Shown: piece after piece, positions 1 through 39,874 of the stretch
Position numbering within the stretch: the first letter of the stretch is position 1
Layout of the letters: every line of letters begins with the position of its first letter
IMG/VR virus record: IMGVR_UViG_3300009154_000107
Location: 1 to 39,874 of that record
Source of the DNA: a virus
Length of the DNA stretch: 39,874 nucleotides
Strand: one strand, 5' to 3'
Position numbers and translations under genes: made by a program
Notes under the pieces: generated by a model
Seen by the model: the letters and a program-made list of their open reading frames with translations, nothing else
What the model was told of the DNA's origin: nothing
The model's database searches: none

Positions 1-804
1 ACTGGTGTCAATGTCTATGGTGATCTTAGCATAGGTCCGATTGTCTATATAATGTGTTGGATTCCCAACCACTTGACTCAGCGACAATGTGCGATATCGA
101 GGTGCTTCAGGCCATGCAAGGAATTCTGGTATTTCTCCAGGACGCCAGAACATCATGCCCCGATCATCATCCCAGGCATCTGCATAGTTGTGCGGAAATG
201 CATTTCCAGTATACCATATTTTACCTGTGTTTTGTCTCTTATGGAAATGTCCAGAAAATACCTGCTGCTGGTTTACAAAATGTGTAGCATTCAACAGGCC
301 ATGATCTGGCATTTCTACCATAGCATTCATCTTGAAACGCGGCAGTTCAAAATGACCAAACATGTAGGGCGATTTCAATTTTGGTACACGTTTCCAATCA
401 TCTGCCACCAACCAAGGCACAAAAGCCACATCGCCAATTTCTGTCATAGTGTCTATAACACGGATCTTTGGAAACTGTGTGATATAGGGTATGCTGTGGA
501 TTTCATATTTGTCCCGGTAGAACAGATCGTGATTGCCCAGTATGAATATGGTATGATCAAAATAATCATTCAGTAATTGTAAACCACTAACAGAATAATT
601 TAAAGTGGAAATATTGATAGCAGAACGCATGTGGTGAAAATCACCACCAAAGATACAGGTTTTTATACCGCGAGTTTCAGCCTGTTGGATCATCCATTTG
701 ATAAAACGCTCACAGGAGTCGTTGTGCTCTCTACTGTTGTTTTTCATACCATAATGGAGATCAGTAAATACGGCAACATGCGAAAAGTCTGGATCTTGAG
801 CCAT
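1..804 (-). CDS. 47: gp47-like (SbcD/Mre11-type) recombination nuclease subunit, 3' end cut by window edge
   Basis: The first 268 residues are visible and the frame is open to base 1, so the C-terminus lies outside the window. Metallophosphoesterase motifs occur in order: DLH (D15, H17), GGD (D55), GNHD (N91, H92), H151 in a GHFEL-like context, and SGHFH (H186, H188). This is the two-metal site of SbcD/Mre11 and T4 gp47. In T4, gp47 pairs with the gp46 ATPase to resect DNA ends for recombination-dependent replication; gp46 would be expected just beyond the left edge. The ATG at 804 follows AGGGA at a suitable distance. The gene lies 118 bp downstream of gp55 on the same strand, so cotranscription is likely. 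The family call is firm; the partner is inferred. Confidence 0.9.
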   Translation of the reverse strand, partial: MAQDPDFSHVAVFTDLHYGMKNNSREHNDSCERFIKWMIQQAETRGIKTCIFGGDFHHMRSAINISTLNYSVSGLQLLNDYFDHTIFILGNHDLFYRDKYEIHSIPYITQFPKIRVIDTMTEIGDVAFVPWLVADDWKRVPKLKSPYMFGHFELPRFKMNAMVEMPDHGLLNATHFVNQQQVFSGHFHKRQNTGKIWYTGNAFPHNYADAWDDDRGMMFWRPGEIPEFLAWPEAPRYRTLSLSQVVGNPTHYIDNRTYAKITIDIDTS

Positions 805-922
805 AATCTATCCCTGTGGTCTGCGTAGTTCACTTTAACATCACTGTCTATTGGTCACAAGATACCAAAATAACCAAACCTGTAAACCATTGATGGCTTT
901 AACCAGTCACCAACTGTGATGT

Positions 923-2728
923 CTAGGGTTCTTTCTTTTGAGCAAGTTCGTTGTCAACCATTCTTGTCCACGATGGTGTAGACCCGTGCATGATCAATAT
1001 GTCATCGCGTATGTTTTGATTCTTCTTTTCAATGTTTAATATACGCATAAAACTATTGGTAATAGTCTGTGTATAATATGAAAAGGGGTTTGGCTGCTCA
1101 CTGCGACTTTCATCGAACTGCAGGCCAACCTGACTTAATTGCAGCAGTGCTTGACTTTTCATTTCTTCGATGTAGGTGTTGCCTGTGAGATAAACCTTGC
1201 CGTTTCGGCGTACTACAAAACAACCGTATTCAGTCTCGGGGCACCATACCATACCGTTATACTGGGTAGTTGGTTGGTTTGGATGACTGATCTTGTCTTT
1301 ATTCCTTAACCCTCGGCCATGTCTCTTTCCCCCATGGAAGTTTAAGGAGCTTACCTTTACTTTATTTTTGATCGGCGAGATTACTGATACCCTATAAAAT
1401 TCCCTTAACTCTCCATACGAATAATCCTTGCAGAGATGATGGGTTGTTCGATGTCCGGCTAATGCACAAAGAGCCTGGAACACATTAATGTGTTCCTTCT
1501 TTTGTTGTATATATTTACGTGCCCTACTGCCTCTGCAACTATCACTGTTGACTATAGTATCTATCAGCAGATTCTTCTGATCTGCTGATAGATTAACTAT
1601 GAATTCCATAGTTAAATCTTTGGACATCAAAGTCTTCTGGAATTCCTGCGAATGCTCACGGCAAATAGCAAAGCAGGTGTTGTTTTCTGCTATGGTTTCT
1701 GAGAATCTATACTCAAGATCATTTAGACAGCGTCTGATTCTATCTGTTTTTTTCTCTGATTTTTGCCAGATGTAAATGCATCTCAGTTCTCCATTGGCAC
1801 TGAACTCGTAATTACCTTCAGTTACTATCCAACCAGCTAATTCAACAAATGCATCATCATACAGCATGACATTATTATCGACTGGGTTACCCATCAAGAT
1901 TACGTTATTATCATCTGTTAGATATTCAACTGGTATCAGTCCATTATCGGTTACCAATTTATGACCAGGTGTAACCAGCATGTCTGTGATATGATTGGTG
2001 ATCTTATGCATCAGCCCATCATACTCTCCCCGATAGATCGATTTGATCTTAGACCATGTCAAATTACCATTGGAATATGATAGTATAATATCGGATTCGT
2101 TTATGTCATTCATTCCCAGCCAACCTCTCTGGGTCAACGCCTCGTCACCATCTGCTATGCAGTATCCGCGCCAGTTGCCCCTGTGCCCATAACGCTCGAC
2201 TAATTTCATAAACATTAATGCAAGGTTGTTGGTCATTTTGCCATGCTCTTTGCAGAAGTACCCGTTCTCAAGACCGTCTTTCCAATGACTCTTAAGAACA
2301 CATTCCAATTGGTTGTTTCTAAGTATAAAGTGCTGAAACGGGGGAAAATTACAACGTATGTGCCTCTCTGATTCAGTTTTGGCTTTGTCAATCTTGTCAG
2401 GATTTAATGGTATATGGTCATGTGTCATGACCCTGATAACGATACTTTCTATTGGAATATCATCGATTGAAATTTTGCTTTTGAAATCTTTAACACCGCG
2501 ACCTATCTGCTCTTTTTTCTCCAATGTCTGCAGTTCCAGCAGTTTTTTCTTGCGTGCATCATTGATGCGAGTTTCAGTTATAGCTGCCTTGCTAGACACT
2601 ATGAAATCGTATTTGGCATGTGTTGGGTCAAGGTAACTACAATAACTGGTTTTGCTACGGTGTATCTCCTCTAAAAGTTCCTTGTTTGTAAGGTATTTTA
2701 TTTTTATGGGGGGAGGTGATACTGCCAT
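923..2728 (-). CDS. 55: Late-transcription sigma factor gp55-like, interrupted by an intein
   Basis: The precursor is 601 aa and should splice to 273 aa (189-residue N-extein plus 84-residue C-extein). The C-extein motifs ALLQLSQVGLQFDE, PFSYYTQTITNSF and RILNIEKKNQNIRDD match the sigma region 2 core-binding helices of gp55 proteins from marine T4-like phages. The N-extein has KYLTNKELLEEI and GHRGNWRGY. T4 gp55 (185 aa) directs host RNA polymerase to TATAAATA late promoters, and boxes of that kind occur in this window. I chose the ATG at 2728, which has AAAGGA 5-10 bases upstream; an in-frame start at 2782 lacks a good ribosome site. The intein splits a highly conserved region-2 segment, so the unspliced protein should not work. 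A sigma70-type promoter lies upstream at 2949-2977. Confidence 0.85.
   Translation of the reverse strand: MAVSPPPIKIKYLTNKELLEEIHRSKTSYCSYLDPTHAKYDFIVSSKAAITETRINDARKKKLLELQTLEKKEQIGRGVKDFKSKISIDDIPIESIVIRVMTHDHIPLNPDKIDKAKTESERHIRCNFPPFQHFILRNNQLECVLKSHWKDGLENGYFCKEHGKMTNNLALMFMKLVERYGHRGNWRGYCIADGDEALTQRGWLGMNDINESDIILSYSNGNLTWSKIKSIYRGEYDGLMHKITNHITDMLVTPGHKLVTDNGLIPVEYLTDDNNVILMGNPVDNNVMLYDDAFVELAGWIVTEGNYEFSANGELRCIYIWQKSEKKTDRIRRCLNDLEYRFSETIAENNTCFAICREHSQEFQKTLMSKDLTMEFIVNLSADQKNLLIDTIVNSDSCRGSRARKYIQQKKEHINVFQALCALAGHRTTHHLCKDYSYGELREFYRVSVISPIKNKVKVSSLNFHGGKRHGRGLRNKDKISHPNQPTTQYNGMVWCPETEYGCFVVRRNGKVYLTGNTYIEEMKSQALLQLSQVGLQFDESRSEQPNPFSYYTQTITNSFMRILNIEKKNQNIRDDILIMHGSTPSWTRMVDNELAQKKEP
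1178..2161 (-). other. Intein (328 aa) with LAGLIDADG-type homing endonuclease domain, inside gp55
   Basis: The intein runs from Cys190 to Asn517 of the precursor, and Thr518 is the +1 nucleophile. Block A is CIADGDEALTQRGW, typical of an N-splicing domain. Block B contains TPGHKL, giving the TxxH signature. Two endonuclease-type helices follow: VELAGWIVTEG at 295-305, and NLLIDTIVNSDS at 386-397, where the usual terminal DG is DS. The C-terminal splice domain ends YGCFVVRRNGKVYLTGN, with Gly instead of the usual penultimate His. Removing it joins WRGY directly to TYIEEM, restoring a continuous gp55 core. Cleavage by the endonuclease is uncertain because the second motif is imperfect. Splicing looks likely because all terminal catalytic residues except the penultimate His are present. 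Confidence 0.9.
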
Positions 2729-2756
2729 GATATTCCTTTGTAGATTAACAGAATGA

Positions 2757-2834
2757 CTATGAAGTGCTGTTGGTGTTAACACCCACAGCTTCCTGCTTCA
2801 TCCCAGTTCTGTTTACACCCACAATCTTACTCAT
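2757..2834 (-). CDS. Possible 25-aa leader peptide upstream of gp55
   Basis: This short frame in the gp55 5' leader begins MSKIVGVNRTGMKQ and ends 28 bases before the gp55 start. A GGA core lies about 9 bases upstream of its ATG. It contains a VGVN motif twice, matching the 13-base direct repeats at 2776-2788 and 2811-2823. I do not recognise it, and a frame this short can occur by chance. It may be a leader peptide or simply part of a regulatory untranslated region. Confidence 0.2.
   Translation of the reverse strand: MSKIVGVNRTGMKQEAVGVNTNSTS
2776..2823. repeat. Two 13-bp direct repeats in the gp55 leader
   Basis: GTTAACACCCACA (2776-2788) and GTTTACACCCACA (2811-2823) differ at one base and are 35 bp apart. 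The first copy overlaps a 12-bp perfect palindrome, GGTGTTAACACC (2772-2783). They lie in the gp55 leader and could be a protein-binding site. They could also simply reflect the VGVN repeat of the possible leader peptide. Confidence 0.4.
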
Positions 2835-2948
2835 GGTCGAGTTCCGGTCCACAGGCGAGTTTTTTACAGACCCGACACTTCCTGCCGAGTCTTTGCGGTA
2901 TTTCTACCCAGGTATCCCGAGATCGCTCTCTTGCTACACCACTACTTA

Positions 2949-2977
2949 TATATATCTAGCGCAGGCATTTCTGTCAA
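2949..2977 (-). promoter_or_regulatory. Sigma70-type promoter reading toward gp55
   Basis: On the minus strand a perfect -35 TTGACA (2972-2977) is followed by a 17-bp spacer and TATATA (2949-2954). Transcription should start near 2942, giving a 5' leader of about 214 nt before gp55. A second TTGACA lies at 2996-3001 without a good -10. The host polymerase would read this promoter, consistent with gp55 being made before late transcription. Confidence 0.6.
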
Positions 2978-3083
2978 TATTGGTGTGGATTATTTTGTCA
3001 ACACGCTATCCATCTGTTGACCTAAAGGAAAACAACTTCCGCTTGGAAGATTAAAAAACAACAACAGATAAGATCTGCTGATG

Positions 3084-3105
3084 GTTCACATTTGCAAATG
3101 TGAAC
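3084..3105. repeat. 22-bp perfect palindrome in the divergent control region
   Basis: The half-site GTTCACATTTG (3084-3094) is followed directly by its exact reverse complement (3095-3105). It lies between the predicted leftward start near 2942 and the rightward late start near 3156, so it is outside both predicted transcripts. That makes a DNA operator for a dimeric protein more likely than an RNA hairpin. No T-run follows on either strand, so it is a poor terminator. The rest of 2729-3173 holds the promoters and possible leader peptide listed separately and no other convincing gene. Confidence 0.7.
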
Positions 3106-3142
3106 TATTGCAGAGCCGTCTTTCACCACCGGCTGCGCCAAG

Positions 3143-3150
3143 GCTAAATA
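3143..3150 (+). promoter_or_regulatory. Late promoter box (GCTAAATA) for the baseplate operon
   Basis: GCTAAATA matches TATAAATA at six of eight positions and lies 23 bp before the TTG start of the first baseplate gene. By analogy with T4 late promoters, transcription would begin near 3156. This leaves a short leader containing the GGGGGG ribosome site at 3161-3166. Confidence 0.5.
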
Positions 3151-3173
3151 TTAGATGGTAGGGGGGCAACAAT

Positions 3174-4259
3174 TTGAGTTTTCTTGGTTTTACATCACTT
3201 AATCCATTCAGTGAAGACAAACCCTCTGCTCCACCAAATCCTTCTGCAGGTGCTGCAGGCCTGCCACCACCACCTGGTGGAACAATATCAGCATCCGCCA
3301 GTGCGGTTCCTGCAGTAAGTTCAGCAATCTCTGCATCTAACAGAGCAGTCTCTGCCTCTAGTCAGGCAACTGCTGCACCAGTAGGTGCAACAAATATTGG
3401 TACAGTAATTGCCCGCCAATCTGCAAATCAAGCAGCAACTCCCCAACCACAATCGTTGAATCCCATACCCATACCCCCGCCGCCGCCAGCACAGCAGAAT
3501 CTCAATGATGCTGCAGGCAGGCGAGTAAGACTACGCCCAAAGCCCAATGCCATGCGTCAGATATTGGGAAGTGCTGGCAGCGGAGGAGGCCTGTTGAGTC
3601 CACTATACCTCACCAATGGCATGTTGTTTCCGTATCAACCTGTGATCACATACAGCCAAGATGTGATCTATAATGCTATGGAAATAGTTCATGCCAACCA
3701 AGATTTTTACTCATACAGCAAGACTCCGGCACTGAAATTAACAGTTGAAGGTGAATTTACGGTACAGAATCAGTCAGAAGGTATATACGCATTGGCCTGT
3801 ATACATTTTCTCAGAACTGTCACCAAGATGGATTTTGGCAATGGACAAAATCCCGGGCAACCACCACCGGTGTTGCTGTTTGATGCCTACGGTCAATGGA
3901 TGTTTAATGCACTGCCGGTGATCGTAACACAATTTTCAGTAACATTACCAAAAGACATTGATTATGTAGCAGTAGGGACCAGTTCCTCGGCTAATAATAC
4001 TCTGGTAACTGCGCAACCAACTCCAGCAACAGCCGGCGCTGTTGCAAGTACATTTGATGCTATCAATAATCCAACACTGGCCGCTAACAACAGCAATGCA
4101 CCCGGTGGCACTACTAACGCCCAAGGTTATGCATGGTTACCATCGGTGTTTAGCATAACAGTTCAATTGACTGTGCAGAATACTCCGCAACGTCTACGTG
4201 CCTTTAATCTAAATGAATTCCGCACCGGACAATTGTTGACACAAGGAACCTGGGTATGA
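3174..4259 (+). CDS. Baseplate tail-tube-associated protein, gp48/gp54-like
   Basis: The 361-aa product has a Pro/Ala/Ser-rich N-terminal stretch (about residues 12-115). A conserved domain follows with FPYQPVITYSQDVIY, VHANQDFYSYSKTPALKL, EFTVQNQSEGIYALACIHFL and PPPVLLFDAYG. This pattern is typical of the gp48/gp54 family in T4-like phages. Those proteins sit on the baseplate hub and cap or start the tail tube. The length is close to T4 gp48 (364 aa). The start is TTG with GGGGGG 8 bases upstream, which gives the N-terminus MSFLGF; an ATG at 3155 is out of frame. The gene overlaps gp53 by four bases (ATGA). Whether it is the gp48 or the gp54 equivalent cannot be settled here. Confidence 0.65.
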   Translation: MSFLGFTSLNPFSEDKPSAPPNPSAGAAGLPPPPGGTISASASAVPAVSSAISASNRAVSASSQATAAPVGATNIGTVIARQSANQAATPQPQSLNPIPIPPPPPAQQNLNDAAGRRVRLRPKPNAMRQILGSAGSGGGLLSPLYLTNGMLFPYQPVITYSQDVIYNAMEIVHANQDFYSYSKTPALKLTVEGEFTVQNQSEGIYALACIHFLRTVTKMDFGNGQNPGQPPPVLLFDAYGQWMFNALPVIVTQFSVTLPKDIDYVAVGTSSSANNTLVTAQPTPATAGAVASTFDAINNPTLAANNSNAPGGTTNAQGYAWLPSVFSITVQLTVQNTPQRLRAFNLNEFRTGQLLTQGTWV

Positions 4260-4570
4260 CGCAAGCAGCCTACAATGGCAGTAGTCCATATGCAAGTACT
4301 CCGCAGGTGGTCAATCATCTTCCATATTTGGATTTTTGGGATACTAATACCGTAGTATTGGTTAGTCCAACTGATCAATACTATACAGTACCTCGGACCT
4401 ATCAACATAGGCCAGATCTATTGAGTTACGACCTCTATGGTACTACTGGTTATTGGTGGGTTTTTGCCATGAGAAATCCTGATGTCATACAAGATCCAAT
4501 CTATGATATGGTAACCGGTATTAGCATTTATCTTCCGGCCCAAAGTTCACTCCCGTTGGGAGGCGGTTAA
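4256..4570 (+). CDS. 53: Baseplate wedge protein gp53
   Basis: The 104-aa protein contains YTVPRTYQHRPDLLSYDLYG, TGYWWVFAMRN and DPIYDMVTGISIYLP. This is the core signature of the gp53 wedge family: an RPDLLSY-LYG segment, then WWVF, then DP-G-IYIP. It is shorter than T4 gp53 (196 aa), as in many marine T4-like phages. In T4, gp53 is added late in wedge assembly and lets six wedges join around the hub. AAGGAA lies upstream of the ATG. The start overlaps the stop of the gp48/54-like gene, and its stop overlaps the next start (TAATG), so the three genes should be translated in a coupled way. Confidence 0.85.
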   Translation: MTQAAYNGSSPYASTPQVVNHLPYLDFWDTNTVVLVSPTDQYYTVPRTYQHRPDLLSYDLYGTTGYWWVFAMRNPDVIQDPIYDMVTGISIYLPAQSSLPLGGG

Positions 4571-7188
4571 TGTCCTATTTGTTTGGACTTTTTGGTTCCA
4601 GCTCACCAGAACCGTCTGTCAATCAAAATGGTGCTGCTGCCAATGCCAAAGCAGGAGCGCCGGTAACTGCTGCACCCGATCCAATACAAGCAGTTGCCGC
4701 TAAGGCCACAGCAATTGGTCAAAATGTTAGTCCTCAGGTTACTGCTGGGTCTTATACAGCCACCGCTGCTCAAAATGTCAGCCCCGAGCAAGCCGCCATA
4801 AAAGCCAAAGGTCAGACTGCGGCACCAGACGCCAACACCGTTGACGGTGTTAGCCAAATTTCTAGAAATACAATAAATGAGATAATTAGACCAAATATAT
4901 TAGATTCTTACGCTAGTTATACCTATCATATACGATGGAGTCTCACCAGCGAAAACGATGCAGGCGGGGTGATCAACGGCGGTAATGACCGTAATTTCCG
5001 CAATGGAGTCAATAAGATAGTGATTGCCGAAAGTGGTACGGTAGCACTATACAGCATAGCAGAAATGACCATTGAAACCTTGATGCCAGGGTCTCCAACT
5101 ACGCCACAAACCACTGACAAACAAATCCACATGACCATTACTGAACCATATGGTCTTACATTAATAGACAATCTTTTTAATGCTTCGCGGAGCATTGGTA
5201 TACAAAACTATACTACAACTCAGGCCTACTTTATAGAACTATGGTTTCAGGGCTATAATGAAGACGGCAGTATAGGTCAGGAACTACAAAACGTCTATAA
5301 ACTGTTCAACGTTCAATTGAAAACACTCGAAGCTGACAGTACAGAAAGTGGCACGACATATAAATTAGTATTTCTTTTACAGAATCAATTCGCCCATGCA
5401 GATCATGTCAGTGCTGCCAGCAGCAGCGTACAGATAGGACCAGTTACCACAGTTGGCCAGTTCTTTAATCAATACGCTGACAGGTTAACAGCCATAAACG
5501 CTGAATTGTATGACGATAAATTGCCAAGGATAAAATATGTCATCAATCCTGGTATACTAGCCTCCTATCAATTTGATCGCAGCCCTACTACCAATCAACG
5601 CAGCAATGCCACTGCAGATCTCAATGCCAATAATCCCACAATACAAATAGCGCGAGGCATGGATATCACCACAGTGACCAATTTTGTAGTCAGCATGACT
5701 AAACAGGGTCAAAAACTCTATGTTGGCGAATCAGAAACACAAAACGGTGCTGGTACCACATCGGGTGCTAGCCTAAAAGTTAATGGCATGACCAACCTGG
5801 TGATTATACATACAAAAACCAGCACAGGTGTCTGGGATCCACAATGCAATGACTATGTAAGAACTGTTACATACACATTGAAAAAATATCCAACTGGACG
5901 TGCAATAGGAGATCTAAAAAATGCTGCCAATACACGCAAACCTGAGGTACAGTCTGCTAGACAGGCTGCTATGTCACAATCTCATAATTTTATCAAACAC
6001 TATTACTACACGTATACTGGTAAGAATCTAGATGTCAGTAAATTTGAACTGAAAATCAACATCACCAATCAATTGGGCATCTTGAATAATCTCGGCAACA
6101 ACCTCTATGATAATTATACAGTAGGTCCTTTATTAAACAACACAGGTGTTGGCTACAAAACTTTGAATCAAACTCTGCCAAATACGCCAGGAACGGTGGT
6201 ACCCAACAACAATGTCACAAGAGCAGGAGACTCTACAACAGTAGCAACAGCAGTAGGGGCAGCAGCAACAGCAGCAGTCAACCAACAATTGACCAGTGCT
6301 ACTGCTACAATTCAGCAGCAAAGTGCGGCCGCACAGGCAGCGGTCAACAACACCCCTGCTTATCAAATAGCTCTTAACAAACCAGCCAATCAGCGCACTA
6401 ACGCAGATCTTGCAGTGATTTCAGCTGGTCAAAAAATCATATCTTCTACTGCTGCCAGTTCAGCAACCCCCATTGTGTCAAAGAGTGCGCCACCAACACC
6501 GGTAACACTACAGCGCCGATTATCTTATCTAGAAGATGTTGGGACACCGCTGTTTGATCCTAATCCATTTCCAATCAGTGGTAGAGCCAACAGTGAACCT
6601 GTTGTTCAAAATTCCATAGGTGGTGGCGTTGGCGATAATCAAGATGCCAGTTCTGGTACCAGTGCTGCCAATACTCCGCCAAGTCGTGGTCTAGTAGCCA
6701 GTATATTGAATGAATGCAGTGGGCAGGGATTTGTTAATCAAAAATTGGAAATACGCGGAGATCCATATTGGTTGGGATTTGGCAATATACTAGAAAATGC
6801 CTTGGTAGGCGATGGTACTCAGACTCCTGCGGTGGCTGCAGCTAAATTAGACAGTGTTTGGATTCTCGACGGCGATGTAGGATATATTTTCACTTTGAGA
6901 ACTGGGCAATCCTACAATGAGTCAACAGGACTAATGGATTTTAATGGCAAAACCATATCTTGGGATGGATACTACAAGGTTATCAAGGTTACTAGTACAT
7001 TCAAAGGCGGAGTCTTTACGCAGGTGTTGGAATCAATCAAAGATATTCTTACTGATCCTCCAAGCACACAGACCAATAATACACCAAATGCAATTCAAAC
7101 CGCTGTTAACGCCGCAGCAGCAAACATTAACAAAAACACCGACAACACAGTTAATAATATCAACAGGGCCGCTGCAAATTACCAATAA
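4570..7188 (+). CDS. Large baseplate hub-like structural protein (possible gp27 role)
   Basis: The protein is 872 aa. An Ala/Gln/Thr-rich N-terminus (about 12-95) precedes a first conserved block (about 115-330) with SYTYHIRWSLTSEND, GTVALYSIAEMTIE and AYFIELWFQGYNEDG. A second block (about 360-520) includes YYYTYTGKNLDVSKFEL. An Ala/Gln/Thr linker lies around 545-640, and a C-terminal block (about 705-850) has LEIRGDPYWLGFGN and GYYKVIKVTSTFKGGVFTQV. The RGDP...G pattern followed by a Y-V-S-F-G-F-Q strand resembles the last domain of phage tail-hub proteins (gp27/gpD type). Its position just before the gp5-like gene fits, since T4 gp27 binds gp5. The role is inferred from this pattern and context. 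It starts on TAATG after gp53, preceded by GGGAGG. Confidence 0.5.
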   Translation: MSYLFGLFGSSSPEPSVNQNGAAANAKAGAPVTAAPDPIQAVAAKATAIGQNVSPQVTAGSYTATAAQNVSPEQAAIKAKGQTAAPDANTVDGVSQISRNTINEIIRPNILDSYASYTYHIRWSLTSENDAGGVINGGNDRNFRNGVNKIVIAESGTVALYSIAEMTIETLMPGSPTTPQTTDKQIHMTITEPYGLTLIDNLFNASRSIGIQNYTTTQAYFIELWFQGYNEDGSIGQELQNVYKLFNVQLKTLEADSTESGTTYKLVFLLQNQFAHADHVSAASSSVQIGPVTTVGQFFNQYADRLTAINAELYDDKLPRIKYVINPGILASYQFDRSPTTNQRSNATADLNANNPTIQIARGMDITTVTNFVVSMTKQGQKLYVGESETQNGAGTTSGASLKVNGMTNLVIIHTKTSTGVWDPQCNDYVRTVTYTLKKYPTGRAIGDLKNAANTRKPEVQSARQAAMSQSHNFIKHYYYTYTGKNLDVSKFELKINITNQLGILNNLGNNLYDNYTVGPLLNNTGVGYKTLNQTLPNTPGTVVPNNNVTRAGDSTTVATAVGAAATAAVNQQLTSATATIQQQSAAAQAAVNNTPAYQIALNKPANQRTNADLAVISAGQKIISSTAASSATPIVSKSAPPTPVTLQRRLSYLEDVGTPLFDPNPFPISGRANSEPVVQNSIGGGVGDNQDASSGTSAANTPPSRGLVASILNECSGQGFVNQKLEIRGDPYWLGFGNILENALVGDGTQTPAVAAAKLDSVWILDGDVGYIFTLRTGQSYNESTGLMDFNGKTISWDGYYKVIKVTSTFKGGVFTQVLESIKDILTDPPSTQTNNTPNAIQTAVNAAAANINKNTDNTVNNINRAAANYQ

Positions 7189-7222
7189 TGAAAAATCCTG
7201 AAGAATTATAGCAGTTTTTAAC

Positions 7223-7230
7223 CATAAATA
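7223..7230 (+). promoter_or_regulatory. Late promoter box (CATAAATA) abutting the hub-lysozyme start
   Basis: CATAAATA matches the late consensus at seven of eight positions. It ends five bases before the ATG at 7236. With T4 geometry (box about -13 to -6) transcription would begin at the A of the ATG. No Shine-Dalgarno sequence lies close to this start, so a leaderless mRNA is predicted. Confidence 0.65.
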
Positions 7231-7235
7231 TCTGT

Positions 7236-10200
7236 ATGGTTACATGGTCAAGGCACACTTCATCAACCGCTGGTTATAATCTGCAACCAGACGGTCGCTC
7301 AACACTAGTCGATAAGATCTATGTTGGTTTCGTAAAAGAGACATCAGACGGTCTCTATATGGGACGACTCAAAGTGTGGATACCCGAACTGGGATCCGAC
7401 CCCAATGATTCAACTACATGGTATATTGTCAGTTACTGTAGCCCTTTTGCAGGTGCTACCAATGTTGAAAACAACAAAAACAACAACAACACCGAAAGTA
7501 CTCAGACCAGTTATGGTATGTGGTTTGTACCACCTGATATCAACAATGAAGTAGTGGTAGCCTTTATAAATGGTGATCCGTCTCGCGGTATTTGGTTAGG
7601 TTGTCTATATCAACAAAATATGAATCAGATGGTGCCGGGTATACCTGGGTGCAACAGTCAACCCACCCTGCCAACCACCGAATACAATAAACGTTTGACG
7701 CAGCAAAATGGCCAACCTCAGAACAGACCCTTGTATCCTTTGGCTGCTCAATTGGTACAACAGGGTCTACAGAATGACATCATAAGAGGAGTCACCAGTG
7801 CTGGTGCGCGGCGCAGTGATCCACCAAACATGGTTTCTGGTGTGCTTACACCCGGAGGAGCACAATTTGTTTTTGACGATGCGCCCGACAATTCATTCAT
7901 ACGCCTGCGCACTGTCAATGGAGTTCAACTGCTGTTGAACGACACTACTGGTTGCATCTATCTAAATTCAGTTGATGGTAAAAATTGGATCAGTATGGAT
8001 GCGGGAGGCAGGATTGATGTATATGCCTATGGTGACATCAGTTTACGCAGCCAAGGCAGTCTCAATTTTCGTGCCGATCAAGATGTCAACATCGAAGCCG
8101 GCCAAAATATCTATATGCGTGCTAGAGGTACTACCGCAACAACTCCTGTAGTCAATCCCGGCGCCAACGAAGCTCAGCCTATGCCGCCTACTCCGGGACC
8201 AGCTGCAATGATAGGAGATGGCACTGCTGCGGCTGTAGCACAGCGTATACCAGGCAGTAACCTGCTGGCAAGACCGGGCGCATCATCAAGTGATTCACTG
8301 TTAACGGTACAGTCTAATGTTGGTGATGTGGGCGGAACAGTAAATGGTGTGATCAGTACAGGTGCAGATGAGTCGGATCAATCATTGCTGCTGGCTAATA
8401 TCACTGCTATACGAGCAACGCTAGAGGCATCTAATTATATATGGATTCTACCATATGCTGCAGAATCAGCTGAGACTGTCAAGACCTTTGCATCCAGCAA
8501 GGGTGATCAAATCATACCGTTAAGCAACTATCCTACCAACGACAACATCACGCCACGTGACTATAATGTTCTAACCAATGACGTGCAGGCACTGCTGAAA
8601 CCCGCCAATCCGCAAGGTTCAACTCCGCAGCAAACTGGCTCAACCGGCAACGCACCAACAGGTCCAAGTTCAACTCAGCCTCAGGTTGGATCAGCATCTC
8701 CCAGCGCAACTGGTATAACCGGACCAGGTGGTTTAGGTAGCAGTAACAATACCTGTGTTGCACCAGCGCCTATTCCACAAGCCCCAACCTGTAAATCTAC
8801 CGGAACCGTAGCACCCGCTACCTCCACCGGAACAGGTGCTGAGACCGCACCCCCAGCAGGCACCACTACTACCAGTGTGCTGATGTCGTTCCTGCCACAG
8901 GTTGAGGGGTTCAGTGCCAATGCCTATTGGGATAAACATTCAGAACACATAAGCATAGCCTATGGACATCAGATCAAAGACAACGAATATGCACAAGGCT
9001 ATATCGACACAGGCACTGCAGGACGCATAACAGTTACTGGCCGTGGCAATCCAAACCAAAAACCACCAGGAGTTGCTACCTGCACCAAGGAGCAGGGGGT
9101 GGCATTGTTGTCCATTGACATACAGTCGTATCTTGCAGGGGCACATAAGCAAGTTGGCGGAGCCTGGGATCTGCTGAATCCCTATCAACAGGCTGCGTTG
9201 ACCAGTGTACAGTATAATCTTCCAAGTGCCCTGCGATGGATGGTCACCAACGGGCTCAATAATGCAATTACCACCAAAGATCTGCAGGGTGTTGCAAACC
9301 TCATCATATCATCACCTCGCAAGGGTATTGGCAACAGAGCCACTCAAGAGGCCAATCTCTATACTGGACATCCAGAACTGCTGGGTACCGGGGGTTCCAC
9401 TCCAATACCCGGACAGCCTGGTGGCGGCTGCAGTAGTACGGTAGGCGGTACTGGCGGAGCGTCACGACCAAACTGTGGTTTGGTAGTCAACAACCCCAAC
9501 ATAAAAAATGGCTACATTCGCATGCAAAGTACCAATAGCATGCACTTGCTCAGCAACCAGTACATGTTCCTTACCTCTGCCTTAGACATGCATAGATACA
9601 GCGGCGGCAACATGTTTGACACAGCCGGGCAGAATTGGAATAGAGCAGCAGGTGGATTTGTGCACGAAAGTGTTGGTCAAGACTATTCTGTTGGAGCCGC
9701 CACTGAAATTAATCTATTTGGCACTCGAATTGATCTTAACGGTACACAGCCACCTTTGGCAGTGGTGGCTGTGTCAGCACAGGGCCCAAATGACATAAAC
9801 CAACAAGATGGTATTCTTGACACACTGGGCAATGTAATTCCTGTGTTGACTGATACCATAGTGTACCATCTACCATACCATGAACCCTATGACAATCACG
9901 GTGGTCGCAATGCCTACGGCATTCAAAATGCTACCACATACAACACAAACACAGGTCTTCGTGCCGGCGAAGTAGTGCGCAACAGTCCTAAACCATTGAA
10001 TCTGGTGGGTAGCCCATTGGCAGATATGCCGCTGGGAGTCTACATTGGAGCAGGGTATAACTTACAAGATCAGCCAGTCTACGCTTACCAAGGCATAGCC
10101 AATGCCAATGTGCGGTCCACCGACAGTCTGCAGCTGTCTGATGCCGGCGCACAGTTTATGATTGGTTATGAAAATGGCAGTTACATAACCATCATAGTCG

Positions 10201-10724
10201 GTGAGCCACCGGTAGCACAGATCGGCTACGGACATAACCTCACACCGGTTGAGATCAGCACAGGTCAGGTTTCAATTTCAGGCAGCAGTTATAGCCTGGC
10301 GGCACCATTAAGCCAGCAGTTGATCAGCCAACTGTTTCAGCAGGACATGGTGGATGTGCAGAACTGGATGAGACAAGTGGCTAATGTAGCCGTGACCCAA
10401 ACACAATACGACATGCTGTGTAGTCTGGCCTTTAACATAGGTCAAAACAATTTTACCAATTCAAACGTGATTAAGGAATTAAAAGCAGGTAATATACAAA
10501 ACGTACCAAACACCTGGATGCAATGGACATTGAATGGCAACAACAAGTTAGTGCCTCAGTTGGTTCAGAGACGACTGGCCGAGTCCACCAATTTTATGAT
10601 TGCACCTTTTCAACAAGTGGTTCCAAACCAAAATACAGAAGTTCAGACTTCTACACTGACACTGGGCAATCCGGGTATGCCTGGCAGTGCCATGCCAAAA
10701 CCTCTTCCTCCAAACCAAGGATGA
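7236..10724 (+). CDS. 5: gp5-like baseplate hub protein with two lysozyme-like domains
   Basis: The protein is 1162 aa; T4 gp5 is 575. Residues 22-130 are an OB-fold gp5 N-domain (IYVGFVKETSDGLYMGRLKV, PDINNEVVVAFINGDPSRGI). Residues 205-296 are beta-rich, like gp5/VgrG. Residues 323-455 resemble an SGNH hydrolase with altered catalytic positions. The first lysozyme-like domain (about 545-715) has E557 and D566 in EGFSANAYWD, spaced as Glu11 and Asp20 of T4 lysozyme, then SIAYGH. A second beta-rich stretch spans about 755-845. The second lysozyme-like domain (about 962-1122) has E979, IGYGHNLTP and LVPQLVQRRLAEST, but the Asp is not evident. The protein should pierce the envelope and cut peptidoglycan during infection. 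It lies next to the hub-like gene. Confidence 0.85.
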   Translation: MVTWSRHTSSTAGYNLQPDGRSTLVDKIYVGFVKETSDGLYMGRLKVWIPELGSDPNDSTTWYIVSYCSPFAGATNVENNKNNNNTESTQTSYGMWFVPPDINNEVVVAFINGDPSRGIWLGCLYQQNMNQMVPGIPGCNSQPTLPTTEYNKRLTQQNGQPQNRPLYPLAAQLVQQGLQNDIIRGVTSAGARRSDPPNMVSGVLTPGGAQFVFDDAPDNSFIRLRTVNGVQLLLNDTTGCIYLNSVDGKNWISMDAGGRIDVYAYGDISLRSQGSLNFRADQDVNIEAGQNIYMRARGTTATTPVVNPGANEAQPMPPTPGPAAMIGDGTAAAVAQRIPGSNLLARPGASSSDSLLTVQSNVGDVGGTVNGVISTGADESDQSLLLANITAIRATLEASNYIWILPYAAESAETVKTFASSKGDQIIPLSNYPTNDNITPRDYNVLTNDVQALLKPANPQGSTPQQTGSTGNAPTGPSSTQPQVGSASPSATGITGPGGLGSSNNTCVAPAPIPQAPTCKSTGTVAPATSTGTGAETAPPAGTTTTSVLMSFLPQVEGFSANAYWDKHSEHISIAYGHQIKDNEYAQGYIDTGTAGRITVTGRGNPNQKPPGVATCTKEQGVALLSIDIQSYLAGAHKQVGGAWDLLNPYQQAALTSVQYNLPSALRWMVTNGLNNAITTKDLQGVANLIISSPRKGIGNRATQEANLYTGHPELLGTGGSTPIPGQPGGGCSSTVGGTGGASRPNCGLVVNNPNIKNGYIRMQSTNSMHLLSNQYMFLTSALDMHRYSGGNMFDTAGQNWNRAAGGFVHESVGQDYSVGAATEINLFGTRIDLNGTQPPLAVVAVSAQGPNDINQQDGILDTLGNVIPVLTDTIVYHLPYHEPYDNHGGRNAYGIQNATTYNTNTGLRAGEVVRNSPKPLNLVGSPLADMPLGVYIGAGYNLQDQPVYAYQGIANANVRSTDSLQLSDAGAQFMIGYENGSYITIIVGEPPVAQIGYGHNLTPVEISTGQVSISGSSYSLAAPLSQQLISQLFQQDMVDVQNWMRQVANVAVTQTQYDMLCSLAFNIGQNNFTNSNVIKELKAGNIQNVPNTWMQWTLNGNNKLVPQLVQRRLAESTNFMIAPFQQVVPNQNTEVQTSTLTLGNPGMPGSAMPKPLPPNQG

Positions 10725-12320
10725 TCAATTCTGGACCTTAAGGTCCAGAGTGTTGACCACACGGCCTGCATCCAACACCGCATCTATGATCTGACCCTTG
10801 TTGAACAGCATGTCCGCCATTTCCTCTTCAATGGTGCATTCGGCTACCAAATTCCAAACAGTAACAGAGTCTGCTGTCTGTCCGAGGCGGTGGATTCTGT
10901 CAGCACACTGGCTGATCTCACCGGGACTCCACGGGAGTTGCACAAATGCCACTGATTTGGCAGCAGTAAGAGTCAATCCAAAACCCCCTACGTTGATACC
11001 AACAATAATCACCCGCACACTGTCAGCATTTTGAAAGTTCATTACAGCGTCAGCCCTAGCTTCATCAGTGACTCCGCCATAAATCACTGCTACTGCGTCT
11101 TTATAGTCAGGATCACTTTCCAACGCCGTCTTGATGTGTTCGATCACCCGGCGATTGTGTGCAAATACTACTAGTTTCTCACCTTCGGCGGTATAGTCTT
11201 GGATCCATTCAACTACAGCGGGTAGTTTGGCATAGCCGGCAATCTCGCGCAGTTTCTGTATGGCCACAATAGCAGCATCGCTGGTTGGGACTTGTCCCCC
11301 CATGTTGATGATGGCCTGCATACCTGCTGCCCAGTTGATGCCTTTGAATGCCGCTTCTACGCGATCATACTCTGTGCGATCAAATTCCAACGGCAGTGTG
11401 CGATAGGTCTTGGCTGGCAGTTCTTTCAATACATCCGCCTTCAAACGCCGCAGCATAACATGCTTGTTCAACAACGCATGTAGTTCATCGGTGTTGTTAG
11501 CACCATTGAAATCCCAACCATATGGCGTCTTGCGTGCATTGGTATACCGCCAGACGAACCGGGTAAAAGTGCCAAATTCTGGCACCCATGAGGCCAAGGT
11601 GTTGACTGATGTCCACAGTTCAAGGGGCCGGTTTACCAAAGGCGTGCCGCTCATCATCACCACACGTCTAATACCTGGACCAAATGTTTGGACTCCGGTT
11701 GTCTTGTTGTCATAGCCACCAACTGCCAAACGCTGCACAGCTTGAGTGCGTTTGGCAGTTGGATTCTTTATCTTATGGCTCTCGTCTACAGCCATAAATT
11801 TTAGATCAAGTTTCTCCAGTGCAGCACAGTTGCTAGACAAGATATCATAGTTGATGATATACAAGTCGCATCCTGGTACTGGAGTCTTGCTGTAGATCAC
11901 ATTTGGATGCCGAGACGCACGCAATTCAGTCTGACGCCTGCTATAGGACTTGCCCACAACATTGATGCGATAGGCTGTGCCTGTCATGGCCAAAATCTCA
12001 TTGCGCCAGTTGAGTTTCAAGGTATTTGGCACTACTATCAAAGCTGGCAACATTTGACACTTGTGAATATAAGCCATAACCTGCACGGTTTTACCAGTTC
12101 CTTGTTCATCGGCAAGGAGACCGCAGCCGTCCTGTCGTTCCAGCCAAGCCACACCTTCAGCTTGATAATCTTTGAGCGTGAAAGCAAAACCAGGTATGGT
12201 GGTCACACGCGGAATATTGTCAAGCACTGACAATACCTCTGGATCAATAGTCAATCCATGTTTTACGGCTAACCTATTAATCTTGCATACGTTAGCAACG
12301 GTTGCGGCTACTGAAAGCAT
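10725..12320 (-). CDS. SNF2-family helicase, SMARCAL1-like
   Basis: The 531-aa protein has all the main SF2/SNF2 motifs: Walker A ADEQGTGKT (70-78), DESH (179-182), SGTP (224-227), MLRRLKADV (289-297), GGFGLTLTAA (445-454) and QCADRIHRLGQT (471-482). SMARCAL1/ZRANB3-type enzymes are DNA translocases that anneal or remodel forked DNA. In T4-like phages a SNF2-type protein could substitute for UvsW, which remodels forks and R-loops. Residues 10-36 resemble the spacer normally found between HARP and SNF2 domains, and the HARP-like part is in a separate gene two genes upstream. The ATG at 12320 follows GGAGG. The stop directly abuts that of the convergent hub gene. Confidence 0.88.
   Translation of the reverse strand: MLSVAATVANVCKINRLAVKHGLTIDPEVLSVLDNIPRVTTIPGFAFTLKDYQAEGVAWLERQDGCGLLADEQGTGKTVQVMAYIHKCQMLPALIVVPNTLKLNWRNEILAMTGTAYRINVVGKSYSRRQTELRASRHPNVIYSKTPVPGCDLYIINYDILSSNCAALEKLDLKFMAVDESHKIKNPTAKRTQAVQRLAVGGYDNKTTGVQTFGPGIRRVVMMSGTPLVNRPLELWTSVNTLASWVPEFGTFTRFVWRYTNARKTPYGWDFNGANNTDELHALLNKHVMLRRLKADVLKELPAKTYRTLPLEFDRTEYDRVEAAFKGINWAAGMQAIINMGGQVPTSDAAIVAIQKLREIAGYAKLPAVVEWIQDYTAEGEKLVVFAHNRRVIEHIKTALESDPDYKDAVAVIYGGVTDEARADAVMNFQNADSVRVIIVGINVGGFGLTLTAAKSVAFVQLPWSPGEISQCADRIHRLGQTADSVTVWNLVAECTIEEEMADMLFNKGQIIDAVLDAGRVVNTLDLKVQN
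10730..10749. repeat. 20-bp perfect palindrome at the convergent hub/helicase junction
   Basis: The half-site TCTGGACCTT is followed by its exact reverse complement. It lies in the last codons of the helicase gene and just past the hub stop codon. As RNA it would form a strong hairpin in both transcripts. No T-run follows on either strand, so intrinsic termination is doubtful. It may block read-through or protect 3' ends at this tail-to-tail junction. Confidence 0.55.
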
Positions 12321-12373
12321 GCGAACCTCCGTCCTTGATGCCGTATATTAGCATCGCCTACAATGTTGTCAAT

Positions 12374-13258
12374 CTAAGATATGCGGAAATTAATGTAGTC
12401 AACTATGGCCTTGGCCATGTCCTGACCGCAGTAGGTCTCAAAACCTTCAAAGCCCGGGGCACTGTTGGCTTCACAAACCTTGAAGCCGTCTATATCGAAC
12501 AACAGGTCAACTCCTGCTATGTCAAGCCCTAGAATGCGAGCAGTTTCGCGAGCGATAAATTCAATTTCTGGAGTGATTTCATGTGGAGAACCGGTGCCGC
12601 CATTGCTGATGTTGGCCCGAAAGTCATTAGCCGAAGTACGTTGCATAGCTCCGATGACCTTGCCACCTACGACCCACACACGCAGATCGGTTCCGGGCTT
12701 GTATCCGATATATTCCTGAATGATCAAACTCTTGTTGGTACTGAGGCTGTTGATCAATTCCATAACTTCGGCAAAACTGTTGCGGTCCTTGCAGAGATAC
12801 ACACCCTTGCCATAACTGCCAGTTATGACTTTGACTACGCAAGGCCAACCTATCTCACTAGAGACCAAATCTTCGTTGATTGGCCAACGTACCAGCATGG
12901 TCTTGGGAATTGGTATACCGTGACGAGCCAGCAACTGGCTGGTTTCTAATTTGTCCTTAACACGGTCAATGCTTTCGCCATTGTTGATCACCGGAACACC
13001 AAGGTTTTCCATCTGTCTCATGGCTGCAAGACAAAAATAATTTGAGCCACTACCAGTTCTTGCCAACACTGCATCAGGCATGTCCGCTCGTATGCCGTCT
13101 AGCCAAATGTTAGCAAGGTCTTTTTTATTGACCACTAGATCTAATGTATCTGGATGTACCAGGATGCTTGTGATGTTTTGATCAGCAAAACTCTCTAGAA
13201 GACGACGATTCTCATATTCCTGAATAGTTTTTCTAGAAAGGATCCAAATGTTTGCCAT
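12374..13258 (-). CDS. RimK-like ATP-grasp ligase
   Basis: The 294-aa length is typical of RimK. Visible features are SIDRVKDKLETSQLLARHGI (linker before the grasp fold), PCVVKVITGSYGKGVYL (K143 and the glycine-rich loop), IIQEYI (adenine-side contacts), DLRVWVVGGKVIGAM, and the metal-binding end GVDLLFDIDGFKVCEANSAPG (D251, E263, N265). E. coli RimK adds glutamates to the C-terminus of ribosomal protein S6; other members ligate amino acids to different acceptors. The substrate here is unknown, with host S6 or a phage protein as candidates. It lies between the HARP-like gene and the helicase on the same strand. Both an extended -10 promoter and a late box precede it, and there is no convincing ribosome site. 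Confidence 0.85.
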   Translation of the reverse strand: MANIWILSRKTIQEYENRRLLESFADQNITSILVHPDTLDLVVNKKDLANIWLDGIRADMPDAVLARTGSGSNYFCLAAMRQMENLGVPVINNGESIDRVKDKLETSQLLARHGIPIPKTMLVRWPINEDLVSSEIGWPCVVKVITGSYGKGVYLCKDRNSFAEVMELINSLSTNKSLIIQEYIGYKPGTDLRVWVVGGKVIGAMQRTSANDFRANISNGGTGSPHEITPEIEFIARETARILGLDIAGVDLLFDIDGFKVCEANSAPGFEGFETYCGQDMAKAIVDYINFRIS

Positions 13259-13264
13259 GCGTCT

Positions 13265-13272
13265 TATTTATC
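13265..13272 (-). promoter_or_regulatory. Late promoter box (GATAAATA) abutting the RimK-like start
   Basis: On the minus strand GATAAATA matches the late consensus at seven of eight positions and ends six bases before the ATG at 13258. The predicted start lies within about one base of the ATG, with no Shine-Dalgarno sequence between them. Confidence 0.5.
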
Positions 13273-13298
13273 CAAATATCTGACGGATTAATCACAGC

Positions 13299-13307
13299 AT
13301 TATATCA
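13299..13307 (-). promoter_or_regulatory. Extended -10 sigma70 promoter for the RimK-like gene
   Basis: On the minus strand TGATATAAT is a perfect TGnTATAAT extended -10. A weak -35 (TTGAAT) lies 15 bp upstream. Transcription would begin near 13292, 34 bases before the gene, allowing expression before late transcription begins. Confidence 0.5.
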
Positions 13308-13321
13308 AAGCCATATGCGAT

Positions 13322-14026
13322 TCAAATGGTTAAACCCAGTTCTTGAGAAAACTCTTTCAGTACTTCAACATCATCAATGGAAATTATCACAGTATCCCCG
13401 CACAGGATAATGTTTCTATTGTCATTCAGTGCCAGCATCACACGGCTTTCTGCAGTTTTGGCCTGTACTCTGTCTAGATAGTCTGTGAATCTCTGTTCGA
13501 CTTCAAACTTCCATTGCTCAGCAATCTCCATAATTTTCACTATACTGGTTTCATTTACCGGCACGGTCCACACGCGAGTATTGGCATCCCAACTAGCCCA
13601 AAATTTCTTACCGCGGTGCTCTCCTTTTATGGCTTTGACAGCGGTGACCAACTCGAGATCATAGACAAAAGACAAAACAGCTACAGTGTCCCGACTGGTC
13701 AATCGACGAGTTGGTACAGGCTTTTCGGCAGTAGAATCTGCCGGCTGTTGCCGAAACACAGGCTGGTCTAGCCAGTTGTCTATGAATTCTTTGCCACCGA
13801 TCTGACGTTGGTATTTGCGAATTATTTTCAGTGCAGCCGCGGCCTGTTTGATAGTCCACGCACGACCTGCTGCAGCAGCACTAGCAAGGCTGTGACCAAA
13901 ATCCGTGTCATTCTTGTTGAAGCCATTGCCATCTTCGCTGGCTGCGCCATCGCACATGTTGGCCAACTTGCACACTAGAAATTCGGCAGTGACTGCAGCT
14001 TGCGGATTTACGGTCCAAGTTGACAT
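13322..14026 (-). CDS. HARP-domain-like protein (separated N-terminal part of a SMARCAL1-like helicase)
   Basis: The 234-aa protein has an N-terminal segment (about 14-75) with DGNGFNKNDTDFGHSLA and WTIKQAAAALKIIRKYQRQI, similar to regions preceding some bacterial and phage SNF2 helicases. A segment at about 114-180 (VLSFVYDLELVTAVKAIKG, FWASWDANTRVWTVPV, AEQWKFEVE) fits the HARP pattern: Y-LV-AVK-IPGR, then W-xxx-K/R-x-W-xV, then a closing helix. In SMARCAL1 the HARP domain is fused to SNF2 and needed for fork remodelling. Here it is a separate polypeptide, with the helicase two genes downstream. The ATG at 14026 has AAGGAG 6 bases upstream; an in-frame ATG at 14047 does not. The C-terminal 50 residues are not recognised. 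The family match is my own pattern reading. Confidence 0.6.
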   Translation of the reverse strand: MSTWTVNPQAAVTAEFLVCKLANMCDGAASEDGNGFNKNDTDFGHSLASAAAAGRAWTIKQAAAALKIIRKYQRQIGGKEFIDNWLDQPVFRQQPADSTAEKPVPTRRLTSRDTVAVLSFVYDLELVTAVKAIKGEHRGKKFWASWDANTRVWTVPVNETSIVKIMEIAEQWKFEVEQRFTDYLDRVQAKTAESRVMLALNDNRNIILCGDTVIISIDDVEVLKEFSQELGLTI

Positions 14027-14053
14027 TTCGATCTCCTTGCTTGCCATGCCTAC

Positions 14054-14081
14054 AGAATAGCAGACAAAAATCTTCTGTCAA
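14054..14081 (-). promoter_or_regulatory. Sigma70-type promoter for the HARP-RimK-SNF2 operon
   Basis: On the minus strand a perfect TTGACA (14076-14081) is separated by 16 bp from TATTCT (14054-14059). Transcription would start near 14047, about 20 bases upstream of the ATG at 14026 and before its AAGGAG ribosome site. This favours the downstream start codon. Confidence 0.55.
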
Positions 14082-14143
14082 CCAAAACCCTGCTGCAATC
14101 TGCTATGATCCGCAAGTTCCTAAAAATCACCATCTTTTACCTG

Positions 14144-14151
14144 GATAAATA
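14144..14151 (+). promoter_or_regulatory. Late promoter box (GATAAATA) abutting the gp25 start
   Basis: GATAAATA matches the late consensus at seven of eight positions and ends five bases before the ATG at 14157. The geometry is the same as at 7223-7230, placing the predicted start at the A of the ATG. There is no Shine-Dalgarno sequence next to the ATG. Confidence 0.65.
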
Positions 14152-14156
14152 TCGCT

Positions 14157-14540
14157 ATGGCAACACTAACAAGCAAAAACATGTTCGTTGGGTATTCTAC
14201 CGTAAACACCTTTGGCAGCCAGCAATTGGCTGACATAGCAATAGTCAATCAAGACCTGTTGAATGTGTTTTATACCCGTAAGAACGAAAGAGTAATGATG
14301 CCCGGCTATGGATTTGGAGGATGGGATTATCTCTTCGAACCAATTGATCAGGTACGAGACATCATAATATCAGAAGCACAACAGGTGATCAACAACGATC
14401 CAAGAGTGCAGATTCAATCCATAAACGTAGCACAACAGCAGTTTGGATTAAGCATACAGATGACCTTGTTCTATGTGCCATGGCAGGCAATTGGTACATT
14501 TGAAATCAACTTTGATAATCGCAGCGCAGCTTTAGCGTAA
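14157..14540 (+). CDS. 25: Baseplate wedge protein gp25
   Basis: The 127-aa protein is close in length to T4 gp25 (132 aa). Diagnostic segments are DIAIVNQDLLNVFYTRKNER, MMPGYGFGGWDYLFEPID, and a C-terminal half with IISEAQQVINNDPRVQIQ and LFYVPW. The R-G-xP-x-FG...LFEP pattern is the GPW/gp25 signature. gp25 anchors the first sheath ring to the baseplate and nucleates sheath assembly. It heads the gp25-gp6-giant-protein block; gp6 follows 13 bases later. The gene is preceded by a late box with no ribosome site, so its mRNA may be leaderless. Confidence 0.93.
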   Translation: MATLTSKNMFVGYSTVNTFGSQQLADIAIVNQDLLNVFYTRKNERVMMPGYGFGGWDYLFEPIDQVRDIIISEAQQVINNDPRVQIQSINVAQQQFGLSIQMTLFYVPWQAIGTFEINFDNRSAALA

Positions 14541-14553
14541 AAGGAATTTATCG

Positions 14554-17500
14554 ATGGCGACTACACAACAGGTAAGACAGAGCCAATTATTTGCCGCCCA
14601 TGACTGGCAGGTCATCTATACTGCGTATACGCAGATTAATTTCAGTGCGTATGATTTCCAAACCATACGTTCTGCTATGATCAACTACATTAGGTTGAAT
14701 TATCCAGAAGATTTTACAGACTGGATCGAAAGCAGCGAATTTGTTGCACTGATTGATCTTCTAGCCTATCTTGGCCAAAGCATTGCGTTCCGTATGGATC
14801 TCAATACTCGAGAGAATTTTATAGAAACTGCGCAACGCAGAGACAGTATCTTCAAACTGGCCAGGATGTTGAGTTATCAACCACAGCGCAGCATCCCTGC
14901 CAGTGGTCAATTGCAGATCACCAGCGTGATAACCGATCAACCGGTAATAGATGCAGATGGCAACAATCTTCAGAACATAAAGATCAATTGGAATGATCTT
15001 AATAATCCCAATTGGTATGAACAGTTTATACTGGTGATGAGTGCCAGTTTCAACAGTACCAATCCCTTTGGTAATCCGGCTCAATCTGGCACTGTTAATG
15101 GTATATCAACTCAACTGTATACTATGAATAACACATCTATACCAACCAGCGTGCTGCCCTTCACTGCAACGGCTGCTGGAAATACGCTGAACCTTGAATT
15201 GATTAACCCTGGATTCAAAGGGGGCACCAATACCAACATTCTTAACTCTGGCTCATTCTTCGAAATAAACCCCAATCCTCTGAATAGTTGGAACATAATT
15301 TTCCAAAATGACGGCAACGGGTTTTCATCACCAAACACTGGATTCTTTTTGTACTTTAAACAAGGTACCATGCAATATCAGGATTACCAGTGCAGTCAGC
15401 CAATTGCCAACCGTATCATAGATGTCAATGCGTCAAATGTCAATCAAACAGATGTTTGGGTGCAAACCATTGATGCCAACGGTTTGGTAATTAACCAATG
15501 GATACCAGTTCCAGCAGTTGTCGGGTCAAACATAATATACAACAGCCTTGCCAACAACGTTCGCAATATCTACAGTGTAATCAGCCGCAACGTAGCAGGC
15601 GGTGATCAAATCAGTATAAGATTTGCTGACGGTACTTTTGGTAATGTACCAATTGGTATTGTCCGAGTATGGTATCGCATCAGTAACAATTTGACTTATC
15701 AAATCACACCAAATGATATTGTAAATCAAGTGTTTGCTTTTTCATATGTAGACAATCTCAATAATATTTGGAACATTGCCTTAACCACCAACCTCCAATA
15801 TACTGTAACCAACGCCCAAAGTGGAGAAACCAATGCACAAATAGCACTGAATGCTCCCCAAACCTACTATACCCAGGATAGAATGGTAAACGGCGAAGAC
15901 TATAACCTGTTCCCGTTGAGCGAAGCAGCTATATTAAAAGTCAAAGCAGTAAATAGATTCTACAGCGGACAAAGCAGATATCTCAGTGTTAACGATCCAA
16001 CCGGTACTTACAACGGTCTCAACGTGGTCTGCACAGATGGTATTTTTTACAGTGAAAACGATCTCAGCACTAATATTGTTACAAATGCTCCGGGCATAAA
16101 TCTCAATGTTATTGTTAAAACACAAATACAGCCGATGATCAATGGGAGTTTTGGTCATCAGCTTGATGCTATAGAATTAGAACAATTTTATTTCTACAAC
16201 TATCCAACTGTAGCAATACCAAATGGCTATACATGGGGTACTGTGACAAGTTCAACCAAAACCTGTTCAGGAGCAATTTATGTTGGAGCCGTTGCAGTCC
16301 AGGTAGGAAGTTTTGCTCCCAGAACTTCATTTCTGCTATATATTACCAAAGGCGCAATTATTCAATTTGCCAGCGGTGCAGTTGCATCGGTGGTTGGTGT
16401 AGTAGGTGACGGCACAGGGGTTAATCTCACAGGTTCGACCAATGGTGTAACCTCAGGTCCAAATGCTGGTCCGGGGGCCATTACATTGAGCATACCAGTT
16501 GCATCTAACGACATTCCAGTGTCTATCATACCAGCATATCATACAACTCTAAGTGCTACCGCTGTCACAGCCATTGCCGCAGCAATGGCGTTGCGTAATA
16601 CATTTGGCATACGTTATTCCCAGGCAGGTGTGCCCAACAGTGTAGGTACTCTGGACTATTGGGTAGTAGTCCCCACGGTCGATTTGAACTCTAATAACAC
16701 TTTCAGCATGCTGTATGCTGGGGATACTTCCAACACCAACAAAGACAACAGTTGGTTATTACTAGTAACATGGACCGGCGCAGGTTGGACAGTCAATGCC
16801 CGGGCGCTGCGTTATATTTTTGAAAGTGCATCGCAGAATCAGTTCTATTTTGATAATTTCAACAAGTCTTTTGACCCCAATACAGGTTCAACTAACTATG
16901 ACTATATCAATATTCTCAGCACCAATTCCAATAGCCAAACTGCCAGTTATCAAACCACTGCACCAATTGTAACCAGAGGTTCCTATTCTTTTTCTGTCCT
17001 GTCTACAACAGGTCTATCAGTGGGATTAATAGTAATAGGCGCAGGAATACCAGCAGGATCAAAGGTAGTCAGTATAGTTGGCAATACTGTCAGTATCAAT
17101 CATGCAATTACAGTATCTGGTACTAATGTAATACTAGGATTTTATCCCAACCCATCTCTAGGCAAAGATTATCTGTGGCAAATCATAGGTCAGCAAACAG
17201 ATCCAGATGGTTATACCAACCCCAGCAGCGTGCATGTCACCATGTGGCAGAGCAATAACTACGGTGTTCCAAATGATCCAAATGAATACAATCAGGTAGT
17301 AAACCCCAGTGATACCCCACAACTACTGTTGTTTTGGGTATCTGTTACTTCAAGTGACGGCTATCAATATTGGCAACCAATCGAAATACCACTGTCACAG
17401 ATTTTCCAAACAGTCAATCAGATACCACCTATTACTATTATCGTCAAAGGCCAAGTGGTTATAAATCCCTATTGGGTCCAAGGAAAAATTGTCTGGGTCA

Positions 17501-18231
17501 TGAATCAATCAGTTATGTATCAATACCAAAGCATCTCCGCGGAAGTTGTAGGTACATTGGTAGATGTCACGACAAAGTATAAAGTACGTATTGGTCGCAA
17601 TAATCTAAGTTTTCTCTGGGTGCATACTCCGCCAACAGATCAACGCATTAACCCGGCAGTCACTAATGTCATTGACATGTATGTGTTGACAACATCATAT
17701 GATACTAATATCCGCAATTGGATTGCCACTAATGGTAGTTTGGCCACACTGCCTCTACCCGAAACCAGTGCTCAACTGGCAGCAGAATTCAGTAACCTAG
17801 ATCAATTTGCCATGATGACAGATCAAATGGTTTGGCATCCTGTAACATATGTATTGTTGTTTGGTCCACAAGCACCGCAGGAACTGCAGGCCAACTTTGT
17901 TGTGGTACCTGTTCCTGGTACAACTTTTACCAATAATCAAATACAGAGTTTGGTTATACAATCAATAAACCAATATTTCTCTCTCAGGAATTGGGATTTT
18001 GGTGATAGTTTTTTCTTTACAGAAATGGCTGCATATATCCATCAAAATCTTGCTACTATAATCGGCAGCATCGTAATGAAACCCATCAGTGCGCAGGCGG
18101 TTTTTGGTAATCTTTTTGAAATACAAGTGGGTCCTGATCAGATAGTACTCAGTTGTGCAACCGTAAACAACGTGCAGATAGTGCAGAGTCTGACTGATTC
18201 AGTATTAGGGATAAACAACAGCAATGGCTAA
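14554..18231 (+). CDS. 6: Baseplate wedge protein gp6, enlarged
   Basis: The N-terminus has DFQTIRSAMINYIRLNYPED, VALIDLLAYLGQSIAFRMDL and FIETAQRRDSIFKLARMLSY, the hallmark of gp6 in T4-like phages. At 1225 aa it is about twice T4 gp6 (660 aa). The extra length includes a Gly/Thr/Val-rich insert around residues 565-690 and a small beta module around 800-860 with GLSVGLIVIGAGIPAGSKVV. The C-terminus (SLRNWDFGDSFFFTEMAAYI, then SIVMKPIS) matches the end of gp6. gp6 forms the inner iris that holds the wedges together and reshapes on contraction. AAAAGGAA precedes the ATG. The last eight bases overlap the next gene, so translation is probably coupled. Confidence 0.88.
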   Translation: MATTQQVRQSQLFAAHDWQVIYTAYTQINFSAYDFQTIRSAMINYIRLNYPEDFTDWIESSEFVALIDLLAYLGQSIAFRMDLNTRENFIETAQRRDSIFKLARMLSYQPQRSIPASGQLQITSVITDQPVIDADGNNLQNIKINWNDLNNPNWYEQFILVMSASFNSTNPFGNPAQSGTVNGISTQLYTMNNTSIPTSVLPFTATAAGNTLNLELINPGFKGGTNTNILNSGSFFEINPNPLNSWNIIFQNDGNGFSSPNTGFFLYFKQGTMQYQDYQCSQPIANRIIDVNASNVNQTDVWVQTIDANGLVINQWIPVPAVVGSNIIYNSLANNVRNIYSVISRNVAGGDQISIRFADGTFGNVPIGIVRVWYRISNNLTYQITPNDIVNQVFAFSYVDNLNNIWNIALTTNLQYTVTNAQSGETNAQIALNAPQTYYTQDRMVNGEDYNLFPLSEAAILKVKAVNRFYSGQSRYLSVNDPTGTYNGLNVVCTDGIFYSENDLSTNIVTNAPGINLNVIVKTQIQPMINGSFGHQLDAIELEQFYFYNYPTVAIPNGYTWGTVTSSTKTCSGAIYVGAVAVQVGSFAPRTSFLLYITKGAIIQFASGAVASVVGVVGDGTGVNLTGSTNGVTSGPNAGPGAITLSIPVASNDIPVSIIPAYHTTLSATAVTAIAAAMALRNTFGIRYSQAGVPNSVGTLDYWVVVPTVDLNSNNTFSMLYAGDTSNTNKDNSWLLLVTWTGAGWTVNARALRYIFESASQNQFYFDNFNKSFDPNTGSTNYDYINILSTNSNSQTASYQTTAPIVTRGSYSFSVLSTTGLSVGLIVIGAGIPAGSKVVSIVGNTVSINHAITVSGTNVILGFYPNPSLGKDYLWQIIGQQTDPDGYTNPSSVHVTMWQSNNYGVPNDPNEYNQVVNPSDTPQLLLFWVSVTSSDGYQYWQPIEIPLSQIFQTVNQIPPITIIVKGQVVINPYWVQGKIVWVMNQSVMYQYQSISAEVVGTLVDVTTKYKVRIGRNNLSFLWVHTPPTDQRINPAVTNVIDMYVLTTSYDTNIRNWIATNGSLATLPLPETSAQLAAEFSNLDQFAMMTDQMVWHPVTYVLLFGPQAPQELQANFVVVPVPGTTFTNNQIQSLVIQSINQYFSLRNWDFGDSFFFTEMAAYIHQNLATIIGSIVMKPISAQAVFGNLFEIQVGPDQIVLSCATVNNVQIVQSLTDSVLGINNSNG

Positions 18232-21200
18232 CATCAACACCACTTACCTGCAGCGCTATCCAATTGAACTGCTGCCTGAATATCTACAGACAGATGCACT
18301 GAAAAAAGTATTCAATGCCACGGTAAACCATCTGTTCCAACCAGCCAGTGTGGAATTTCTAGACGGATATGTTGGGCATATACCGCCTTGGTATAATCCA
18401 CTCACTGATTTCTATATACCAGAACCCGATGCCAATCGCCAGAATTATCAGTTAGATCCCACTGTGGTCAGCAGTCCCTACAACAATCCCGAGTTGACCA
18501 ATGCCATGTTCTATGAAGATCTCATAGGTCAACTGGCGTTTCAAGGTGCATTGGTCAACAACCATGATCGGCTATTCGCCCAAGAATATTATTCATGGAG
18601 TCCGCCTATTGATCTTGACATGTTTACAAACTATACCAATTATTTTTGGTTACCAAACGGTCCAGATGCTATTATCCTTCTCAACACTACCGATCTAGTC
18701 AATACAGCAGCCGGACAAACTGCCTATTCTTATGTTGGCAGTGTGATATACTCATCAAACAATACCACTGCCACATTTACGGCTTCAGCACCTTTGGTTT
18801 TTACAACAGGTTTAAAAATCATACCAAAGGCGGACCAAACTCTGTTGTTGAACGACCAAGAGTTGATCATAGGAGGAGTAGGTCGCAGTATACAGTTGAT
18901 TAATTTCAGTGACATTGCATATACAAACTGGGACCTTGGAGGTTGGGATCTCTATGGATGGAGTGGTGTTACAGACCCAACCACACTGTATGTCACAATA
19001 GCCAGAGGCAGCAGTGACGGTAACCAGTGGAGTAGCCAAAACCGGTGGTTTCATATCGATATTATCAATATATCAAAAACTTTAGTCAGCAACATTTCTA
19101 ATAATCAAGCTGCACGCCCTATCATTCAGTTTGATGTTGATACTCAACTATGGAACTATGGCACTAACAATCGTGGTATTATTACAATTGTTGATACTGT
19201 TAACACAAGTATTTTAAAAAACATAGTAGGCCAACCTTATTGGACAATAAATGGTGTCCCTCTGCAAGACGGCATGAGGATACTGAGTCTTGCTGACAAC
19301 AGTCCAGAGGCTGCGGGTAAAATTTTCATTGTAAGTGGACAGGCCAACGGTGCAATACAATTAACAGTAGATACCAGCGGTTGTCATTCATCAGATGGCC
19401 AACCAACTCAGGGTGACCGAGCAACTGTACAGTTTGGGTTACTGCAGGGACAAAACATTTATTACAACAACGGCGTATGGACGACGAATTGTCAGCAATT
19501 GATTGGATTAACTCCGCCATTGTTTCAATTGTATGATATTGACGGCAACAGCATGAGCGACCCCAGTGTGTACCCAAGCAGCAGTTTCATGGGCAGTCAG
19601 GTCTTTTCATATGCAATTGATCCAACTCAACCAATAGACCCGTATCTTGGGCAATCTGTCCAACTGGATCAATTTGGAGACTGGGTATTCGACAACAATC
19701 TAACCACTGACACTGTCACCTATGTCAGTAATTCCACTAGAATCAATTATAATGGTTATCTTTTTGCCCAGATTGGATCAACATATATAGATTCGTGGTA
19801 TACCGCGCCGCAATTGAGTCGGCAATATATCATCAATCAATTTGATCTAACAACAGACACCACTGTCTTTGTTATAGACCAAGCTCCAGCAGCACAATCT
19901 GACAATACATTGCCAACAATTTTTGTCCGTATAAATGTCAATCAAAATGATAAATTGCTGGTTAATGGAGTTGATTACACTGTAAGCAACAACGTTGTCA
20001 CCTTGACAGTGCCTGCAGTGGCAGGCAGCATCGTTGAAATAGCATCTTGGAATCCAGTTGCACCTGTAAATATAACAGGTTACTACCAAATCCCACTCAA
20101 TATCAGTGCCAATCCCAACAATCTACCGATCACCAGTGTAGCACGTAGCCAGTTTCTGCAACAGTTCCAAGAAATAATAGAAAATCAAACCGGTATAGTA
20201 GGTCCAGCATTGGGCAAGAACAATTACCGGGACACAGCACAGCAACGAGGCCTTGGACTTAGTATCCTACAGCATCGTGCTCCGATGATCAAATTAAACC
20301 TACTGAACAGTGTACCGCTGAACAATATCAATTTAACCACAGCGCCTACTGATCCAGTACAGGCTATGCAATATGCCGAAAATAGTTATACTCGATTCTA
20401 TAATAGATTCCTGAGAGCACTGTTCAATGTTGCAGCACAGCAGGGATATACTGCCAGTAGTGACCCCAACGTGTGCAACCCCTACAACACAGCTCTGTGG
20501 ATAACCACAGCACTGAATCAAATCAACATAGGCAAAACTCCTGCATCTCCTTGGGCCAACACAGGGTACGGCGGACCTCCTGGCGCGTATGGTCTGATAC
20601 AGGCCACTAATCCACTGTATATACCAGCTACTGCTACACGACTGGGCATCACTTCTGCCTTTACCCCTATGGTATACTTTGATACCAGTTACCTAACTCC
20701 TCAGTTGACAATACAAACGCACGACGGTGCACGAATCGTGATGGTAGACAACCAAGGTGTGCCTCTTGGTACGATTCTACACAATCAAAGCATGACTACC
20801 AATCCAGAACAGTTGACCAATCCTGTAGCAGCCGCCTGGCTTCAGTTTGAACTCAACATGTTCAACAATCTACCACCAGCCTACAGCAATCCAGAGGCAA
20901 CTTTGGTGTTTGATATAACCACCTATGCTCCGGGTCGTTGGAGAACTACAGACTATACTGCTGCTGAATATATACAGCTACAGCGCGGAGCATTTGACAA
21001 ATGGGTGATCAACAATCAGATAGATTATCAATCAAATACCGGTTACAATCCCAGCGATCCATTTAGTTTCAATTATAGCACTGTTACTGATCAGCAGGGC
21101 AACAGCATACCAGGTGGATGGCAGGGCATTTATCGTTGGTTCTACGACACTGATCGACCACATATTTGCCCCTGGGAAATGCTGGGTTTCAGTCAGGAGC

Positions 21201-24200
21201 CTTTGTGGTGGACAGAACAGTATGGCGCGGCCCCCTACACCAGTGGTAATACTGCACTGTGGCAAGATCTTGCATCTGGAATCATACGGCAGGGTCAGCG
21301 CGCAGGCACTTATTCTGTTTGGGCAAGACCCGGACTGATGTCCTGCATACCAGTGGATGCACAAGGTAATCTCTTGCCCCCAGTACTGTCCGGCTGCGCA
21401 GCTTATCTGCCAACTGCCACTGCTGCCCAAGCACCTTGGATTTTTGGCGATGGGGGGCCTGTAGAAAGTGCTTGGATACATTCTCAATACTATCCATTTG
21501 TAGAGTCCGTTACGGGATACCTTATGAAGCCTGCGGCATTTGTTGAATATACCTGGGACAGCCTCCGTACCCAAGAGATTTATCCAGCCACTAACGAAAG
21601 CCAATGGATCTACATAGATACCAATACAAGACGCGCAAGTGATCAATTCTATATCAATAGAGAAACTCCTAACACATTAGTAACTGGGGTCTACGTTCCC
21701 GATGAAACCAATCTTGCCTATTTTGCCAGTGCAGGTTTTCAAGTTTGGATTACTGAATATGTTGTGAGTCAAGGACTATCTGTGACCAACTTTATCGGCA
21801 GTGTCATAAGGGGTGGCAACGTAAAATTGGCACATCGCATGGCCGGCTATATCAACACTACTAATTTACGCGGAGTTGTTGACAGTTTTGGCCAAATAGG
21901 CTACAACAGCCAAATCATACCAAATGAAAACATCAGCACCTATCTCTATCGCAGCACCAGCACTGGAAATTATTACTACAGCGGAGTTATAGTGCAACAG
22001 GTAGTTGGTGGTTGGAAGATATATGGTTATGATGCAATCGAACAATTTTTTACCATAATACCGTCCAATACATCTGGATCCAAGATCAACATTGCCATAG
22101 GCAATCAACAAGTTACAGAATATCAAACAGGCCTAACCAACAGCATTAAAATCGTGCTGTATAATACAGTATTGACATCATATCAACAGGTATATGACTT
22201 TTTGATCAGTTACGGTCGCTGGCTGACATCACAGGGTTGGGTATTTGAAACCTATAGTAGCAATGCGGGAGCAGTGTTGAACTGGAGCCAAAGTGCTAAA
22301 GAATATCTACTTTGGGCACAAGGATCATGGGCCAACGGCACACTGATTGCACTGAGTCCCAGTGCAGCATCAACTCAGTTTACCACACCAGTTGGTATGA
22401 TAAACTATGTGAATGGTATTATCAGTGGGACCTATCCTGTAGTAGATAGGGCAGGACAGCCAATACAATCACAGCATCTCGATGTGCTACGCAACGAAGG
22501 TGTAATGACCGTTCAGCCAAACAACACGCAGGGCATCTACGGCATGAGGTTGTTCACCACAACCATAGAACATGCTGTGTTTTTTGACAATCTTACAGCA
22601 TTTGGTGATGTAATTTACGAACCTCTTTACAATCTACAACAACAGCGCATCAAACTCTATACCTATCGAGCCAATGGCTGGAATGGTACCATAAATGCTC
22701 CAGGTTATGTTGTAATACAGAACAATACCACGGTCAACGGGCAGACAGTTTCTTCAAATACCTGGACCATGACCAACAACTTTGACAAAACTGCCAGCGA
22801 TTTTACCAAGTACTTCAACATCGATGAACCAAAGAACTATTCAAAAATCACCTATGGCGGTGTCAATACCATTACATCCAGCAGCACGCTGGGGTCCATC
22901 GATAACCAAGCCATAGCCAATATATCCAAGCACACAATAGGTTATCAACCACGGGCTTATCTGCAAAATCTCCTTCTAGACGAATCGGTAGAATTCCAAT
23001 TCTATCAAGGTTTCATCAGGCAAAAAGGTACATTGTCCAGCATCAATGCCCTGTTGCGCAGTTCATCGATTATTCCAACCGGCAGTACATTTAATTATTT
23101 CGACGAATGGATGATACGTGTTGGAACCTACGGGGCCACAGCGTTCAATGTGGACATCGAATACATCTTGCCTCAGTCATATATCAACTATGATCCTCAG
23201 TGGATCAGATTTTTCAGCAGCACTAGTAATAATCCCAATGACAATGTGTTTGATATAGTACCAAATGATCCATTATTGATCACGCCGCCGGCCACCTATA
23301 CCACAAAGATTTTTGGTCTACGCAATTCATATGCGTCAGATCCAGCTACTGACATTCCAACTGCTGGCTATGCTCAGTTAGGTGAAACAAACTGGTATGT
23401 TGCCAACACCAGCGAACTAAAAGGTCTCTATTCTAGTGTGCTGTACACTAATAGGCCTTTGAACTTCTATGATACAGTTTGGCAATTTATCACTGACAAC
23501 GGATCTTGGATGGTATGGATTTTGTCTCCTGCTGCAAGTCAACCGTCCTACACTATACCCAGCACGAGTTTTGGTACTCCGACTACTATAGTAACATCTG
23601 GTCCACACGGATTGCTCAACGGGGACCTTTGTGTGGTATTTGGCGTAGCAGGTACGCCGGCAATCAACAACACTTATGTGATTGGATCAGTTACACCAAC
23701 TACATTCAATATACAAATCAGCACATTCACTGCAGGTTCAGGCGGCACTATCTGGGTATATCGACCAATGAGATTTGCCAACATTTTTGATCGAGATACC
23801 AGTGCCCCACCTGGCGGGTATCAAGAAGGCAATCTAGTCTATGTCGACCAAGGCGGTATCATACCAAATGCATGGACAGTATATCATTATGTACGCAGCC
23901 AATTTGTACCATATAGACAACAACCGCTGCAGGTTGACCCAAACCTGCTGCAATCCAGCGCCATCTACAACATCAAGACTGGCAAAAATCTTGCCAGTCT
24001 TGAATACTGGGATCCAGTAAAGGGCAAGATACCAGGCCAGGCACAGCAGGAACTTACCTTTATCACAGATGTAGACCCAGCTACCTACAATAGTGGAGAC
24101 ACCGCCGGATATTTGGTAAATCCCAGCCTTGCATGGAGCAGCGCACAGATAGGACAAACCTGGTGGGATGTTGCACAGGTTAGATATTTAGATTATGAAC

Positions 24201-27200
24201 AGGGCGACGATTCATATAGACTACGCACCTGGGGGCAAATAGCACCGGGCACTGCTGTTGTGGTGTATGAATGGATACAAAGCAGTGTATCCCCAACTGA
24301 CTGGGCCACATCAGTTGCTGCTGGCACAGCCATTATGGTCAATGGATCAATGGTAATTCCGTCTGGCACAGTAAAAGAACCTTACAATTGGGTTCAACTA
24401 CAACAGTATAATAATCAAAATCAACCAACAACCTATTATTATTTCTGGGTTGGCAACAGCGGCCTCCCCCCATCTGGTATTAACAGACGTTTAAGCACCT
24501 CTGCTATTGCAACTCTTATACAAAGACCTAGCCAAACCGGTGTGCCATGGTATGCTGCTATAAGCCAAAACAGCATCATCCTTGGAAATGTACAGAATCT
24601 GTTAAATGGCCTGCAAGTGGCGCAGCGCATTAACTACACTTCCAAAGCCAATAATGCCAACATCTACAGCGAGTGGGAGTTGATCAGACAGGGAGATCCA
24701 AACAGTCCTATCAATACCACTGTATGGTCAAGGCTCAAAGCCAGTTTGGTAACCTTCGATGGAATGGGCAACGATGTCCCAGATTACCATCTCAATGCCT
24801 ACAACAGATACGGTACCTTTATACGTCCTAGACAAACATGGTTTGTCAACAGAGTGTCAGCCAGTGAATTATTTGTCAGTACCTTTAATAATCTAGCAGC
24901 ATCTAGCAATACTCCATTGGTATATGACGCTGGTATAGCAAGCTGGTTAAATTACTTTGACGCTGCTGAACCAATACCAACTCAATTTAGCAATATCTTG
25001 CTGTCAGTAACAGGTACTGCAGCTAATCGTGTTGTGGTAACATCAACCCTGGGTATGATACCTGCACAGCCGGTGGTATTCAACAGCAGCATTGGCGGGT
25101 TAATCGGTGGCACAACCTACTATGTTTTGGCAATCACCAGTCAAACTACCTTTAGTGTCAGCATGGTACCTGGTGGCGAAGTCATTGAACTTGCTGATAC
25201 TTCTGTGACAACTACGGCTACAGAGACCGTTACTGTCTGGGATTATCAAGTGGCTGACCTAACACAACGCGACGGTCTGATTGGAGCAATATTGCCCGGT
25301 CAATTGATACTGTGTGATGCCAACAGCAGCACTGATAACAAATGGTCCATATGGCAATATACTAACAACAGTCAACAATATTGGTCTTTGACACGCATAC
25401 AATCCTATAACACAGCCAATTATTGGCAATATGTCAATTGGTATGCAACAGGCTACAGTGCAGAAACACCACCAAACACCAGCGTTGAAACGATTGCAGA
25501 TTTATATGCCATAGCCAACCCCACTCAGGGTCAACTTGTAGAGGTGGTCAACGGTGGTGATGGTAATTACCAATGGTGGGCATATTCAAACAGCGCGTGG
25601 TCTTTGGTATGTCAACAAAATGGCACCATGCAGGTGCTGCCAAGTGTGTATCAATGGGCTGAAACTTCTGGTGGATTTGACGGATCGCCATTTGATGCTG
25701 CTGGTACCAGCAGTATTTTCAATCCATTGCCAGTATTCGATGACAATGCTGCCATTGAGTTTGCCAATATAATAGATGGTATATATTTGGCCATCTTCCC
25801 AGGACCAAACAGCATTGAACTTAATTCCTTGTTCTTTGCCATGACCAATTTTGTAGTTGCCGAACAGCTACAGGCAGATTGGATTTTCAAGACCAGCAAC
25901 ATAGTGTTCAACGGTTTCAACCAAACTCTAGGTCAACCGCCACTATTGGCTGTAAACAACACCAACAGCATATTGGCATTCATCAACGAAACCAAACCCT
26001 ATCATGCCAATATACAGGACTATACCAATGGGTATTCGGCACTAGATCCGGCCAACGCCTCTGTGGTGGATTTTGATGTACCGTTTGCCTATCTCACTAC
26101 CAATACTCCCTCAAACGCAGTAAACCCATCAAATATCACGGTCAATACAACAAATCTTGAAGGAATTGAATACCGCAATACATATAGTGCATGGTACGAA
26201 AATTACCATGCAGCCACATCGGTGACACTACAACAGTATATTGATCCAAATCTTGTAAGACAATTGACCACCAAGATGGTTTTTGATAGGATCAGTAATC
26301 CGGCACTGTTGCTGGGTTGGGGCAGCACTTGGTCAATATTTGGTTGGTCAAATGAAAATGCTGGCCAAAACTTTGGAGCACTGACTCGTATAGAAGACAA
26401 CTATGCACCAACTCCCGGTATGATTCCCAATGTAATATCTGATCTCATGCAGGGTGTAGTTTATCGCGGACAAACCATAGGCAATCTTGGGTTCTCAGCC
26501 GAACCAGGATGGAGCGCAGGCCCATGGGGAGGACTATTGGGTTGGGATGCTGACCGAGCTGTGGTAGATGCATATCTTGACCAAATCATACAAGGCGGAC
26601 AGATACCAGATTATGATACCGCTGTAGGTGACGGCCAAACCGTTACATTCCCACTAAAACGTGGCGCACAAAACCCCAACAGCCTAGTGGTATGGAGTGA
26701 CGGGGGACTGAGGTTGTATGGTGTTGACTGGTTTGTACCAACATATGCAATAAATGCCTATGTTTTTGATGGCGGCACTGGTTATAGTATTGGAGATCAA
26801 ATAAATGTGCTGGCAGGGTCTGGCATAGTACCAGTTCGTCTGCAGGTAACAGAAGTAAGTCATGGCAGCATTACTGCTGTAAACATACTGGGTAAAGGTT
26901 CTTATACCACTGTTCAGCCTGGACCATACAAAACACAATACCCACCGGCCTATCCAGGTTTTGGCACCAATGCAATGATAGGTGTTGATTGGTCCTGTGC
27001 TTGGATACAATTCACTACACCACCAGCTAGTAGTGCAACACCAAATGTCTTTATACTCTATATAGGCACTACATTTGAATCTGCAGCTACCAATCCCAGT
27101 GACAGTATCTATGATGGCTACGAGTTTGTTCAGCCTTATGTAGATGACAATCACCCAGAAGAATTGTACCCAATGCTGCCTAGAGATTGTCTAATAATGG

Positions 27201-29422
27201 ATACCTACATTAGGCAGAACGGCGGAAGACCGCTGGTAAGTGCTCGTGCCTATGTTACAGATGGAACAACATCGCAATATGATCTTTTGGTAACACCTCA
27301 AAGCGATCAGGCTGTTATGGCATATCTTAATGGCTCGGCGCTGACCGTTGGAACAGGCGGTGATGTTGTTGTAAACTATAATACACGCAAATTGGTGTTT
27401 ATTAATACACCACCGCCTGATCAAATGCTGTATATAACTGCCATAGGATTTGGCGGAGCCAGCAGAGGCATAGCAGCAGCCTATGTGGTTTCTGGTGGTA
27501 ATGGATATGTAGTAGGTGATACACTGACGCTATCCGCGGGGATACCTTTTCAACCAGGGACGTCTGTGCGCCCTGCGCAACTTACAGTGACCAATGTGGG
27601 AGTCCACAACAGTGTAGTTGCTACCAACGTTTTGGATCTAGGTCTATATCCGCAACTACCACCACAACCGATAGCCGCTACAGGTGGTCATGGTAATGGT
27701 GCAAACTTTATTGTGAGTTTCACAGATGATTTCCAAATGTACCATTTTACAGGAGATGGAGTAAACAAAAACTACCCAGTGCCAGGGACCAGTGACAATT
27801 TCCAACCAGGTGTGATGCTGAATATCGACGGAATTCTCACCCCAATAGCAGGTTACACTTCAACCGGTGTTTATCTATCCTCAGCACCAGACTATGGCAG
27901 TACTGTAACTTTGGCATCTTTTACCACTTCACAGTTCTCGGTAGTACAAGAAACACTGCTAACCATAAACAACTCGTCAGAGTTGACATATACTATTACA
28001 CAGGCATCTAGCACACAGCCCAATTACATATCAACTATGGTAAGGCGCAACGGTTTGTTGCTGACACCTCCGTTACTGCAGGAATGGTCTGGTAACCAAT
28101 ATCAAACTCACTTTAACATCACAGTAGATCTTACCAACGCGGTAACAACAACTGTATACATAGACAGTGCTCTTCAGGTCATTGGAGTTGATTACACTAT
28201 ACAGAATAATGTTTTGATATTTGCTGCTGCACCAATTAATCTCGCCACAATAGTGTTGGTATGCGTGAATCCCAGCACACATTATACTATTGCAGGCACC
28301 AGCATTACTTTTGCAGCAGGATCAATTCAAGTTGATGATACGGTAATTATCACCACCTATACTCAGGACATTGATTACCAATTCCATACGGATGAATTTA
28401 CCGCCGTTGAGACAGGGACCTATACGTTGACAGCCTATCCAGAGGATCCAAATACCATACAGGTTTGGTACAACAAAGTTTTACAGGTACCACAACAAGA
28501 CTATACACTGTCCACCACTGCCGCCAGCAGTGGTTGGGGCAATAGCGGTTGGGACAATTATGTATGGGCCGTGCCAACGCCTAAAATGCTGAATATAATT
28601 TTACAACAACCTGATGCAGGTTGGGCCAACGGCGGCTGGGCAGTTTCACAACAACCTGATGAAGGTTGGGATTATCTGCCACCAATAAACATAAACTATA
28701 TGACAGGAAGACCACAGGCCCCTGCTATTTCATGGCGAACCACTACAGGCTGGGATGCAACTTTGTCCACAGCACTAGATAACACACGCATGACTTATAT
28801 TCTAAGCAATGTCTATACCTACAGTAGCACTATTGAAGTGGCAGATGTGTCTGTATTGACACTGCCAAATATTGGTATACCTGGTTTGATATATATCAAT
28901 AATGAATTGATAAGTTTCATGCAGGTGCAACCTGCGCCAACGGCTGTTTATCCAAATAGAGCATTTTTGGCTGGTATTGCTCGCAATAGGTTAGGTACTT
29001 CGGGATTGCCTCAAACAGTCTACAACACGTTCTACTACAACGGCAATGGAATCAACACTGTATTTGCCAGCGAGTCTGCCAGTCAAGCAATCTCTACCAC
29101 TGTATTTGTCAACGGTCAAATGCAAATTGAAAGCATTGATTATCAATTTGTTACCAACCCAACTGGATACCCAGCAGGGTACTATGTGCGATTTATTGCT
29201 GCTGCACCCGGCATCGGAATCAAAAACATACGAATAGCCTGTCTAAATCAAATCTCCTACAAAACTAAGCTCAGTCATGCTGTGCCAGCAAATGTTATAG
29301 ATGCAGGACAACAGGTTGAAATACCCGGAGGCTATTCTTGGGTAGCAACACCAAATGGTTTGCAATATAGCGACTCGTCGTTGGGAATATTTCTTTTAGA
29401 ACACTCTGCAGAAACTAAATAA
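18224..29422 (+). CDS. Giant 3732-aa virion protein, probably a baseplate wedge or peripheral component
   Basis: The frame is unbroken over 11.2 kb. The conserved N-terminus (RYPIELLPEYLQTDALKKVF, FLDGYVGHIPPWYNPL, AFQGALVNNHDRLFAQEYY) follows gp6 exactly where T4 has gp7 (1032 aa), so a gp7-like wedge role is inferred from position only. Downstream are appendage-type modules. A PHGLLNGDLCVVFGV module lies near 1790. Two GGxGYxxGD modules lie near 2850 and 3090. At least five loosely repeated beta units with an NG-L-x-GVDY or aP-G-i pattern lie near 570, 3035, 3200, 3315, 3415 and 3630. A Trp/Gly-rich stretch lies near 3440-3485. Such modules are usual in tail fibres and spikes, so it may combine a wedge anchor with surface-exposed parts. 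The exact role is unknown. Confidence 0.6.
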   Translation: MANINTTYLQRYPIELLPEYLQTDALKKVFNATVNHLFQPASVEFLDGYVGHIPPWYNPLTDFYIPEPDANRQNYQLDPTVVSSPYNNPELTNAMFYEDLIGQLAFQGALVNNHDRLFAQEYYSWSPPIDLDMFTNYTNYFWLPNGPDAIILLNTTDLVNTAAGQTAYSYVGSVIYSSNNTTATFTASAPLVFTTGLKIIPKADQTLLLNDQELIIGGVGRSIQLINFSDIAYTNWDLGGWDLYGWSGVTDPTTLYVTIARGSSDGNQWSSQNRWFHIDIINISKTLVSNISNNQAARPIIQFDVDTQLWNYGTNNRGIITIVDTVNTSILKNIVGQPYWTINGVPLQDGMRILSLADNSPEAAGKIFIVSGQANGAIQLTVDTSGCHSSDGQPTQGDRATVQFGLLQGQNIYYNNGVWTTNCQQLIGLTPPLFQLYDIDGNSMSDPSVYPSSSFMGSQVFSYAIDPTQPIDPYLGQSVQLDQFGDWVFDNNLTTDTVTYVSNSTRINYNGYLFAQIGSTYIDSWYTAPQLSRQYIINQFDLTTDTTVFVIDQAPAAQSDNTLPTIFVRINVNQNDKLLVNGVDYTVSNNVVTLTVPAVAGSIVEIASWNPVAPVNITGYYQIPLNISANPNNLPITSVARSQFLQQFQEIIENQTGIVGPALGKNNYRDTAQQRGLGLSILQHRAPMIKLNLLNSVPLNNINLTTAPTDPVQAMQYAENSYTRFYNRFLRALFNVAAQQGYTASSDPNVCNPYNTALWITTALNQINIGKTPASPWANTGYGGPPGAYGLIQATNPLYIPATATRLGITSAFTPMVYFDTSYLTPQLTIQTHDGARIVMVDNQGVPLGTILHNQSMTTNPEQLTNPVAAAWLQFELNMFNNLPPAYSNPEATLVFDITTYAPGRWRTTDYTAAEYIQLQRGAFDKWVINNQIDYQSNTGYNPSDPFSFNYSTVTDQQGNSIPGGWQGIYRWFYDTDRPHICPWEMLGFSQEPLWWTEQYGAAPYTSGNTALWQDLASGIIRQGQRAGTYSVWARPGLMSCIPVDAQGNLLPPVLSGCAAYLPTATAAQAPWIFGDGGPVESAWIHSQYYPFVESVTGYLMKPAAFVEYTWDSLRTQEIYPATNESQWIYIDTNTRRASDQFYINRETPNTLVTGVYVPDETNLAYFASAGFQVWITEYVVSQGLSVTNFIGSVIRGGNVKLAHRMAGYINTTNLRGVVDSFGQIGYNSQIIPNENISTYLYRSTSTGNYYYSGVIVQQVVGGWKIYGYDAIEQFFTIIPSNTSGSKINIAIGNQQVTEYQTGLTNSIKIVLYNTVLTSYQQVYDFLISYGRWLTSQGWVFETYSSNAGAVLNWSQSAKEYLLWAQGSWANGTLIALSPSAASTQFTTPVGMINYVNGIISGTYPVVDRAGQPIQSQHLDVLRNEGVMTVQPNNTQGIYGMRLFTTTIEHAVFFDNLTAFGDVIYEPLYNLQQQRIKLYTYRANGWNGTINAPGYVVIQNNTTVNGQTVSSNTWTMTNNFDKTASDFTKYFNIDEPKNYSKITYGGVNTITSSSTLGSIDNQAIANISKHTIGYQPRAYLQNLLLDESVEFQFYQGFIRQKGTLSSINALLRSSSIIPTGSTFNYFDEWMIRVGTYGATAFNVDIEYILPQSYINYDPQWIRFFSSTSNNPNDNVFDIVPNDPLLITPPATYTTKIFGLRNSYASDPATDIPTAGYAQLGETNWYVANTSELKGLYSSVLYTNRPLNFYDTVWQFITDNGSWMVWILSPAASQPSYTIPSTSFGTPTTIVTSGPHGLLNGDLCVVFGVAGTPAINNTYVIGSVTPTTFNIQISTFTAGSGGTIWVYRPMRFANIFDRDTSAPPGGYQEGNLVYVDQGGIIPNAWTVYHYVRSQFVPYRQQPLQVDPNLLQSSAIYNIKTGKNLASLEYWDPVKGKIPGQAQQELTFITDVDPATYNSGDTAGYLVNPSLAWSSAQIGQTWWDVAQVRYLDYEQGDDSYRLRTWGQIAPGTAVVVYEWIQSSVSPTDWATSVAAGTAIMVNGSMVIPSGTVKEPYNWVQLQQYNNQNQPTTYYYFWVGNSGLPPSGINRRLSTSAIATLIQRPSQTGVPWYAAISQNSIILGNVQNLLNGLQVAQRINYTSKANNANIYSEWELIRQGDPNSPINTTVWSRLKASLVTFDGMGNDVPDYHLNAYNRYGTFIRPRQTWFVNRVSASELFVSTFNNLAASSNTPLVYDAGIASWLNYFDAAEPIPTQFSNILLSVTGTAANRVVVTSTLGMIPAQPVVFNSSIGGLIGGTTYYVLAITSQTTFSVSMVPGGEVIELADTSVTTTATETVTVWDYQVADLTQRDGLIGAILPGQLILCDANSSTDNKWSIWQYTNNSQQYWSLTRIQSYNTANYWQYVNWYATGYSAETPPNTSVETIADLYAIANPTQGQLVEVVNGGDGNYQWWAYSNSAWSLVCQQNGTMQVLPSVYQWAETSGGFDGSPFDAAGTSSIFNPLPVFDDNAAIEFANIIDGIYLAIFPGPNSIELNSLFFAMTNFVVAEQLQADWIFKTSNIVFNGFNQTLGQPPLLAVNNTNSILAFINETKPYHANIQDYTNGYSALDPANASVVDFDVPFAYLTTNTPSNAVNPSNITVNTTNLEGIEYRNTYSAWYENYHAATSVTLQQYIDPNLVRQLTTKMVFDRISNPALLLGWGSTWSIFGWSNENAGQNFGALTRIEDNYAPTPGMIPNVISDLMQGVVYRGQTIGNLGFSAEPGWSAGPWGGLLGWDADRAVVDAYLDQIIQGGQIPDYDTAVGDGQTVTFPLKRGAQNPNSLVVWSDGGLRLYGVDWFVPTYAINAYVFDGGTGYSIGDQINVLAGSGIVPVRLQVTEVSHGSITAVNILGKGSYTTVQPGPYKTQYPPAYPGFGTNAMIGVDWSCAWIQFTTPPASSATPNVFILYIGTTFESAATNPSDSIYDGYEFVQPYVDDNHPEELYPMLPRDCLIMDTYIRQNGGRPLVSARAYVTDGTTSQYDLLVTPQSDQAVMAYLNGSALTVGTGGDVVVNYNTRKLVFINTPPPDQMLYITAIGFGGASRGIAAAYVVSGGNGYVVGDTLTLSAGIPFQPGTSVRPAQLTVTNVGVHNSVVATNVLDLGLYPQLPPQPIAATGGHGNGANFIVSFTDDFQMYHFTGDGVNKNYPVPGTSDNFQPGVMLNIDGILTPIAGYTSTGVYLSSAPDYGSTVTLASFTTSQFSVVQETLLTINNSSELTYTITQASSTQPNYISTMVRRNGLLLTPPLLQEWSGNQYQTHFNITVDLTNAVTTTVYIDSALQVIGVDYTIQNNVLIFAAAPINLATIVLVCVNPSTHYTIAGTSITFAAGSIQVDDTVIITTYTQDIDYQFHTDEFTAVETGTYTLTAYPEDPNTIQVWYNKVLQVPQQDYTLSTTAASSGWGNSGWDNYVWAVPTPKMLNIILQQPDAGWANGGWAVSQQPDEGWDYLPPININYMTGRPQAPAISWRTTTGWDATLSTALDNTRMTYILSNVYTYSSTIEVADVSVLTLPNIGIPGLIYINNELISFMQVQPAPTAVYPNRAFLAGIARNRLGTSGLPQTVYNTFYYNGNGINTVFASESASQAISTTVFVNGQMQIESIDYQFVTNPTGYPAGYYVRFIAAAPGIGIKNIRIACLNQISYKTKLSHAVPANVIDAGQQVEIPGGYSWVATPNGLQYSDSSLGIFLLEHSAETK
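28604..28670 (+). repeat. 22-bp near-perfect direct repeat within the giant gene
   Basis: Two copies (28604-28625 and 28649-28670) differ at one base and are offset by 45 bp. Each encodes QQPDxGW. They lie in a Trp/Gly-rich stretch and look like a recent in-frame 45-bp duplication. Confidence 0.6.
29414..29421 (+). promoter_or_regulatory. Late promoter box (ACTAAATA) before the 45-aa gene
   Basis: The box matches six of eight consensus positions, overlaps the stop codon of the giant gene and ends four bases before the ATG at 29426. The predicted start is within about one base of the ATG, and no Shine-Dalgarno sequence is present. Confidence 0.4.
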
Positions 29423-29425
29423 CTC

Positions 29426-29563
29426 ATGTCAAAAACAGCAACACAAAAAGACCAAACACCAAACGAAAAACCCCGTGATGAAGATGTGGGCATCATGATC
29501 TACGGCAATATAAAAATACGTGATCTAGATACAGGTAAACTTTTGGTCAATCAAAGGGCGTGA
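29426..29563 (+). CDS. 45-aa mini-protein, partial duplicate of the next gene's N-terminus
   Basis: The product ends IYGNIKIRDLDTGKLLVNQR. This aligns with residues 9-29 of the next protein (IQGHVLIRDINTGEILVNKK), and the codons also resemble each other. The first 23 residues are charged and hydrophilic. The gene lies four bases from both neighbours, in line with real coding sequence. It could be a truncated paralogue left by a tandem duplication, or a short protein that binds the same partner as the N-terminus of its neighbour. The function is unknown. Confidence 0.6.
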   Translation: MSKTATQKDQTPNEKPRDEDVGIMIYGNIKIRDLDTGKLLVNQRA

Positions 29564-29566
29564 TAG

Positions 29567-30175
29567 ATGTTTGAAGATGATACCAATAATCGCATACAAG
29601 GCCATGTATTGATACGCGACATCAACACTGGCGAAATTTTGGTCAACAAGAAAAATGCCATTAATTATGAGAATTTTTCTGTGTCATTAGCAGAAACTCT
29701 CAGCAATCGTCCAACCGGATGGATACAGAACATGGCATTTGGCAACGGCGCAGCCACTGTCAGCGGTACAGGAACAATTACCTACCTACCACCAAATGTA
29801 GTAGGTACATCAGCAGAACTCTACAATGAAACCTATTTCCAATGTGTCAACGACCAAAGTCCACTGAATGCCAACCCTGCTCAGAACTATATGACCACTG
29901 CACACGTCTCTGGGACTACCTATAGTGACGTTATAGTGACCTGCACGCTGGGTTATGGACAACCATCTGGTCAAGAAGCCTTTGACAACACCACAAACAT
30001 CACTGGGACGTATGTGTTCAATGAGTTAGGTCTCAAGGCCTACAATGCTACCGATGCTGCCAATGGTACAGATACCAATGGTCTGCTGTTGACACATGTA
30101 GTGTTCAGTCCAGTACAAAAAAGTCTCAATAGACAGATTGAAATCGTCTATACCATACGTATTCAAACGGTATAA
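29567..30175 (+). CDS. Putative virion structural protein, 202 aa
   Basis: I recognise the type but not its role. The N-terminus HVLIRDINTGEILVNKKNAI, then ENFSVSLAETL and IQNMAFGNGA, is a pattern I associate with tail or baseplate proteins of aquatic T4-like phages. The rest is Thr/Asn/Gly-rich and predicted to be beta-structured, ending in QIEIVYTIRIQTV. AAAGGG precedes the ATG. The stop codon lies inside the next late promoter box. Its place between the giant protein and the fibre gene suggests a baseplate-periphery or fibre-connecting role, by inference only. Confidence 0.55.
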   Translation: MFEDDTNNRIQGHVLIRDINTGEILVNKKNAINYENFSVSLAETLSNRPTGWIQNMAFGNGAATVSGTGTITYLPPNVVGTSAELYNETYFQCVNDQSPLNANPAQNYMTTAHVSGTTYSDVIVTCTLGYGQPSGQEAFDNTTNITGTYVFNELGLKAYNATDAANGTDTNGLLLTHVVFSPVQKSLNRQIEIVYTIRIQTV

Positions 30176-30178
30176 ATA
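30171..30178 (+). promoter_or_regulatory. Perfect late promoter box TATAAATA
   Basis: This is the exact T4 late consensus. Transcription would start near 30184, giving a 26-base leader with AAGGG (30197-30201) before the fibre gene at 30210. It contains the stop codon of the preceding gene. It is the only perfect match noticed near a gene start here. Confidence 0.75.
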
Positions 30179-30209
30179 GCTGCATCATCATTAAACAAGG
30201 GTTAAACCA

Positions 30210-31349
30210 ATGGCCACTAACATTTTTAATTACAATGGTACTTTGCGGACCACAATAGCAGATGGGGCCATTGACAATACCACCAGCATTGCCATGCCCG
30301 GTCGTGGTTATCTAAATTATGGGGAACCTGTTAATCAGGACCTATTATGGATCATGCAGAATTTTGCCAACACCACTGCTCCTATCAATCCAGTACAGGG
30401 ACAGCTGTGGTACAACACTACCACTGGATTGATCAATGTATGGACAGGCGCAGCATGGATTTCCAGCGCAGTCTATGCCGGCAGCAGTGGCGGAGTTGGC
30501 AGCCAGCCGGGTGCTTTGTGGTTTGATACAGTGAACCTACAATTAAATGTATGGAACGGTACTGCATGGAATATCGTTGGTCCGCTTGGCAGTCAAATCA
30601 ACACCGATCCGTTGAATCCCAGCATTCCCAGCTATACTGCTTTCCAGGCTGCACGAATTACAGATACAATTTCTGTCAATCATGAAGTCTGGGAGATAGT
30701 GGTAGGAGGTACACTGCTGGCCATTTACAGTAAGGATGCTGCGTTTACACCCAGCCCTGCTATTTCAGGTTTTACCACTGTGAATCCAGGGTTGAATTTC
30801 AGTACAACAGTGGCTGGTTCTAGCGTAACGTCGCCAAACATTTTTTCTAATAATAAAAATAACGTACCTGACAGCAACGCTCTCTATAATATGGGTAGTG
30901 TTACATATAGATTTGCCAACATGTATGCAATTAATTTCAATGGTCAAGCCACTTCTGCACTCTATGCTGATCTTGCTGAGAGATATGAATCAGATGCAGA
31001 ACTAGATGTTGCGACTGTGGTTAGTATCGGTGGTAGTGCAGAAATCACTGCTGCTAATACACCCGGTGATACAAATGTATTTGGTGTTGTATCAACTAAC
31101 CCTGCATATCTAATGAATTCTTCAGCAGGAGATGATGTTACACATCCAGCAGTAGCACTTACAGGGCGCGTGCCCTGTAAAATTGTTGGTCCTGTCAAAA
31201 AGGGTCAAAGGCTAATGACCAGCGCAGTTGCAGGATGCGCGTGTGTATGGACAGAAGAATATGGACTGTTGAGTATTCTTGGTCGAGCCCTGCAGGATAA
31301 AAAAACAGATGGCATAGAAATAATTGAAATTGTAATAGGCAAAAACTAA
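30210..31349 (+). CDS. Tail fibre or appendage protein, 379 aa
   Basis: Two tandem fibre-type repeats are visible near residues 59-90 and 92-125: PVQGQLWYNTTTGLINVWTG and GALWFDTVNLQLNVWNGTAW. They follow the pattern P-x-G-x-LW-xx-T-xxxx-L-x-VW-x-G-x-xW. The C-terminal domain (about 250-379) contains YADLAERYESDAELDVATVV, FGVVSTNPAYLMNS, GRVPCKIVGPVKKGQRLM and GRALQDKK. I know this arrangement as a conserved C-terminal domain of fibre-like proteins in marine phages. It probably helps recognise the host surface. It is the first gene after a perfect late promoter and is followed one base later by another appendage-like gene. Confidence 0.7.
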   Translation: MATNIFNYNGTLRTTIADGAIDNTTSIAMPGRGYLNYGEPVNQDLLWIMQNFANTTAPINPVQGQLWYNTTTGLINVWTGAAWISSAVYAGSSGGVGSQPGALWFDTVNLQLNVWNGTAWNIVGPLGSQINTDPLNPSIPSYTAFQAARITDTISVNHEVWEIVVGGTLLAIYSKDAAFTPSPAISGFTTVNPGLNFSTTVAGSSVTSPNIFSNNKNNVPDSNALYNMGSVTYRFANMYAINFNGQATSALYADLAERYESDAELDVATVVSIGGSAEITAANTPGDTNVFGVVSTNPAYLMNSSAGDDVTHPAVALTGRVPCKIVGPVKKGQRLMTSAVAGCACVWTEEYGLLSILGRALQDKKTDGIEIIEIVIGKN

Positions 31350-31350
31350 C

Positions 31351-32298
31351 ATGACTTACGCGGTGGGTCAACCCATAGCAGCGTCTGACTACATGGCTTT
31401 CCGTGGAGCAGAAGCACCTAATGTAGCGTTTCCCAACGCCAGTGCTGCCACTGATGCTGTTGCGGCATTGGTTGGTGTAGGGTATGGATCTCGCGGATAC
31501 GGTCAAACATCAATCACACTACCATCAGTAGCAACTGGTGATTTGATCACTGCTGGGCCATGGAACAATCTCTATTCGGCTATGGCTGTGATCAACACAC
31601 AGACTGGCAGTGGGTTGACATTGCCTGTAGATGTGGTAGCAGGTGATATTATACAGGCAGACAATGGCAGCAGCGGCAGACCAAATCTACCATTATTGAT
31701 ATCAACACTAGACAGCAATCGACTGTTGTATTCAATTTCGCAAATGGCAGTTTCCAGTGAGTTGACTAGTACTCGCATAACAACGTGGAATACCAGTATA
31801 GTGCATCAATGGGTTTTGACTTTTACCAGCGAAGATTCTGCAAGATATTTTTTCAATACAGGCGGACAAGTCTATGCATCTGGTAGTAGAACTGGTGGCT
31901 CAGCAACACACATCAATGTTGCTCTTACAACGCTCCTTGCACAAATGGGAACCATAAAACTTGGAGCCCTGGCAACGACATATACAGGCTCTGGTGGAAC
32001 GTCTTATCCAATTGGATATTATGGTCTAACAGGAACATTTCAAACTGTGTTTATACACTATGGGTCGGCCTATGGTTATACTGCAGCCAGTTATACACTG
32101 CAGGCCAGGGTAGAAACCGTAACCGGTGTTAATGGTGGTAATGGGAGCATTGTGCGCATGCAGGCTATTTTTGCCACCGGTATCAGCAGTGACGGGACAG
32201 TTGACGGAACCTTGACTAGTGATGTACAACAACTCAAAGCAGACGTGTTGACAGTTGCAAGTCCAACATATGCTACAACTATTTCATTATCTAGTTAG
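31351..32298 (+). CDS. Putative tail or appendage protein, 315 aa
   Basis: The start is one base after the fibre gene's stop. The sequence is rich in Gly, Ser, Thr and Ala and probably beta-structured. Notable segments are VGVGYGSRGYGQTSITLPSV, WNNLYSAMAVINTQTG, and WVLTFTSEDSARYFFNTGGQ. The last resembles a motif I associate with appendage proteins of large phages. I see no catalytic motif, no chaperone module and no transmembrane segment. Coupled translation with the fibre gene suggests both end up in the same appendage. Confidence 0.5.
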   Translation: MTYAVGQPIAASDYMAFRGAEAPNVAFPNASAATDAVAALVGVGYGSRGYGQTSITLPSVATGDLITAGPWNNLYSAMAVINTQTGSGLTLPVDVVAGDIIQADNGSSGRPNLPLLISTLDSNRLLYSISQMAVSSELTSTRITTWNTSIVHQWVLTFTSEDSARYFFNTGGQVYASGSRTGGSATHINVALTTLLAQMGTIKLGALATTYTGSGGTSYPIGYYGLTGTFQTVFIHYGSAYGYTAASYTLQARVETVTGVNGGNGSIVRMQAIFATGISSDGTVDGTLTSDVQQLKADVLTVASPTYATTISLSS

Positions 32299-32457
32299 TT
32301 CTTCGCTGCGCAAGCCCATCCTTGTGAACTATGTCACCAGAACAGTGCCCAAACCAACATCAAAAATGGCATATCACTGCCTACAGAAATCGACACATTT
32401 AATCTAGGTCGCCGGCTATAAAACTTGCTATTATTGTTGAAATTATTAACAATTATC

Positions 32458-32465
32458 AAGGAGGT
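32458..32465 (+). promoter_or_regulatory. Full-length Shine-Dalgarno sequence AAGGAGGT
   Basis: AAGGAGGT ends five bases before the ATG at 32471 and is the strongest ribosome site in the window. It contrasts with the late genes that lack one. The 172-bp gap upstream (32299-32470) holds TATAAAAC at 32417-32424, a six-of-eight match to the late box, and nothing else I can support. Confidence 0.7.
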
Positions 32466-32470
32466 ATTTT

Positions 32471-32836
32471 ATGGACGAGCGACTGCAGAAGGCATTAGAT
32501 GCATCAAACCTACGTTTGAATCTCATTAATATCAAAGAAAATCTCAAGATAAAAGTTGACACCATGACCACCATGGCCATCAATGGCGGGCTGTTCAAAG
32601 CATCTCGTGAATTGATAACTTTCATGCAGATGATCATAGATAGAGGTTGGCAATCAGTAGTATTGATAGATGAAAACGGTAATCCTATTGAAATTACTGA
32701 TCTTGAAACATTCCGCGATGAACTACTGGATCGCTATTTTAATGCCACTAACTATTATAATCTAGAATACAATAACCTGCGCAAGGCTAGATCAACTGCT
32801 GAACAATTTTCAGAAATAGTCAAAGGCAATAATTAA
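32471..32836 (+). CDS. Conserved phage protein of unknown function, 121 aa
   Basis: This is mostly helical, with KALDASNLRLNLINIKENLK, VDTMTTMAINGGLFKASREL, and a middle segment SVVLIDENGNPIEITDLETF that looks like a short beta hairpin. The C-terminal part (AEQFSEIVKGNN) is charged and may form a coiled coil. It belongs to a group I associate with T4-like marine phages but cannot assign a function to. It begins the glycosyltransferase-like operon and overlaps the next gene (TAATG). An assembly or chaperone role is possible but unsupported. Confidence 0.6.
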   Translation: MDERLQKALDASNLRLNLINIKENLKIKVDTMTTMAINGGLFKASRELITFMQMIIDRGWQSVVLIDENGNPIEITDLETFRDELLDRYFNATNYYNLEYNNLRKARSTAEQFSEIVKGNN

Positions 32837-33714
32837 TGAGCCGCGGATATTTGATACATGCCTACAATAATTTAGAAATAGACTATGGTACCATGGCCAT
32901 TTGCTCCAGTCTATTGATTAAAAAGCATCTTAAAGAACAATCTACTGCCGTGGCCACATCACAAGATACCTTATTTTGGATGATCAAAACACATGGTGAA
33001 GATCTAGTCAATCATGTTTTTGACCACATAATTATTACAGACATTGATCGAAATGTGCCAAACCGCAGTTTTCACGACACTAGGTATACTAAAAAAACAG
33101 CACCTTATTATAATACCAATAGATCTGATAGTTTTGTATTGAGTCCATTTGATGAAACTCTGTTGATCGATGCAGATTTTTTGGTATTAGACAACAGCCT
33201 AGATGCGGTCTGGGGATCAACTGAAGAAATTTTGGTCAATAAATCAGTTTGTGATCTCAATCATATAGAAGATTTAGGCGGATTTGACAAACGGTTCAAT
33301 AACATGAGCATACCGTTGTATTGGGCCACAGTCATGTATTTCAAAAAGACAGACAAGACCAAATGTCTATTTGATTTGATCAAATTTATCAAACACAACT
33401 ATCGATACTATCAAAGTCTCTACAAAGTCCCACCGGGCGATTATTTCCGCAATGACTACGCTCTGAGTATTGCCATCCACATGATGAATGCACAGTTTGA
33501 AGGCGACACTGTTAAAAACCTACCCAACAAGCAATTGATGTTTGCCACCGAAAACGATGATATAGCAGCTTTTGATCAAGGCACGGTATTTTTTACCAGC
33601 GAAGCACGACAAGGCGAGTTCAAACTACACAAGGTCAACACCAATGTGCATGTCATGAATAAATGGAGCATAGGACGTGTTGCAGAAAGGATCATAAATT
33701 ATGCCACCAACTGA
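32836..33714 (+). CDS. Glycosyltransferase-like protein (GT-A fold, GT8-like), 292 aa
   Basis: The N-terminus SRGYLIHAYNNLEIDYGTMA fits a nucleotide-sugar binding first strand. FDETLLIDADFLV supplies a DxD motif (D112, D114) that would bind metal and the sugar nucleotide. VMYFKKTDKTKCLFDLIKFI and FRNDYALSIAIHMM match the acceptor half of GT8-like enzymes. The next gene is a diverged paralogue. It follows the fibre genes, so it could glycosylate a virion protein or act on host surface glycans; the target is unknown. The start overlaps the previous stop (TAATG), preceded by AAAGGC. The enzyme class comes from the motif and fold pattern. Confidence 0.7.
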   Translation: MSRGYLIHAYNNLEIDYGTMAICSSLLIKKHLKEQSTAVATSQDTLFWMIKTHGEDLVNHVFDHIIITDIDRNVPNRSFHDTRYTKKTAPYYNTNRSDSFVLSPFDETLLIDADFLVLDNSLDAVWGSTEEILVNKSVCDLNHIEDLGGFDKRFNNMSIPLYWATVMYFKKTDKTKCLFDLIKFIKHNYRYYQSLYKVPPGDYFRNDYALSIAIHMMNAQFEGDTVKNLPNKQLMFATENDDIAAFDQGTVFFTSEARQGEFKLHKVNTNVHVMNKWSIGRVAERIINYATN

Positions 33715-34573
33715 AATATCGCGCGGATTTTTTACCATCGCACAAAATACCAACTCAGTTGACTATGTAAGATTGGCATATGGTCTTGCCTTGAGCCTAA
33801 AATACAGCCAAAGTAATATCAGCAGACTCAGCATCGGCATCACACCTGGTACCCAAGTTGAAGATCGTTATAAATGGGCATTTGATGAAATAGTTGAAAT
33901 CCCCTGGGGCGATGATTCAGAACAAAGCGACTGGAAATTGCAAAACGAATGGAAATCAATTTGGATGACACCATACGATGAAACCATAAAACTCGACAGT
34001 GACATGTTGTTTTTTTCAGACATTGATGCAGTTTGGCAACAACTTGGCCAACGCCAGCAGTCTGTGTCATTTGTCAACACAGTGCTGGACTGGCGCAGCA
34101 ATCCCATTACCGACGACTACTATCGCAAGGTGTTCACAGCAAACCGATTGCCCAACATCTACACAGCATTTACATATTTTAGAAAAACGTCAGAAGCCTA
34201 TGAGTTTTTCAATTTGACCAAGATGATTACATGGAACTGGGAAAGGTTCTTTGAAAACTTTCTTGAACCAAATACGCGGCCAACACATTTTAGTACAGAT
34301 GTAGCTTTTGCACTGGCAATGAAAATATTAGATCTAGATCAAACCAACACAACACCAAATGCTACTCCAACATTCGTACACATGAAAAGCCAACTACAGG
34401 GTTGGAACATTGACAACATTTCAGAAGACTGGAGAAAACACATAAAAGTATTTCTCAATGCCAACGCCAATCTCAAAATTGGCAACCATGCGCAGTTTTA
34501 CCCTCTACACTATCATGTCAAAGACTTTTTAACTGATGCCATGCTGAAAACCTACGAAGGACTACTGGCATGA
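33701..34573 (+). CDS. Glycosyltransferase-like protein (paralogue), 290 aa
   Basis: SRGFFTIAQNTNSVDYVRLA aligns with the start of the preceding protein. PYDETIKLDSDMLF carries the DxD motif (D99, D101). FTYFRKTSEAYEFFNLTKMI and FSTDVAFALAMKIL match its second half. It overlaps the previous gene by 14 bases and has AAAGGA before its ATG, and the next gene starts on its ATGA stop. Both paralogues keep the DxD, so both may be active and add different sugars or act in sequence. The substrate is unknown. Confidence 0.7.
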   Translation: MPPTEISRGFFTIAQNTNSVDYVRLAYGLALSLKYSQSNISRLSIGITPGTQVEDRYKWAFDEIVEIPWGDDSEQSDWKLQNEWKSIWMTPYDETIKLDSDMLFFSDIDAVWQQLGQRQQSVSFVNTVLDWRSNPITDDYYRKVFTANRLPNIYTAFTYFRKTSEAYEFFNLTKMITWNWERFFENFLEPNTRPTHFSTDVAFALAMKILDLDQTNTTPNATPTFVHMKSQLQGWNIDNISEDWRKHIKVFLNANANLKIGNHAQFYPLHYHVKDFLTDAMLKTYEGLLA

Positions 34574-35022
34574 TCGTAGCATGGTTAATCTATGATCAGC
34601 AGACAGGCGACATCAAAAAAGTTTCCTGGCGTGAAATCATTGGCCAAAGCATTGCAATTGACATTTCACTAGCAGAAGATTTTATGAACGGCAGAGTTAG
34701 ACTACAGGACTGGTTTGTAACAAATATACCGTCAAATCCAACTCTGGCCATTCGTCCAAAAATAGCAACTACCAAACTAGAGTCATTTTGTAGCCTAATA
34801 GATCCTTGTGATGAATACATAAATGACCCAATATCTCTGCAAAAGAATTTGGTCTGTATTACTCACGATGACCAAACTAGAAAAAAAATGCTCTATATGA
34901 CCAAACAGAATGATCCCAGTTGGTTAATTGCCAGTTGGGATCTATCGGATTGTGCTGCACACCACAATAAAATATCATTAGCAGTAGAAAATCACCACCT
35001 CTATAGTTTTTATCTAGGATGA
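34570..35022 (+). CDS. Unknown protein within the glycosyltransferase-like operon, 150 aa
   Basis: I do not recognise a domain. The N-terminus VAWLIYDQQTGDIKKVSWRE suggests a beta-hairpin fold, and ALAIRP-type and LVCITHDDQTRKKMLYMT strands follow; there are no catalytic, transmembrane or signal features. It starts within the ATGA stop of the preceding glycosyltransferase gene and ends three bases before the next, so it belongs to the same transcript. A structural or accessory role in glycan handling can be guessed from context only. Confidence 0.55.
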   Translation: MIVAWLIYDQQTGDIKKVSWREIIGQSIAIDISLAEDFMNGRVRLQDWFVTNIPSNPTLAIRPKIATTKLESFCSLIDPCDEYINDPISLQKNLVCITHDDQTRKKMLYMTKQNDPSWLIASWDLSDCAAHHNKISLAVENHHLYSFYLG

Positions 35023-35025
35023 CCT

Positions 35026-35940
35026 ATGAAACACAGAATGGATTCGTTTGATTTTGTTTTTCTCAGTTTTGATGAACCAAATGCAGAATTACTCTGGGCC
35101 AACTTGCTCGCTAGGGTGCCTTGGGCAAAACGTGTGCATGGCGTTTGCGGTTTTGACACAGCGCATCTAGCCTGTGCCGATGCAAGTGATACGGATTTTT
35201 TTATAACTGTCGACGGCGACAATGAGATTTATGCCGAATTTCTCAATCTTGAAATCGATATTGAGGATCATCAGAAAGACCATGCTTGGACCTGGGCAGG
35301 ACGCAACAGTATCAATGGTCTGGTATATGGTAATGGTGGATTGAAATTATGGAGCAAGGCATTTGTGCGACAGATGAAAAGCCACGAGAATGCTGAAGAT
35401 CCAAGAAAGGCTGTGGAATTTTGCTGGGATTCTCGCTATCATGATCAACGTGGCTGTTACAGCACCAGCCATGTGAATGGCAGTGCACAGCAGGCCTGGC
35501 GCAGTGGCTTTCGCGAAGGTGTGAAGATGTGTTTAGATCGCGGCCAAAAGGTAGCTGTGAGAGATTTCCATAAAAAAATTTGGTACGGTAACATTAACCG
35601 CCTGTGCATTTGGGCCAGTGTGGGCCAAGACGTTGAACATGGTATTTGGGCCATGTATGGGGCACGAATGGGGTCTAGTCTTGCCATGTTCAGTGACGAG
35701 GATCATACCATTATCAGCAACTATAACCAAATGCAGGCACTTTGGTTGGATATCAAAGATACCGATCCGCATCAAGGTTGCCAAAGTCTGGAGTCAGATC
35801 TCAAATACAAGTTAGGTCTAGATATTACAACCATGCAGACGGAAAATTCTAAGTTTTTCAAACGTGTTTACATGAATCCACCAAGGCCCTGGATGCCTAA
35901 CGAAGAGATAGCGCATTATATGGCCACCCGTAATGTATGA
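35026..35940 (+). CDS. DGD-motif glycosyltransferase-like protein, 304 aa
   Basis: The N-terminal domain contains DFVFLSFDEPNAELLWANL, WAKRVHGVCGFDTAHLACA and FFITVDGDNEI (D63, D65), then WAGRNSINGLVYGNGGLKLW. I associate this EPNA - KRVHG - VDGD - SINxLxYGxGxxKLW pattern with aquatic phages. The DxD-like motif after a beta strand suggests a GT-A-type nucleotide-diphospho-sugar transferase; no enzymatic proof is visible. The C-terminal half (SGFREGVKMCLDRG onward) is helical. It shares the N-terminal pattern with the next gene and overlaps it by eight bases. Confidence 0.6.
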   Translation: MKHRMDSFDFVFLSFDEPNAELLWANLLARVPWAKRVHGVCGFDTAHLACADASDTDFFITVDGDNEIYAEFLNLEIDIEDHQKDHAWTWAGRNSINGLVYGNGGLKLWSKAFVRQMKSHENAEDPRKAVEFCWDSRYHDQRGCYSTSHVNGSAQQAWRSGFREGVKMCLDRGQKVAVRDFHKKIWYGNINRLCIWASVGQDVEHGIWAMYGARMGSSLAMFSDEDHTIISNYNQMQALWLDIKDTDPHQGCQSLESDLKYKLGLDITTMQTENSKFFKRVYMNPPRPWMPNEEIAHYMATRNV

Positions 35941-36982
35941 TTTGTTTTTCATTACAGACAATCAGACCTATTGGCATTCAGTAAAGTCCTGCTTCCCACA
36001 TGCCAAACGCATGCCAAAGTCAGATGATTATATATCACGCTGTGCCAGTGCTGCCTTTACGCGCATGCTGTGGATAGTGCCTGAGCAGTTGAGTTTTGAC
36101 GATTCCTGGAACTTTTCATTTATGCCCGAAGGTGATGAACAAAATTATCTGCATCTATGGAGCGCTAGACATCCACGAACAGCAGATGCAGTAGATGGTT
36201 GCATACAGTTATGGCCACGCAAATTAGCCAAAACCACAATGAATTTTGATTTAACCAGTTTGCCAGCCAATATCAAAACACACGATGAGCAAACTTCTAC
36301 CTATGCTGACCAGTTTGATATCTTTTTTGTTTCATACCTCGAACCAAATGCAGACGAAAACTTCAAAAGATTACAGGCCAGATTTCCCATGGCCAAACGA
36401 GTACACGGAATCAAAGGCATTGACCTTGCACATCGTACCTGTGCAGAACAGTCAACCACTAGCATGTTTTGGACTGTAGATGGGGATACAACCATAGATG
36501 AAACCTGGCATTTTGACCATGTACCCAGTAGGTATGATCGTAATTATATACATATTTGGCACAGCAGGAATCCCATCAACAGTCTTGAATATGGTTATGG
36601 TGCTGTTAAATTATGGCCTGCTGCCAAGGTTCTGGCCTATAATGGCCGATGGTTGGACTTTACAACCAGCGTCGGACAAATCAAAATTTTAGATCAAACC
36701 ATAGCCACCACACATTTTAATTCGTCACCATTTGAAACATGGAAAAGTGCATTTCGAGAATGTGTAAAATTGTTGCGAAATTTAGAAATAAATCCAGATG
36801 ATATGGAATCACAAAATCGTTTGAACTCTTGGACCAATACGGAGTCAAACGCGCAACATGCAGATTGGTGCCGTCGAGGCAGCAGGGATTCGGTTGATTG
36901 GTACTTGAACAATCATGGTAATTTCTCTAAAATAAATGATTTTGACTTTTTAAGTATCATGTTTAATGAACTAGAAAAATAA
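35933..36982 (+). CDS. DGD-motif glycosyltransferase-like protein with a degenerate first copy, 349 aa
   Basis: The protein contains the domain of the preceding gene twice. Copy 2 (about 128-232) is complete: FDIFFVSYLEPNADENF, AKRVHGIKGIDLAHRTCA, FWTVDGD (D183, D185), NPINSLEYGYGAVKLW. Copy 1 (about 2-98) keeps YDLFFITDN, HAKRM, a LHLWSARHP segment and IQLWP. It lacks the KRVHGIKG core and has WIVPEQ where VDGD should be, so it should not bind metal or sugar nucleotide. A helical tail (about 240-349) with SPFETWKSAFRECVKLLRNL resembles that of the preceding protein. The first copy may have a structural or regulatory role. Confidence 0.6.
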   Translation: MYDLFFITDNQTYWHSVKSCFPHAKRMPKSDDYISRCASAAFTRMLWIVPEQLSFDDSWNFSFMPEGDEQNYLHLWSARHPRTADAVDGCIQLWPRKLAKTTMNFDLTSLPANIKTHDEQTSTYADQFDIFFVSYLEPNADENFKRLQARFPMAKRVHGIKGIDLAHRTCAEQSTTSMFWTVDGDTTIDETWHFDHVPSRYDRNYIHIWHSRNPINSLEYGYGAVKLWPAAKVLAYNGRWLDFTTSVGQIKILDQTIATTHFNSSPFETWKSAFRECVKLLRNLEINPDDMESQNRLNSWTNTESNAQHADWCRRGSRDSVDWYLNNHGNFSKINDFDFLSIMFNELEK

Positions 36983-37125
36983 ACTTTAAACTCTTGTGAA
37001 TCAATGGTTTTTTTATGAAAATATGTATGAATTTTTATGAGGTGAGTCTAATACTATGACCAAAAAAAAACTCAACTGGTTGGGAACAGGTAAATATATG
37101 CAAGAGAACTGAAAGGTTGGTCAAC

Positions 37126-37476
37126 ATGAGTAGGTCAAAATCAAGTATGGATTGGTGGAATACGATATTTGATAATCTAATATTAGAAAGTGATCCGCCC
37201 CCTACCAAGTACATAAAAGATGCTGTAATTGTTACCAAAAATGGTGCCAAATTCCGTATTAGCGCGGAGGATTTTGTAGCTATGATTGAACAGCAGAAAT
37301 ACATAAAATTTGAAGACAGCGACATCTATGCCTGCAGTTTAAACATTGATTTTACCCGCATCAAACGTGATGTAACTAGATGGGCCAACAAGTTCATAGA
37401 AGACATTGAAATTGAAGCGGCAAAAATGGTTGAAAACGAGGAGAATCTTCCAAAAAAGCAACCTAAATTCAAATAA
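37126..37476 (+). CDS. Conserved phage protein of unknown function, 116 aa
   Basis: The sequence includes DAVIVTKNGAKFRISAEDFV, YIKFEDSDIYACSLNIDFTR and VTRWANKFIEDIEIEAAKMV. The first part looks like a small beta module and the rest is helical and acidic, with a basic end (KKQPKFK). I recognise this as a recurring small protein of T4-like phages without a known role. GAAAGG lies 9 bases before the ATG at 37126; an in-frame TTG nine bases earlier is less likely. It stands alone, converging with the gene at 37486. The 143-bp gap upstream (36983-37125) holds only a doubtful 18-codon frame (37056-37112). Confidence 0.6.
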   Translation: MSRSKSSMDWWNTIFDNLILESDPPPTKYIKDAVIVTKNGAKFRISAEDFVAMIEQQKYIKFEDSDIYACSLNIDFTRIKRDVTRWANKFIEDIEIEAAKMVENEENLPKKQPKFK

Positions 37477-37485
37477 TTGAGTGAA

Positions 37486-37896
37486 CTACCGTTGGTTAAT
37501 TTTCACATCGCTGAGCACAGCGACTATTTTGAAATGGTCCCAGGCTTCTTTGGCCATGGGATTTTGTTCTAGATCAGTGTCGAGCAGTATGGTTTCTAAC
37601 CAGTGCTCTCTGCGATGACGGTGGACTGCACCAAACTTGCGAGGCTGATGCAATTTGCCCCGATTCCAAAGATCAACAGCGACGCTGCGAAATTTTTCTC
37701 TGTCATCTGGCGAGTGTTTTGACCAAGGTGAATGCCCTGCACCCCCATGAAAATAACCATTCCAAATATCCCACCACTGGTCATCTTGTCTGGGGTCAAA
37801 GTCTGTGCCCGCAATAATGACCAGCACATCATCTATATCTACCTTGCCATCTACAATATCACTTAGGCATCGGCTGAAGCTAAGTCCTATCTTCAT
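37486..37896 (-). CDS. Conserved phage protein of unknown function, 136 aa
   Basis: The protein begins KIGLSFSRCLSDIVDGKVDI and continues DVLVIIAGTDFDPRQDDQWW, GKLHQPRKFGAVHR and AWDHFKIVAVLSDVKI. This pattern is familiar from marine T4-like phages but has no assigned role. I see no catalytic motif, although conserved Asp, Trp and His residues could suggest a metal site. I chose the ATG at 37896, which has AGAGG 8 bases upstream; an in-frame ATG at 37920 lacks a good site. Its start overlaps the end of the upstream gene by 17 bases, so the two are likely coupled. Confidence 0.6.
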   Translation of the reverse strand: MKIGLSFSRCLSDIVDGKVDIDDVLVIIAGTDFDPRQDDQWWDIWNGYFHGGAGHSPWSKHSPDDREKFRSVAVDLWNRGKLHQPRKFGAVHRHRREHWLETILLDTDLEQNPMAKEAWDHFKIVAVLSDVKINQR

Positions 37897-38233
37897 TGTC
37901 GATCCTCTCTTGATGATCAAATCTGTCTAGCGGGGGACGGTTTCTCACTATGCTGTTGTGCAGCTCCATATATCCGCATTCCATGCCAATGCCATAACTG
38001 TCCATGTCAAACCCAAACACTCGATACAACACATGACGATAACTGCCTTGGTCTTTCAGTTCACCTTTGCAGATGCGTTGTACAACACTGTAAAAGGCCA
38101 TCAGTTGTTTGTCAGTGGTGAGACTATTCCAATAGAGGTCACACTCGGTTGCATATTCTTTGGCTCGAGAGCGATAGGCTTCGCCAAACTCAACCAAAGT
38201 ATCTGTAAACTGCTTGTTGGCATCGCTGGTCAT
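37880..38233 (-). CDS. Conserved phage protein of unknown function, 117 aa
   Basis: The protein is mostly helical. The most distinctive segment is GSYRHVLYRVFGFDMDSYGI followed by GMECGYMELHNSI, which I know from small proteins of T4-like phages with no defined role. AAAGGA precedes the ATG at 38233 at about 9 bases. It lies 30 bases downstream of thyX on the same strand and overlaps the following gene, so the three genes probably share a transcript. Confidence 0.6.
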   Translation of the reverse strand: MTSDANKQFTDTLVEFGEAYRSRAKEYATECDLYWNSLTTDKQLMAFYSVVQRICKGELKDQGSYRHVLYRVFGFDMDSYGIGMECGYMELHNSIVRNRPPLDRFDHQERIDNEDRT

Positions 38234-38263
38234 GAGTGGTTTCCTTTTGGTTGATCGGCTTCG

Positions 38264-38917
38264 TCACAAGTCTTCTGCCAGCATGGGAAATTGGCTCAAA
38301 ATGATCTGCCAACAGGACTCTGCAATCTCACGGTGTTCTTTCTGTGTGCCGTTGCCGCGGCGTAGGTCGCAGTAGTGTACCCAACTGCGCAGAGTACCGG
38401 CCATATATAGTCTGCTATTGGTTAGACCCTCGGGCAACACTGCTCTGGCCTGTTCCTTGGCAATGTTGTGATCAATTGCCCATTTGTAGACATCCATGGC
38501 CTGCTGGATCAGCTGCGCCTGTTGATCTGCCCAGGCAATTTCCAGCTCCTGATCTGTGATCTCAATGCTGTTCTGACGGTTCTTGGTATCCTGCAGTCTA
38601 GCTTCGCGGTTGCTAAACCCTAAATTACCTGTAGGATCAGCATAGCGTTGGCTGAACTCCTGGAAACTAAAACTCTTATGACGCAGAATCTGGCGAGCAA
38701 TGTCACGAGTGGTGTTGATCTCAATGACCAATTGAACCATTTCTAATGGCGACCAGTGTGCGTGGCTTATAAGATAACGTATCAGTTTGGCACTGGTGCT
38801 GTGATTCTGCTGGTTGGTGGGATTTGATACCCTTGCACAATATGCTACCAGCTCTTCAGCTGTGGTGCATTCTGTAATCGTAGGTTTGGTAATGGCTATG
38901 AGACGACAGTTTTTCAT
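38264..38917 (-). CDS. thyX: Flavin-dependent thymidylate synthase ThyX
   Basis: The 217-aa length is usual for ThyX. HWSPLEM (54-60) corresponds to the family's HxSPxEH, and RHKSFSFQEFSQRY (79-92) to the ThyX signature RHRxxSxNExSxRY, with Lys replacing the third residue. EQARAVLP (155-162) and the C-terminal WVHYCDLRRGNGTQKEHREI complete the set. ThyX makes dTMP from dUMP using FAD, NADPH and methylene-tetrahydrofolate, supplying thymidine for phage replication. No other start exists near the ATG at 38917. A sigma70-like promoter lies so close that the mRNA may be leaderless. Confidence 0.93.
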   Translation of the reverse strand: MKNCRLIAITKPTITECTTAEELVAYCARVSNPTNQQNHSTSAKLIRYLISHAHWSPLEMVQLVIEINTTRDIARQILRHKSFSFQEFSQRYADPTGNLGFSNREARLQDTKNRQNSIEITDQELEIAWADQQAQLIQQAMDVYKWAIDHNIAKEQARAVLPEGLTNSRLYMAGTLRSWVHYCDLRRGNGTQKEHREIAESCWQIILSQFPMLAEDL

Positions 38918-38922
38918 ACCAT

Positions 38923-38951
38923 ATTATGTCTGCAACAGCGAGGCTAGTCAA
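38923..38951 (-). promoter_or_regulatory. Sigma70-type promoter for thyX, abutting its start codon
   Basis: On the minus strand TTGACT (38946-38951) lies 17 bp from CATAAT (38923-38928), each five of six matches. The predicted start is within about a base of the ATG at 38917. There is no ribosome site between them, so thyX translation from this promoter would be leaderless. Confidence 0.55.
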
Positions 38952-38985
38952 CCTGATTCACAGCTAACTTTTGATAGTTGACAAT

Positions 38986-39252
38986 CTATGATTGTTCAGA
39001 GGTGAACGTTTTTCTATCTAGGTGTTCGATAGAAGCAAGTATTACTGCTGCGGCCTTTATAAGCGATTGTCTCTGCTCTTGATAATCTAATTTCATATGC
39101 TTTCGTGCAACACATCTAGTGAGATATTGGCTAGATATTGCAATCCAGTCATTGATTGTGTGTTTTTGATCAAATTCACTACCAGGCAGATCATATTGAC
39201 GTCTACGTTCGGCCGCAATTTCATCCAATATGATCTGTCTAGTAGGTGTCAT
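38986..39252 (-). CDS. Small phage protein resembling the ERxRQ/DUF550-type family, 88 aa
   Basis: The segments IILDEIAAERRRQYDLPGSE and EQRQSLIKAAAVILASIEHL correspond to the beginning and end of a common phage family. That family has ER-x-RQ near its start and R-x-L-x-K/R-A-x-A-x-x-A-x-IE-x-L-D near its end, and is sometimes annotated as a MazG-like nucleotide hydrolase. The acidic metal-binding helix pairs of true MazG are not evident, so enzymatic activity is uncertain. I chose the ATG at 39252; a TTG at 39261 overlapping the upstream stop codon is a possible alternative. It follows the right-edge gene directly and precedes thyX. Confidence 0.5.
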   Translation of the reverse strand: MTPTRQIILDEIAAERRRQYDLPGSEFDQKHTINDWIAISSQYLTRCVARKHMKLDYQEQRQSLIKAAAVILASIEHLDRKTFTSEQS

Positions 39253-39257
39253 AGATA

Positions 39258-39874
39258 TCAAGATGCCTTGGGTTTCCTAGGAGATCTTGGCTTTTTGACT
39301 GCAGGTTGGTTAGATTCTGCTGCCTTTTCCTTGTCTAACCCCACCAACAAATCTTCTGTTGCTGTAGATTTAGACTTGCTTTGTTTTTTCATCAGTGCCG
39401 GATCCATACGATAAGCACGCTCGCGCATCTTTTGTGCATCAGATTCCAACAACTCTGCCTGCCGGATGAGACCCACAGCCTCATCCTTGCGATCAGCACG
39501 AGATTCACCGTCCATGTTGTTGGCATGTACGTTAAACTTCTTGAGATCTGCAGCCAAACTTGCGCGAGTTTCCGGATCTAAATCATCAAAACCAACCGGA
39601 GTGTTTTCATTCATTTTATCCATAGCATTGATGACCTCTGACAAAGGCCACCGTAGACCCTTGCGGGGTGTCATAGTGACCAAACTAGTTGGCACTTTCT
39701 GCAGACGCCCAGCCGAATGGAACTTGTTCAACAGTGTAGTATTACTGCCGTCTGGGCTCATACGGCGTGCTAACACATCTGCAAGGTTTTGGCTTTGTTG
39801 ACCCTCTGTGCTTTCAACTACACGACGCAGGCTGTCATTGTAGTTGTCAGGCAGAGCATCTGTATCAACGACCA
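39258..39874 (-). CDS. Unknown phage protein, 5' part cut by right window edge
   Basis: The frame is open to base 39874, so the true start lies outside the window. At least 204 codons are visible. No annotated domain is recognised. The middle (TPRKGLRWPLSEVINAMDKM, then DDLDPETRASLAADLKKFNV) looks helical. RADRKDEAVGLIRQAELLES continues into a Lys/Pro-rich tail (KKPRSPRKPKAS). The basic tail suggests a nucleic-acid-binding or scaffold role, but this is only a guess. The stop overlaps the possible TTG start of the next gene, indicating one transcript with it. Confidence 0.6.
   Translation of the reverse strand, partial: VVDTDALPDNYNDSLRRVVESTEGQQSQNLADVLARRMSPDGSNTTLLNKFHSAGRLQKVPTSLVTMTPRKGLRWPLSEVINAMDKMNENTPVGFDDLDPETRASLAADLKKFNVHANNMDGESRADRKDEAVGLIRQAELLESDAQKMRERAYRMDPALMKKQSKSKSTATEDLLVGLDKEKAAESNQPAVKKPRSPRKPKAS

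Follow-up and report, generated by a model that had tools for sequence, protein, structure and literature searches.

A predicted class 1-type intein with a LAGLIDADG endonuclease interrupts the T4 gp55-type late sigma factor gene of an uncultured phage

Inteins generally favour highly conserved sites (PMC2814812). Described full-length homologues of the intein reported here (20–28% identity) include the portal inteins of GX15bay and Gordonia phages, the TerL intein of GordTnk2, and the Mycobacterium phage methylase, phiTE RNR and Acinetobacter phage PhoH inteins, all hosted by packaging, replication or nucleotide-metabolism genes, whereas the intein described below lies in a transcription initiation factor. 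Class 1 phage inteins vary in their penultimate residue, and the RDF intein of phage Bethlehem splices with a penultimate Gly whose replacement by His slows splicing (PMC5050341). In phage T4, residues E70, D74 and E77 of gp55 helix H3 contact the clamp helices of RNA polymerase (PMC7892883).

We analysed a 39,874-nucleotide stretch of viral DNA, hereafter the window (IMG/VR record IMGVR_UViG_3300009154_000107), in which translation of positions 926–2728 on the minus strand yields 601 residues comprising C190 through N517 and then T518 as the +1 residue. The features of this locus are as follows.

926 to 2728, minus strand: precursor of a gp55-like late sigma factor, 601 aa, with its ATG at 2728 and its stop codon at 923–925, identified by phrog matches.
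2162 to 2728, minus strand: N-extein, residues 1–189, ending in GNWRGY, placed by alignment to intein-free homologues up to WRGY.
1178 to 2161, minus strand: intein, 328 aa, Cys1 to Asn328 (C190–N517), ending in VYLTGN, placed by alignments, conserved residues and fold.
1871 to 2161 (approximate), minus strand: N-terminal Hint half with blocks A and B, including Cys1 and TPGH at intein residues 64–67 (1961–1972).
1307 to 1870 (approximate), minus strand: LAGLIDADG endonuclease domain, recognized by conserved residues, family HMM and fold.
1811 to 1846, minus strand: LAGLIDADG motif 1, VELAGWIVTEGN.
1535 to 1573, minus strand: LAGLIDADG motif 2, KNLLIDTIVNSDS.
1178 to 1306, minus strand: C-terminal Hint half with blocks F and G, including Cys307 (F:4) and Thr326-Gly327-Asn328.
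926 to 1177, minus strand: C-extein, residues 518–601, from the +1 Thr518 (TYIEEM...), with the RNA polymerase-binding helix of sigma region 2.
1 to 804, minus strand: downstream gene for an SbcD/gp47-like nuclease subunit, running out of the window, resembling an ORF at 3963–4994 of contig L004 and annotated neighbours.

Our results confirm, well outside the reach of chance, that a 328-aa intein splits the T4 gp55-type late sigma factor specified by the gene at 926–2728. The initial annotation had named a gp55-like late sigma factor as the host, and profile searches bore this out, with phrog_12791 (late sigma family; E = 5e-80) matching residues 9–193 plus one additional segment and phrog_234 (T4-type) matching C-extein residues 518–589 (E = 1.8e-14), such that the two matches flank the insert on both sides. 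The boundaries it gave (C190 to N517, with T518 as +1; 1178–2161) are exact by translation, and the predicted spliced product is 189 + 84 = 273 aa. Because a second IMG/VR contig (L001) carries an identical ORF (100%), an assembly error is unlikely. The gp55–gp47 gene order of the window is also that of three intein-free relatives (L004, L019 and L020). Elsewhere on the minus strand, the window has, among the tail genes, an ORF (12377–13258) whose product resembles phrog_2599 (ribosomal protein S6 glutaminyl transferase), and it encodes a thymidylate synthase of the phrog_85 family (38267–38917) covering only positions 374–582 of the 866-position profile.

The exteins are homologous to sigma region 2 of T4 gp55: an HMM comparison pairs the extein profile with chain 7D7C_F at E = 6.5e-11, and the fold predicted for the intein-free protein aligns with T4 gp55 at a Foldseek probability of 1.00 and an r.m.s.d. 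of 1.9 over 91 columns. Intein-free gp55 homologues are contiguous across the insertion site and lack the insert; the WRGY/TY junction (slash marking the splice point) is uninterrupted in L004 and others and in a list of 83 frames, with intein-free homologues reading WRGY/TYLEEM.

Profile searches with the window protein alone gave a sub-threshold Pfam match (Intein_splicing, E = 0.056) and no match to NCBIfam, and a phmmer search of the PDB returned a chance match only. As the window copy by itself is too weak a query, the identity of the insert was settled from family-wide HMM matches: among 46 distinct family inteins, 28 matched TIGR01445, 20 matched LAGLIDADG_3 (best 1e-8) and 16 matched Intein_splicing (best 1.6e-6). 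The Hint and LAGLIDADG domains for which the initial annotation suggested an HMM search were thus found across the family, but in the window copy alone they stayed below curated cut-offs. The N-terminal Hint half matched the Spl DnaX mini-intein (E = 2.5e-4). An AlphaFold2 model of the intein was of high confidence (pLDDT 93.5, pTM 0.91), and in a Foldseek search of the PDB it retrieved the TliVMA intein first (E = 1.9e-15), followed by PhoVMA, PI-PfuI, PI-SceI and I-DmoI. The Hint fold of a class 1 intein is thereby seen both in the model and in the family HMM matches.

The splicing residues are those of a class 1 intein, with a nucleophilic Cys at position 1, the block B TxxH, a terminal Asn and a +1 Thr or Ser. 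Cys1, TPxH, Cys307 and Asn328 are conserved in 61 of 61 distinct full inteins, and the +1 residue is Thr in 75 and Ser in 14 of 89 inteins. The penultimate residue is Gly in 59 of the 61 rather than the usual class 1 His, which is no bar to class 1 membership because the Bethlehem RDF intein also has Gly (PMC5050341). We also considered a class 3 mechanism, given the F:4 Cys (61/61) and G:5 Thr (58/61) among the distinct inteins, and rejected it, as Cys1 is invariant and position B:12 is L, F, I or M rather than Trp. Hint codons are under strong purifying selection, with a median dN/dS of ~0.10 compared with 0.17 for endonuclease codons over 26 close pairs, some of which are duplicates from repeated contigs. 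In block A the window intein differs from its family at two residues (V2I and T6D), and it departs at 4 of 59 splicing-domain positions (family mean 1.7, maximum 7). From its sequence, autocatalytic splicing of this copy is very likely, and the purifying selection on Hint codons lends it indirect support. As judged by the conserved residues and by precedent, Cys1 would attack the Tyr189–Cys190 bond, the N-extein would be transferred to Thr518, Asn517 would then cyclise, and self-excision of the Hint domain would leave a ligated 273-aa sigma factor.

The paired LAGLIDADG motifs noted at first sight were substantiated: both are present together with the acidic residues E115 and D207 (each kept in 60 of 61 distinct inteins, and both retained in the window copy), within a mixed alpha-beta fold that matches the LAGLIDADG nuclease I-DmoI (E = 9e-8). 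In a leave-one-out comparison of 46 inteins, the window endonuclease is changed at 7 of 35 near-invariant positions (N134K, G136E, A139T, R196K, G208S, K220Q and K251E) and is the most deviant of all, the other 45 averaging 1.2 such changes with a maximum of 4. The endonuclease of this copy is probably decaying, and its capacity for cutting and homing is doubtful. In a separate case, the full-length gp55 intein of L032 has both acidic positions altered (E115D and D207N) and an endonuclease dN/dS of about 0.45, above the typical value, which suggests a recent loss of cutting.

The family is widespread at this one site. Of 154 relatives of the intein in IMG/VR, each of the best 80 is inserted in gp55 at this codon boundary, and we found the occupied junction pattern on 93 contigs and the empty junction on at least 120. 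Some 1,100 records of isolate phages match gp55, and Synechococcus phage B23 was the only one in whose gp55 the intein family was seen; its unannotated gp55 intein (MN695335.1, 174984–176498; QGT54902.1) offers a practical experimental system. A scan of genome contigs added a single gp55 intein, L394; its contig belongs to a Prevotella MAG and is probably a phage contig binned with that MAG. More distant full-length relatives (24–26%) occur in large bacterial or prophage ORFs of 680–1,479 aa from Bacillota, Paceibacterota, Paracidovorax citrulli and a proteobacterial MAG (L395, L396, L397 and L398). Two contigs, L096 and L108, encode a 948-aa gp55 frame with two inteins; the one at the usual site has a degenerate end (VYQNGN), and the other, a different LAGLIDADG-type intein of 325 aa, lies deeper in region 2 at QIIKN/C...SFN/CFRRV.

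Comparison of inteins with their hosts strongly supports mobility of the family, which behaves as a genetic parasite that spreads. When occupied and empty alleles are mapped onto a tree of 199 gp55 exteins, at least 34 changes are required (gains and losses being indistinguishable in this count), 17 of them forced by well-supported branches. Intein and extein trees conflict, each partition rejecting the other's tree in AU tests that used fast trees (P = 6.7e-8 and 1e-48). The inteins of L269 and L244 are 99.4% identical over 1,008 bases, and their flanks are ~70% identical, with the drop falling at the junction, from the first 30 bases out; together with the trees, this pair marks horizontal transfer into the same site, as expected of a homing element. 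In the sister pair L272 (intein) and L311 (empty), gp55 is 96.6% identical and synteny is conserved. The same gp55 site also holds eroded inteins of 236 and 311 aa and endonuclease-free inteins of 147, 151, 152 and 167 aa, and the coexistence of empty, full, eroded and endonuclease-free alleles therefore describes a classic homing cycle. The 147–167 aa mini-inteins of L264, L256, L192/L236/L250 and L237 keep all splicing residues. In such a cycle, endonucleases of the family would cut intein-free gp55 genes in co-infecting phages, a step we infer, and the intein would be copied into the cut genes, a transfer evident in the sequences.

A tentative alternative, which we hold to be unlikely yet the best-placed of the competitors, is that the window intein is a remnant that no longer moves, having become fixed in this phage lineage and passed down vertically. 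The seven altered near-invariant endonuclease positions, the most among the 46 inteins, speak for it. The nearest gp55 relatives, however, include empty alleles (E_L107, 78% identical), and several close relatives carry far more distant inteins (in I_L267 the exteins are 72% identical and the inteins 44%), which points to exchange of the element within this clade. A remnant may thus describe the window copy today, but it is excluded for the family. The initial suggestion of a mobile element accordingly stands firmly for the family and is doubtful for this copy. The reading that we prefer, at a probability of about 0.93, is that the insert represents a class 1-type intein bearing a LAGLIDADG homing endonuclease, that it splices and belongs to a homing family, and that the endonuclease of this copy appears to be decaying; in this phage it would probably be a resident element that still splices and has perhaps lost homing.

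The insertion site bears on what the intein might do to its host. Alignment to 7D7C places the junction between T4 gp55 Tyr63 and Thr64, in the loop just before helix H3, and in a model of the L004 protein (overall pLDDT 76) it falls in the loop at 183–186 between two helices, the latter of which corresponds to T4 H3, consistent with the original placement of the site in the core-binding part of sigma region 2 (PMC7892883). Since the site directly precedes the clamp-binding helix, the unspliced precursor is plausibly inactive and unable to bind polymerase. The 10-residue segment around the junction ranks 5 of 256 for conservation in gp55 (top 2%) among loci that were not picked by the junction motif. 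Persistence would follow from such a nearly invariant site, at which only exact removal would be tolerated.

The initial annotation went further and proposed that splicing acts as a switch for late expression. Under that proposal, splicing would be slow or conditional and late transcription would wait for enough spliced gp55; the plausibly inactive precursor fits it (PMC7892883), as does the conditional splicing known for some inteins (PMC10663303), and the persistence at this site of endonuclease-free forms with intact splicing residues is a mild point in its favour. We nonetheless regard it as very improbable and found it unsupported: relatives with up to 96.6% identical gp55 are intein-free, presence is patchy and flips at least 34 times on the tree of 199 proteins, a single record has the intein among the roughly 1,100 from phages that match gp55, no sensor feature was seen, and the penultimate Gly of one phage intein goes with fast rather than slow splicing (PMC5050341). 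Slow precise deletion also accounts for the endonuclease-free forms; selfish spread alone does not explain their persistence, but slow precise loss is enough. We give the same slim chance to the joint claim that in some of these phages the intein is kept as a timing device, with gp55 splicing rather than synthesis timing the late genes and with endonuclease-free gp55 inteins retained for that role. Finally, that the insert is an ordinary domain of a sigma subfamily has next to no probability: its presence in many uncultured gp55 genes would fit, but empty sites and the Hint fold refute it, as the insert folds like an intein and has the catalytic residues of one, sister phages have exact empty alleles, its tree is incongruent with that of gp55, and near-identical copies occur in divergent hosts.

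Taken as a homing family, these inteins extend the known range of phage hosts for inteins to a transcription initiation factor. Searches of the open-licence literature gave no example in gp55 or another late sigma factor, and an earlier report may exist elsewhere; within that scope the element is of a known kind, whereas its host gene and insertion site are new and widespread. The gp55 intein is no curiosity but a recurrent, actively exchanged allele across many uncultured phages, and a single gene displays every stage of homing, from empty, full, eroded and minimal alleles to near-identical copies in divergent hosts. The minimal forms of 147–167 aa are candidate new splicing tools. As an essential activator of late genes that must first be spliced, gp55 would make it possible to measure directly what an intein costs or how it affects regulation.

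Among described systems, the best structural matches are the bifunctional LAGLIDADG (DOD) inteins PI-PfuI, TliVMA/PhoVMA and PI-SceI, which share the same split Hint domain around a two-motif nuclease, whereas the gp55 intein differs from them in host gene and lineage, is 7–17% identical to them, and has a penultimate Gly instead of His and a Cys at F:4. The Bethlehem gp51 RDF intein is likewise a class 1 phage intein with a penultimate Gly and efficient splicing, but its host is a recombination directionality factor (PMC5050341). T4 gp55 (PDB 7D7C/7D7D) is the sigma region 2 homologue of the exteins but is intein-free, and at its N terminus the window protein extends further than T4 gp55, like phrog_12791 proteins. 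The counterpart in an isolate is B23 gp289 (QGT54902.1; MN695335), annotated as a hypothetical protein or T4-like gp55 with its intein unmentioned: it carries an intein at the homologous gp55 site (FANY/C...GN/SYKED) that is 41% identical to the window intein, in a gp55 that has diverged much further (34% identity across 62 residues) and has Ser at +1.

Follow-up and report, generated by a model that had tools for sequence, protein, structure and literature searches.

Placement of a T4-type late promoter box suggests leaderless and leadered late mRNAs in large T4-superfamily phages

Genes and late promoter boxes in the window

The window, the whole stretch of DNA analysed here (39,874 bases), comes from a large T4-superfamily myovirus and covers part of its genome; by gp6, its nearest named relatives are Sinorhizobium phage Phosso and Agrobacterium phage Atu_ph07, at ~35% identity. 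Its gene content includes a gp55-like late sigma, a hub/lysozyme, gp25-like and gp6-like baseplate wedge proteins, an 11-kb structural gene and a fibre gene. Window positions 12078-39874 are matched at 99.9% by G004, a longer contig (84,333 bases) from this virus. A scan of genome contigs with gp6 for host identification found no relative. The late sigma gene (923..2782, minus strand; phrog_12791 3.4e-80, phrog_234 2.1e-14) carries an apparent intein at about residues 208-535, inside the sigma region (...RGY/CIADGDEAL...VYLTGN/TYIEEM...). This insert is common to G002, G005, G006, G009 and Synechococcus phage B23, and gp55 is contiguous, without the insert, in G003, G010, G011, 121Q and PA5oct; intein splicing could in principle gate late transcription.

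The baseplate hub/tail lysozyme gene (7236..10724, plus strand; 1162 aa with a C-terminal endolysin domain; phrog_13211 1.6e-37, phrog_7) is preceded by the late promoter box CATAAATA at 7223..7230 (plus), which ends 5 bases before the ATG at 7236, and the gp25-like baseplate wedge gene (14157..14540, plus; phrog_43 2.1e-14) is preceded by GATAAATA at 14144..14151 (plus), again 5 bases from the ATG at 14157. The RimK-like ATP-grasp ligase gene (12374..13258, minus; PF08443 3.4e-46, PF18030) has GATAAATA at 13265..13272 (minus), 6 bases from its ATG at 13258, and a 45-aa gene (29426..29563, plus) has ACTAAATA, with the core CTAAATA, at 29414..29421 (plus), where the box lies 4 bases from the ATG at 29426 and shares bases with the stop codon of the giant gene upstream. 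We assign these four genes to a predicted leaderless class. The initial annotation had placed the hub and gp25 boxes five bases before the ATG and the other two within about one base of that layout, with no Shine-Dalgarno (SD) sequence nearby; both the coordinates and the spacings are correct, and no SD core is present in the 25 nt before any of the four ATGs.

The same box stands farther from the fibre-like gene (30210..31349, plus; phrog_19602 tail fiber, 2.4e-12), where TATAAATA at 30171..30178 (plus) lies 31 bases from the ATG at 30210. If transcription starts at box+6, this SD-leadered gene would have a leader of 26 nt with AAGGG, as the initial annotation had it. A virion structural protein gene (3174..4259, plus; phrog_12050) is likewise assigned to the leadered class, its CTAAATA box at 3144..3150 (plus) being separated by 23 bases from a TTG start; its leader contains GGGGGG. 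Only 4 copies of ATAAATA occur on the two strands of the window, compared with an average of 8.3 for permuted 7-mers, and each stands shortly before a gene, at 5, 5, 6 and 31 bases; thus 4/4 copies are followed within 45 bases by an ATG ORF, versus a permuted mean of 1.2. Upstream of the 3732-aa structural gene that starts at 18224, ATAAACA stands 6 bases from the ATG, and the base at -1 is A; because this variant is little enriched (see below), it probably does not represent a box here.

Spacing and conservation among relatives

Relatives were gathered from IMG/VR, and nine partial contigs (the window, G001-G005 and G010-G012) were analysed with the box consensus NTAAATA, in which the first position is A>C>G, scanned as [ACG]TAAATA. 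The distance was measured from the box to the first ORF that begins with ATG and has at least 60 aa; gene starts in all counts are mechanical calls and pooled contig counts take in orthologues, a non-independence for which family-weighted tests allow. The spacing is bimodal, with 57 boxes at 4-8 bases, none at 9-14 and 76 at 15-39, so that about 43% of gene-linked boxes (57/133) fall in the short class. Within that class, 12 boxes lie at 4, 29 at 5, 5 at 6, 10 at 7 and 1 at 8 bases. Pooled permuted 7-mers are not bimodal (91 at 4-8, 104 at 9-14 and 388 at 15-39).

The initial annotation had named a distance no different from chance as one observation that would refute its proposal. The distance does differ: in the window and G004, 9/18 copies of ATAAATA precede an ATG ORF of at least 60 aa by 4-8 bases, versus 15/412 for permuted 7-mers (Fisher p=4e-8), and across the nine contigs the figures are 33/103 versus 91/4376 (p=9e-28; pooled, orthologues included). 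Chance as the source of box placement is thus rejected by the permuted 7-mers. Among single-substitution variants the first base alone is loose and the others lose most of the enrichment; one-mismatch boxes outside position 1, such as ATAAACA, show little or no enrichment above background and were left out of the counts. The short class is represented in forty protein families, among them those of baseplate, hub, fibre, spanin and virion structural proteins. Its members include the Rz-like spanin (lysis) gene of G004 (L080:2315-2779, minus), with a spacing of 4 that is the same in G010. A homing endonuclease gene of G005 (L087:13066-14775, minus) is preceded by a late promoter box of its own, with a spacer of 30 bases. 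At 4-8 bases, no excess was found in 121Q and Atu_ph07, and no genome-wide excess was seen in Pseudomonas phage PA5oct for ORFs of at least 60 aa.

Conservation was followed gene by gene. The gp25 box is 100% conserved in eight close orthologues, while the 33 nt upstream of it average 46% identity, and no conserved -35 element is seen there. All nine sequences with 76-100% identity have it at 5 bases; the spacing is 8 or 9 at 52-65% identity, and 31 in G006, G009 and L014 (54% identity). Hub orthologues have the box at 5 bases in G002, G003 and G005 and at 6 bases in G010; outside the clade there is no box within 45 bases, and most hub genes have an SD-like sequence instead. RimK orthologues have the box at 5, 5, 7, 7 and 7 bases. 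Orthologues of the fibre gene are leadered at 23-37 bases, and those of the structural gene at 3174 have ATAAATA at 30 bases (G005) and 21 bases (G010).

Homologues of the 45-aa gene in environmental relatives have a spacing of 4-7, and there the box and the stop codon of the gene before it often overlap. The orthologue in PA5oct, gp356, a gene of 41 codons on the minus strand whose ATG begins at record position 49602, reads ATAAATAtcgat/ATG, with ATAAATA at 5 bases. The recurrence of this layout in relatives, including a cultured phage, argues that the CTAAATA box of the 45-aa gene is real. In other phages its homologue forms the N-terminus of a fused gene: in L233, L245 and L278 it makes up one ORF together with the next, 202-aa gene (29567-30175), and the short spacing is retained at the fused start.

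Genes also change class in evolution, as evidenced by gp25, at 31 bases in G006 versus 5-8 in close relatives, and by the portal gene, at 24 bases in G005 versus 7 in G011. In the gp6 tree the lineages with a leadered gp25 (G006, Atu_ph07/Phosso and PA5oct) fall between short-spacing lineages; simple inheritance of the spacing class is therefore disfavoured, and short spacing appears to have been gained and lost repeatedly.

Predicted transcription starts and translation

At the leadered promoters the share of purines in the DNA steps up precisely at box+6, from 0.45 to 0.63 (p=9e-8). Purines peak at this position in T4 (74%), Syn9 (94%) and PA5oct/121Q/Atu_ph07 (82%) as well. Since the first TA of the T4 late box lies at -13/-12 (PMC2988020), box+6 corresponds to +1. 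In the short class this position is most often occupied by the A of the ATG, and the base before the ATG is a pyrimidine in 51/57 cases, versus 253/493 (51%) across all ORFs with 120 aa or more; weighted by family, the count is 33/40 (p=4e-5). The pyrimidine is retained at spacing 4 (11/12) and less so at spacing 7 (7/10), a pattern that suggests a shift of the start site to the A of the ATG. Some flexibility is needed in any case, because a +1 fixed rigidly at box+6 would cut the AUG at spacing 4 (12/57). The T4 geometry put forward in the initial annotation, with +1 on the A of the ATG, would strictly hold at spacing 5 only; spacings 4, 6, 7 and 8 need a shifted start site or give leaders of 1-3 nt, and for spacing 8 and part of spacing 7 such a leader would be just as likely. 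From these signals we infer that short-class transcription starts at the ATG or within ~3 nt of it.

Translational features point in the same direction. The share of genes with an SD core is 9% in the short class, 61% in the leadered class and 47% among the remaining genes, a comparison that is partly built in because the box occupies part of the SD zone. Starts at 4-8 bases comprise 48 ATG, 2 GTG and 0 TTG, with ATG enriched tenfold and GTG and TTG at background, as expected if a 5'-terminal AUG is needed; leaderless mRNAs of S. meliloti have AUG-only starts (PMC3616915), and leaderless mRNAs are thought to be initiated mainly by 70S ribosomes (PMC9031893). A spacing of 9-14 would yield leaders of ~4-9 nt, too short for an SD sequence and too long for AUG-first initiation, and the emptiness of that interval would thus fit selection acting on translation.

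We consider it highly probable, judging from the DNA, that a single gp55-type late sigma drives two classes of late mRNA, one leaderless (or with 0-3 nt) and one with an SD leader. The boxes would be promoters read by the phage gp55-type late sigma. With 4-8 bases, usually 5, between box and ATG, RNA polymerase would start on the A of that ATG or 1-3 bases upstream, and the resulting SD-less mRNA would be translated by direct recognition of its 5'-terminal AUG, presumably by 70S ribosomes; where the box lies 15-40 bases upstream, the predicted leader has room for an SD sequence. The split into leaderless and leadered late genes proposed in the initial annotation is in this way supported, at the level of DNA, by bimodal spacing, orthologue conservation, initiator signals, SD absence and ATG-only starts.

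Two candidate enablers of leaderless translation were rejected. RimK is found in G001-G005 only, and the partial contigs G010-G012 have the short class without it; a phage-encoded bS21 had no match in six contigs. The RimK-like ligase, a possible modifier of ribosomal protein S6 found in the closest contigs only, is itself a predicted leaderless late gene.

Alternative explanations and known systems

A/T-rich sites near start codons can help SD-less initiation, and the ATG-adjacent box could on that ground be a translation signal, unstructured or S1-binding, in a longer transcript started upstream. A same-strand neighbour does lie upstream of 31/55 short-class genes, 42% of those gaps being <25 nt, and the hub and 45-aa genes, each with a same-strand gene close upstream, and others like them could also be readable from longer transcripts. 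We nevertheless regard this explanation as improbable. The same motif, with the same loose first position, also stands upstream of other late genes, at 15-40 bases; permuted versions of its A/T letters are not enriched; and the -1 pyrimidine marks a transcription start and not a ribosome site. Moreover, short-class genes are enriched at operon-first positions, 24/55 (44%) being divergent from their neighbour versus 67/453 (15%).

Close spacing might instead be a functionless by-product of genome compaction, with translation weak or mainly by read-through, given that intergenic regions of jumbo phages are short (the median same-strand gap for genes without a box is 8.5 nt). Compaction predicts a continuum, yet the 9-14 interval is empty and a spacing of 5 is sharply preferred, and the equally compact T4, Syn9, 121Q and Atu_ph07 lack an excess at 4-8; we judge this account highly unlikely. 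We give even less credence to the case in which the boxes are late promoters, but translation begins at a downstream in-frame ATG, so that leaders exist and the called starts are wrong. The window gp25 does have a second in-frame ATG 24 bases on, but this codon is not conserved (Leu in most orthologues) and no earlier in-frame start is present. M1 of gp25 is invariant and codons 2-20 are under purifying selection, with 242 synonymous versus 86 other codon differences, placing the beginning of constraint at the ATG. The specific enrichment of ATG, and not GTG or TTG, at the leaderless spacing likewise speaks against a downstream start.

That the late regulon is deliberately split under one sigma into an SD-leadered and a leaderless, 70S/SD-independent translational class seems doubtful to us. 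If true, with genes switching between the classes in evolution, the output or timing of selected proteins could depend on ribosome engagement, for example when initiation factors or ribosomes change late in infection. A single promoter motif giving both kinds of mRNA would tie promoter position directly to translation mode, would show phages depending on leaderless initiation for structural proteins, and would lead to corrected start-codon calls in many jumbo phages from the environment.

In T4, the textbook system of late transcription, the mRNAs have ordinary leaders. Our search, which covered open-access literature, found no report of leaderless gp55-dependent late genes, and to that extent the predicted arrangement is new for T4-type late promoters. 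The core seen here is that of the T4-type late promoter TATAAATA, of NATAAATA in cyanophage S-PM2 and of ATAAATA in the jumbo phages CBB and GAP32 (PMC2988020, PMC2984593, PMC5259590). As in T4-type systems, there is a purine peak at box+6, no conserved -35, structural genes downstream and a gp55-like sigma; NTAAATA precedes baseplate, hub, fibre, sheath, portal and spanin genes, the leading T and A of TATAAATA not being strictly kept. The difference lies in the spacing: in T4 and Syn9 no copy of ATAAATA precedes an ATG ORF of at least 60 aa by 4-8 bases, and the leadered class is broad, from 10-12 bases up, whereas here about 43% of boxes lie at 4-8.

In Deinococcus-Thermus a -10 motif ~6-7 bp upstream of the ORF takes the place of the RBS, and the leaderless mRNAs that result have been shown experimentally (PMC12340547). 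This is the closest experimentally proven parallel, the 5' ends in our phages being predicted from DNA; it differs in that it concerns cellular genes and a housekeeping sigma (TANNNT), whereas here the motif is that of a phage late sigma and the layout involves part of the late regulon only. Lambda cI has the 5'-terminal AUG and SD-less translation (PMC9031893) predicted for the short class, but is a single regulatory gene, whereas here dozens of late genes in one promoter class would share them.
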